NCBI RefSeq assembly: GCF_036785885.1
Contig: NC_092310.1
Span: 6,324,001-6,388,000, forward strand
Length of the DNA: 64,000 nt
Origin: Coffea arabica
Lineage: Eukaryota > Streptophyta > Magnoliopsida > Gentianales > Rubiaceae
Direction: 5' to 3'
Below are positions 1 through 64,000 of the stretch, one piece after another; position 1 is the stretch's first letter, and each line of letters opens with the position of its first letter. The position numbers were made by a program, and so were the translations under genes. A model generated the notes under the pieces. It was not told where the DNA came from. It ran no database searches and was given only the letters and a program-made list of their open reading frames with translations.

Positions 1-2803
1 AACCAGAGGGAATTAAATTGAATATTTGTCAAATTACAGGAAGTTTTTTGGTATTTTACCCTTGATTATATCAAGTCCAATCTGGATGTTGCTAATGTGA
101 CCGTTGTTTCTAGTGAAGTAGCAATTAATATGAAACGTCAAGTATCCTTATACCATATAAGATTGAGTTTTGGTCAAAGAGGGAGTTGAATTTCAACCGC
201 ATGGGCAGGCGCATTTTGGAAATTTAAAAAATGTGTTGCTTTTTTTTCAAGTTTTTGATACAACTGATTGAAGCATGTGTTTGGGTGTTTTTACATTAAA
301 ACCCCTATGTTTGTACATTTAAAGTTTGTATTTATAGACACATCTGGATATTTGTGAAATGTGGGCTTATTTGGCAATCATTTATGCATTTGGCCCAATT
401 CATATAAGCATGTGTTTTTGTGCAATTATTGAAATGGGATTATTATGTAATTAAAATAAAGCCACGTTGCTGATAACCCCAGTAATTGCAGTAAAACTCC
501 ATTTCAATTGTTTGAAACACTCATAATTATATCAACCCCTACTTTCCTATGTCTGAATCTCAACCGTTTAAAATAGCTTCTCTACCAACAATAAAACACT
601 ATTTACATCCTAATTAAACATAATATGGGTATACTATTAAGTTATTGTCTGAGCATCAATTATGGCTCTTTCAATTCTTCCTCCTTCACATCTTTGGTTT
701 TCTCCTTTTGGCTTCCGGGACTGCATTATTTTTTCAGCTTTTACACTCAGCATTTCATAATAGTTTTTAGCAAAAGCTATATTTTCTTAATTTTACTTAA
801 TATGTGCTGTTATCTTATTTTTATCTTCATTTACTTGCTAATCATAGGCACCTAAAAATTCCTCTTTAACCACACGTGTCAAATACCCGCGCATTTACTG
901 ATATATAGAGGTATTTTTTATAAGAGGACAAAATACAAGTCATTTTTCAACAGCAGCAAGCAAACTCCTACACGCCAGTGGCATCATTAAGGATCCTCTC
1001 GACTGATAATATAACCTGGTTGCAAGGTAGCAGCTATTACAGGTTTCTGAAACCAAGAAAAATCCAAGACAAGCCATACTTTTCTTGTGCAGTGATGAAA
1101 CAAACAACCGAAAACAAGAAAATATTCACTAAAGCAAAGCACATAGAGCATGAAAATTTGAATCCACCAACAGATATTTTTGTTGAATTTATTGTAATAA
1201 GCAAACATTTTGAGGTTAATTTATGTTTCCCAATATTGACTTTGGGTACATGTAAATGAAAGAGCAATTTCAACATAATTTTCGATATATCTCTTAGATT
1301 TTTGTAAAACCTATATGGATGAGGAAATTAAATATATAGAATATAATTGGTGAAGTGATATTCTAGTTCAACTCTACAAATAAATTATCATTTTATATTT
1401 TTTAAAATGTATTTTCATAGTTCCAACTCTAAAAATACACGTTCGTTGTCATTCAATATCATTCTTAACTCTTAAACTTGGTATTGGTGGATAGTTTAAG
1501 TAAACCGAGTATACCATCACAAAATGCATTCTAGCATCACGCGCACGCAGAGATGAGATAACAAGAACGGAGAAATCAATATACCATCACCAAATGCAAA
1601 TAGAGATGAGATGCTATTTTGACCTTCTTTGCCTATACATGAAGCTATTTAATTCACTATTCGGCAGCTCGTACACCACGAAGAGACTTGAGAAAACGAG
1701 GACTACATGTTGGGTTAACTGTTTGGTTTATTATTTTGATGACAATGACGCCTCTAATTTGACTCTCTTTTCTTTCTCTTTTCCCTCTGCTAAGGTTTGG
1801 AATCTTCTTTTGAAGTGAAAAAGGAAAGAAAAATCAAGTTTGGACTTTTTGGTGCTATTGTTTTTAGTTTTTTTTTTTTTTTTGGATACGATAGATTTTA
1901 TTCTACACTTCTATTCTATACTGAGGGGAACTGGCGAAATTTTTCCAGAAAAGTCTATATTGTTTAGAATGCAGGCTAGGGATCAACACCCAAGTAGAGA
2001 TTTAAAATCTCTCCTTGGTAGCCAACTATTTTAGAAGTAGTTGGTTTTTCCTAGAAAAGTCTGAATTTTTTAGAATGTAGACCAAGAAATTTGATCTTTT
2101 GACCTAAATTATGCTGTTGTTTTAGTTTGAATACCAAGATTTGAGCATTTTTTTTTTTAAAAAAATTAATCCGTTGAAGTCTAGAATTTCTTTCAGCCAA
2201 TGGTGTTGATGAATAAACCAGAAAGCTCGTTCTATTGGATTAATCTTCATACTAATGATCCTAACATTAACGATTTCACGACTTTTAGTTTTCGAGAAGT
2301 ATTATACTCCTTATAATGCAACTAATAAGCAAGTTTTATATGAACGTTTACATTGTCCGTTTAGAATGGGCCTGGCTTTCACATGCGTTAATTTAGTATA
2401 GGCAAGGAATCGGCTAGGTTATAAGAATAAAGCCACTGATTGATTAACCACAAACGCAACAGGCAGAGGAGGAATTGAAGTAGTATTTCATTGACAAATT
2501 AATTTTCCTCAACTACAGGTATGAGACTTTAAGTCCTTAAATAGAAAAACTATTAAAATTCTAAATATGTCACCATCTAGGCCATCAACTCTTGGACCAA
2601 TGATTCGTCCTACTCCTAGTCCCCCATTGCACAAGAGATATTATGAACGTCAATCGCAACAAAAAGGACATGATTTGTCACCTCCACAGCATGTAACATT
2701 TTCTCGACGAATATTCTTAACAGCACTAAGAAGGTATTAGAGTAAATGTAACGTATAACACAACATAGTCAACTATGTATAAACTAAGAATTGACAATAT
2801 TAA
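1..2803. other. AT-rich intergenic DNA, no supported gene
   Basis: No open reading frame here has a recognisable domain or credible splice context. A TATA-like stretch at about 900-906 precedes a CA-rich leader-like segment near 945-985, which could be a weak promoter, but the 93-codon frame after it looks like nothing I know. Poly-T runs occur near 1870 and 2150. A 57-codon open frame at 2567-2740 is listed separately. Confidence 0.5.
2567..2740 (+). CDS. Small open frame, 57 residues, unrecognised
   Basis: ATG at 2567 to TAG at 2738. The peptide is rich in proline, serine and arginine, starting MSPSRPSTLGPMIRPTPSPP and ending in RRIFLTALRRY. The composition looks less like random AT-rich translation than its surroundings, but I recognise no family, see no signal peptide and cannot find flanking exons. 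It may be a gene fragment or chance. Function unknown. Confidence 0.15.
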   Translation: MSPSRPSTLGPMIRPTPSPPLHKRYYERQSQQKGHDLSPPQHVTFSRRIFLTALRRY

Positions 2804-3798
2804 GGGATAATTTCACAAATCTCCCTTGAGGTTTTTAACAATTACAAAGAACTTCTCTCACGTTTTAAAAATTACATATACCTACCATAACTTTTACTGT
2901 TTAGTAACAACATAGGTCTAACAAGATAGATTTTTTCACAAAATTCCTAAATTGTCCTCTTGTATAGAACTAAGAAAGAAAAATATAGTATATTCAATCA
3001 TTTTCTTCCATACTTTGCACAAATTAACAAGTCTAATCCCTAATAACCATTCAAATATAAGTTCTAAAACTAAGTAATCATGCAAAAGATCCCAAATTGC
3101 ATCTGCGATATCAATACTTGTCACGCAAAAAAAAAAAAAACACACACACACACACACACACACAAATCCCATTGACAACCAATTTTATACCCCAAAATTA
3201 AATATCAATGCTTAAATAGCTTTTCAATATAAGTTAATCTGACATAGAACCACCATTACAACCCTCCTATGGCCTTAAAAATATTAATATCTCAAAAGGA
3301 GAAAATAAATTCTACCTCTACAATAAAATCATAATAAAAAATTTCTAATCTAATGAAAGAAATCCTTATATAATTATTGATATTTTATAAAAAATTTTCT
3401 AGACAACAAATAAAATATGACAAATTTCACATCTTAGTTCCTCTTCCTATTTCAATCATCAATTTCATTATTTATTTCTCTATTACAATGAGTCTCTTCA
3501 TTTCCTTCTAGTTTGACACATAATTTTGCTCCCTCTGTTGATTTTGTAATTTCAATTTGCTAATATCCACAAAACTGAAAATAACAAAATGGGGTTATGT
3601 TAACTAGAAAAGAAAGGAGCGAAAATAGACAAGAGGCAGAAAAATAGATTTTTTCTGGGTTTTTTAAATTTAATTCTACCAAGTGGAGGACATTATAGAT
3701 ATTTTAGAATGCTGATGGAGGTAAGTGTAATTTTTTAAATTCAAGGGGAGTCGGGTGAAGTTGTCAGATGCCTCAAGGGAGGTTTCTGAAATTATCCC
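2804..3798. mobile_element. MULE-type non-autonomous inverted-repeat element, copy 1
   Basis: The element begins GGGATAATTTCACAAATCTC and ends in the inverted form (GAGGTTTCTGAAATTATCCC), giving terminal inverted repeats of about 40 bp. It is flanked by a perfect 9-bp direct repeat, CAATATTAA, at 2795-2803 and 3799-3807. Nine-base target duplications are typical of Mutator-like elements. About 995 bp, no transposase frame. A second family member lies at 42052-43161. It contains an A-run and CA microsatellite near 3127-3164. Confidence 0.85.
3127..3164. repeat. Poly-A plus (CA)n microsatellite
   Basis: About fourteen A residues followed by roughly twelve CA dinucleotides, inside the MULE-type element at 2804-3798. 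Confidence 0.9.
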
Positions 3799-3807
3799 CA
3801 ATATTAA

Positions 3808-5121
3808 AGTTTCTTTTATTAGTAGGTTTTAATGGACACTACAATGTATGAAATGAAGATTTCAAAATGTGAATTGCAACTTTTATGTCATGAATTTAAG
3901 ACTTACTTGTGAACAGAACTCTTAATTTATGTGTGTGTGTGCAATCAGTCCAATAATATTAGGAAAAAAAATTTGATGGTCTCACTTTATCGCTTGATTG
4001 TGTATCTTGAGTTAATGGTTTGGTTACACATAAAATTTTCCATGATCATATAATATGTGACATGTAACTAAGACTTTTTCTATACATCTTAGTCAAGGTA
4101 ACTAGAATTATCTTGAAGAATGATGATTGACCAATTCGCAAACAAGTAATGTTGTGTAGGTGAAAAGGCGGCAGTTGAAACGGTTTAAATCAAATCATAA
4201 AACATTTGCATGGCCTGCAAATAATAAAGTTCATTAAGGACATAGAACCCAGAAAGCAATGTTTGATTTAGTAACTTTCAGATTTGTCATTTTCTCTCTG
4301 TCATTCTCCTCAATCGCTCCCTGCATTGGTGCCTGTTGTAGCCATTCTTCACCTTTCTTGCTGAATCTTTTAACTGATACCATTTATTTGTTTGTATTTT
4401 CTTCTATTCTGATTTAAATATAATTATATCAGAATGTCAACAATCCATTAACAAATCCAATGTGTTGTCTCTTGCACGCCCAGTACCCCAATTGTCATCC
4501 GGTTATAGAGTATTTGAAGAACTTTTCAAAAGCATTTAGTCTTTGCTTCAATTTTCTTGTCATGTCTTTCATTAAAAAATCAACTCAAGTGAAAATAAAT
4601 AGCTTTGTTACACTATCCAAGGAAATCTTTGTGGGCTTCTTGCTATTTCAGTTGCATGAACATTTTTCAAGAAAGCAGCTATAGGGTATGTGGATTTTTC
4701 TTGATATATCATCTGTGCTTGATGGTTTATGTATAGTTTGGTGCTCAGTTGTTATTTTTACTAGTTATGCAAACTACAAATGAATTGACTGTCTAGTAAG
4801 TGTTCTTGGTCAATTTGGTATTATTATGGATTACCCAGACAAAAATAGTTGTTTCGTCATTCTGGAATATGGATATTTTTGCCAGATTGTTTGTTCAGGT
4901 GTTCTCTGGAAAACGGGTAGTTTATTTGCAGAAGAAAATGTATGGATGTGAGGAATATCTGGCTATGCTGTTGATTAGACAGATTGAAGCATTTAAGATC
5001 AGTGTGTATTTTAGAGCCTTTAGGGGGCAAATCCTAGAAAGAATGAGAAGAAACGTATTAGTTGGGCGGATAACTGGATTCATACGTATCTGCTGATGTA
5101 TTAGCTTGAAGGTTCAAACAG
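3808..5121 (+). promoter_or_regulatory. Upstream and probable 5' leader region of the LIN-like gene
   Basis: No protein gene is supported. A pyrimidine-rich segment near 4285-4370 resembles a plant 5' leader. A good donor (CAAACAG then GTAAGA) at 5121/5122 pairs with an acceptor ending at 5466, suggesting that a 5' untranslated exon ends at 5121. The transcription start cannot be fixed from sequence. The 98-codon frame at 4800-5096 shows no homology I recognise. Confidence 0.4.
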
Positions 5122-5466
5122 GTAAGACTGATATAGTCTTTTGAATTTTTGGAGTTTTGGTTGGAAAAATGGGTAAAAATGGTATTAATATGGTAATTTT
5201 ACCTAATTATAGGTCTGAAGCTTTTGATGTTTTCATGCATATGGTATAAATGTTTTGAAACTGTAGACAACTTGTGTGTGAATTTGATCTTTATTGTTCA
5301 AATTTCCTTGAGTAGATGATTGAGATTCTGATCTTTATTGATCTTCATTTTGCGGGGATTCCTGGAATTTCTCTTCCTTGTCTTTCTTGGATGCGATTCT
5401 TTTTCTGTTTTTCTGGGAACATGCTAAGAATTATGATGTTTATCAGTGTTTGTTTTCCTGAATTAG
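5122..5466 (+). other. Probable 5'-UTR intron of the LIN-like gene
   Basis: GTAAGA donor at 5122 and a T-rich tract ending TTAG at 5466. Splicing would join the leader to a short stretch before ATG 5502. It would also remove the upstream in-frame codons that otherwise extend the open frame to 5316 with a hydrophobic sequence unlike the family N terminus. Confidence 0.5.
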
Positions 5467-5501
5467 GCTCTGCTTCTGAGGTTGTCATCAATTCAAGTGA
5501 C

Positions 5502-8500
5502 ATGGCAACGTCATTGGAGGAGCTTTTGGCAGAAGAAGGGTTTAGGAGGCACAAAGCAAAGATGATGCCCCGAGCATCCTTTGGATTAGAAGCGATAGGT
5601 ATGCCATTTTACCCACTCGATGATCGGCACAAGCCTGGTCCTTCAGGTGTAAGAAAGACACAGAGAACAAGATCGGATATACCTCGTTATCATTTCAGAG
5701 GTGAATTTCTAGCAGATGACGAACTTGGTGATCAGAAGTCAAGAGACATTCATGTTAGACAGGATAAAGGATCGAAGAAGGGAAAGGGGCCGAAACATGA
5801 AAGAAGGGGCTCTCAAGAGCTAAGGCATGTTAAGAAATTCAGCAATGGCTCAAGTGATGATTTGCCTGGCTCTGAAATCAGTAGTACTGCACGGAGTAAT
5901 GAGATAATTGAGGTCGGAGGGATTAGGAAATATGATGATATACATTCAAATGACGTTTACAGCCCTGAGGAAAGGGATAAAAAGTATGGAGCCAGAAGTG
6001 AGAAAATGGAGAGCCCCAGACAGATTATAGAGAAGAATAAAAGAGTAGATAAGAAAAAAGGACACAATTCTAACAAAACTTCAACTGTTCATAAGAGCCT
6101 CAATGAGACTTCTCGGAAAAGCAGAAAAAAATCCGAGACATCCTCTGGCAGATCGAATAGAAGTTCACAACAGAGCAAAAGCTTGGAAGACAGTAAAAGC
6201 CGAAGGAAGCCTGATATTGAGCAGAGTATAGCTACTCCTGCACTTGATGTAGCAGCAGTCCAGGCTTTGATTTCTATCTTGAATGGTTATGTCAAATGCT
6301 TTATAAGAGACGAGGATTTCAGGGCCTTGCATCGTCAACGTAGCTTTGCCTCCGTAGACACTATTGGACAGCTAGAAGGCTTTCAAACAGAAGGCAAAGT
6401 TATAGCAAATCTTGAAGAAGCTATTGAAACAGTTGAAAGAGCTGCTGAGGAGCGCGCAACTGCAAAAGCGTTGAAAAAGGCCTCGTTGCAACTCAGTGTT
6501 ATTGCAGGTTTGAATTCAAATGACTTAAAAGATGGCTTTACGTCTGGAATCCCTAACAACGAGCTATCTGCTTGTGCTCATTTCTACCTTAGTGTAGTGT
6601 ATAAGCTACAGAAGAAAGATAGGATAGCAGCAAAACATCTTCTTCAAGTGTTTGTTGATTCACCCTTCCAGGCACGAAATGTTCTTTTGCCTGATCTGTG
6701 GGAACACATATTTCTCCCTCATCTTTCAGAGTTGAAAGTTTGGTACGGCAATGAAGCTAATTTTCTGCTCAATTCACCAACTAAGACGAGGAAACTTAAG
6801 CTGCTTGAGAAAGTATATAATGAAATTTTGGATTCAGGCACTTACCAGTTTGCAGTTTATTACAAAGATTGGCTAACTGAGGGAGTTGAAGCTCCTCTGC
6901 TTCCTTCAATCCAGATACCATCTATACCTTTTCATTTGGTTGAGAAGGCAGACCTTGACAATCAGTCTCCTGATGCTAGTAGTCCAGCTAGTACTTTCTT
7001 ACCTCAAACAATGGTCAGTAAGACGCTATATGACTCAGTGTTCAGGCATTCAGTTAAGCCAGCACCTGAAGTGGCTGGTTGTGAGGAAGAAAGTTTTGAT
7101 ATCAGTGCACGAAGCTCACATGATGCTGCTGTTGAAGAGAACTCCCCTTCTGAAATTGTCAAACGCACAGTTCGAGATGATGCAGCCTCATACCTGGTAA
7201 GTGATTTTTGCCAAAGTAGTTTTCTTGCAAGCTTTGAGGAGCTGTTGTTCATTAGTAAAATGCTCCAATCAGACCTAATTCGTTGTAAGATTTTAGAGGC
7301 TTTGGGAGTGCTCTATTTCATTATTAGTTCTATTAGGATTTTGACCTACATTTCTGACCTGAAATCAACTTTTCAAATCACATTGTTTCCCTCATAAAGT
7401 ATAAGAAGAAGAGAAAAGAAAGAACAAACCAGGTTGGCTATGTACATTTATTTTACCAACGCTTCTTGGTGCATTGGAAAAGAGATTAAGTTTTGTAAAT
7501 CTTTTGAATTTGTAGATAGTTCAGTGGTGGTACTAATTAGTATTAGCTAAGTGTCGTCATTTTTACAGTTGTTTGTTATACCGGTTGTGTATTAAACTGC
7601 ATAAAATTAGTAGTTCTTCAACCTTCAGCTGTCTGAAGATGGAGATTGATAGGCCACCTGATAAGATGATCCAAATTACTTTAGTTGGTCATTGGATGTT
7701 GCCAGCGGCGTTAAGGCTTTGCTTTCTGGCAATGTGTTTCATGTTCAACTGCATTTTTCTTCTATTCTGGTTGACTTGTACTGAAGGATTCTCTACAAAC
7801 TTGCAGAATGGTGCATTAAGAGTCGTGGGAGCTCATAGATGGGGCAGGGATAATTCTTCAGAAAGACATCCTAATGAGGAAGTTGGCAGCCACGACATCA
7901 ACCTAAAAACTTCAAAGAGTGTGCATATATGTACTACACCACCAGCTCATAATTACAATCAATTGATAGTCAGTACAGTAGCGAAAGCAGTTTTTGAACA
8001 GCAACAGGCTGAGAATCCTATTAATGCTGTTGGTGCTGGTACTTTTTTGACATACAACAAAGATGTTCTGCATTCTGATTTCTTGGTAATTTGCTGTATG
8101 CTAAAGTGCCTTATCGTTTGAGTGTCAATGTACTAAATTTGTTTTAATAATCTCATCTCTTTGTGCAGCTGACTAATTCAGGGTCTGCTGTTGAAGGTGG
8201 GGAATGAAAGACCTTTAAAGTGGTTTTCTATTTGAAATTTGAATGCCGCTCTAATAAGTTACATGCTATAGTGCAGGATTAGAGGAAAACTGTGGATATT
8301 TCATTGGAGGGACTTCTTTCTTAAGCATTCCCCAGGACTTTATTTGCCCTTTGACAGAGATGTTATTTGACGAACCTGTAACCCTAGAGACTGGACAAAC
8401 GTTTGAGAGGTCAGCCATTATAGATTGGTTTGGAAAAGGCAATACAACTTGTCCAGTAACTGGGAAAATATTGGAATATCGAGCTGTACCTCTGACAAAC

Positions 8501-11500
8501 TTCATTTTAAAGCGTGTTATTGTTAATTGGAAGAAAGAGCATAGCAGGAATCTCCTAGATTTGGCCTCTCAAATAGGTGAAAGTGTGGAGTCAAAAGATG
8601 AAATTGCCGTATTCATACTGGAGCAGCTTGTTGCTGCTTCCAGCCAAGAGGACGGAATAAGAAGTACAAAACAACTTATATCTCTTGGAGGCTTGCAGTT
8701 CCTCATCCGAAGGTTTCAGTGTGGTGACCTCGAGGAGAGGACACGTGTCTCAGCATTGCTGTTAATTTGCATTCTAGCAGACCCTGATTACAGAAATCAT
8801 GTAGCTAGAAACATTGACAAATTATCTTTGCTTGAGCTACTTCACTCCAGACAGCTGAAGTCAAAAAGAAATGCCGTATCATTGCTAACTCAATTAATTT
8901 GCCTGAACAGGTATGTGATAGATGAAGAAGTCTTGACATTTTGTGTGATTTTGGTAAATCTGGTCCACAAGGTAAAATTATGGCATAAATAACTCCAGTT
9001 GAGATAGGATAGAATTTTGGGGGTAATACATAATCAGTCAAGAAGGAATTCCACTTAGAAATAAAACACAATGCTTTAACAAGTTATATGCAATTGTTGC
9101 TAAAATAGGTCGTATATATGGATACAAAACTGCTGTTCTTTACATTCCAACAACCAAGAGTGTCTGTCTGTTGTTCCTGTTTGTGCATCTCCTTGGATAC
9201 TTATACATTGTTTACTGGTTATTCTAAGTAACAAGGCACATCAGAAATGGTTATACTGAACATAAAGCCTGAATTTTCCAAGGACTTAGAGCACTTGAAA
9301 ATTTTTCAGAGATGGTAAACCATTCAGTTGATTTGACCGGAAAGATACAACTTGGCATTAAATTTTCTCAACTCCAGCAGATGAAACTTGTGGTTTTTCT
9401 TTTTGAATTTTTGTTTGTATAATTTAGGAACCACTGTGGAGACATGCATTTAAAAGTTTCCATAACAGTAGGTTAACCAAAGACAAGGATAAACTATACA
9501 CAACGTCATTTCCGTTCCAAGATTAAAAATGATAGGAACAAAGTATACCAACTCTTTCAATTCATCTTTTGTCCATGCAGTACAGGCACAAAAGGGGACT
9601 GTTATAAACAACTTTCTTTTTTTTTCCCAGCAAGGACATAATCGTATGTGTTTTACAGGGCAAGGGAGGTATGCTTTAGTTTCTTAGCTTGTTGATATCA
9701 TAATTTTGTATGTTTCATTCGCTCTGTAATGGTTGAAAAGATCAGGTCCCCTGGGGCGTTGGCTTGATGCTTGGCTATGATCTAAATGTTTTTTCTGGAA
9801 CTTGAATTTAATGTTAAGATTTGCTCAATATATGCTTAACTTCACAATGAGGCTGGCTCCAACTAATGTGGGTAAATAATCACATCACTCATGTCAGTGT
9901 CTTCTCATTCCAGGGTTTACAATGCATGCTGAAATGATTCCTCCTTTGTTTGGTCTCATTCTTGTACATGAAACTTTCCTTTCTCAATTCATCAATCATG
10001 AATATTTGAAGTTGATATGTCAAAATGGAAAGAGAACCGAAAATTATATTTAGATGATTATCTTTTTCAGATGCCCTAGATCTCTGCACAAGAAACTGGC
10101 AAGGCAAAGTTTAACAAAATTCTTGTTCAAGTCAAAATTATTGCCACATGAACTTATTTGCTGTTTTTGTTGCAGCACTCCATGATGTTTTTAATGATTA
10201 TTTTTGAACAATAAAATTTCAGGAGGAAAGATGCAAAGTGTTTCTTAGAGGGCTTACAGAAGGAAGAGACAAAGGACGCTTTGCATGTTTTGCTAGTGTA
10301 TCTCCAAAGTTGTCTATTTGAAGAAAGACCTCTTGTTGCAGTGCTGCTCTTACACTTGGATCTTATGGTAAGTCCGTGTAATAAATTTGCGTCAGGAGGT
10401 TCTATCAGATCCAATTTCTCATTGTACATTGAACATGCAGTTATTAAAGCATTTAATGATCTATGAAGTAAAGTATCACAGCTACATTTTCCTGAATCTA
10501 CAACTTTACTGCATGTGTTCAAGTGATATTCTATGAGTCATTACTAACATCTTTGGGAGTTAAAGTTCTGTTGATTAGATGGTAAATATAATACCAATAT
10601 AATTCTGCACTTAGTCTGTGTAAGATCTAAAAGTCTGATAACTCATCCACCCGTGTAAGATCTAAAACAGTCTGATAACTCATCCACCCGCACAAAAGTT
10701 ACGCTGTCAGATGATAGGAAATTGTAAGAACGAATGACTGAAATTAAATGGTAGTACTCAAAGTCTGCATTGATCAATACAAAAAATATATACCACTCTT
10801 GTCCTAAATTAGCTGCCAAAAGGGACTTTAAGATAGGATGAATAGAAAGGGCATCTTGTGATCTGCTTAGGCTCTTAAATAATTCTTTCTTCATGGATTT
10901 AGCAGACAACAGAAAACTCAATTAATTCAGTCATCTGAAACTAATTTGCTGTACATTGTGCTCAGGAGTCTAGACAAATATGCTACAAAAAGTCATGTAT
11001 GCTTTACTAAGTGAGGAGGTTATTCAATAACTGGTATTTTTTGGTCAGAGGCTTAAAATCGTCAGTTTTAGTTCTCTAAATCAGGATGGAAATTTTCACG
11101 TGCACCCTGAATTGCATGAAAATTGTATGTATTGCTAAAAATAATAACGATTGAACATGGAAGTATAAGATGTCTTTTCTGCTTGTCTTTCTCTAGGATT
11201 ACATTCGACCGTATATTTTATTTTGAAAGGAAATGAGTTTGTTGCATTCCCTTTAGCTATTTACCATGTACTTGCTGTATTAAGGAAAATATAAGCTTCA
11301 ATGGTCTGCAGTTTTGGTCAACATTGAGGGACTTAATACAGTTATTAAGCTTTACTTACATTTTGATTTTCTAAAAGATTCATAGGTCGTAATTAATAAT
11401 TGCACTTACATAGCTTCTTCACTGTATGGAACCCCAATGGGATAGAAGACTCTTCTTATGTTTTATTGTAATTGTCTGAAGGCATAAACAAGTATTTGCA

Positions 11501-13355
11501 GTGCTTTTCAGTTGAAACTGAAGGTTCATATCTACCTGCAGGTAGAACCTCAAGAATATAGTGCATACAGAGAGGAGGCTGTGGATGCCATTACAGTGGC
11601 CCTTGAAAGCAGCTTGACTGATGAAAAGGTTCGAATGAAGTGTTGTAGAGCACTCCTTATCTTGGGAGGACACTTTTCGTTTGGTGGGAAGGTCATGACA
11701 GAGGATTGGATACTTAAGCAAGCTGGATTTCTCGATGGACCAGTGTATGATTCTCCTGACAATGAAAACAATATACTTGTTGATGAAAGTATTATGATGG
11801 TATGTTGGTCTATCGCTGTATATTTATCCCTTATTTTCTTCCTCTACCGTCTTATATCCTAACAGAAGCTTAGAAATAGCAAAGATAAGCTTCTTGTTTA
11901 CATTGGTGTTCTGTCTATCCATTGAGTATAGTCTCTTTGGAGTGAAGTTTCCACATTTAAGCTTGCAACATGTGATAATACACTCGTTTGCTTATTTCTT
12001 TTTGGAGGTGCCTTAAAAAGTATAGAAATTTGGCATTTTTGGAACAAATTGCGGAGAACATCAAGTATCTCTTTATAATTAATCTGCTTAGTTTTGTGTC
12101 TTCTTGTATGATTTTTAAGTCAACCACAGTTTCAACAAATTTTACTTATTTCAAAGTGCTACACCTTTTTGATTGATTGGGATGATGATTTTGACCTTTG
12201 ATACTTTCCTTCTCTTTATCATCCATCTTGATGTCTTGCCTCCTACTGCCATCACTGTTAAGCAGAATAGAATGAAGAATGGGGAAGTTGACCACTATTG
12301 TTTGCTAGAATAATTGTTAGCAAATTTCGTTGTATTGCAAAGTAACAATAACCCTCCTTGAAATTAAATCAGCAGATGGAGGATGCTGATGAAGAAAAAT
12401 CCCGGGAGAAATGGTTGATGAATTTGTCAGCTTCACTTCTTGGAGATGGGCACAAATCCTTTTTGGCAGCTACAGCCAGGTGTTTAGTTTCTGAAAACTC
12501 TGATCTGGTGAGAGTGTGTCTGACCACAGTGGCATGGTTGAGCTCAGCTCTTGTTTCATTATCTGAAGCTGAGTTTCAGCTATCTGCCTTTTCTGCTCTC
12601 ATCACTGGGCTTAAAGGTTGCCTCGAGAATGAGCTGGTTGAGCACAAGATTCTTGCTTCTATGTCTCTGCTTAATTTCAGCAAGTTTCCAGGTCAGTTTT
12701 CTTGTACAGAAAGTTCTTATCAGTAATATAGCTGCACAAAAATAGTTTTGAGAAAGATTTTTCTGTTTTGACTAATATAGCCTTGGATCCTTCATGGATT
12801 TATTGGATTTCTTTATATCTCTATATTAAAATCCAAAAAGTTGAATAAGGTACACGGAAGCTTGCTTGATACAGACGTGACACGTGAAGCACCTGTAACA
12901 AGTAACTTCCCTGATAGATTCACGAGTTTAGTTTTCTACAAGAGTGTTTTAAATACTTCTCCAAGTTACTTTCCTTTTTGTAGTAATCTTGATGACATTC
13001 ATGGCAGAAAATGTTTGAGAGACAACACCTTCAATAGATAAGCCCTGCTTGCTTTTTACTATTACTTTTTTATTATTCTGATAATCTTTGCAATAAGCAT
13101 TACTATTTAATCTCATTTCTTGGAGTTAGAACTTCTTGGATTTGATCTCTAGTTGAAAATCGCATGCTACAAGTACCAAGTATGCATGTATCTGAACTTC
13201 GTAATATCTCTTATTAATATGGTTCATGTTTTTGGGTTCCAGAATGCAGGCTTTTATTGATGACAATGGCTGAGGACATTGCTGCTTCTCTTCAAAGCCT
13301 CACAGAAGTAACATGGACAGCAAAAGAACTGTATTCTAAGATTTGCACCTACTGA
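5502..13355 (+). CDS. LIN: U-box E3 ubiquitin ligase, LIN/CERBERUS-like, eight exons
   Basis: Exons 5502-7196, 7807-8085, 8169-8196, 8277-8910, 10223-10367, 11542-11799, 12376-12691 and 13243-13355 join in one unbroken phase, all with GT-AG introns, to give 1,155 residues and a TGA stop. The start MATSLEELLAEEGFRRHK matches the family N terminus. Residues about 80-245 are basic and Ser/Lys/Arg-rich, probably disordered. About 245-545 is a helical LIN-type domain beginning LDVAAVQALISILNGYVK. A U-box lies at about 686-757, with IPQDFICPLTEMLFDEPVTL, then TGQTFERSAIIDWF and CPVTGK. The remainder is helical, armadillo-like repeat. U-box proteins bind E2 enzymes and ubiquitinate substrates; legume LIN/CERBERUS is needed for rhizobial infection. 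The legume proteins I recall end in WD40 repeats, whereas this model stops soon after TEVTWTAKELYSKICTY with none. The start of exon 7 could be three bases earlier. Family assignment is strong; the substrate is unknown. Confidence 0.87.
8325..8545 (+). other. U-box domain within exon 4 of the LIN-like gene
   Basis: The encoded order is the PQDFICPLT lead-in, DEPVTLETGQTFERSAI, a tryptophan-containing helix (DWFGKGNTTCP), then the LTNFILKRVIVNWKKEH tail. This fits a U-box, the RING-like fold without zinc ligands. The conserved Cys-Pro lead-in, the hydrophobic E2-contact positions and the Cys-Pro after the helix are all present, so the ligase module looks intact. Confidence 0.85.
10618..10690. 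repeat. Two-copy 36-bp tandem repeat in intron 5
   Basis: GTGTAAGATCTAAAA followed by GTCTGATAACTCATCCACCC occurs twice head to tail with a 2-bp difference. It is intronic and no function is evident. The rest of introns 4 and 5 (8911-10222 and 10368-11541) shows only ordinary AT-rich sequence. Confidence 0.85.
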
Positions 13356-14030
13356 TTTAAAGAATTAGACTCACTGCAGGCAAGAACTACCGCTTAAGAT
13401 GAGCTGTTCTGCTTTGTACAGTTAGAGAACATGTTGCAGATGAAACTTATTGCAGATGCATCTTTTGCATTGTTGTTTGTTCAGTTAGGAAATGCAGCAT
13501 GATGCGCTGTTTTAGACCTTTTAGAGAAGAATGCTATCCTTACTTCTCCTTGTCTTGTTTCTTTTTGTCCGAGTTGGGGGAGAAAAGGGTAGAGGACTAA
13601 AAATAAGATACAATCAGATCCATTCTCAGCTGCCCTTCGAGAAGTTCGGCACGGTGTCATTGAAGATTGTTTGGAGGAAATTTGTGAATATGTAGTACAT
13701 TTTCGGAGGCAATGAACTCTTACAGACAACTTTGAATGTGTATTATAGCCTGTACATGATGCAATTTTCGGTGTATCAGATTCTTTTGGGCACAAATTTT
13801 CTTGCTTCTTTTCTTCCCTAATGCCTTTGTGGTTTGACTGCATATATTTCTGTGAATTAGCTGTTGTCTAGGACTTGAAGATGAAACTACTACGATTCAA
13901 TTGTTTAGGGAATGGAAGCGGAAAGAGCTAAAGATTAGATAACCTGATCAGAAAAATTTTTCTGCATTATACAGTAAGTCGTAGTCTTCCCATGTGTTAA
14001 TTTGTAAACTCTCGGATAAAGAAAATGTAT
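13356..14030 (+). other. 3' untranslated and downstream region of the LIN-like gene
   Basis: Follows the TGA of the last exon. There is no open frame with support on either strand. Several T-rich, transcript-end-like stretches occur but no single polyadenylation site can be fixed. Homology to the U1 duplication array starts near 14030, less than 700 bp past the stop codon. Confidence 0.4.
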
Positions 14031-14255
14031 CAATGCTCCAATTTGCCCATTCATTTTTTTGTTTCATGTGCTATGTGAGGTCCTTCTAGGCCTTCCAAGA
14101 CAAAAATCTTCAAATTTTTATTTCTTCTGTACATTGTTCTTTTGGGGATAAGAAAGGAAGTAATATGGACAATAGCCAATAAATTAAGAAAAATAAACCA
14201 TCCTGTGCAGGCCATTGAAGAAATTTATACAAATCAGAGCCAAAAGAATAACTTT

Positions 14256-14397
14256 ATACTTGCTTACCTGGATGGGGTCGATGGGCGATCAAGAAGGCTC
14301 ATGGCTTAGGTAGGTGGCCTCCATTGCGCCTTGGAGGGGCGCCTGCCAACATCATAATTTGTTGCAGTGGGAGCCTGCGTTCGCGCGGTTCCTGCCC
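14256..14397 (+). pseudogene. U1 snRNA pseudogene, b-type, stem-loop III lost
   Basis: Recognisable U1 from the 5' end through stem-loops I and II, the Sm-site region ATAATTTGTTG and stem-loop IV with CCTGCGTTCGCGCGG. It has a 4-nt insertion in the splice-site-pairing leader (ATACTTGCTTACCTGG), and the stem-loop III segment is deleted. A TATA-like TATACAAA sits 30 bp upstream, but no USE is present because the upstream DNA is shortened compared with sister units. Probably not functional. Confidence 0.8.
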
Positions 14398-14698
14398 GAT
14401 CCTCATGATACAAATCTTTATGAACAATTTATTTTCTGTTGAACAGTTTCTGAGAGTCTGAGATATATTTTTTGTTAAAAGGAAATTACCAGATAATTTA
14501 TTGATCCTATGTCTCTTTAACTCAAGATGTCAAGCGTTTATACTCAGACATCAATCAGAAAACTCAGTCTAATGCTAGGATAAATCCATAGAAGTTCAGT
14601 TTTGTCCGAGTTTGTGTAGGTAGACAACGATATTTCATGTTTTGAATTTTACGGCCTAAAATTTTTGAATACACCGATAACATATGCAATATCACCGT

Positions 14699-14781
14699 CG
14701 CACATTTAGTATATACACCACCGCCGTTAGATTCATGTTACATTTAGTATATATATCATCGTCATTAGATTCATAGCACAT
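14699..14781. repeat. Two-copy tandem repeat of about 41 bp
   Basis: The unit ACATTTAGTATATA plus a CA/CG-rich stretch and TTAGATTCAT is repeated with a few changes. It is not found at the matching place in the other units. Confidence 0.7.
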
Positions 14782-16402
14782 TTGCAAAAGTTGAATCTCA
14801 TTTCCTGTAACAAATGCATAAAGCTCAAGCTCTAAGTTTGAACTTGGCTCAAATATGTGGAGCTCAAATTAGCATATTTACTCGGTTACAAAATAAAACT
14901 TTACTTTTCAACCTATTTATTGTAGTCAAGCTTTGTTTGGATATGTTAACAGCTCTAGTTGTGATGCGTAGTAACACATTTTCATGCTTTAATTCTTAAT
15001 TTGCTATACCAATTTAGACCATCAATTATGTCAGTAATTGAAAATTAGCCATTCCTTTGATTCCTATTCTGTACAGAACAATATATAGTCTTTGTAAAAC
15101 GATACTTAAGTTATTGGATTTTTCCAGAGTGGTTAATTTTTTCTTTCCTTTCCATTTTATTTTTGGTGGAACAGTGTCTTTCATCTTTTTTTCCCCCGAA
15201 AGATATTGAGATTTCATTAAAACAAGAGGCACCAGATAACTACAAAAACTCCCTCAAACTTAACTTGTTCCTATGAAGGCAAACACCCTATTAATCAATG
15301 AAAGTTTCGAGAGACTCTTTTTCTTCTTGATTTTTCTTTAATTTGTTCATTTTAGTAGAAAATTTTGTTGTGGACCAAAGCTTAAGAAAAACTTGCCCTA
15401 AATCCTCAAAGTACACATTGCTGAATTTGTTGCAATTTACATTTTCAAAATATCATTATAGCTCTTGATTTTTGAGAACAAGGAAACCAAGTCAAGAAGT
15501 ATCTATTTAATTTGTAACAGTTTTGTTGAGATCAACTGTTTTTAGTAGTTTTCTTATTTTAGGAATTGGTATATTGATTACTATTTAATGCGTAGTTTAA
15601 TTTATTTACTAAGGTGCGTTTGATAAAATTGAAATCTAAAATCTGAACTCTAATACTTGAAATCTAAATCAATTAATTTATTGAATTGTAATTACTAAAA
15701 TTCTAACATTTGAGCACATTTTGTATTAAATGATAAATGAATAGTTTATCACTTAATTTTTGGAGTAAGTTTTACTTACATAGCTCAGATCCACTTAATT
15801 AATTAAGATTTGTTCTATTTTTTATTATCAAATACGTCTAAACATGTTAAGATCTGAATTAATTAAGTTTAAATGATAAATTAAGTTATCAAACAGAATC
15901 TGAGTCTAGCAGGCTACATATACAACACTTCTTGGAATATTTTTCTTAGAGTCTAATAGGGTCTTCGATTTTATATTATTTTAGATGTTTACATTATTAC
16001 GAATTGTTTAATCTCTCTCCAAAGATAACTTTGGTTGATTGTTTCCTCTCAATTCTACGAACCTATTACAACACCAAAAATTTATTTCTACAATGTCCAA
16101 GCAAATTCATCCAACTCAGCTAGCAATAATAATCAGGGCAACTACAAAAAGAACTTCTGGCGACAAAAAATAGAAATACCATATTTACTTATTAAAAAAT
16201 GGCTACAAAACTAAAAAAGATTAAAAAAAATCCACCATATCAAATTGCAATATTATTTATTTATTCATTTGTTTTTTTATTGCGGGTTGGAGTCTTTTTT
16301 TACTATAGGGGAAGATCTCGCAATTTGATAGGAAACACCATAAAACCGAATCCCAATAGGCAAAGACGACTGAGCTATAATCAAACATGCTCGTTCCCAA
16401 GT

Positions 16403-16453
16403 TCCCACATCGAAGAAACAAATAGGCAAGGCGGCTCGAGTACTCCTATAAAA
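16403..16453 (+). promoter_or_regulatory. snRNA promoter of U1 at 16478 (USE plus TATA)
   Basis: USE TCCCACATCG at 16403-16412 and TATAAAA at 16447-16453, 34 bp apart. The TATA box is 31 bp before the RNA start. In plants this spacing specifies RNA polymerase II snRNA genes; polymerase III snRNA genes such as U6 have a spacing about 10 bp shorter. Confidence 0.88.
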
Positions 16454-16477
16454 TGTTGTGGTTTGACAACGTAAAAC

Positions 16478-16640
16478 ATACTTACCTGGACGAGGTCGAT
16501 GGGCGATCAGGAAGGCTCATGGCTTAGGTTGGTGACCTCCATTGCACTTGGGAGGGGTGCCTGCCTATGGTCTCCCTAAGTGGGAGAGCCAACGTCATAA
16601 TTTGTGGCAGTGGGGGCCTGCGTTCGCGCGGCCCCTGCCC
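16478..16640 (+). ncRNA. U1: U1 spliceosomal snRNA gene (q-type)
   Basis: U1 base-pairs with the 5' splice site and starts spliceosome assembly. The RNA begins ATACTTACCTGG, complementary to the donor consensus. Stem-loop I, loop II with the U1A-type ATTGCAC, stem-loop III, the Sm site CATAATTTGTGG and a GC-rich stem-loop IV closed by TTCG all follow in order. Length 163 nt, normal for plant U1. Differences from its sisters: GACGAGG in the leader, GATCAGGAAG in the U1-70K-binding loop I, and CTCCCTAAGTGGG in stem III. A partial 3' box (CA-N5-AGT) follows. The downstream q-type flank is cut short at about 16744. Confidence 0.9.
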
Positions 16641-16744
16641 ATCTCTAGTTGTTAAATCTTATCTGGTTTTGGTCTTATTCCTCTTTGGTTCCACAGCAAT
16701 GAAAGTCTGAAACTTTTGTTTTTGTTGTAGAAAGGTATGATATA

Positions 16745-17776
16745 GTCTCAAGTTGTTTGATATAAATTGTTCCTTGGAATCACCAAAAGATGCTTCTTGA
16801 ATTCTCTATGTTTGCTTGCTTAGTTTCAGCCAGATTTCTTGCAGATAAATTGGTCAAAAAACTTGTGTGAACAGAGCACAAGTTGCAAAGCAAGTTGTAG
16901 AGCCACAATTGGGGATCTGAGGTCGGATCGCTCAAAATACCTCTCGGATCTCATTTTTCTTCATTTTTATCTTCACTACACATTAGGATCCGAGGCTTGT
17001 AACATGGGGATCCGAGCTCGGATCCTCCCCTCGGATGTAGCCTTCTGATTACAAAAGTTTATCCGAGGTCGGGTTTAGTACAGATCTGAACTCGGATTTA
17101 CTTACTCTATTTTTTATCCACCTTTAACTGATATTTTCTTGATGATAGAGGCTGAACTAACTCTTGTGTAAAACATGAAAGTTGTAACTCTTTGAGTTAA
17201 CTTTCCAATGCGTCAAAAATCATCCCATTTAGAGCTCTGTGGACAGAGAAATGACCAAATTACCCTAGATCGGTCAGAACTCTATTTTGAGCTTTCGACA
17301 ATAAAAATGTACTTCTGTATTTCAACATTTTGACAAGGAAACCGACTGAACGGGACTTCGATGTCTTCATACCAAATGTAAATCTGTCTCTTAGCTTCAA
17401 GATGGCTTAAGAATCACCTCCATCTAATATTTGTAACTCAAGATATAACCGAAATACTATAAGGTGTCAAAGCTATGAAACTTGATTCCTTAGAACTTGA
17501 TTGCATTTCATCTTTTACACTTCATATTCTCTTTTTATCACTTCAAATAATCATCAATCATCCAAGTATTTTCTCAACTCACTCCATTTGATGATTGAAT
17601 CATTAAACCTATAAAAACATAAAATTTTCACCATTAAAATCCATAGAAATACATTTTCTATCACTTAAACCACAAAATACATATTTCCACTAGAATCCTA
17701 ACTAATTAACTATAAAAGTTGTTAAAGCACACCAAAACTAAATAATAAAACACGCTTAAAACACTCAAAATATGCA
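16745..17776 (-). mobile_element. LTR retrotransposon fragment (fossil), TGATAAGTGC family
   Basis: Read on the minus strand from 17776, it starts TGATAAGTGCATATTTTGAG and aligns over much of its length with the solo LTR at 44283-45295, including the stretch around CATGAAAGTTGTAACTC. The far end does not match, so it is a partial LTR copy. It sits exactly where q-type U1 downstream DNA (left) switches to b-type U1 upstream DNA (right). Confidence 0.65.
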
Positions 17777-18493
17777 CTTATCAGTGTTATTTTATTTGTC
17801 TAAGCATTTATTTCTTGACCAACGCATTCACTAAATTCGTTTCTTAAACAACTCATTTGCTAACTATGGTTTTTCAAAACCCTCACTATCTGAGAGCGTC
17901 TTTCAAAATCTACTAATATTTGGAAATTACCTCGCAGATTAGTGGCTCCAACCGTTTTCGGATATCCGTTTCGAAGCTTTGTACGTGCACAAGCAAGTTT
18001 TATACACGCTCATTGCAATTAGGGCACTACATACACAAGCAATTATATACAAACACTTACAGAATCGGTGTACATACTGAAACACCAAAATGATAAGTCA
18101 TTGGTTTAGCCTTCATTCGGTTATTTGTGGTTAGTTGTTGTAATGTTGTATGGTTATAGTTGAATAAGGAAAGATCAACCATCCTCTGCAGCCCACATAA
18201 TTAGTTAATATCATGTTTTAAGTTTCTAGTATATTCGATAACTAAAAAAAAAAAAGGCTAAAATTTCACTTATACAGGATTCTAACATTTTTCTATTATA
18301 CCTCCTATTGGGATTCTACATTCTATTCTGAACGTATAACAAACGGACAGAATATTTAGGGGATTCCAATTTCCAACGGGCATTGACTAATGACTGGTTA
18401 TTACTTGCTCGCCTCTTTTGTCCCACATCGAAAGCATCAGAGAAAAATGCCACCAGAATTTGTATAAATACTCAACTTCATGAAACTTGAAAC
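17777..18493. repeat. U1 array block, b-type upstream region (unit 1)
   Basis: Homologous to 30660-31863 and 39970-41393. Shared landmarks are the ATTTGTCTAAGCATTTATTT stretch, GTACGTGCACAAGCAAGTTT and the TTCACTTATACAGGA segment before the promoter. Here it leads into an intact U1 gene instead of a diverged b-type copy. Confidence 0.75.
18421..18469 (+). promoter_or_regulatory. snRNA promoter of U1 at 18494 (USE plus TATA)
   Basis: USE TCCCACATCG at 18421-18430 and TATAAAT at 18463-18469, 32 bp apart. TATA is 31 bp before the RNA start. The surrounding DNA is b-type, so this is an independent, well-preserved version of the b promoter. Confidence 0.88.
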
Positions 18494-18656
18494 ATACTTA
18501 CCTGGACGGGGTCGATGGGCGATCAAGAAGGCTCATGGCTTAGGTTGGTGACCTCCATTGCACTTGGGAGGGGTGCCTGCCTATGGTCTCCCCAAGTGGG
18601 AGAGCCAACGTCATAATTTGTGGCAGTGGGGGCCTGCGTTCGCGCGGCCTCTGCCC
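18494..18656 (+). ncRNA. U1: U1 spliceosomal snRNA gene (b-type promoter, q-type body)
   Basis: A 163-nt U1 with the consensus leader ATACTTACCTGGACGGGG, loop I GATCAAGAAG, loop II ATTGCAC, stem III CTCCCCAAGTGGGAG and Sm site ATAATTTGTGG. The only oddity is GGCCTCTG in place of GGCCCCTG in the 3' arm of stem IV. Among all copies this has the cleanest combination of promoter and leader. Upstream DNA matches b-type copies, while the body and downstream DNA match q-type copies, including a short downstream duplication shared only with the gene at 35036. It is therefore a recombinant unit and a strong candidate for an expressed gene. Confidence 0.92.
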
Positions 18657-20605
18657 ATCTCTAGTTGTTAAATCTTCTCTGGGTTTTGGTCTTATTCCTC
18701 TTTGGTTCCACAGCCATGAATTATTCCTCTTTGGTTCCACAGCCATGAAAGCCCGAAACCATTGTTTTTGTTGTAGAATGCCATGAAAGACCGTATGTCT
18801 GCAAAAAGGTATGATATTGATGGTCAAGTTGGAAGTCATATTCACTTGCATCACAGTAATGTACAGCTGAAGATGGGAAAAAAAAAAAGAAAGAGGAAAA
18901 TAGATTTCTTTATTATCGTGAAATAGGAAATTTGGCAACAAAATGATGGAAAATAATAACTAGGAAATAGTATTAAGAGGACAGGTACCTAATTCGATTT
19001 GGGACATAGAAACTAGTGTATATATATTATGTTTTAATGGTTAGGACAGATAAACTAGAGGTCCTGGATTTAAATTTCTATATTCCTGTCCTCGTTTCTT
19101 AAATCTCTTCTCAAAAGTTTAAAAAAAAAAAGATTATATGACCTGATTTTAGGCAAAAATTTTAACTACTATAAGAACTGAGGCAATTTGGAAAAATTTC
19201 TAAAATTATGATGATTTTTAAAAAAATTCTACAAATGAAACATTTTTTGTATAAAATTCCGTCCAGGGATCTTCGCATTCAGCAAATGCGAGCTCAAGGA
19301 ACTCGCATTTGCTGAATGCGAGGTCTCCTGAATTTTCCTAGCATCCAAATCAAAAAAAAAAAAAAGAAAAAGAAAAACAGACCTCGCATTTGTTAATTGC
19401 GAGGTATATCAAATGCGAGGTCATATACCTCGCAATTAACAAATGCGAGGTCCACGCCCAGGTAACTCAGCTCGCACTTAGCGAGCATTGTGACGAAAGA
19501 AGCCCCTGGTCCAGTGAGCGTGAGCAAGCTGCAATTTTACATAAAAAGACTGCTCAAACAATTGACATAAGTTAGAAGCCGTGTATGTTTCATCATGCGA
19601 GTGATGAAATTGGAGCCAAAATTCACTATTTACCATCTTCAAATTATTTTCAAGAACATGAATCTAGATTTTGCCATGATTTTTCTTTTTGCTCAGTTCC
19701 AATGCAAGCCTTCTCTTGCTTTATGATTTCACTGCAAATTATAAAGTGATTTACAATTTGCAATGAAAATCTCTACAAATTTTACTACTTAAGGCTGTAA
19801 ATTCATCAAACCTCAAATTTTTGTTTTTGCATTGACATTTATCATAGAGAAATAAATTCTTTTTTATTTTAAAACTCACACGAGTTAGAAGTTAACAAAT
19901 GTGACGTCTCAACACAAAATTTTATGTACTAGTAATTCTTTGTATATAAATAACAAAAAAGTTATATTTCTTATAGATTAAAAGATTTGATAATTATATT
20001 GTTGGAAACACCTAATTTTATTATTAAATAATTTTATAAAGAAATAACTATACATGTATAGTTCTTTATACGGTTGGAAACAAGCTTTGGCTTTGTATTC
20101 AAATTGAGGTCCTCACATTTGCGAAATGATTATTTATCAAATGATTATTATGTGATTATTTATCTTATAGATTAAAAGATATACTTTCCTATAAATATAA
20201 AAATTATAATCACATAATAATCATTTTCAAATTAAATGAGAAAAAATTCCCAAACCACATATATTTATCTCACTAGGATACTTGAAAAACATTTTATTTC
20301 TTTATTGTAATTTATTATGATTAAATATATATATAAATTTTTTTTGAAAAAATTTTGATAGAGTCTCCCCTTAAAAATGGACTAAACTCCCTGTCAGCAA
20401 ACCCAAAATAGACAACATTTAATCCAAGCAATATTTCCAACAACTTGTCAGCCAATAATCACAAACCACTGCAAAAGCACAAGTCTTTAGTAAATTAAAA
20501 AACAGAAAAAGTAAAATCAAGTTAAACATCCAACATTCCACAGATTAAGAACAAAATGGAAGCAAATCCATGCACAAATAATATAGTGATCCTAATGGTG
20601 CAGCT

Positions 20606-20910
20606 TCAATCGTCATCTTCATCTGCAGCTCCACCCTGAGGTGGAGTAATGCTTAAATGATCCTCTATACGTGTCAAGCGAGTGTCCATCATCTGCAACT
20701 GGAAAAATAAATTAAAATTAGTAGCACAAGACTATGGTACAAATAGAACTACCATTTTCAAAATTAGCCATACTCCACAAAAAAACCAATAATTGCAACA
20801 TCTGAGTCAATGAAAATGAGAAACAAGTAGAACTACTCTAGAATGAAATAATACCTCTATCAGACCAGCATGAGATGATCTCGAACATTGTTCTTTAATA
20901 TCATAACCCG
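20606..20910 (-). pseudogene. Last two exons of an unrecognised minus-strand gene inside the MULE
   Basis: A putative exon at 20855-20910 is joined to one at 20606-20698 by a GT-AG intron. Together they read ...KEQCSRSSHAGLIE then LQMMDTRLTRIEDHLSIT, an acidic AADEDDD tail and a TGA stop. The phase is kept across the intron and the helix-plus-acidic-tail composition looks protein-like. I do not recognise the family and could not find upstream exons with confidence, although the GC-richer zone at 22010-22380 could be its 5' region. It could be the element's own gene or a captured host fragment. Confidence 0.3.
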
Positions 20911-21540
20911 CTCACATTCAACAAGAGCAGATGCATTGATTTCCATGGTTCATGCAGTTGAATTCCAGCCCCAGCCCTTAACATGTTTAAGAGAATCCTT
21001 TTTACCATTTAATACATACATATCAGAGTTTGCAGGAAAGTGTGATGGATCCTAAAGCAAGCATGGATAGCATGAGGGTGCCAGTACTTCCAAGTACAGA
21101 TGCCCCTAGTAGCAGTAAAAGTAGAAATTATACTAGAAGCTACTCAGATACCGTAGACTATGATAAAACACATAGCAGTCAAATGTGTAGACATTGTCAT
21201 AGCATGATAGCCCAGCAACTAGGCAGATCCTCTGCTCCATTTCTGTAAAAAAAACTGGGCAACTTCATGAAGCCTATCAGACCAAATGCTTAAGGAAAAC
21301 TTTAACTAAGTCCAAACCTATAAACCAATTAAGCAATATACACATATCAACAGTCCTAACATATACTGCAATCACCACATGCGACAACTAATATCTTTGA
21401 GGCAGGATGTTTTAGACTAAAAACTAAGAAAGCCAGGACAAAGTTTCTTTGCAGCTTCGGCATGGCTTCTTAAAGATTTTATTTTTTTGGTAGGCTAGCT
21501 AGCTACTTAGAACTTGGCATTAACTAGCTATGGTTCTTAG

Positions 21541-21641
21541 ATTGCTGCTTTTCCTTTTTTTTCTCTTTCATGTTTCTGCAATGCAATATTGATTGCTGCT
21601 TTTCCTTTTTTTCTCTTTCATGTTTCTGCAATACAATATTG
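21541..21641. repeat. Two-copy 51-bp tandem repeat inside the MULE
   Basis: The unit ATTGCTGCTTTTCCTTTTTT, then TTCTCTTTCATGTTTCTGCA and ATGCAATATT, is repeated head to tail with few differences. Confidence 0.85.
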
Positions 21642-22675
21642 ATCCACGTTAATCCCATGCTGCCTCCACATGAAAGTAATAGCTAACTGCTAACCTCCAG
21701 GAAAATTAATCAAAATAAAAGAAAAAGTATGTGGATGCAACCGCAACAGTCCTCAAACAGGAGACCAAATGCATCAACAAATTACACCAACGGCCACGAA
21801 TAAGAGACAAACCGAAAAATTGCCAAATCAGAAAAGCAAATACAACAAGCCGAAACAACAACAACGCCCAATAAATTGCCAAATCAGAAAAGCCAATTCA
21901 ATTCAGAAAAGAAAAACCCCAGAAAAAAAAAAGAAAATCAGAAAAAAAAAAGAAATTCAAACCCTTATGCTGTTTCTAAGCAACAGAGCACAGCCACGAA
22001 TTTGAAAGCCATTTGCCAAAAAAGAAAATGTGCAGTGCAAATGGGACACAAAATTGGTTGGGGAGTCCTGTTGTGGTTGTAAAAGTGGAAAATTGGGAGG
22101 GGGGAGAGAGGCGCAGCTGGCTAGCAGAGATGGGTTCCGAAGAGGGGTCCAAGCTCTACAGTGGCCGAGATCTTCCGACGCTTCCGACGAGAAAGCTGTG
22201 CCCAGATTTCGCCTGATGAGAACGGCTACAGCTCTACAAAAGAGAAGAGCTTCCGACGAGAAAGCCGCGAGATTCCGATGACAAAGCTGTGACCAAGATT
22301 TCGCCTGACGAGAAAGATGGAAGCTCAACAAAAGAGGAGAGAGTGAGGAGTGAGCTGGATGGAGAGAGTGAAGAGAGAGTGAGACAGATTTGAATGGCGA
22401 TTGGGAGCTCTGGCTTTGTGCTCAGATTGAGTAGCGAATGCGAGCTTACTTTTTTTTTCGTAAAAGACTGACCTCGCATTTGTGAAATGCGAAGTATCTG
22501 AACTCGCGTACCACAGATGCGAAGATCACACTTTTGGAATTAACTTCAAAAATTATCCCTCTTGCAAAATAACTTTATTTTTTCATCACAATTTAAGAAT
22601 TTACCCAGGCAATTTGTGCAGTGTCATATTTGTCAATTCATTTATTGAGCTTTTTGGAAACTTATTTTATCAATT

Positions 22676-22782
22676 TATTATCATTATTATTGTGATTATT
22701 ATTATTGTTACTATTATTAATTATTATTATTGTCATTATTACTATTGTCATCGTGGTCGTCAGCATCGTCGTCATCATGATG
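22676..22782. repeat. ATT/ATC trinucleotide tract of q-type downstream DNA
   Basis: Imperfect ATT, GTT, GTC and ATC triplets. The same tract sits at the same place in the other units (35788-35900, 47075-47208, 53235-53355) with different lengths, so it is a fast-changing marker of each unit. Confidence 0.85.
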
Positions 22783-23107
22783 TTATATTTAGTGAAAATT
22801 CTTTTGTTTCTTTACGTACTATTCTCTCAATAGTATCCCTCAATGATGATATTGGTTTAAATTTACCATTTTTAAACTTATTAGTATCTAACGGTGAAGA
22901 GTACTTATTGCACCGTCTAATGGGGGATTTAGCTTGAAGGCACAAAATCCAAAAAGGAAATTAGAATCTCCCTATAATTAGTAGGTTTTAAGGTCCTTTG
23001 AGAGTCAATTACCAATAACTATGATATAGTGCTGTGAATAGACAGGCATGTAGGATTGTAAAGATCAATCTGAAAAATTTCGACTGACCTTATGTGTCTA
23101 ATGGGCT

Positions 23108-23766
23108 TGATCGATTCTCGGTACATCAAAACGAACTGAGAACGTGAATCACAAGCTCTAAATCTAGATTAAGGTATAATGTTTGGGGATAGATGTCTTA
23201 ATCTATCTTGGACCACTTAAGAAAGATTAACACATGTAGAACAATGCCACAATCAAGGTGAATACTTGATTGATAAGTCGACGAAACACCTTAGGTCAAC
23301 TCTAAGATGTTCAAGAACGACTTTCACAAGCCAAGAGAGCTCTTTCTCACAAGAAAGAATCTGAAAATTTTCTCAATATTATTCACTTGTTACAAACGTA
23401 AAAAATTAAGGCATATTTATAGCATTTTACACGACCCAACTCCTAATCAAACTAGAATTCAATTTACTAATTATTAACTACTAAGAGTGGACTCTTAAAA
23501 TTTGGCCAACATGGCATTAATATGGCTTACTATGGTTAACATGGCCTTAAGCCATTTATTTCCATCAACTAATGACTCACTAATTCCCAAACTAATCACG
23601 GATTAATCGGAAATTAGCTAACAAAATAACGACACTAACAATTGTAAAGCTAAGCCAAACTAACAACTAAAGGAAACGACACTTGACTTGATGATCAACA
23701 ACCTGATGATCACAAACTCGGTCCAAACAACTTGAACTACTTCATTGCTGGGTAGATTCCATATCA
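23108..23766 (-). mobile_element. Solo LTR (fossil), about 659 bp
   Basis: Starts TGATCGATTCTC, ends CCATATCA (TG...CA) and is flanked by the 5-bp repeat GGGCT (23103-23107, 23767-23771). The sister unit near 37930 shows the empty site. Read in reverse it matches the 5' LTR at the right edge of the window, including GGCTTGTGAAAG and GAGTTGAC. That LTR is followed by a primer-binding site, which sets the direction of this copy as minus. No internal region, so a solo LTR. The same insertion is shared with the unit at 53679. Confidence 0.82.
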
Positions 23767-24295
23767 GGGCTAGGTAGAGATTAGGCTTATATATGATGCT
23801 CAATTTAAATGTGAGCCAAGTTTTGACTTCATTAAATTTAGCCCCAATTAACGCTCAGTCAAAATATAATTAATAATCATATTAGTATAGTTTGTAATAT
23901 ATATATATATATATATCAAGGTAATAAGATATAATGTGATATTTATATCAGTATGTAGACACAATAATGTGATAATTGTGAGCTAATAGGTTTCGTGAGC
24001 TGTGTGACCCACAAGGTAAGTCCAAAGCCCGAAATTTATTACTTTAGCTTTTTTTTTTTTTGGATAAGTTAAGTTTGAACTTGTCAAAACCTAACAAAAT
24101 CTAACTCAAAAAACCTAGTTGACAACCTTACCGGCATACCTAATAAGTCATACCACAACTAACAAATAGGTTTAAGGCAGTTCAAAGTGCTTATAAAAAG
24201 CTATGTCTGCGCAAAATATACTTATTTGAATGGAGTCAATGGGCGATTATGAAGATGGCTTAGGTTGGTGACCACAAATTAGCGCTAGTCCATGG

Positions 24296-24847
24296 TAGGA
24301 ATGGCAACGGGGTGGGTTTAGGGCGGGGAACCCTAGCGCCCTACGTCTCTTGCTCCTCCCGCCCTACCCCGCTTCTCTTGCGGGTGTCCCGCAGAGTTAA
24401 TCAAAATTCGTCATTTAGTTCATTGTAGTCAAATTTTATAATTAAGCACTAAAATATAAATACATTACCAAATCATTATCCATTATAATTTCACAATTGA
24501 AACTCATAAAAATAATCAAATAAAAATTATTGAATACAATCTAACATGATAAAATAGATATAACTAAATTAGTCAAGGTTTCACTTTTGAAATAAATACA
24601 ATCACTAAGTCATTATTGTATTTTTTTTGAGAAAAAAATGTGTTATTACATTAAGTGTAATTAGGAATTTAGTATAAATGTATTAATAAATTTAGTAGAA
24701 GTAATTAATAATTTCTATTAGTATATATGTATAATTATTAGTATAATTGATAATATCAATTATATTATATATACTAAAATACATTATATAATTCTTATAA
24801 CTAATAATATCATTATTATAAGTTTGCAACTAATTAAATAAAATAAT

Positions 24848-24901
<54 letters not shown>

Positions 24902-25207
24902 TACTGGGTGGTGGGGCAGAGGTATACTCTCCCTCCGAGACCGTGTGACTTCCAGCCGTAAGAAGCGAAGACATGGATCTCAAGAAAGCTTTGAACTACT
25001 TCCAAGCAAGTAAAGATTCATTGAAAGTACGTACTACCAATGTCAGGGAAAGGAGACTAAGATACCAGCACCCATACCAAGGGTTTTTTCTTTCTTTTTC
25101 CCCTAAATAGCTTAGGTCCCCCGCCTCATTTCTTAACGGGAGGAAAAAATTTCCCCCTTCCCCGCCCCATTAGCCCTTGCAAACACCTGTCCCAATTGTC
25201 ATTCCTA
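24296..25207. mobile_element. hAT non-autonomous element, 912 bp
   Basis: The left end TAGGAATGGCAACGGGG and right end (reverse: TAGGAATGACAATTGGG) form the terminal repeats. The 8-bp duplication GTCCATGG lies at 24288-24295 and 25208-25215. The U1 copy at 38770 shows the empty site. TAGG-type ends and 8-bp duplications fit hAT. There is no transposase frame. The interior has a CA/TA microsatellite. The element at 56811-57519 is the same insertion in a sister unit. Confidence 0.87.
24847..24898. repeat. (CA)n/(TA)n microsatellite
   Basis: About ten AC units followed by about fifteen AT units within the hAT element. Confidence 0.9.
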
Positions 25208-26362
25208 GTCCATGGCCTCCTCAAGTGGGAGTGCCATAGTCATAATTTTGCTCGCAAGGGCCTACGTGCACATAGCCCTTGCACAATCCTCACGATTTTC
25301 ATAATATCAAGCATGTGTTTTTATGGGAATAATTTATTATTTTGTCATTGAAGGTATATAGTAGGGATGCTAGTGGGTCAAGTACTCTCAAAAATCTTTC
25401 TTTCCAAACTCTACTTGCATATCTAAGTATATTACCAAACCGAGTTTTAATTCCTATTACCAAACCGTCTCACTTGTTGGTTGGATTACACATCCAATAC
25501 CCTCTATCCACTAAACTCAATAGTTCAAAAAATGAAAATTAACCTTTATAAAACTAAAATCAATGCATACATCATGTTAAATTAACACATTATATTGAGT
25601 TTTAAATTTGGGTAAAGACATCAAACTTGTATGAAAAAAATCCAACATTTAATGAAGGGTCAAATCAATATTCTTCTATTTTTAATCATATATGTCTTCA
25701 TTTGTGTTAGGTTAGAGTTGTATTTAATTGGGTTATAAAATTACGAAATGTGTTATCAAATTTTAAAATTGCAACTGTCGCACCCCATTTTTTGCGATGG
25801 AAAAAGAGGGGTTTACAAAAAATGTGATTTTGTTTAAAAATAAGTGAAAAAGGACCTAAAATGAGACTTTAAAAAATGCGATAGTTTGAGTCCAAAATTT
25901 AGTCTAAAAAGGGTTTTTAAGAAAAAATAGGAATCGCCACTTGGTATTGAGTTTTGGTGTACCAAATCACCCAAAAGTGTTTTTTTTTTGACAAAAATAA
26001 AATAAAATAAAACCCTTTTTAACAACTCCAGGTTTTTAAAAAACAAGAAAAAATAAGTTCGGGATTCACGGTTGAAGAAAAGGAAGACAAAGGTTCGATT
26101 AACTGAAACCTAAGGCACTCTTTCAACTTAGTCTAAGCTAGTTGCGAGGCTTAGTCAAAAATTTTTTTAATCTAATCCTTAAATTTATCACATTTGAATG
26201 TTTCCTACATGGATGCAAATCTAAATTTATAAAATATCGAAAAGGACAAAATTTCCATTCAAGAGTTTAATTGATACTAATCGCATTAATTGCGAAAGCC
26301 AAAATAATTCCTTGCAAGGGTCACGAATATGTGAATGATAAAATTAAAAAGAAAAGAAAATT

Positions 26363-26366
<4 letters not shown>

Positions 26367-26451
<85 letters not shown>
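26367..26451. repeat. (AT)n/(GT)n microsatellite
   Basis: About 35 uninterrupted AT units followed by a few GT units. Likely to be length-variable. Confidence 0.95.
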
Positions 26452-28574
26452 AAGTGGCCAAAGAATAGGGAATGCAACATAATGGATATGGGAGGTAAAA
26501 ATTCGTGACATAATTTTCTTATACAGGGATTAATGAGGTATTTAAACTAAAAAGTTATAATCACCCATTTCCCAAGTTTGAAGAATAATTCTCCTAACAT
26601 GAACAAGCAAATGAACTAACTTATTTTACAATTTCTTAAATGAGATGCAACTCTAAATGATATGATTAACACATATAGAAGGTAGTGAATTATATAATAA
26701 GAAATATTATGCAAATGAGAAAAGATCTTAAAAATAAAAATATGCATGAAAATGTAATGAATATTACACAAAATAAATATCACACAAAATGAATCTAATG
26801 CACGAACGATCTAAGGGTCTAGCGTTGGACTAGCCAATTTCTAAAGAATCTTACTAGCGTTGGACTAGCAAGCATACAGAGGGACAACCCACAACTAGCA
26901 TTAGACTAGTGTGGTGACACCATACATTAATAATACATAGTAAAACAAATAAACACATAAGAGCACGAAACACATAACACATAAGCATAATATCTAGATA
27001 TAAAAATTCTAAGAAAAGCGGATAAAACACATAACACATAAGCCATATAAACACGCAAAAACCTATCTATTATGGTGAGAATTTAACTACAATCTAAAAT
27101 GGGGAAATAAAAATCCTATCTACACTATCTATTATAATAAGTGACCTAATTATAATCTAAAAGGGGAAAATATAATAAAACAAATCTAATTATCCTATCT
27201 ATTACATTCTTGAGGTATTTTAATTCCTCTCAAATAATTATGAAAATTAACTAAACAAATATAAGAATATTTGAATGAACATTTAAATCAAATAAATAAA
27301 GCATAAAAAAATGAAAAAAAAATATAAACACATAGGAACATGTAGGAGCACATAAGAGCACGTAATTGACATTGAAATAATAATAGAGGTATCTCCCTTT
27401 TGAAGTGGTGACTAAATGGAGTTATATTGCCCTATTTATACTAAAAATGAACAAAAGAATCATGGCACCAATTTAATTGAAAAATAATGATAATGATAAA
27501 AATACTAAATTCAGCTTAATATGTCAAACGTAAAGAAATTTAAGAACATCTAAAATTACAAGTTAAATACACTCAAAAGTAACATAATTAGCTACTAAAA
27601 AAAAAGAAACAATTATAATAAAGAGAGTCAAAATTCATTAGAGACTAAATTGCAAAAAGTTAAAAACATTTGAGGTCAAAAATATAATTTTTCCAAAATT
27701 TAGGGGTTAAAATTAAATAAATGACAAAGTTTAGGGACCAAAACGCAATTGTTGTAAGGGCCTAAATGAAATAAATTTACAATTTTAAGGATACAATAAA
27801 ATTATTCCAAAGTACAGGGACCAATCTGCAATTTCGTTAGCACATCTTTTGAAGAAAACAGGCCACTGGGCCATCCTCTATTTTTTTTGGGGCCGAAGGC
27901 CACCAGATCCATAAAAAACCCAATGTTAAAAGAAACGGGCCAACCTACTAAATTTACTAAGCTTAGCCTGGTGACAAGGGGTTGGGTTTGAACCACAAGC
28001 CCAAATACAAGTCCAATAGAAATCCAACACAAAAAGCAACTCTTGGCCCAACCGAAAATAAAACATTAACCCAAATACTTTTTTTTTTCCTTTTTTTTTT
28101 TCTTTCTTCTTTCTCCCCTTCTTCTCTACCGAGGAGCTAAACCTCTCTTCTGGCTGGCGGCTATGGCTGCCGGACCACCGCTCGCTGCCAGCGACCTCTC
28201 CGGTCTTAAAAAATTGCCAAAATACACCCCCATTCAAATTTTCGCGTAGAATTCGTTTTTGAAGTTAGTTTTTATAAAAAATGACTCGAAAGTGGCCAAA
28301 ATAGCAAAAGTCACTCCAGTTTTTTTATATTTTTTAAACCCTCAAATCTTCACCAAAAAACATAAAATTTATGCTACAACACTCCTTGTGATTTTTATAA
28401 CATAACTATGAACTGAAATCAATAAAAACAGTAACAAATATGAAAAAATTAAATCAAAATAGTCTTAAAAATTTTAAAAAAATCCTTCAATACTTTTATG
28501 ACTCAAAAAATCCAAAATTTTTAGATAATGCAACATTTTCGGACCTTGTGCCAGCTACCATAATCTATTTTGAC

Positions 28575-29729
28575 TATACCTGGTAATTGGACGGGTTGAG
28601 CGAGTTTTGGGCTGGTTGATGTTGGACTTTTATATAAATGAGTTATACCCAACCCGTCCAACTTTAAATTGGGTTAATTTTGGGTTGGGTCATATTGGGT
28701 CATTTCAAACCCATAACCTAAATATGACCCAATATATTAATTAATAGATTTTGATACATAAATTTTCTCAAATACATTTTTACATACAAAATTTTTTTTT
28801 CGCACACATAAACACATTTTCTCACACTAAAATAAATTTGGTCCAAGTTGGATATAGCATAAAAAAAATGGTATACCAGTATACGATTTTCCAAGTCTTG
28901 TTACTTGATTTAGCATTTGCCATACCATACATATTTCTAATATCATAAAAGATCCAATGACGCCTTAATTAAACTGAAATTTTGATGAGAGAGATACAAT
29001 TCTCAACCAATTAGTTCAAATATCACTATCCAATTCATTTGAAAATTTTGGGAAAATTAACACAACATTAAAACAGGTCCAATGACAACTCAACCATCCA
29101 CCAGTCACCAATAAAGCACATTCTAATGCCTCCTACTTTATAATTATAGAGGAAAAGTTAATCTATGATCCACTTGATAACCATTCTCTATTTTTCGAGT
29201 ACTCAGCTTTGGATTCTAACTTTAGAATTTCGTATTGATACTTCATTCAATATAGCAATATTGATATAGGTACATATTAAATCGTAACATATAATGGAAT
29301 CCGTTGTTCTTAACCAGTATTGTTTTTTCAAAAAAAAAAAAGCTACTATTGTTACGTGACAAAGGGATTATTACATCAGGAACTGCTTTTAGAAATTCAT
29401 GGTTCTTGACTGGTATCGATATGTGACAAGGGGATTATACCAAGTGCCGTTTTGATATTATTTGCTGCCAAACAAGACAAGAAGTTTTGGGCTCATTGAA
29501 GTTGCTGGAAACAAGAGTTGTATTACTTGAATTTAATTTCTTTATTTGTTTTTTAAATTTAAATTGGGTAATGGGTGTCCAATATAAATACCCAAACCGC
29601 CCAAAATATATTTGAATTTTTATTATCCAACCTAATATTGACCCAACATCCAAATTATCCAACCCAAACTCTCAAATTAGTGGATGGGTTGGGTGGATTG
29701 TTGAGTTTTGGGCATAATTACCAGCTATA
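28575..29729. mobile_element. hAT-type non-autonomous element nested in the LTR fossil
   Basis: The ends TATACCTGGTAATTGG and (reverse) TATAGCTGGTAATT form short terminal repeats, flanked by an 8-bp duplication with one mismatch (ATTTTGAC 28567-28574, ATTTTGAT 29730-29737). Subterminal repeats of the GGGTTGGGT type occur at both ends in opposite orientation. About 1,155 bp, no transposase frame. Confidence 0.7.
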
Positions 29730-30125
29730 ATTTTGATGGAAAAATACACAAAAGATTCATTAACTTAACTCATATTTTCATTGTGGCATTTTATTAGAGC
29801 TTGTATTGGGAACCAGAGTGGAGTCTTGTGTGTTAGGTTGGCCAAAATGATGATTCTCTCAACTAATGAAAAGAGAGGTGCATGGCAATTGAGTGTGAAA
29901 TGGGTTAATAATTGTTTTGGCAGGGAAAATGATGAAAATGTGTAAGTTTAGTTTGGTTTTTTATTTTTGTTTTTGATTTTGACTTTTCTTTCTGTTTTTT
30001 TTTTCTATAAAATTACAAAAATGAGAAGAAAAAACACATTAAAATACAAGACGATAAATAATTCATTAAATAAAAAAATTTAGGAAAACATTAAAATTTG
30101 ACAATTATTTGGTGTTTACAGCAAC

Positions 30126-31863
30126 CTACACATATTCGAAATATCCCACTTATACTAATATATACATACATATATATATATATATAGGATCATTTTAACA
30201 AATCCTATCGGGTTACTCGTTAGTAACTTCTCATCAAGACCAAATCCCAATGGATAATCAATTAGTTGTACAATTAGATTAACCATGGGGTTGAATAACG
30301 GCTTGGATTAACCACTAGGTCGAATACCCATGGGTGTTGGATTGTACCCGACCCATTGTCATCTCATGGGTATTGGATTGTACCCGACCCATTGTCATCT
30401 CTACATATAGGTGGATATAAATCATATCTTTACAAGAAAAAGCAGGTAACTAATGTAAACTAAAGGACACATGTTGTGATCGTCGAGTAAATTTCAAAAA
30501 AAGTTTGTGTAATCTATAAGACACAGCCTCTAATTTTTTGAATAAATTCCCAAAAAGTGGGACTTTTTAAAAAAATATTCTCAACGGGTGGTATTTTTTA
30601 GTACTCTTCCTGAAGTGTAAAAAGTGCATTCAGTGAAGCAATATTTCCATAAAATACACACTTACATTACGTCTTTTTTTTTTTTTAATTTGTCTAGGCA
30701 TTTATTTGTTAGACACACATCCACTAAGTTCGTTTTTTAAACAACTTATTCGCCAAATACGTTTTTCTTTTTTTCAAAACTGTTCACTATCTGTGAGCGT
30801 CTAGTTGCAAGGGTTATCTGGTGATTTGAAGCTTTGTACGCACACAAGCAAGTTTTGTACACATTCATTGCCATTAGGGCTTTGTACATACACAAAGCAA
30901 TTTGTTACAGCACTTACTGAATTGCAGCACGAACTGATTGGATTGGAATTAGTGCTTGTAATGAGCGGAGTTGAGTCGGGCTAACTGTTTCGTTTGAGCT
31001 TTGTCCAAATTCATATCAAAACCCTGAATATTTAATTCATTATTTGCTAGTCAAATTTAGATAATTATGCGAATTATTGGAAAGTAGAAATCCATTAAGT
31101 CCCTATCTATTCCGCAGAAAACAACTTAAAACAGTAAAATGATAGAAGTCATTGGTTTCGTCTTCATTCCATTATTTGTGGTCAGTAGTTGTAACGTTGT
31201 ATGTTTGTAATCCATAAGTATAGATCCCTCCAATGTTATTACTTGTGATCATATCAAAAAGAAGAAAGGAAAAAAAGACAATGCTCGAATTTGCCTTTTT
31301 TAATTATTTGTTTAGTGTGCTGTGTACCCTTTTCTTGTTTTTAATAAAAAATGCATTTAATATGGATGATACCCAATAAATAAGGAAAGATCAATCATCC
31401 TCTCCAGCGCACGTAAGAAATTTTGAAATGAGAGGCAAACGACAGAAAAAGCACAAGATAATGACCTAAACAAAAGCCCCAAATAAGAAAAGAAGAAAAT
31501 AAGTTGTCAAGAGTCTGAACTAAATTGACAATTCAAGAGAAGTTTTTCCCATTCCACACAATTAGTTAATATCGTTTTTCAAAGTTTCTAGTTTATTCGA
31601 GAGCTTGAAAAAAAAGAAAGAAGCTAAAATTTCACTTATACAGGAGTTTGAAGTTTAGTATATTCCTTTTTCTATCGCTAACATTTTTGGTTATACTTCC
31701 TATTCGGATTCTACTTTCTATTCTAAACGTATAGCAAATGGACAGAAATGGTGATGCCTAATGACGGATTACTTACTGGCTTCTTTTTTCCCGCATCAGA
31801 AGCGTTGAGAGAAAGAGGGGGACACAAAGGCATATAGATACTCAGCTTCGGGCAACTAGAAGC
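30126..31863. repeat. U1 array block, b-type upstream region (unit 2)
   Basis: Aligns by eye with 39406-41393 over almost its full length, for example the ATCCCACTTA segment near 30145 and the AAAGTGGGAC segment near 30555. Part of it also aligns with 17777-18493. Contains no gene besides the snRNA promoter at its end. Confidence 0.78.
31789..31840 (+). promoter_or_regulatory. Diverged snRNA promoter of the U1 variant at 31864
   Basis: USE-like TCCCGCATCA (two changes from TCCCACATCG) at 31789-31798 and TATAGATA at 31833-31840. The 34-bp spacing and the 31 bp to the RNA start are both preserved despite base changes. Confidence 0.6.
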
Positions 31864-32026
31864 ATACTTGCCTGCACGGGGTTGATGGGCGATCAAGAAG
31901 GCTCATGGCTTAGGTAGGTGACATCCATTGCACTTTGGAGGGGTGCCTCCCCATGGCCTCCCCAAGTGGGAGAGGCAACGTCGTAATTTGTTGCAGCGGA
32001 GGCCTGTGTTCAAGCGGCCCCTGCCC
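31864..32026 (+). ncRNA. Full-length U1 snRNA variant, b-type, altered 5' leader
   Basis: Unlike the shorter pseudogenes this copy keeps all 163 positions: loop I GATCAAGAAG, loop II ATTGCAC, stem III CTCCCCAAGTGGGAG and a stem IV. The leader is ATACTTGCCTG, with G in place of A at position 7, the base that pairs with the T of a GT donor. On paper the variant would pair best with GC donors. Other changes are TAATTTGTTG in the Sm region and a less regular stem IV. It could be a variant U1 or a pseudogene that happens to be full length. The weakened promoter favours low or no expression. Confidence 0.6.
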
Positions 32027-33955
32027 AATCCTCCATGAAACAAATCTTTAGTATATCAGCAGCACATCTAGAATATGTGTCTGGTGGAAAATATTTGTGT
32101 ATAAGATCAATTTATGCTCTTTTGAATTGTTTCTGAGAGGTAGAGATATATTTTTGGTTAAAGGAAATTGCCAAATAGGGTTGATCCATGTCTCATAACA
32201 AAGGAAATTGGCAGATAATTTGTTGATCCATCCACGTCTTTGTAACTCAACAAGAGTAAAAGTCAGTCTGATATTAGGATAACTTATAAAAGTTCAACTT
32301 ATTAGTATTTCATGTTTTGTTCAAAGCTTGTTTGAAAATTTTACGACCTAAAATTTTGTTTTGACCTCATATCCTTTAATATACACGCCTATGTTTGAAC
32401 TCAAGTTTGAGCCGGACTCAAATATGTTGAGCTTTTGCATATTTATTCTGTTACAAAATCAAACTTTTCAATCTATTTATTATAATCAATCTTTGTTTTG
32501 ATTTGTTAACAGCCCTAATTGTGATGCATAACAAGACACTTCCATGTTTTAATTCTTAATTTGCTAGTCTAATTTAGACCACCAATTACGTCAATAATTG
32601 GAGAGTGTCCATTCCTTTGGTCCCTATTTAGTACAGAACAACAAAGTGTTTGTAAAATGATAAAAAAGTGGTTGATTTTTTCTTTCTTTTCCATTTAATT
32701 TTTGGTGGAAAAGTATCTTTTATCTTTGCATCTCTATTTGTTCAAGTTTTCCTAGTGTTAAAAAGCGGTTGATTCTTGGAAGTCCTAGTAGTCCTTGCAT
32801 GTTTTGATATGTTAACAGCTCTAGTTGTGATGCGTAGTAGCACATTTTCATGTTTTAATTTTTAATTTTCTATGCCAATTTGGACCATCAATTACGTTAG
32901 TAATTGAAAATTAGCCATTCCTTTAGTCCCTATTACGTACAGAACAATATAGTCATTTGTAAAACAATACTTAAGTTATTGGATTTTTCCAAAGTGGTTG
33001 ATTTTTTCTTTCCTTTCCATTTTATTTTTGGTGGAACACTGTATTTCATCTTTTTTTTTTTTCTCCGAAAGATATTGAAATTTCATTAAAATAAAAGGCA
33101 CCAGGTTGCCTTTCATCTTTGCATCTCTATTTGTTTAACTTTACCTGGTGTTAAAAAGCGGCTCATTCTTGGAGACTAGTGGTCCTTGCATGTGGCTGGT
33201 ATTTCAGTCCATCAACTTTGACAGAATTAACTTCAAATTTAATTGCACAGAGTTACTTGTGGATTAAAGGTTGGAGAATAACATAAAGTTGATCATGTTC
33301 CAAGGAAGGCAAATCCCTATTATTATTGTTTAACCAATGAAGTTCCGTGAGACACTTTTTCTTCTTGATTTTTCTTTATTTTTTTCATTCTAGTAGAAAA
33401 TTTTGTTGTGGACCAAAGCTTAAGAAAAACTTTCCCTAAATCCGCAAAGTACACATTGCTGAATTTGTTGCAAATTACTTTTTCAAAATATCATTATAGC
33501 TCTTGATTTTTGAGAACAAGGAAACCAAGTCAAGAAGTATCTATTTTATTTGTAGTAGTTTTGTTGAGATCAACTATTTTTAGTAGTTTTCTTATTTTAG
33601 AAATTGGTATATTGATTACTATTTAATGCGTAGTTTAATTTATTTACTAAGGTGCGTTTGATAAAATTGAAATCTGAAAGTTGAACTCTAATACTTGAAA
33701 TCTAAATCAATTAATTTATTGAATTGTAAATACTAAAATTCTAACATTTGAGCACATTTTGCATTAAATGATAAATGAATAGTTTATCACTTAATTTTTG
33801 GAGTAAGTTTTACTTACATAGCTCAGATCCACTTAATTAATTAAGATTTGTTCTATTTTTTATTATCAAATACGTCTAAACATGTTAAGATCTGAATTAA
33901 TTAAGTTATCAAACAAAATCTGAGTCTAGTAGGCTACATATACAACACTTCTTGG

Positions 33956-34554
33956 CAGTGGTGGAGCCAGAAAAAATTCTTAGTAGGGGCAAAAGCAATA
34001 CTCAAATATTTTATCTACTGTTTTTCCAGTTTTTAAAGCAAAAAAAAATAAAAATAAAAATTCACCAACAGGTACAAATGATGCATATATTCCATGAAAA
34101 ATATAAAAAGATAAATTCAAAATTATTAATGTAATAATAATTTTATTTCAAAAAAAAACTAAACTATTTACAATTACTCACTGCGAGTTTTTATATTTTG
34201 ATAACTAACTTAGTTGTGGAAGTAAGAATGGCTCTCGGTTGTGGAGGAAAAATGGGGGACCAGTGGAGGGAAGGGAAATCGGGGAGTGGGACCCAAAAAA
34301 AGTGAATGATATGATTGGTATTTGCTAATTGAAATAAAAAGACTTTTTTTATCTTATTTTAAATGAAATTTGTGCACCACGTATCTTTTTAGAATTTTAG
34401 TTTATGAACTAATTTAAAAAATTACGTAATTCTTTCACATCCTTTCTAAGAAAACTCTGGTGGCACACTTAAAATTATATCAAAATTGTATAAGTATTAT
34501 AGGAATTTAAGGGAGGCAGTGGGAGCCCGTGCTCCCACATTAAATATGCCCCTG
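33956..34554. mobile_element. hAT non-autonomous element, 599 bp
   Basis: Begins CAGTGGTGGAGCCAG, ends ATATGCCCCTG, with a perfect 8-bp duplication CTTCTTGG (33948-33955, 34555-34562). Unit 1 near 15930 shows the empty site. Same family as 51931-52828, whose start is CAGTGGCGTAGCCAG. No coding region remains. Confidence 0.87.
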
Positions 34555-34960
34555 CTTCTTGGAATATTTTTCTTAGAGAATCTAATAGGGTCATCGATTT
34601 TATTGTAGATGTTTACATTATTACGAATTGTTTAATCTCTCTCCAAAGATAACTTTGGTTGATTGTTTCCTCTCAATTCTACGAACCTATTACAACACCA
34701 AAAATTTAATTTCTACAATGTCCAAGCAAATTCATCCAACTCAGCTAGCAATAATAATCGCATTATCAGGGCAACTACAAAAAGAACTTCTGGCGACAAA
34801 AAATAGAAATACAAAACTAAAAAAGATAAAAAAAAATGCACCATATCAAATTGCAATATTATATATTTATTCATTCATTTGCTTATTTTATTGCAGGTTG
34901 GAGTCCTTTTACTATAGTAACAGAGGCAAAGACAACAGAGCTATAATCAAACATGCTCGT

Positions 34961-35011
34961 TCCCACATCGAAGAAACAAAGAGGCAAGGCGGCTGGAGGA
35001 CTCTTACAAAA
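34961..35011 (+). promoter_or_regulatory. snRNA promoter of U1 at 35036, TATA altered
   Basis: USE TCCCACATCG at 34961-34970. The TATA position reads TACAAAA (35005-35011), one T-to-C change from its sisters, with 34 bp between the elements and 31 bp to the RNA start. The TATA change could lower expression. Confidence 0.75.
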
Positions 35012-35035
35012 TGCTATGGCTTGACGACGTAAAAC

Positions 35036-35198
35036 ATACTTACCTGGACGGGGTCGATGGGCAATCAAAAAGGCTCATGGCTTAGGTTGGTGACCTCCAT
35101 TGCACTTGGGAGGGGTGCCTGCCTATGGTCTCCCCAAGTGGGAGAGCCAACGTCATAATTTGTGGCAGTGGGGGCCTGCGTTCGCGCGGCCCCTGCCC
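35036..35198 (+). ncRNA. U1: U1 spliceosomal snRNA gene (q-type), loop I altered
   Basis: A 163-nt U1 with an intact leader ATACTTACCTGGACGGGG, loop II ATTGCAC, stem III, Sm site ATAATTTGTGG and stem IV. Loop I reads AATCAAAAAG where sisters have GATCAAGAAG. This is the U1-70K contact loop, so binding of that protein may be weaker. Combined with the altered TATA box, this looks like a copy starting to decay, although every structural element is still present. Downstream it carries a short duplication of TTATTCCTCTTTGGTTCCAC shared with 18494. Confidence 0.82.
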
Positions 35199-35902
35199 AT
35201 CTCTAGTTGTTAAATCTTCTCTGGGTTTTGGTCTTATTCCTCTTTGGTTCCACAGCCATGAATTATTCCTCTTTGGTTCCACAGTCCTGAAAGTCTGAAA
35301 GACCGTATGTCTGCAATAGGGTATGATATTGCATTATGTTTTAATAGGCATGGAAGTCATATTCACTCGCATCACAGTAATGTACAGCTGAAGATGGGGA
35401 AAAAAAAGAAGAGGAAAATAGATTTCTTTGTTATGGTGAAATAGGAAATTTGGCAACAAAATGATGGAAAATAATAACTAGGAAATAGTATTACGTAAGT
35501 AGTCTAAAAGTGATTAAGAGGATAGATACCTAACTCAATTTGGGACATGGAAACTAGTGTATATATGTTATGGTTTAACGGTTAGGACAGATAAACTAGA
35601 GATCCTCGATTTAAATTTCTATATTCCTGTTCTCGTTTCTTAAATCTCTTATAAAAAAATTTAAAAAAGATTATATGACCTGATTTTAGGTGAAAATTTT
35701 AACTACTATAAGAACTGAGGCAATTTGTGCAGTGCCATATTTGTCAATTCATTTATTGAGCTTTTTGGAAACTTATTTTATCAATTTATTATCATTATTA
35801 TTGTGATTATTATTATTCTTACTATTATTAATTATTATTATTGTCATTATTACTATTGTCATCGTGGTCATCGTCGTCATCATCATTGTCGTCATCATGT
35901 TG

Positions 35903-37599
35903 TCCTATATATATATAAAAAGGAGTTGTTGTATGACTCTTGGGTGATTTTCATCTAACATTTGTAGGGGCGTTTTGGTAATGGTAAAAATATAACAGTA
36001 TTGATTAAGCAAAATGCACAAGTTTCTGTTGCCTAATTTCGCCTGGTTTACCTACTGTATCCTTTAGTGGCTAATGGTTTGGCTACTTTGCCATTAATTT
36101 AGCAAAGTAGGTAGAAAAGCGTAATTAATTCCCCTCAAGTATGTTTAGCTGAATTGATTATGCAAATTAAATGCATTTAAGATAATATTGGTGCATAAGG
36201 CTAAAAATGAATGCTTGAATTGTAACCGTAGAAAGTTTCCTCTTCTTCATCATTAAAGCTCAAGAACCATTAATTCAACTCTTGCAACAAATGGCACTTA
36301 TTTGAATTAGTAACTGTAGCACATTGATGAGGCCATTAAAGTGTGAGAGGTAAAGAATCATTTGGAATAAATGTTAAAAGAGTAATGCAGGACCTCCCAT
36401 TTTCTTCAACATTTGCTCATCAATTTGTAACGTAGGTTACAATAATGGCTATTGTTAAGGTACAAAATTGTGGATTAAGAAGGTTTGCACAATACCAAAG
36501 TTGGGTTTGTAGAGGTATGCTCAATTTTGCTCTTGCTTTCTGGTCTATGAGTTGCATAGCTTCCATTGTATAAAATCCTGAATAAGCCTTTGTGCTTTCT
36601 ATTGCAAGCGGGCGAAGTGCGGAGAGATTTTGCTCTTAGATTGTACTTTACTACCGAAAGTACAAGGTAACTCTATATTCCCACTTGATGCATGTCATTT
36701 ATTGATTAAATATTATTACAATTATACTTGATCCATTTGAATCATGTGCTTAAATGAACAAGTGTGTGAATGATTGTTCCACTTTGAAAATTATCTTGTA
36801 GTTGATGCAATTTATTGGTTCAATAGTTAAGTGACTGAGTTATTGTGTGTGGATAGAAATTGCCATTTGAATAGATAAACGGCTATATTTACATGCTTTT
36901 TTATTTTTGTATTGAATTTCGTAGACCTGATAATTGTTTGATATAAGTTAGTGTTTGTAATGAGGAAAATTAATTTGCTCTCTAATTATTTGTAGATGCA
37001 TGTATTGATCGAAATAATGGTTCTTAGTTGTAGTAGTCAAGCAAACAAATGCTATATATAAATTTTCTATGTTTAAGTTTAGGGCTTGTGGGTTGAAATT
37101 TAGGATGGATCAAACCAACAATATTGAAAAACTTAATGTTAAAAAGCAATTTGGGAATCAAAAGGCAAGAAAAAGATATGTATTGTTATCAATAGAAGAA
37201 AAAGATAAAGTACGATTGGAACAACAGAAAATAAGCGTAAAGCACTAAAAATTCATGTTCATTTTGTTAAAACTATTAAACAAAACAATGGTGAGTATTC
37301 CTGATTGAACAACCTAATTTTGTTTGAAAGATTAAACTTGGGGGAAAATGATACATATGATAACACCATGAGTTTCCATTTGTATTAGACATGGAAAAGG
37401 AAAGTAGGGAATTGTGCCGTTATTGCTCAAGAAAAGAATCTAGCCAAGCACCAGAAAAATGTAATGCTAATTCTGACAATAGAAAGCTTAAGGAACATAT
37501 AAGTGTGTTCCACTTGATATCAAGTTATCAAACACTGTTAAGTTATTTGACCACACCACAGGTATCAATCCCCACGCTTCGCGTGGGACTTCTCTCTAG
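35903..37599 (+). mobile_element. Helitron-type element, 1.7 kb
   Basis: The 5' end TCCTATATATATATAAAAAG and the 3' end CCCACGCTTCGCGTGGG hairpin (37571-37587) followed by a short spacer and CTAG (37596-37599) are classic Helitron termini. There is no target duplication. The sister sequence near 22776 runs straight across the insertion point. Left of the element the base is G, not the usual A. The interior has a frame near 37105 with AR-K-RYVLLSIEEKDKVRLE, vaguely like a Helitron protein N terminus, but no helicase. Near-identical end sequences occur at 61649-63238, so the two belong to one family. Confidence 0.85.
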
Positions 37600-38258
37600 T
37601 TATATTTAGTGAAAATTCTTTTGTCTCTTTACGTACTATTCTCTCAATAGTATCCCTCAATGATGATATTGGTCTAAATTTATCATTTTTAAACTTATTA
37701 GTATGTAACGGTGAAGAGTACTTATTGCACCATCTAATGGTGGATTTAGCTTGAAGGCACAAAATCCAAAAAGGAAGTTAGAATCTCCCTATAATTAGTA
37801 GGTTTTAAGGTCCTTTGAGAGTCAATTACCAATAACTATGATATACTGATGTGAATAGACAGGCACGTAGGATTGCAAATGGGGGAGATCAATATGAAAA
37901 ATTTTGGCTAAGCTTATGTGTCTAATGGGCTGGGAAGAGATTGGGCTTATGTATGAGGCCCAATTTAAATGTTAGCCAAGTTTTGACTTCATTAAATTTA
38001 GCCCCAATTAACGCTCGTTCCAAACAATTATATATAATAAAGTATATAATTAATAATCATATAAGTTTAGTTTATAATATATATATGTGTCAAGGTAATA
38101 AGATATAATGTGATAATTGTATCACATTATATAATGTGATATTTTTATCGGTGTGTAGACAAAATTGTGTGATAATTGTGAGCTAATAGGTCGAAAACCC
38201 CAATACTTTTGTGAGTTGAGGATGTGCCCCAAAAGGTAAGTCCAAAGCCTGAAATCTA

Positions 38259-38587
38259 CTCCCTCCGTTCCACTTTGATAGTCCTGTTTTCCTTTTTTGT
38301 CTGTCCCAAATTGCAGTCCACTTTCCAATTGAAGAATGTAGTTGTATTTTCATTTTCCTAAAATACCCTTATTCAATACAAGTTGTTGTTGCTATAAACC
38401 TACCCCATTTAATGAGAGTTGATTCTTTTTTTACCATCAATTCAAGTTCCCATAAAGTTGTACTCTATTTAATGTGAGGGTATTTTAGGAAAATAGCAAT
38501 CTAAATTTACTTTTCCAACAAAGTTAACTACTTTTTCTTAAACTGTGTGACAAAAGAAACAGGACTATCAAAGTGGGACGGAGGAAG
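38259..38587. mobile_element. Stowaway-like MITE, 329 bp
   Basis: Starts CTCCCTCCGTTCCACTTTGA, with the inverted form at the right end (reverse: CTTCCTCCGTCCCACTTTGA), flanked by TA on both sides (38257-38258, 38588-38589). CTCCCTCCGT with a TA duplication is the signature of Tc1/Mariner-type Stowaway MITEs. The sister site near 24036 is empty. Confidence 0.93.
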
Positions 38588-38769
38588 TATTACTTTAGCC
38601 TTTTTTTTTTTTTCGGATGAGTTAAGTTTGAACTTGTCAAAATCTAAAAAATCTAATTCAAAAAACCCAATTGACAACTCTACCGGCATATCTCATAAGT
38701 CACACCACAACTAACAAACAGGTTTAAGGCCGTTCAAAGTGCTTATAAAAAGCTCTGTATGGGCAAAAT

Positions 38770-38913
38770 ATACGTATCTGAATGGAGTCAATGGGCAATT
38801 ATGAGGATGGCTTAGGTTGGTGACCTCAAAGCAGCGCCAGTCCATGGTCTCCTCAAGCGGGAGTGGCAGTCATAATTTTGCTCACAAGGGCCTGTGTGCA
38901 CATAGCCCTTACA
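38770..38913 (+). pseudogene. U1 snRNA pseudogene, c-type, uninterrupted
   Basis: Leader ATACGTATCTG, then AATGGAGTCAATGGGCAATT and CTTAGGTTGGTGACCTC. Loop II is lost, stem III is CTCCTCAAGCGGGAG, the Sm region is decayed (CATAATTTTGC) and stem IV is degenerate. It shows how the c-type copy looked before the hAT entered its sisters at 24218 and 56733. TATAAAAAG lies 26 bp upstream, and TCACACCACA resembles a decayed USE. Confidence 0.82.
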
Positions 38914-39455
38914 CAATCCTCACAATTTTCAACCGTATCAAGCGTGTGTTTTTATGGGAATAATTTATTATTTTGTCATTGAAGGTATACTGTAGGGATG
39001 GCAGTGGGTCATGTACTTTCGAAAATCTTTCTTTCCAAACCCTAACTTGCACATCTAAGTATATTATCAAACCGAGTTTTAATTCCTATTACCAAACCCT
39101 CTCACTTGTTGGTTGGATTACCCATCTAGTATCCTCTACCCACTAAATTCAATAGTTTGAAAAATGAAAATTAACCTTTATAAAACTAAAACCAATGCAT
39201 GCAGCATGTTAAATTAACAAATTATATTGAGTTTTAAATTTAGGTAAAGCCATCAAACTTGAATGAAAAAAATCAAACATTTAATTAAGGGTTAAATTAA
39301 TATTCTTCTGTTTTTAATTATAATTGTCTTCTTTTGTGTTAGGTTAGAGTTGTATCTAATTGGGTTATAAAATTACGAAACGTGTTATCGGATTATAAAA
39401 TTGCAACATTTATATACAAATTTCAAGTTCGAGATATCCCACTTACACTAATATA

Positions 39456-39463
<8 letters not shown>

Positions 39464-39502
<39 letters not shown>
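39464..39502. repeat. (TA)n microsatellite
   Basis: About nineteen TA units preceded by a few GT units, located in b-type upstream DNA. The matching place in unit 2 (30165-30186) has a much shorter run. Confidence 0.92.
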
Positions 39503-39505
<3 letters not shown>

Positions 39506-40443
39506 GTAATGGAGATCTGGTATAGGATTTTTTGGATCCTTTTAACAAACTCTATCGGGTTATCCGTTGGTAACTTCTCATCAAGATCAAATCCTAATGG
39601 ATAATCAATTAGTTGTACAATCAGATTAACCATTGGGTCGAATAGCGACTTGGGTTAACCACTAGGTCAAATACCCTCGGGTGTTGGATTTTGCTCGACT
39701 CATTTCCGTCTCTATATACACTTAATCATAAATCATATCCTTACAAGAAAAAGCAGTAACTAATGTAAACTAAAGGACACATGTTGTGATCTTCGAGTAA
39801 ATTCCTAAAATTGTTTGTGTAATCTAAAAGACACAGCCTCCAATTTTTTGAATAAATTCCCAAAAAGTGGGACTTTTTTAAAAATATTCTCAAAGGATGG
39901 TAATTTTCAGTACTCTTCCTGAAGTGTAAAAAGTGCATTTAGTGAAGCAATATTTCCATAAAAAACACACTTACATTACACGCTTTAAATTAATTTGTCT
40001 AGGCATTTATTTCTTAAACACACATCCACTAAATTCGCTTTTTAAACAACTCATTCGCCAAATACGTTTTTACAAAACCTTCACTGTCTGCGAGCATCTA
40101 GTTGCAACGGTTATCTGGTAATTGTTTTTAAGCTTTGTACGCACACAAGCAAGTTTTATATACATTCATTGAACCTCTGTACACATGCTTTGCCATTAGG
40201 GCTTTGTACATACACAAGCAATTTTATACAACACTTACTGAATCGCAGCACATACTGATTGCAATTAGAGCTGCTTGTAAATGAGCGGGGGTGAGTCGGG
40301 CTAATTGTTTCATTTGAGCTTTTTTCCAAATTTATATCAAAACCCTGAATATTCAATTCATTATTTGCTTGTCCAATTTGGATAATTATGCGATTTATTG
40401 GAAACTAGAAATCCATTAAGTCCCTATCTATTCTGCAGAAAAT

Positions 40444-40664
40444 GGTCCCGCTTGGCAAGTGAATTTTTTGGATGTTTGTCTAAAACTTTACTATAACTTA
40501 TTGTAGAAGTTTTTAAAAAAATTTTTGAAGTGTGTAAATTTTTGAATATTTTAAAGTGTATAATTTAAAAACTTTAAGAGGTTTTTTGAGGTTACTGTAG
40601 TTAAAATTTTTTAAAAATTTGTAACAGACAAACTTGACAAAAAACTTAATTGCCAAACAGGGTC
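40444..40664. mobile_element. Small TIR element (MITE), 221 bp
   Basis: Left end GGTCCCGCTTGGCAAGTGAA and right end (reverse) GACCCTGTTTGGCAATTAAG form inverted repeats. Sister sequence near 31130 lacks the element. The target duplication is not clear, so I cannot decide between hAT and PIF/Harbinger. Confidence 0.7.
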
Positions 40665-41393
40665 GTTACTCAAAACGGTAAAATGATAGAAGTCATTGGT
40701 TTAGTCTTCATTCGATTATTTGTGGTTAGTAGTTGTTACATTTTATGTTTGTAATCCATAAGTATAGATCCCTCCAATGTTATTACTTGTGATCATATAA
40801 AAAAGAAGAAAGGGAAAAAGGACAATGCTCGAGTTTGCCTTTTTTTTTATTATTTTTTTAGTGTGTTGTGTACCCTTTTTCTTGTTTTTAGTAAAAGATG
40901 CATTTATAAATAAGGAAAGATCAATCATCCTCTCCAGCACATGTATGAAATTGTGAAATGAGAGGCAAACGACAGAAAAAGCACAAGATAATGACCTAAA
41001 CAAAAGCCCCTAATAAGAAAGGAAGAAAAAAAAATTGTCAAGAGTCTGAACTAAATTCACAATTCAAGAGAAGTTTTTCCCATTCCACATAATTAGTTAA
41101 TATCATTTTTCAAAGTTTCTAGTATATTCGAGAACTAAAAAAACGAAGCTAAAATTCCACTTATACAGGAGTTTGAAGTTAAGTATATTCCTTTTGTCTA
41201 TCTCTAACATTTTTGGTTATACTTCCTATTCGGATTCTACTTTCTATTCTAAACGTATAACAAATGGACAGAAATGGTGATGACTAATGACGGGTTACTG
41301 ACTGGCTTCTTTTGTCCTGCATCAGAAGCTAGCGTTAAGAGAAAGAGGGACACACAAAGGCATATAGATACTCAGCTTCTGGCAACTAGAAAC

Positions 41394-41555
41394 ATAATTA
41401 CCTGCACGGTGTTGATGGGCGATCAAGAAGGTTCATGGCTTAGGTAGGTATCATCCATTGCACTTTGGAGGGGTGCCTCCCTATGGCCTCCCCATGTGGG
41501 AGAGCCAACGTTGTAATTTGCTGCAGCGGAGGCCTGCGTTCACGGAGCCCTGCCC
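41394..41555 (+). pseudogene. U1 snRNA pseudogene, b-type, nearly full length
   Basis: 162 nt with leader ATAATTACCTG (C4 to A), loop I GATCAAGAAG, loop II ATTGCAC and stem III CTCCCCATGTGGGAG, one of several mismatches. The Sm region is GTAATTTGCTG. Stem IV has lost its symmetric GC arms. The promoter spacing is lengthened by 4 bp. It aligns with the variant at 31864, and together they show the b-type copies drifting. Confidence 0.75.
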
Positions 41556-42051
41556 AATCCTCTATCGAACAAAGCTTTAGTATATCAGCAGCACATGTAG
41601 AATTGTTTCTGATGGTAAATATTTGTGTATAAGATCAATTTATGCTGTTTTGAATTGTTTCTGAGAGGCAGCGATATATTTTTGGTTAAATGAAATTGCC
41701 AAATAGGGTTGATCCATGTCTCATCACAAAGGAAATTGGCAGATAATTTGTTGATCCATCCATGTCTTTGTAACTCAGCACGAGCAAAGTCAGTCAGATT
41801 TTAGGATATATTATAAAAGTTCAACTTTGTCCCAGTTTGTGTAGGTAGAAAATGGCCGAGTATTTCATGTTTTGTTCAAAGCTTGTTTGAGCTTGTTTAA
41901 AAATTTTACGACCTAAAATTTTTATTGACCCCATACCCTTTAACGTACACGCCTATGTTTGAACTCAAGTTTGAGCCGGACTCAAATATGTTGAGCTTTC
42001 GCATATTTATTCTGTTACAAAAAATCAAACTTTTCAATCTATTTATTATAA

Positions 42052-43161
42052 GGGATAATTTCAGAAACCTCTCCTGAGATTTCTAATAATTTCACTCACC
42101 TATCGTCAGATTTGAGTAATTACACTAACCTACCTTCATGTAGTAAAACGTCTCTAATATCTTTCACTTATAAATAATTTCTACAAAAAAAAATCCCTAC
42201 AACTATAACTAGTCTTTCATTCTAAAGCAACGGTTATCACATAAAATAAACTTTTATTCTCTCTCTCCGATTTTCTTTCCTATCTTCGTTCTTCTACACC
42301 TTATAATCCACTATTTTTCAGTAAATTGCCATCTACATAACCATTTAATACATCGCAAATCCTCATTATTATGGAAATAGATCCTCTCTCCCTTTTTTTG
42401 TTTTCCTTTTTCTGTAAGTATTATTGAATTGAAATTGTCAAATGACAAGTTACCAAATCAAATTTGTTGTCAAACTAAATGAAGGTGAAAAGGATGGCAG
42501 TGATACAGACAAGAAAATAAAAATAATAGCTAAAAAGAGAACATGGATTGAGGAAGGTTACGTTATTATGCCAATTGTGTAAAAAAAGAATTTTGGGATA
42601 TAAAAATTGCAATTAGAGACATGGGATATGGTCTCTAGTGTTACTTTTGGTTGCTCCGTGTTAGTATTCTTGGTGGATTGGATTATTTTAAAACCAACAT
42701 GGTTGCATCCATTTAAATTGAATTTGGATAGTGACATTGGTCAATTCAAACATTGAATATAGGCAAAAAAAAATGAGACTAGAGATTATGTTGAATGCAA
42801 ACTTTAATTGTCATAGTTGATTTGCATGGAAAGTTTTGAAGGGGGGGGGGGAGGGAAAGGAATTAGTAGGTTGTCAAAATTGTGAGAATATGGGGATTAA
42901 GTTGAAGTGGTTTATTGAGTTTATTAGACTGGTGGTTAGGTAATTTACAATAGTTGCAACATGTAAGAAATTTATTAGTGAGTTTTTTCTCCTTCTAAGT
43001 AACAAAGGGGTATTTTAGGATTTTTTAGGACAAATTTAGCATATTGGGTCTATATTGTTACTGAAATGCTAATCATAGGGGAGATAAGTGTAATTTTTTA
43101 AAATAGTGGGGAGCTTCCTGAAATAGTTAGAAACCTCAAGGGAGGTTTCTGAAATTATCCC
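42052..43161. mobile_element. MULE-type non-autonomous inverted-repeat element, copy 2
   Basis: Begins GGGATAATTTCAGAAACCTC and ends GAGGTTTCTGAAATTATCCC. The 9-bp duplication TTATTATAA/TTATTATGA differs by one base (42043-42051, 43162-43170). The empty site survives in unit 2 at about 32479-32490. Same family as 2804-3798. A G-run lies at 42841-42850. No transposase frame. Confidence 0.87.
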
Positions 43162-44282
43162 TTATTATGATCAAACTTTGTTTTGATTTGTTGACAGCCC
43201 TAATTGTGATGCATAATAAGACACTTCCATGATTTAATTCTTAATTTTGCTAGTCCAATTTAGACCACCAATTACGTCAATAATTGGAAAGTAACCATTC
43301 CTTTGGTCCCTATTACGTACAAAACAACATAGTGTTTGTAAAACGATAAAAAAGTGGTTGATCGTTTTCTTTCTTTTCCATTTTATTTTTGGTGGAAAAG
43401 TATCTTTTATCTTTGCGTCTCTGTTTGTTTAATTTTTCCTAGTGTTAAAAAGCGGTTGATTCTTGGAAGGTCTAGTAGTCCTTGCATGTGACCGATACTT
43501 CAGTCAATCAACTTAAGAGAATAAACTTCAGATTTAATTGCACAAAGTTACTTGTGGGTTAGAGGTTGGAGAATAGTAGAAAGTTGATCATGTTCCTAGG
43601 AAGGCAAATCTCTATTAAAATTGTTTAATCAATGAAGTTCTGATAGATTTTTTTCTTAGAAAGTTGATCATGTTGCTGGATTTTTACTACTTAAGTAAAT
43701 ATGAATATACAGTTCTAGATTTATGATTATTATAAAAATTTAAATTATTTAAAAGAATATTTGTAAAAAAATAATAGCTACCAAGTTTTTGATATGGGGT
43801 ACATTATTTGATGTATAGTATCATATTATAGTAAAAGTCTGTAAACAAATTTTTAAAAATTAATAAATAATTGAATATTTAGAATACATTAATATTTTTT
43901 AAAATAAATATAGATGAGCATGTAGGATTGCTGTTAATTTTGTATTTTAAATTATTTATATTTGTATAAATTCGTAATAAATAAAAAAAACCATACTAAG
44001 GCAAAAGAAAAATTCTAGTCTCTATTAAAATTGTTTAATCAATGAAGTTCCGAGAGATTTTTTCTACCTGATTTTTAAGAATTTTTTCCCCTTTTAGTTG
44101 ATAATTTTGTTGCCGATTAAAGCTTAAGAAAAACGTGCCTTAAATCCACAAAGTGCACAATGATGAATTTGTTGCAAATTACTTCTTCAAATTATCATTA
44201 TAGCTCATCATTTTTTGTTAGAACAAGGAAACCAAGCCTAGGTTATCTATTTAATTTGTAATAGTTTTGTTGGGATCAAATG

Positions 44283-45295
44283 TGATAAGTGCATATTTTG
44301 AGTGATTTAAATGTGTTTTATTATCTAGTTTTGGTATGTTTTATTCACTTTTATAACTAATGAACTAGGTTTCTAGTGAAGTTATGTGGTTTAAGTGTCA
44401 AAAATTGCATTTCTATGGATTAAAATATTGAAAACTTCATATTTTTGTAGGTTTAATGATTCAATCATCAAATGGTGTGAATGGAAAATATAATTGGATG
44501 ATTTTTGATGATTTGAAGTGATTTAAAGAAAATATGAAGTGCCAAATACTCAAAAGAGGAAATGCAATCAAGAATAAAAGAGGAGAAGTTTGATAGTTTT
44601 GACATTTGTTGGTATTTTGGCTATATCTTGAGCTACAAGCATTGGATTGAGGTGATTCTTGAGTCATTTTGAAACTAACATATAGCTCTACATTTATTAT
44701 GAGGCATCAAAATCCATTTCATGAGTTTTCCTTGTCAAAAAGTTGAAACATAGTTGGTCATTTCTGTTATTGAAAGCTGAAATAGGGGATTGACCAGTCA
44801 AGGGTATTTTGATCATTTCTCGATCCATAGAGCTCCAAATTGGATGATTCTTAAGTATTGGAAAGATAACTCAAGGGTCTACAACTTTCATGTTTTGAAA
44901 AAGAGTTAATTCAGCCTCCATCATAAAGAAAACATCAGTTAAAGTGGTAATAAAGTCGCAGAAGTGAAAACGTAATTCCGTTTGAAAGATAATAACATTC
45001 AATTAACCGGTAATTTCATTTGAAAGAGTAGTTAGGAATTCTATACCTCAATGAGTTTTTTATTGTTATTTTTATCACTTTTATTTCTTGTTTATAGTGT
45101 AAATTTAATTTCTTGCACTTGTGATAGTCTAAATAAGAAAGGAATTCGAAAACTATCGATAATTGACATTCTTCCTTGTAAGTTCGACCCTAAAACCCTA
45201 TACTTAATCTTGACTTGTATACTTGTAGAAATCACGTGTGGAGTATTTAGAATTTTATAAATATAAAACTTGATTGTGGAATGAGGCGCTCGTCA
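44283..45295 (+). mobile_element. Solo LTR (fossil), about 1.0 kb
   Basis: TG...CA ends (TGATAAGTGCATATTTTGAG to GAGGCGCTCGTCA) and the 5-bp repeat AAATG (44278-44282, 45296-45300). The same family is present as a partial minus-strand copy at 16745-17776. No internal region. Confidence 0.78.
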
Positions 45296-45896
45296 AAATG
45301 CTTAATATTTTTCTTATTTTAGGAAATGTACATTAATTACTACTTAGTGCATAGTTTAATTTATTCACAAGTCTAGTAGGCTACATATAAAACGCTTGTT
45401 GGAATATTTTTCTTAGAGAATCTAATAGAGTCTTAGGTTTTATATTGTTTGAAATATTTACATCATTGTGACTTGTTTAATCTCTCTGCCAAAGATAACT
45501 TCTCTCAATTCTACGATCCCATCAGAACTCCAAAAATTTAGTTTGACAATGTCCAAGCAAATTCATCCAACTCAACTAGCAATAATAATCGCATTATCAG
45601 GGCAAATACAAAAAGGACCGCTCGCAACAAAAAATAAGAATATTGTATTTTATTTCATTAAAAAATGGCTAAAAAATAGCCAAAAAAAATAAATAAAAAT
45701 GGTCCACCATATACAATTGCAATACGTTTGACAAAAAAAAATATATATATACAATTGCAATACTATTTATTTATTCATTTGTTGCAGGTTGGAGTCTTTT
45801 TTACTATAGATGAGAATGTCGCAAGTTGAATAGGAAATACCATAAACTGAATCCCAATCGGTAAAGGCAATAGAGCTATAATGAAACATGCTTGTT

Positions 45897-45946
45897 TCCC
45901 ACATCGAAGAAACTAAGAGGTAAGGCGGCTGAGTACTCTTATAATA
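45897..45946 (+). promoter_or_regulatory. snRNA promoter of U1 at 45971 (USE plus TATA)
   Basis: USE TCCCACATCG at 45897-45906 and TATAATA at 45940-45946, 33 bp apart. TATA is 31 bp before the RNA start. Confidence 0.86.
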
Positions 45947-45970
45947 TGCTATGCTTTGACAACGGAAAAC

Positions 45971-46133
45971 ATACTTACCTGGACGGGGTCGATGGGCGAT
46001 CAAGAAGGCTCATGGCTTAGGTTGGTGACCTCCATTGCACTTGGGAGGGGTGCCTGCATATGGTCTCCCCAAGTGGGAGAGCCAACGTCATAATTTGTGG
46101 CAGCGGGGGCCTGCGTTCGCGCGGCCCCTGCCC
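45971..46133 (+). ncRNA. U1: U1 spliceosomal snRNA gene (q-type)
   Basis: A 163-nt U1 with the consensus leader ATACTTACCTGGACGGGG, loop I GATCAAGAAG, loop II ATTGCAC, stem III CTCCCCAAGTGGGAG, Sm site ATAATTTGTGG and a full stem IV. The differences from sisters are small: GCATATGG between stems II and III, and CAGCGGGGG before stem IV. With the intact promoter it is one of the best candidates for an expressed gene. Downstream there is a tandem duplication of about 125 bp (46141-46375), including CCTCTTTGGTTCC, found only in this unit. Confidence 0.92.
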
Positions 46134-47074
46134 ATCTCTAGTTCCCAAATCTTTTCTGGTTTTGGTCTTTTTCCTCTTTGGTTCCATAGCCATAAAAATC
46201 TGAAACTATTCTTTATATTGTAGAATGCCATTAAAGACCGTAAAAGGTTTAATATAGTTCCTTAATCTTCTCTGGCTTTGGTCTTAGTCCTCTTTGGTTC
46301 CGCAGCCATGCATGAAAGTCTGAAACTATATTTTTTCTTGTAGAATGCCATGAAAGACCGTATATCTGCATAAAGGTTTAATATTGATGGTCAAGTTTGA
46401 TCTGCATTATGTTTATAGGCATGGAAATCATATTCACGTGCATCACAGTAATGTTCAGCTGAAGATGAAAAAAGAAAAAAGAGGAAAATAGCTTTCTTTA
46501 TTATGGTGAATGGGAAATTTGGCAACAAAATGATGGAAAATAATAACTAGGAAGCTGTCGCATCCCATTTTTTAAAATAAAAGAAACAAAAATTTGGTAT
46601 CTACAAAAATAATATTAAGTAATTAGTCTAAAAGTGATTAAAAGGACAGACCAAACTCGGCTTGGGACAACACTGTAAATTCTTTACTACGTCATACTTT
46701 GATTCAATTGTAGACGGATTACACAAAATTGACTTATAATCCCTTATAAAGCATTAAGTTTCAGGCTGCGGATTGGAATTTACTCCTCTAAAAACAAGTG
46801 TGTTATATACTATGGTTTAACTGTTAAGGAGTTAATTGCATTATAGGACCGATAAATTAGACGTCTTGGAATTCAATTTTCTTGTTCCCATTCCCATTTC
46901 TTAAATCTCACTATTTTTGTACTAAAAAGATAGCTAAAAAATTAGATTATATGACCCAATCTTAGGCAAAAAATTTAACTACTATAAAAACTGAGGCAAT
47001 TTGTGTAGTGCCATATTTCTCAACTCATTTGTTGAGCTTCTTGGAAGCTTACTTTATCAATTTATTATCACTAT

Positions 47075-47208
47075 TGTTGTGATCATCATCATCATCATTA
47101 TTATTGTTATTGTTATGTTGATTATTATTGTTACTATTATTAATTGCTATTACTATTATTATTATTATTATTATTATTATTATCATCATCATCATCATCA
47201 TCATTATG
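47075..47208. repeat. ATT/ATC trinucleotide tract, longest of the set
   Basis: Runs of ATC, ATT and TAT triplets in q-type downstream DNA. Longer and more regular here than in the other three units. Confidence 0.88.
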
Positions 47209-47678
47209 TTGTATTCAGAGAAAAATTCTTTGGTAAGATACCATCCCTCAATGATGATATTGGTTTAGATTTACCATTTTTAAACTTGTTGGTGTCTAAT
47301 AGTCAAGAATACTTATTGCACCATCTAACAGGTGGATTTAGCTTGAAGATACGATATCCAAAATGGATTTTAGAATCTCCCTATAATTAGTAGGTCTTGA
47401 GGTCCTTGAAGAGTCGATTACCATTAACTAATCATATAGTGCTATGAATAGATGGACATGTAGAATTGTAAACGGGGCAGGCTGGCTGGAGATCAGTTTA
47501 AAAATTTTGGTTGACCTTATATGTTTAATGGGCTAGGAAGAGATTGGGCATATATATGAGGCCCAATTTAAATATGAGTTTGGATTTCATTAAATTTAGC
47601 CCCAATGAATGCTCAGTCTGAATAATTATATATAATAAAGTATATAATTAATAATCATGTTATTATAGTTTGTAATTT

Positions 47679-48770
47679 GGGAAAAGAGTCCCAATGGCCC
47701 TCTAACTCTTTTTTAGGTAAAGTTTTAGCCCTCCAACAATAAACTATAAAAGTTTGGCCCTCGATTTAATAAAATAGCATATTTGTGGTTCTTCTGTCAA
47801 ATCCAGCAGTTAAAATTGACAGAAAGTATCATCTCGTGAGACGCGCGACCAAATATCAAGGGCATTATAGTCTCTTTCCTGGGACAGAGTAAAAGCATTT
47901 TCACCACTAATTTTCGCTCCAACAATTTTCACTCATTTTTCCTCCAACATTTTCACCACTGATATGATCCACCACCGGCGAGTGAGTTTGCACCACAGGC
48001 AGCGAAAGCAGAGACGCCTCTCGCCGCTCCACCGAATCAAGAAGAGACGCACGTTTCTTGCTTCGGCAAGGTGTTCAGGCCATCGAAAAGGGGAGAAGAT
48101 CACACAATCCTGCAAGTAGTGTGCAGCGTCGATATGCTAATTCTGTTCGTGGCAACATTTGTGGTGGGCGGGACGTTAACGGCAATTGATAATTTGGGCC
48201 AAATTGGCAAATCCTTGGGCTATCCCAAGAAGAGCATTGCCACTTTCGTGTCACTAGTAAGCATATGGTCCTATTTAGGACGCGTGGCCTCCGGCTTTGC
48301 TTCTGAAATCCTACTGGCCAAGTATAAGTTTCCACGTCCCCTAATGCTAACGCTGGTACTTCTCGTCTCCTGCGCCGGCCATCTCCAAAGGGTCAAGGGG
48401 GTTCTCAATCGACCACGGAGGTGGTTGGGGTAGACGCAGATGAGGAGGTGGAGGAGAGGAGGAGGAGGGATGGAGTGATTTTTCCTTGGATTGGATGATT
48501 GTCGAGGAGAGATTGGGCAAGATATATGCCATCCCAGGAGTTCCCGAGTAAGTAGCAATTTGTGTTCTGCTTTAGAGACTATAATGCCCTTGATATTTGG
48601 TCGCTCGTCTCACGAGATGATGCTTTCCGTCAATTTTAATTGCTAGATTTGACAGAAGAACCACAAATATGCTATTTTATTAGATTGAGGGCCAAACTTT
48701 TACCGTTAATTGTTGGAGGGCTAAAACTTTACCTGGAAAAGAGTTGGAGGGCCAGTGGGACTCTTTTCCC
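47679..48770. mobile_element. Pack-MULE, 1.09 kb, carrying a host gene fragment
   Basis: Inverted repeats of about 197 bp (47679-47875 and 48574-48770), roughly 90 per cent identical by eye, begin GGGAAAAGAGTCCCA. A perfect 9-bp duplication TTGTAATTT flanks it (47670-47678, 48771-48779). Sister sequence near 23888 is uninterrupted. Long TIRs, a 9-bp duplication and a captured exon define a Pack-MULE. Inside lies an NFD4-like transporter fragment plus about 180 bp of GC-richer sequence of unknown origin. Confidence 0.92.
47984..48384 (+). pseudogene. Captured NFD4-like nodulin/MFS transporter fragment
   Basis: An open frame of about 133 codons reads SCFGKVFRPSKRGEDHTILQ, then SVDMLILFVATFVVGGTLTA, IDNLGQIGKSLGYPKKSIAT and YLGRVASGFASEILLAKYKF, ending at LVSCAGHL. 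This is the middle of plant NUCLEAR FUSION DEFECTIVE 4-like / nodulin-like major facilitator proteins: the RGEDYTILQ linker, one membrane helix, the IDNLGQIG loop and the GRV-SGF helix. Both ends of the family protein are missing, as expected for capture by a MULE. The frame has no stop. It starts inside the element and could be translated only as part of a chimeric transcript. Confidence 0.85.
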
Positions 48771-49098
48771 TTGTAATTTATATATATCAAAGTAATAAGA
48801 TATAATGTGATAATATTATGCAATGTGATATCTATATTTGTGTGTAGATAAAATTATTGGGATAATTGTGAGATTCAACCAAGGTTGAAATAGGTCTGAA
48901 ACCCTAATGCTTTTGTGAGCTGAATATGTGCCTCACAAGATAAGTCTAAAGCCAAAAATCTATTACTTTAGTCATTGTTTTTGAATGAATTAAGTTTGGA
49001 TTTGTCAAAATCTAACTCAAAAAGCCCAATTGACAATTGTATTGGCATATCTCATAAGTCATATCAGATATAACAAACAAGTTCAAGATGGTTCTAAG

Positions 49099-50962
49099 TA
49101 GACATGGCCACGATTCCATTTTGAACCGAAAACTAGATCGAACCGAACCACATTGGAACTGACAAAAATCGGAACCAGAACTATAGTGGAACCTTAAGGT
49201 TCTGCTTCTGATTCTCTAAAAATAGAACCAGAATCCAAACCTCCGGTTTCAATCCTGGTTAGAATCGTTAAAAAAAAAAAAGAGATAAGAGACAGAGTTC
49301 GACTTGGACCGTTGGATGGACACTTGGACTTCGAGACATGAAGTAGCTGTTGCTAGCTTGCAGCTACTTGATGCCGACTTTATCCGTTTCAGATAAAACC
49401 GTGCTTTAACAACGACTATTTTAATATAGCTGTTGCAAACTATTTTTTTCAAGTTTTTTTTGTCTATAAATAGTTCTCCAAATTTCATTTTCTCTCACAC
49501 CAAAATTTTATCTTCTCTCTTCCATATCTAAGACTCTCAATCTTTTGATCTACTTTCTAATTTCTCCACTTTTGCTCTTATTTGCTCACTTTCAATTTGT
49601 CTATATTATGCTAGTTTTTTAATTCATTAATGTCTATAATTATATGTACTGGACTATTACTTGCAAGCTTTTTCATTTTTACTTATTTGCTATCAAATGG
49701 CAAGTTTTGTTAGTGGTGGCTCATCTTCAAACAAGGGCAAAAATATTTGTTGCAATGTTAGCCCAAATGAAATATTCACATTGATGATGTTGATATTCCA
49801 ACTCAAGAAAATTAACACATGGAGACCATTTTCAAGGAGCAAACAATTGAAACTGGTGGAGAAAGTGGTAAGTCTCAGATCTTCACGAAGCACTTCGTCA
49901 AAGTTGATGAAACTAAAGCAAAATACAATTATTATAAAAAAAATGTTACCAATACAAAATGGGAGATGGCTATGGAAAGTATCACAAGCATATGAAAAGT
50001 GTCATCCTCAAGAATATGGCATTGACAAAAAACAATCACAAATTACCAGGTTTGCTACTTCTAACCTTCTTTATTTCGATATAGTCAGGAAAGAAATAGG
50101 AATGAGATGGCAAAAATGGTAGCTATTAAACATTTATCCTTTAGTTTTGGTGAAAAGTTGGGTTTTAAGAAATATTGTCAAAATGCTTTAAATCCTCAAT
50201 TTAAATCTGTTCTTAGAACCATTCTTAGATGAACGCTTAAAAATATTAGTAATGGAGGAAAAAAATAAGTAATTTAATTATTTGCATATTTAGATGCATA
50301 TGTTCCAATATTTGAAGTGATCATTTGGCAAACACATTCTTTTATGGCCATAACTTGTCATTGGATTGATAATGAGTGAAATATGCAAAAAAGAATGATA
50401 CCTTTTTTGTATTTTTGATGACTATCACACTGCTTTACATATTTTTAAAATGATTAGTATTATATTGGAAGAACATGGTCTATGTAAAATAATTTTTTTT
50501 TCAATTGGCTTTGATAATGCATCTGCAAATTCCGCTTCTATTAGAGAGTTATGAGATCTTTGTCGACCCAGATTAGGTGTAAATTTTCTCATATTAGATG
50601 CACATGTCATATTTTAAATTTAGCTGTACAAGATGGTTTAAAAGCACTTGAAAATCATATTAAACCTATTTGAAAAGCAATTTCTTATTTGTGGGCACAC
50701 CCTCAAGTAATAAAAGAATGGAGCACTCTTTGTAGGGCTAATGGAAAAAATCGCAAAAGATTATCAAGAGATGTTCCTACCTATTGGAATTCAACATTTG
50801 AATTACGCAACCAATCTTACAAATATAGTGAATTATTATTTGCATTTTTTGCTACTAACATGACTGATATAATGTTGCTTGAAAATAATTGGATTGTTTG
50901 CAATAAAATTTTAGAAGTTTTAACAATTTTTAATGTGGTGCTTATACTTTGTCTGTCAATAA
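49099..50962 (+). mobile_element. hAT (Ac-like) transposon, 3' part lost
   Basis: The left end TAGACATGGCCACGATTCC is a hAT-type terminus inserted in c-type upstream DNA (GTTCTAAG before it). A decayed transposase reading rightwards follows. At about 50962 the sequence switches abruptly to q-type U1 upstream DNA (GATTGTTTCCTCTCAATTCT), so the right end and its target duplication are missing. About 1.9 kb remain. Confidence 0.78.
49697..50962 (+). pseudogene. Broken hAT transposase (BED finger and RNase H-like core)
   Basis: After ATG 49697 (MASFVSGGSSSNKGKN) a BED-zinc-finger-like segment is visible in changing frames around 49880-49980: KHFVKVDETKAKYNYYKKN and TKWEMAMESI. Further on, pieces typical of plant hAT transposases appear, ending with a clean frame at 50689-50960: WAHPQVIKEWSTLCRANGKN, RDVPTYWNSTFELRNQSYKY and NNWIVCNKILEVLTIFNVV. 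Several frameshifts and stops lie between, and the C-terminal dimerisation domain is absent because the element is cut. RICESLEEPER/Ac-like family. Not functional. Confidence 0.75.
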
Positions 50963-51411
50963 GATTGTTTCCTCTCAATTCTACGAACCTATTACAACTC
51001 CAAAAATTTAATTTCTACAATGTCCAAGCAAATTCATCCAACTCAGCTAGGAATAATAATCGCATTATCGGGGCAACTACAAAAAGAATTGCCGGCGACA
51101 AAAAAAATGAAATACTGTATTTACTTATTAAAAATGGCTAACAAAAATAAAAAAAGATAAAAAAATCCACCATATCAAATTGGAATATTATTTATTTATT
51201 CATTTGTTTTTTTATTGCGGGTTGGAGTCTTTTTTTAATATAGAGGAAGATCTCGCAATTTGATAGGAAACACCATAAAACCGAATCCCAATAGGCAAAG
51301 ACAACGGGGCTATAATCAAACATGCTCGTTCCCAAGTTCCCACATCGAAGAAAAAATAGGCAAGGCGGCTCGAGTACTCTTATAAAATGCTATGGTTTGA
51401 CAACGTAAAAC
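50963..51411. repeat. U1 array block, q-type upstream fused to hAT (unit 4)
   Basis: Matches 34659-35035 and 16029-16477 (ATTGTTTCCTCTCAATTCTA, then ATGTCCAAGCAAATTCATCC). The join to the hAT at 50962 is a rearrangement breakpoint. This unit lacks the b-type copy and spacer. Confidence 0.78.
51338..51387 (+). promoter_or_regulatory. snRNA promoter of U1 at 51412 (USE plus TATA)
   Basis: USE TCCCACATCG at 51338-51347 and TATAAAA at 51381-51387, 33 bp apart, 31 bp to the RNA start. Confidence 0.88.
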
Positions 51412-51574
51412 ATACTTACCTGGACGGGGTCGAGGGGCGATCAAGAAGGCTCATGGCTTAGGTTGGTGACCTCCATTGCACTTGGGAGGGGTGCGTGCCT
51501 ATGGTCTCCCCAAGTGGGAGAGCCAACGTCATAATTTGTGGCAGTGGGGGCCTGCGTTCGCGCGGCCCCTGCCC
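51412..51574 (+). ncRNA. U1: U1 spliceosomal snRNA gene (q-type)
   Basis: A 163-nt U1 with leader ATACTTACCTGGACGGGG, loop I GATCAAGAAG, loop II ATTGCAC, stem III CTCCCCAAGTGGGAG, Sm site ATAATTTGTGG and an intact stem IV. Two changes stand out: GAGGGGC where sisters have GATGGGC, which breaks one base pair in stem I, and GTGCGTGCC for GTGCCTGCC after stem II. The promoter is intact. Probably expressed or only recently mutated. Downstream DNA is q-type with a hAT insertion 357 bp beyond the gene. Confidence 0.88.
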
Positions 51575-51930
51575 ATCTCTAGTTGTTAAATCTTCTGTGG
51601 TTTTGGTCGTATTCCTCTTTGGTTCCACAGCCATGAAAGTGTGAAACTTTTTTTTTTTTTGTTGTAGAATGCCATGAAAGACAGTGTCTGCAAAAAGGCA
51701 TGATATTGATGGTTTGGTTGGCTCTGCATTATGTTTATTATAGGCATGGAAATCGTATTCACGTGCATCACAGTAATGTTTAGCCGAAGATCACAGTAAT
51801 GTTTAGCCGAAGATGAAAAAGAAAAGGAAAGAGGAAGATAGCTTTCTTTATTGTGGTGAAATGGGAAATTTGGCAACAAAATGATGGAAAATAATAACTA
51901 GGAACTAATATTAAGTGATTAGTCTAAAAG

Positions 51931-52828
51931 CAGTGGCGTAGCCAGAAAAATATCTCAGTGGGGGCAAAAATAACACTAAAATTTTTTATCTGCTCTTTTT
52001 CTAGTTTTTTAAGCAAAAAAAAAAAAAAAAAATTTCACCAAGTACAAATGATACATATATTTTATGAAAAACATAAAAAGACAAACTCAAAGTTATTAAT
52101 ATAATAATAATTTTATTTCAAAAACAAACTAAACTATTTACAATTGTTCACGACGAGTTTTTATATTTTAATAACGGTTTACGACTTTCTCATTTTGAAC
52201 TTCACAAAGTATATTTTTCTTAATATAAATAACTAAACAATCATTCATCCAAGTGTCTCCCATTTTATTTCGTAACCGATTCTTCACTATATTTATAGCT
52301 AAAAAAGCCCTTTCTACTGTAACTGTAGCAACATGCAAAATCAAAACCAACTTTAAGAGCATATAAACCAATGGATACACAATATCTCTCTTAGTCTCCA
52401 CCAACCTTTGAGCTAGATAAGAGATTTTTCTTAAATCGAGAAATTCCTTAGCTAATTTCAAGTCATTAATATAAGTATCCAATTCAGTGTCAAGTGCAAG
52501 AATATCTAACTTAGAATATCCAATTCAGTGTGGGATGGCAGATGGGATGTGCTTATGAGCAAAGTTCGGTGCGGATAGATTTGTGGCTTTGTTGGGGGGA
52601 AAATGGGAAACCAGAGGAGCAATAAATGATGGAGGAAAGGAAAATTGGGAAGTGGGGACAAAGGAAGTAAATAATGGATTAAGAAAGAGAGACCGTCGGG
52701 GAAAATTGGGGACAGATGAGGAAAGGGAATTTGGGGAGTGGGGGCACACCCAAAATTACGTTAAAATTGTATAAATATTATAAGAATTTAAGGGGGCCCT
52801 CAGTGCCCCCACCTTAAATCCGCCCCTG
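51931..52828 (-). mobile_element. hAT element with transposase remnant, 898 bp
   Basis: Ends CAGTGGCGTAGCCAG and CCGCCCCTG, with a perfect 8-bp duplication TCTAAAAG (51923-51930, 52829-52836). Same family as 33956-34554. A minus-strand piece of hAT transposase lies inside, so the element's coding strand is minus. The right part (52540-52740) is purine-rich. Confidence 0.88.
52168..52482 (-). pseudogene. hAT transposase C-terminal dimerisation fragment
   Basis: A 104-residue open frame with the core VATVTVERAFLAINIVKNRL, then RNKMGDTWMNDCLVIYI and KKNIL. This is the hAT C-terminal dimerisation motif (in intact relatives T-A/S-V-E-R-x-F-S...NRL...L-N-D). The frame runs close to the end expected for the protein but all upstream domains are missing. 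Remnant of an autonomous parent of the element. Confidence 0.85.
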
Positions 52829-53234
52829 TCTAAAAGTGATTAAATGGACAGACACCAAACTCGTTTTGGGACAACACTGAAAATTCTTTACTACGTCATA
52901 CTTTGATTAAATTGTAGACAGATTACGCAAAATTGATTTATAATCCCTTAAAAAATATTGAGGTTTGGACCGCAAAATGGAATTTACCCCTCAAAAAACT
53001 AGTGTATATATATTATGGTTTAACTATTAGGACAGATAAACTAGAGGTCCTGGATTTAAATTTCTATGTTCCTGTTTTCGTTTCTTAAATCTCATATCAA
53101 AATATAAAAAAAAAAAGATTATATGACCTGATTTTGGGCGAAAATTTTAACTACTATTAGAACTGAGGTAATTTGTGTAGTGCCATATTTGTCAATTCAT
53201 TTATTGAGCTTTTTGGAAACTTATTTTATCAATT

Positions 53235-53355
53235 TATTATCATTATTGTTGTGATTATTATTGTTGTTACTATTATTAATTACTATTATTGTCATTATTA
53301 CTATTGTCATCGTGGTCATTGTCATTGTCGTCGGTGTAATCATCATCATCATGTT
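53235..53355. repeat. ATT/GTC trinucleotide tract (unit 4)
   Basis: Counterpart of the tracts at 22676, 35788 and 47075. Confidence 0.82.
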
Positions 53356-53678
53356 ATATTTAGTGAAAATTCTTTGGTCTCTTTACATACAATTCTCTCA
53401 ATAGTATCCCTCAATGATGATATTGGTTTAAATTTACCATTTTTAAACTTGTGAGTATCTAATGGTGAAGGTTACTCATTACACCACCTAATGGTGGATT
53501 TAGCTTGAAGGTACAATATCGAAAAAGGAAATTAGAATCTCCCTATAATTAGTAGGTTTTAAGGTCCTTTGAGAGTCAATTACCAATAACTATGATATAG
53601 TGCTATGAATAGACAGGCATGTAGGGTTGTAAAGATCAATCTGAAAAATTTCAGCTGACCTTATGTGTCTAATGGGCT

Positions 53679-56257
53679 TGATACGATTCTCAGTACATCA
53701 AGACGAATCGAGAACGTGAACCACAAGTTCTGGATCTAAATTAGGGTATAACGTTTGGGGATGGATGTCTTAATCTATCTTGGACTGCTCAAAAGAAAGA
53801 TTAACACGGGTAGAATGACGCCACAATCAAAATGAATATTTGATTAATAAGTCGATGAAGCACCTTAGGCCAATTCTAAGATGTTCAAGAATGGTTTTCA
53901 CAAACCAAGAGAGCTCTTTCTCACAGGGAAGAATCTGAAAATTTTCTCAAATATTATTCACCTGTGAAAAATGTTAAAAACTAAGGCATATTTATTACCT
54001 TTTATACGACCCAACTTCTAATCAAACTAGAACTCAATTAACTAAATATTAACTACTAAGAATGGACTCTTAAAATTTGGCCAACATGGCATTAATATGG
54101 CTTACTATGGTTAACATGACCTTAAGCCAATTATTTCCATCAACTAATGACTCACTAATTCCAAACTAATCACGGATTAATTGGAAATTTGCTAACAAAA
54201 TATTGACACTAACAATTGTATGTGACAGCCCCACCTTCCCCTAAGGCGAACCAAAGGGTTTGGCGGACCGTCTGCCTAACTCTCGCCAGGACTCGATCGC
54301 TCTCATCAAGTGAAATAAGATATAACCTCGAGACTAAGCGAAAAACAATTCCCAAACTTGAAACATAGACTTACATTCATATCCATCTCAAACAGAAATA
54401 CAATCCCAATTAGAACAAAAGCTTTAAGTTTTTACTACATCCAACCTTATCCAAGCACTAGTGCAAGAACAATAAAAAAATAAAATTTCAAAAAAAACTA
54501 GACCAACCTAGCCTGCACAGGACTCATGCCCTCACACGCATCCCCTGTAAGGAAAACAAAGCTAACGGAATGAGTTAAAAGCCCAGTGAGGTTCCATACA
54601 TATAGCCAAATAATTAAACAAGGACATTAATCATGTAATAACAAGTAATCCAGAAAACATTTACAATATAAAGTAATGATAATACATTCATTAAAAGGAT
54701 ACATGCTCACGTGGAGCCCTTCGTTCATTCATTCCACCAAGCATTTTCTTATTCCTCCAGCATTAAAAATAATTTCATTTGTAAGTGAAAACCCTTCCAT
54801 TGTTCTTGTCATTCATTCATTCATTTCATTTTCCCCCTACTGGACACTGGCCAGTCTCCACCAGATTTCGTGGTCATACTCCTGTATACCAAACATTAAC
54901 CCAGGGTCACCAATCGCCCGACTGAGTCCGCTTCTGGCTCGAGTCGATCGGCAACGAAGAGCAAGGGCCCAGTTCAGCCAAAAGACTTACATTCGTGTAC
55001 AAGTAGTATTTAAACATTTAATTATTTAATCATTGTAAATTTCATATTCGTTTAGGTTGAGCGCGATAAAGTACACACTCGCCTAGAAAAATTCATTTTT
55101 AGAAATCATTGAAAACATTTAACATTTAATCCAACATTTACAAATAGTCACATAGTCACAATAATTCACATAGTCATTGGAAACATAACGTACAAAGAAC
55201 ACTCATTTATTTAAGCAAAATAACGTCCAAAGTTTCCTTCTGGATAATACCCTCAATCACCAAGGAACCCTAATAATAACCAAGAGAAAATATTACGGTT
55301 AAACTATCCAAAGTTTAGGTGAACTAAAGAAAATCCGAATAACTACTAGTACAAAGTATAAGTATAGTTTTGGAAGTGAAAAGAGTACATTTAAACCAAA
55401 GGACATGAGTAAAATATTTGTAAAACTTATGCTCGCTCGTAAAACTTTGGAATCTCCATTTGAGTCGAAGAACGAAAAAAACGTATTTCTATTAGTCGTA
55501 AATTTCATTTTTTCAAGGATACAAGTTTCGGCCAGATTCTAACTTATATTCCTCTAATAAAGAAGATTTGAATATCTTAGATGATTCAAGTTAGTTTCAT
55601 CCTCAACCCTTACTCAAGTCACGAGTACATCTACCTAACCCTCGAGTGCAAATTTGGGCAGCATGCCCTTTGTATTTACCTATTTTCCAGCCATTTATAG
55701 CTTCATTATTTTCCTCAATTAACCCCCAAAATCACCCACAAATAATCTCATTACAATAGCCGTTCAATAGGCTAAAAGTCATTCCGTTAACTTTGTTTTC
55801 CTTACAGGGGATGCGAGCGAGGGTGTGAGTCCTGTGCAGACTAGCTTGGTCTAGTTTTTTTTGAAATTTTATTTATTTTTATTGTTCTCGCGCTAGTGCT
55901 TGGATAAGGTTGGATGTAGTAAGAACTTAAAACTTTTGTTCTAATTGGGATTGTATTTCTATTTGAGATGGATATGAATGTAAGTCTATGTTTCAAGTTT
56001 GGAAATTGTTTTTCGTTTGTCTCGAGGTTATATCTTATTTCACTTGATGAGAGCGATCGAGTCCTGGCGAGAGTTGGGCAGGCGGTCCCCCAAACCCTTT
56101 GGTTCGCCTTAGGGGAAGGTGGGGCTGTCACATTGTAAAGCTAAGCCAAACTAACAACTACAGGAAACGACACTTGACTTGATGATCAACAACCTGATGA
56201 TCGCAAATTCGGTCCAAACAACTTGAACTACTTCATTGCTGGCTAGATTCCCTATCA
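53679..56257 (-). mobile_element. Solo LTR (fossil) split by a nested element
   Basis: Starts TGATACGATTCTCAG and ends CCCTATCA. The flanks GGGCT and AGGCT correspond to the GGGCT duplication of the LTR at 23108-23766, so this is the same insertion inherited by duplication. About 667 bp of LTR remain once the nested element at 54221-56132 is removed. Confidence 0.8.
54221..56132. mobile_element. LTR-like fossil with inverted ends, 1.9 kb
   Basis: Both ends carry the same roughly 340-bp sequence facing inwards: TGTGACAGCCCCACCTTCCC at 54221 and its inverse ending at 56132. A 5-bp repeat TTGTA flanks it (54216-54220, 56133-56137). The empty site is in the sister LTR near 23640. TG...CA ends and a 5-bp duplication are LTR-like, yet the ends are inverted, not direct. 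Interior stretches (GTTAAAAGCCCAGTGAGGTT; GCGATAAAGTACACACTCGC) are shared with 57828-61551. No coding frame. Confidence 0.7.
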
Positions 56258-56732
56258 AGGCTAGGTAGAGATTGGGCTTATATATGAGACCCAATTTAAA
56301 TGTGAGCCAAGTTTTGACTTCATTATATTTAGCCCCAATTAACGCTTAGTCAAAATAATTATATGTAATAAAGTATATACTTAATAATCATATTAATATA
56401 GTTTGTAATATATATGTATATATATATCAAAGTAATAAGATATAATGTGATATTTATATCGGTGTGTAGACAAAATTATGTGATAATTGTGTGCTAATAG
56501 GTCGAAAATCCTAATGTTTTTGTGAGCTGAGTATGCACCCCACAAGGTAAGTCCAAAGCCTGAAATTTTTTACTTTAGCCTTTTTTAGGATACGTTAAGT
56601 TTGAACTTGTCAAAACCTAACAAAATCTAACTCAAAAAATCCAGTTGACAACTCTACCGACATACCTCATATGTCATATCACAAGTTTAAGGCAGTTCGA
56701 AGTGCTTATAAAAAGCTATTTCTGGGCAAAAT

Positions 56733-57597
56733 ATACTTATCAAAATGGAGTCAATGGGTGATTATGAAGATGGCTTAGGTTGGTGACCACAGAGCAGTGC
56801 TAGTCCATGATAGGAATGGCAACAGGACAGGTTTAGGGCGGGGTCCGCCGTCCTGTTGCCCAATACTTCTCGCTGCCCCCATCCCCCGCTGCTCCTGCCC
56901 CACCCCACTTCCCTCGCAGGTGCCCCCGCAGAGTTAATAAAAATTTATTATTTAATTTTATTGTAGTCAAATTTTTGCAAATAATTAAGTACTAAAATAT
57001 CAATACATTATCAAATCATTATCCATTGTAATTTTACAATTGAAACTCATAAAAACAATCAAACAAAAACTATTTGAATACAATCCAACATGATGAAACA
57101 AATATAACTAAAGTAATCAAGTTTTCATTTTTAAAATAAATACAATCACTAAGTCGCTATTGTATTTTTTTTTTGAGAAAAAATGTGCTATTATATTAAG
57201 TATAATTAGGAATTTAGTATAAATGTATTAGTAAATTTACTATAAGTAATTAATAATTTCTATTAGTATACATGTATAATTATTAGTATAATTGACAATA
57301 TCAATTATATTACATATACTAATATACATTATATAATACTTATAACTAACAATATCATTATTATAAGTTTGTAACTAATTAAATTAAATATTATGCTCAC
57401 ACACACACACACACACATATATTCTAACAGGTGGTGGGGCGATGGTTTCTTAATGAGGGGAAATAATTCCCCCCTGTCCCATTAGCCTCTGCGGGCACCC
57501 GCCCCAATTGCCATCCCCAGTCCATGGCCTCCTTAAGTGGGAGTGCCATAGTCATAATTTTGCTCACAAGGGCCTGTGTGCACATAGCCCTTACACA
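56733..57597 (+). pseudogene. U1 snRNA pseudogene, c-type, split by a hAT insertion
   Basis: Parts at 56733-56810 (leader ATACTTATCAA, stem-loop I, GGCTTAGGTTGGTGACC) and 57520-57597 (stem III CTCCTTAAGTGGGAG, CATAATTTTGC and a decayed stem IV). Same break point and same inserted element as the copy at 24218. TATAAAAAG lies 26 bp upstream. Confidence 0.78.
56811..57519. mobile_element. hAT non-autonomous element, 709 bp, sister of 24296
   Basis: Starts TAGGAATGGCAACAGG and ends (reverse) TGGGGATGGCAATTGGGGC. Flanks GTCCATGA and GTCCATGG. It is shorter than its sister at 24296-25207 because of an internal loss on the right side. A CA microsatellite lies near 57396-57417. Confidence 0.83.
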
Positions 57598-57827
57598 ATC
57601 CTCATGATTTTCAATAGCATCAAGCATGTGTTTCTATGGGAATAATTTATTATTTTGTCATTGAAGGTATACAATAGGGACGACAGGGGTTCAAGTACTC
57701 TCAAAAATCTTTTTTTTTTCAAACCTAACTTGATGCAGTATTTAGCTACCAAAGAAGTCAAGTAAGTCTTTGAACAACAACACTAGTTAATATTCTAGTT
57801 TCTTGGGTCAAGTTTGTTAGTGCCGTT

Positions 57828-60800
57828 TGTGATAGTCTCACCTCACCCGAAGGCGTATCCAAGGGTTTGGCGGACCGCTTACCCAACTCTCGTCAGGATT
57901 TGGTCACAAATCATGAAAATTTATAAATAAAACCCTCAAATAAAAAAAATAGTTATTACAACCTTAACATATACACTCATGGTGTTCCAACATCCACAGG
58001 ACCTATAAATACAATCAAAGAATCAGACTTAAAAAAATGAACCAAACAAGCTGGCTAGATATCTATGACGTGCACGCTCGAGCAATTAACAATCTTAGAA
58101 AAAAAATCAAGTTTTTCCTCAATTCAACCTCTCATGTTCTCTTTCTTGTAAGGAAAACAAATGGCGTGGAATGAGTTAAAAGCCCAGTGAGGTTCCAAGT
58201 AATTAAGTAGGTAAAATACGAGACAAGATAGTATATTCAGACATCGAGAAACAAGTCAACTTCAATGAGATCATAATCTAGTATATAATTAATCAAGTAG
58301 CCAGATAAAACATGTAAAAGGGTACAGTAAGGAACACATTCATGTCAAAGGATATAGGTTGTTTTCAGGAGCAAGTTCTACAGTAGCTTGATCAAGGTCC
58401 GTTGACTCTTCGTCAACCACGAAAGTATAACGTCCGTAGATCCCCACTTTACACCAGTTTTCGTCCACCGATCACCCCCTACCGGGTCCAAACATCCAAG
58501 AAGTACCCAAGGTTCGTCGATCTCCTAGACCAAGCCCTTGCCGGCTCGATTTGACCAACTAACCCTAGGTTGGACTTATAGTCCCAGATATACAATAATT
58601 TAGGATATGACTTATAGCCCCCAAGTATTCAGTAATCAAGATTGGAGTCGTTGGCCATTATCCAACGCTCACACAGTAAAGCTTGGAGATGTTAGTTGTC
58701 ACTTAACGCTCCGTAATCAGAAATAAACAGTGGTGGCAATATTCGAGCATACCAATTAGTCGAGGAGATAACATTCCACTCGACAAAACAGGATAGAGGC
58801 ACTGAGACGGGATAAAAGTACTGAAACAGGATGAGAGGTACCTTCCACTCGGATGGAGTGTGGTACATGCGACTGCTCAGCCCTATTGTCGATGAGATAA
58901 CTCTCTAATCGACTTAATCGGGATAAAAGTACTGAAACGGGATGAGAGGTACCTCCCACTCGGATGGAGTGTGATACATACGGCCGCTCAATACTTGCAA
59001 GTCAAATACAAGCACAAACACAAGTACAAGTCCGTCAGGTTTAAGTGAGTACAAGATCATTTAAGAAATGGAGGCCAAGTGCGATAAGGACACACTCGTC
59101 TAGCCAGAATCAAGTCACAAGAAATGTCCAGCAATTCACATTCTCAAGTATTCCAAATATTTCAAGTAAATATACAGGTCATAGACAGATTAGGTTACTT
59201 GTTCATGCGTGAGAGAGATATCAAGTACTTAGTAAAGTCGGGTCAATTGAGGGTACATACGAGCACATTCGCCTAAATAGGTTCAAGTCACAATTAAGTT
59301 CAGCATATCATGTTTCAAGCAATTCAAGTATTTCAAGTCCAAAAAGTTGAAAATCGGATGGTTACGAAACTTGATCAAATAAGAAGAACTGGAGAAAATT
59401 AGAAATCTCTTTCGCAAATTCGGTCACATATCAATTATAACAAAACGGCCAGTACATATTTAAACAAAATATCAAAGTTTAGTCGAGCGAGATCAAGTGC
59501 AATAAAGTACACACTTGTCTATGAGACAAGAAATCAAGTACTTAGTATTGTCTAACATTAATGAGCATGTAACATGTAAGTCGGTGGGAGAACCACCCGA
59601 GTGACCAACAAGTCAAGTGCAAGCAAAGCATTTCATCTCATATCAATATTACGAAGTGAACTACAAAGATTGAGTATGATAAAGTACATTCTCGTCCCAA
59701 AGGTTATCAATTCAAGAGCAGTTACTTTAACCAAGTAAGCATGTTATTCAAGCAAGAAGACATTCCACGTAAATATTTTTATGTACTTGGAACACTCACC
59801 TATTAAGAAATGTAGAGCTTAATCGTCAAGTTCCGCGGTTAACCTCACCTCCGTTTTCCAATCCTAGTGCAACGAGTGAAAGTCGTTAATGATCTAGGTT
59901 CAATTCCAGTCCAAATGTGAGCTCATTAGGTGACCAAGTGAGTGGTTAAATCTACTCAATTCACCATGCAAGTTAGGCCCAAAATACAGTAAAAAGTCAC
60001 GAGGAAACAAGTTTGACAAGTGCAAGAAAGTTGGGCAAAAGAAAAGTTTCATTCAAGCTCTAAGTGTTCTTCGTGGGTAAAACAGTCGCACCTGCGCAGT
60101 TTTGGGAAAATGGCTATATTCACTGTAGGAAGGTCGGAATCAGGTGCCGTTAGCAGCGTTGGAAGCTAGACTCAAAGGGATTTTGAATGGCACCAAATGC
60201 ACACTCTAGTTCATCTCCCATCAGTACTAGTAGTTCGGATAAGATGGCTAGTTTTTCAGTTCTAATCAAGTCCAAAACCTTAGCAAAGTTACACTAGTTC
60301 TTGATGCTATCTTCACTTGTTTTGGTTCAAATTCATCCAAATCAATCCCCTAGGGTTCATATACAGGGGAGCAAGGTATATAGTATCATTGGAGCTCAAA
60401 ATGCAACATACAAAATTAATTAAAAGAGCCAAAACAGCCTAGCCAACCAATGGTACCAAAACAGTCCACTACTAGCTCGAACAACCACTTTTCTTGCTTA
60501 AATTCCATTTTATTTCACATCAAATCTTAAACCAATGTTTATTCAAGCTTCTTAGCCCTAACTAAGGTGCAAATGAACCACAAAATCAAAGAGAAACCTC
60601 CCTTACAAAACCGGTCAGCCAAGAGAAAAGGAAAACAGTCCACAAGTTCACTTATATCACTAACCTTCATCCTTACATTGTAGTTAACTTAAACATCATA
60701 CCAAGCATTATCCTTAACTCAAAAAGGGTCCAAAACCATGTTAATACATGAAGGAAAGCTATGAACAAAGCTCAAGCAATTCATCAAACACATGGTATGC

Positions 60801-61551
60801 AAAACAACTAACCCTACTACCACTTGTTTATTTCAAGAATTTTAACCACAAACAACATCCATGTGACTCCTAGTTTGCCATCAAATCTTCAAACACATGA
60901 TATAACACAAGAAAGCTAGGATTTAAGGTTCACATACCTCTCTTATGTGAAGCTTGAAGCACCAAAACAAACCACTAAAACCAAAGCTCTAGGCTTGAAA
61001 CATACTCTAGGGTTGCAAGTAACTCACTCACTAACTCAAGTTCCTTCTCTTATGATTTTTGCTCAAGATCAAACTAGGGTTTAAAAGCAAGAAGATGAAG
61101 TTTTCTTCCTTCCTTTGGAAGCTTCAAGGTGGCTGAAAATACGGTGGAGGAAATGAAGCAAAGTTGGTTTAAAATTCCTCTAATCCTTTGGTAAAACAAG
61201 ATGTGTGGTTAGGGTTTTGCCACTTGGCCCAATCTTGGTCCTTTCTTCCCTTAATCTTTGACTAATGAAGTTTCTACCCTCCAAATGTTCCAATACCTAT
61301 TTAACACCTCTAAACTATCACATAAAGTCCCAACCATAAATAAAAGGACATTTGGTCAAAGTGTGTATGTTGAAATAAAATAAAACCAATTCAAGGAAAT
61401 GTTACAATTCAAATAAAAGTAATAAAGTGCAATGTAAGGAAATATTATAATGCATGTAGAATGCAATGCAAGGACATGTTATAAGTGATATAAATCTTAG
61501 GGCAAGACATGTAGTTTAGGAGAATTGTGTTTTAAAGTGAGGGTTCTCACA
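57828..61551. mobile_element. Long LTR-like fossil, 3.7 kb, nested in the 5' LTR
   Basis: Starts TGTGATAGTCTCACCTCACC and ends AGGGTTCTCACA, with the 5-bp repeat CCGTT at 57823-57827 and 61552-61556. Its start resembles that of the element at 54221, and it shares interior stretches with it. An internal tandem repeat lies at 58790-58985 (CGGATGGAGTGTG, GGATAAAAGTACTGAAAC). No gag-pol frame is seen. Best read as a very long solo LTR of a Gypsy-type element. Direction undecided. Confidence 0.65.
58790..58985. repeat. Internal tandem repeat of about 115-120 bp
   Basis: Two copies containing GGATAAAAGTACTGAAAC, GGGATGAGAGGTACC and CACTCGGATGGAGTGTG lie head to tail within the 3.7-kb LTR-like element. 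Confidence 0.75.
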
Positions 61552-61648
61552 CCGTTTGCTTAAGCAAATTCTAGTAGCTTTGGTTTGTTTAAGTTGAGTC
61601 GTTTAGTTAAATAAAATGGCTAAAGATCATGTTGACCATAGTAAATCA

Positions 61649-63238
61649 CTAGCAAAGAGTCCCACGCAACGCGTGGGAGTTGATACCTGTGTTGTGAATA
61701 AGTAGTTAGAGTAGCAATTAACAAATTTGTAATATTCAGTTGAAAAGAACATGGGACAAAGTAAAAAAGAACTGTCAATATGTAATACTCTAAATTTAGT
61801 CTTCTAAATATATAGAACTCATCATTCATAACAAGTGAGTGGTTTAATCGGTAAATTCACCGTGAAATAAAGCATGATTTTGTATAGAATAAAAAATATT
61901 GTTTTCTTAAAAATGAGGGAACCTAGTACCGAAAAAAAAATAGAGGAGATCAAGGCTACAAAAGTGAAACAGGTGTATCGCACTCTCATAAGATGAATAA
62001 TAATAAGTTGAGTTTTCAAATGTATAAATTACCTGTAAGTAGTTGCACACCATACCTGGAACAATATCATCAGCTGAACCAATGATTATAATAGGAAATT
62101 TAGGATGAAAACACATGGCTCAAATACCATGGCCTTCAAGCATTCGGAGACAACTTTTGGCTTGATCATCCCACAGCTGATTGGAGTAAGACATGAAAAG
62201 GAGATCAGAATTGTATATAAATTTAAACTATTTAATGGATCTTAAGTATATAAGGATATGAAAAGCAAACTTTAATAGTGGGATCATCAGATCCAATGAT
62301 TAGTTAAACCTGCGTATACCAGGACTGAAACAATTAAACAAAAGCAGATTCCAAAAAAAAAGAAGATACAACCCATTGATATCTTATCATACATATATAA
62401 CAATGCTAACATGGAAAAAAGAACATCGGATTTTTGAATCAAAGAACTTAAATAACAAAAAACAAACTTTTCAAATCTAATCAAAGAATATAAGAAGGAG
62501 AAGGGTAGCAAAATAAGCATACCTTCACGAAGGGTTGAAATGGAAACCACAAGGAAAGGAAAGAAAAAGAGTAACAACATGTGGTATGAACCATAACTAG
62601 CTAAACCAATGAGGTTTTATATTAACAACCCTCATTATTCCAACAACCTCAAAAATTTGCTCAACAAATGCTACTGAAGAGGAAGAGTTTTGCAGTTACA
62701 CTTTAAAGATGCTTTCCAAGAGATTCCTCATCTCTCATGCATTACTCCTATTTTTAAGATGTCATAATTGCTCATTTTGATCATCCCACTCTTTGTATGA
62801 GTTCAATTGCACATGCAGAAGTTCAAGAGAGGAAAACGTCTACAGTTACACCTCCACTATAGAGTAGTCAATTAATCATCATCTTGATGCATTCATATGG
62901 TCATAATGATACTTCAGTTCCTGAATTCAATTAATCCTACTCTTTGCACAAGTTTAAATTCCAAATTCACCCAACTACCTCTTTGTCTTAAAAACAGATT
63001 TAACGGATGGTTAAAAGGGTAAAGTTGTCACTACTGCTACATAAGTTTAATTTGAGAATGTAATCATCATGCCACCAAGGGTACGCTTATCAACTCACAT
63101 AGCAATAAGCATAGTATGCTTGCACTCGAAACTGGATCAGTTGTACTATGCCAACATGTTACCTAAATTACCCCTAAAAAAGTCGGATGAAAAACAAAGA
63201 ACAGTCAAATACCAACTCCTTTATATATATATATAGGA
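61649..63238 (-). mobile_element. Helitron-type element carrying host exons, 1.6 kb
   Basis: On the minus strand the 5' end is TCCTATATATATATATAAAG (from 63238). The 3' end has the hairpin CCCACGC...GCGTGGG (61661-61676), a short spacer and CTAG (61649-61652). The flanks are A before TC and T after CTAG, the canonical Helitron target. The 5' end, hairpin and CTAG match the element at 35903-37599. It sits inside an LTR. No helicase is present. Captured WD40 exons lie at 62056-62309. Confidence 0.9.
62056..62309 (-). pseudogene. Captured coatomer beta-prime (COPB2) WD40 exon fragments
   Basis: Exon at about 62271-62309 reads LIIGSDDPTIK. After a GT-AG intron, the exon at 62056-62176 reads LWDDQAKSCLRMLEGHG, a stop in place of the expected residues, then AMCFHPKFPIIIIGSADDIV. 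This follows the WD40 region of plant coatomer beta-prime (as I recall it, TGSDDHTAKVWDYQTKSC, QTLEGHTHNVSAVCFHP, ELPIIITGSEDGTVRIW). The intron sits at the matching point, so genomic DNA, not cDNA, was taken. The stop and a small deletion show it is non-functional. Confidence 0.82.
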
Positions 63239-63661
63239 TATTAGAGTTAGTTGGCTGAACTAGAGTTACTTTTTGGTAATTAATGTTTAGTTACGTGAGT
63301 TCTAGTATGGTTAGGAGTGTTGAGTCTTGTAAAGGCTATAAAAAACCTTCCTTGTTTACATTTTTTTTTTTAAAAAGCTGAATAAGAATTAAGAAATTTT
63401 CAGATTTCATTTCTTTGTGTGAAACGTTCTCTAAGGCTTGTGAAAGCCATTATTGAGTATCATAGAGTTGACTCTAGGTGATCACTAACTTATCAATCAA
63501 GCAACCCACTTGAATGTGGCGTAGTTCTACTTTTTGAATCGTTCTTGTGCTGTCCAAATTCAGAGTCGAATCTGCCAAATACAAACTTTGATATCTTTTC
63601 GAGGATCGTGGGCTTGTGGGGGCTAATCTAGTCTCATCAAGGGTCTGGAAATCGTATCAGT

Positions 63662-63675
63662 TGGTAATCAGAGCA
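63662..63675 (+). other. Primer-binding site of the LTR retrotransposon
   Basis: TGGTAATCAGAGCA lies 2 bases after the LTR end at 63659. It resembles TGGTATCAGAGC, the site complementary to the 3' end of initiator Met-tRNA used by many plant LTR elements, and fixes the LTR border and direction. Confidence 0.75.
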
Positions 63676-64000
63676 TAGGCTCAAGGTATCAAGTTATATC
63701 CCTTTTGTTTCGTGTTTTGTTTCGTTTGTTGTTCGTGTTCTTCATCTAGGGTTTTTGTTGTGTCGTTTCTTTGTGTCTAAAATTCTGCCCAAAAAAAAAT
63801 CGTACTATTCGTTGGTACTGTTCATCCCAAAATTACTGTTCACTTGTAAATTTTCTGTTTTAGTTGTCAATCCTTCTCTTGTTCATTGTTTTATTTGGTG
63901 TCAAAAAAGACAAAAACAAAAATTCTGGTCGCTAGGGTTTTGTCAGGTCCGAGGTGTTTCTTGGTTGTCCAAGATTCATCCTAGAGTTTTTTGTGTGTTT

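Follow-up and report, generated by a model that had tools for sequence, protein, structure and literature searches.

A tandem array of U1 snRNA genes and pseudogenes in Coffea arabica that very probably turns over by birth and death

In the excerpted text of the Arabidopsis survey (PMC545797), U1 snRNA is represented by 14 copies, 10 of them likely active; seven clusters combine a U1 gene with a U4 gene at a distance of 180-300 nt; and tandem duplications are named for U2 and U5 and none for U1. Plant snRNA genes transcribed by RNA polymerase II (Pol II) are described, in a source likewise used in excerpt, as having their USE and TATA elements separated by four helical turns (PMC9845283), and a 3' box has been given as CA(N)3-10AGTNNAA in the excerpted text of another report (PMC5079582). 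Here we describe a U1 locus in Coffea arabica in which live-type and dead copies lie side by side. The window that was analyzed comprises 64,000 nucleotides, C1:6324001-6388000; C1 and C2 are taken to be homeologous chromosomes from the two parental subgenomes. The literature searched, including U1 snRNA in combination with Coffea arabica, contained no published report of this array.

The initial annotation of the window had reported eleven U1-like copies on one strand, and their number, coordinates and orientation all proved right (Table 1, where the copies are named in window order). A cmscan search of the window against Rfam 15, the check that the annotation had itself proposed, gave eight U1 (RF00003) matches that exceed the gathering score (69.5 bits), and every one of them is on the plus strand. 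Five copies score 143.7-146.1 bits, and these are the five that had been called genes; three more score 91.1-100.7 bits. The weakest three (q1, q2 and q3) are absent from the Rfam matches in the window even at E 0.1, and were added by BLAST with one U1 copy as query, in pieces of 41-50 bits. When the window was shuffled 20 times with a first-order Markov model, the best U1 match reached 25.6 bits, below the scores of these remnants, and the flanks of the remnants align to one another at 82-90%; all 11 copies are therefore U1 homologs.

Table 1. U1 copies and promoter elements in the window (position 1 is the first base of the window)
Feature	Position	Strand	Description	Rfam score (bits)
b1	14260..14395	+	U1 pseudogene	91.1
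a1 promoter	16403..16452	+	USE core TCCCACATCG 16403-16412; TATAAA 16447-16452; gap 34	
a1	16478..16638	+	U1 gene, live type	145.5
h promoter	18421..18468	+	USE core 18421-18430 (GTCCCACATCG including the preceding base); TATAAA 18463-18468; gap 32	
h	18494..18654	+	Recombinant U1 gene	145.0
q1	24218..25248	+	Decayed U1 remnant (BLAST), pieces 24218-24273 and 25212-25248	
b2	31864..32024	+	Full-length U1 pseudogene	96.0
a2 promoter	34961..35010	+	USE core 34961-34970; TACAAA replacing TATA at 35005-35010	
a2	35036..35196	+	Weakened U1 gene	143.7
q2	38770..38878	+	Decayed U1 remnant (BLAST)	
b3	41394..41554	+	Full-length U1 pseudogene	100.7
a3 promoter	45897..45945	+	USE core 45897-45906; TATAAT 45940-45945; gap 33	
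a3	45971..46131	+	U1 gene, live type	143.7
a4 promoter	51338..51386	+	USE core 51338-51347; TATAAA 51381-51386; gap 33	
a4	51412..51572	+	U1 gene, live type	146.1
q3	56750..57560	+	Decayed U1 remnant (BLAST), pieces 56750-56788 and 57524-57560	

The array is larger than the roughly 43 kb first estimated. It runs beyond the window, with further C1 copies at 6398960 (b5) and 6449497 (h6), and ends at C1:6449656, a span of ~111 kb that was examined on both sides of C1:6438001-6447996. A parallel array lies on C2 from 7120213 to 7244847 (~125 kb). The genome-wide list holds at least 42 U1 matches, of which 19 belong to the two arrays and 23 lie outside them (b1, at 91.1 bits, is missing from it). 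Between C1 and C2, identity is 94.1-97.5% in blocks of at least 400 bases, kept only if above 94%; it is 96.0-96.5% in the stretch of the LIN-like gene that adjoins the array, whose identification in the initial annotation is borne out by PF23568, PF23628 and U-box matches. Self-alignment of the window shows that there is indeed a repeated unit, although its order is better given as b-a-q than as the b-q-c originally proposed, with h as a single recombinant copy. The unit is complete in b2-a2-q2 and partial elsewhere, and like copies are irregularly spaced, 5.4-18.6 kb apart. Judged by the state of the copies, each unit appears to hold one live-type gene (a) and two dead copies (b and q). There is no U4 match within the window up to E 0.1, and no U2, U4 or U5 within 1 Mb of the array among the 38, 18 and 19 matches listed.

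We consider it highly probable that this is a U1 snRNA cluster that has grown by segmental duplication of a composite unit and is turning over by birth and death. The reading starts from direct observations: the copies themselves, their promoters, the flanks they have in common, and gains and losses that differ between the homeologs. The segment duplicated would have been a dead b gene together with a live-type a gene and a dead q remnant. With the USE and TATA box as promoter, Pol II would transcribe the a and h copies; the transcripts would be processed at a 3'-box-like signal and the RNAs assembled into ordinary U1 snRNPs, so that array copies and dispersed U1 genes would make up one pool. 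Each copy, being redundant within such a pool, would be free to decay, duplicate or recombine.

The five a and h copies of the window all carry the 5' leader ATACTTACCTG, the U1A loop ATTGCAC and the Sm site. They also have a USE core that matches at 10 of 10 positions, lies at -73 to -75 and is separated by a gap of 32-34 from a TATA-like box at -31; the first letter of the USE consensus RTCCCACATCG is G in h and T in the four a copies. In USE and TATA spacing they match the plant Pol II snRNA gene type. Of the features that had been ascribed to these five copies, those just named are all there, except that TATA is replaced by TACA in a2. To call the five intact was nevertheless generous. Besides its TACA, a2 has two changes (G28A and G34A) in loop I, which is the contact for U1-70K, and a3 and a4 each have a single broken stem pair (C88A and T23G, respectively). 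The TACA of a2 is not decisive alone since several dispersed U1 copies also have loose TATA boxes, and some dispersed copies vary in loop I too. In a1 loop I carries A33G, and 44 of 45 stem pairs are kept. Further bases that distinguish single copies are G16A in a1 and C84G in a4. The consensus of the a and h copies is equaled by none of the 11 copies compared. Downstream, a1, h, a2 and a4 have CATCTCTAGTTGTTAAAT, which is only a loose fit to the published 3' box; the 3' flanks of the window a and h copies read CATCTCTAGTT...AAAT, which is near the consensus but inexact.

Five dispersed U1 copies, at C7:5922486, C8:5699638, C22:46722121, C21:31150080 and C21:31206026, have an altered end of the Sm site (AATTTGTT or AATTTGTA). 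The USE core is 10 of 10 in four of them and 9 of 10 in C21:31150080. Judging by these sequences, they are possibly further variants or decaying copies.

The b copies are in a different state. The initial annotation had set b2 apart from the pseudogenes as a full-length variant, a distinction that does not hold: b2 is of the same class as b3, and 9 of its 17 changes break pairs (12 of 25 in b3). Taking either homeolog, b2 and b3 have 9-13 pair-breaking changes. Their USEs are damaged (8 of 10 in b2, 7 of 10 in b3), b5 is without a TATA box, and the leader is altered in b1, b2 (A7G) and b3 (C4A). The b1 copy, which is present on C2 as well, is 25 nt shorter and keeps 32 of 45 pairs; it has no snRNA promoter (USE 5 of 10), and its similarity to the other copies begins ~10 bp upstream of the RNA. 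Since the changes common to b2, b3 and b5 (G12C, T94C and G137A) break pairs, the ancestor of these three was dead already; b1 is without G12C, which places it outside that part of the b-class history. The RNAs of b2 and b3 differ by 11.2%. Outside the RNA their divergence is 5.9% far upstream and 9.4% in the promoter; on the downstream side it is 7.7% over 400 bases, with 18.6% in the first 60.

After these tests of promoter, pairing and divergence, we give a low probability to b2 or b3 being a functional variant. By the pairing rules, A7G in U1 would face C at position +2 of the 5' splice site. The b2 lineage has kept its full length on C1 and C2 alike; that it continues to be produced at a low level, its A7G favoring GC-AG introns, is an idea to which we give hardly any credence. 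The two b2 homeologs differ at 1 of 161 positions, which is below the flank expectation (p 0.036, uncorrected, in one of four b pairs).

Are the live-type copies under constraint? Among eight a-type copies, which include three homeolog pairs, diversity is 1.3-4.9% in the RNA and 5.2% over the USE block. Upstream, the remaining part of the 240 bases is at 8.9-12.5% and sequence farther out at 19-25%; downstream it is 12.8% in the 40 bases after the RNA, and then 17-39%. The low diversity in RNA and USE implies long-term constraint on both. Concerted evolution, in which gene conversion homogenizes the a and h RNAs while their flanks drift, would produce a similar contrast, and seems to us rather unlikely. 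It would explain why a copies differ by 2.5-3.1% in the coding region whether they differ by 8% or by 23% far upstream, and why h and h6 have a promoter different from the a type and a nearly identical RNA; h is a recombinant copy, and C157T is common to h and the C2 copy of a3. Conversion tracts, however, fit less well than selection with diversity that jumps right after the 3' end of the RNA and dips over the USE, and the b copies have not been rescued. Between h and h6, differences number 4 in 160 in the RNA vs. 6 in 568 in the flanks (p 0.24).

Comparison of homeologs bears on constraint since C1 and C2 separated. Substitutions (RNA vs. flank) were: four a/h pairs, 12/642 vs. 224/8973, ratio 0.75, p 0.43; four b pairs, 18/619 vs. 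268/10397, ratio 1.13, p 0.60; seven dispersed pairs, 23/1131 vs. 657/16660, ratio 0.52, p 0.0007. If anything these ratios are too high, because flanks were counted on alignable stretches only. The array pairs omit a1, h and a5 (for which an intact homeolog is lacking), and of the three a2 copies on C2 a single one represents all; on the dispersed side 17 of the 23 listed matches were examined, 14 of which form the seven pairs, the three without a partner in hand being omitted. Of the changes that fall on paired sites, 7 of 10 disrupt the pair in array a and h copies and 1 of 8 in dispersed copies (Fisher p 0.025, on small numbers). In an unrooted tree the 19 array rows fall on one side of a branch and 17 dispersed rows on the other (support 94/86).

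Since the a and h copies show no clear constraint after the homeolog split, the array may be a declining locus and not a functional source of U1. In the extreme case it would be functionally finished already, with the dispersed genes supplying the RNA and all array copies, a and h included, evolving freely. We regard this as possible, though not likely. The ratio of 0.75 beside 0.52, the excess of broken pairs and the lack of any a or h copy equal to the consensus all point that way. Against it, all 13 a and h copies inspected, in the window and elsewhere in the arrays, have an undamaged leader, U1A loop, Sm site and USE core; the array and dispersed coding:flank counts, contrasted directly, do not differ significantly (p 0.24); the array ratios are among those raised by the counting of alignable flanks; and when two one-base deletions are excluded the broken pairs become 5 of 8 vs. 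1 of 8 (p 0.12). Small as the numbers are, they hint at faster decay of U1 copies in the cluster than of dispersed copies.

Turnover is most visible where the two arrays differ. The counterpart of a1 on C2 is interrupted, at U1 positions 55-59, by a 5,336-bp insertion with identical 359-bp terminal repeats and a 5-bp target duplication, and this is a young LTR element. The a2 gene is tripled on C2, each unit being 1,148 bp long, and the 2,276 bases that repeat with this period contain 1 mismatch (a window fixed at 1,148 bases overruns the end of the repeat in the third copy, with 206-207 mismatches). No copy of h was found at the syntenic position of C2. The 5' flank of h is like that of h6 (94.9% over window positions 17834-18720) and its 3' flank is a-type (positions 18490-19190 match the a2 region at 85.8%), which makes h a recombinant copy, an h6-like 5' flank joined to an a-type 3' flank. 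Finally, the C1 counterpart of the upstream flank of a5 stops ~200 bp before the gene and gives way to other sequence, and there is no U1 match on C1 at that place; a5 has probably been lost on C1.

Near-identity such as that of the C2 a2 units is what would result if one or two U1 loci had been falsely duplicated during assembly, and the initial annotation had named an assembly artefact as grounds for rejecting the array. The assembled sequence itself largely answers this concern. Far-upstream flanks among the a copies of the window differ by 7.9-23.2%, the units carry different insertions, the other homeolog has a matching array, and there are no Ns. We therefore consider an artefact extremely improbable.

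Several other insertions lie in the window. A 3.4-kb insertion on C1 (~19191-22593) has a target duplication of ~9 bp, and C2 has the empty site. Inside the last q unit, an element at 54220-56133 has inverted ends of ~358 bp (94%) and a 5-bp target duplication. Another, at 47679-48770, has inverted ends of ~197 bp (93%) and a 9-bp target duplication, and from its form we take it to be Mutator-like; it encloses an ORF (47963-48433) that, we presume, recalls a plant MFS/nodulin-like protein, and for which there was no Pfam match at 0.001. Beside a4, a C-terminal fragment of a hAT transposase lies on the minus strand (52168-52524).

The birth and death of live-type and dead copies that the initial annotation had proposed is supported by these comparisons, gains, losses and pseudogenes all differing between the C1 and C2 arrays. 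One allotetraploid thereby shows, side by side, birth, recombination and death among copies of an essential RNA gene: duplication of a mixed live and dead unit, a recombinant gene, a gene recently hit by a transposon, a triplication at one locus and what is probably a loss. This is clear but ordinary gene-family turnover, a worked example rather than a surprise.

How does the coffee array compare with known systems? Like the Arabidopsis U1 set, as excerpted (PMC545797), it is multi-copy, has USE and TATA promoters and includes likely pseudogenes. Unlike Arabidopsis U1-U4 clusters, it has no U4 match in the window or, among the 18 matches listed, near the array. Fish snRNA clusters, in the excerpted reports (PMC4696792, PMC3464664), have likewise been studied as evolving multigene families of clustered snRNA genes, with concerted or birth-and-death evolution in view; coffee differs from the animal clusters, as excerpted, in its irregular spacing of 5.4-18.6 kb and in a unit where apparently dead copies outnumber live-type ones two to one. 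Human variant U1 genes, in the excerpted text (PMC5159530), resemble the coffee case in that U1-like copies occur beside standard genes, whereas b2 and b3 of coffee, going by sequence alone, are set apart from such variants by their 9-13 pair-breaking changes and damaged USEs.
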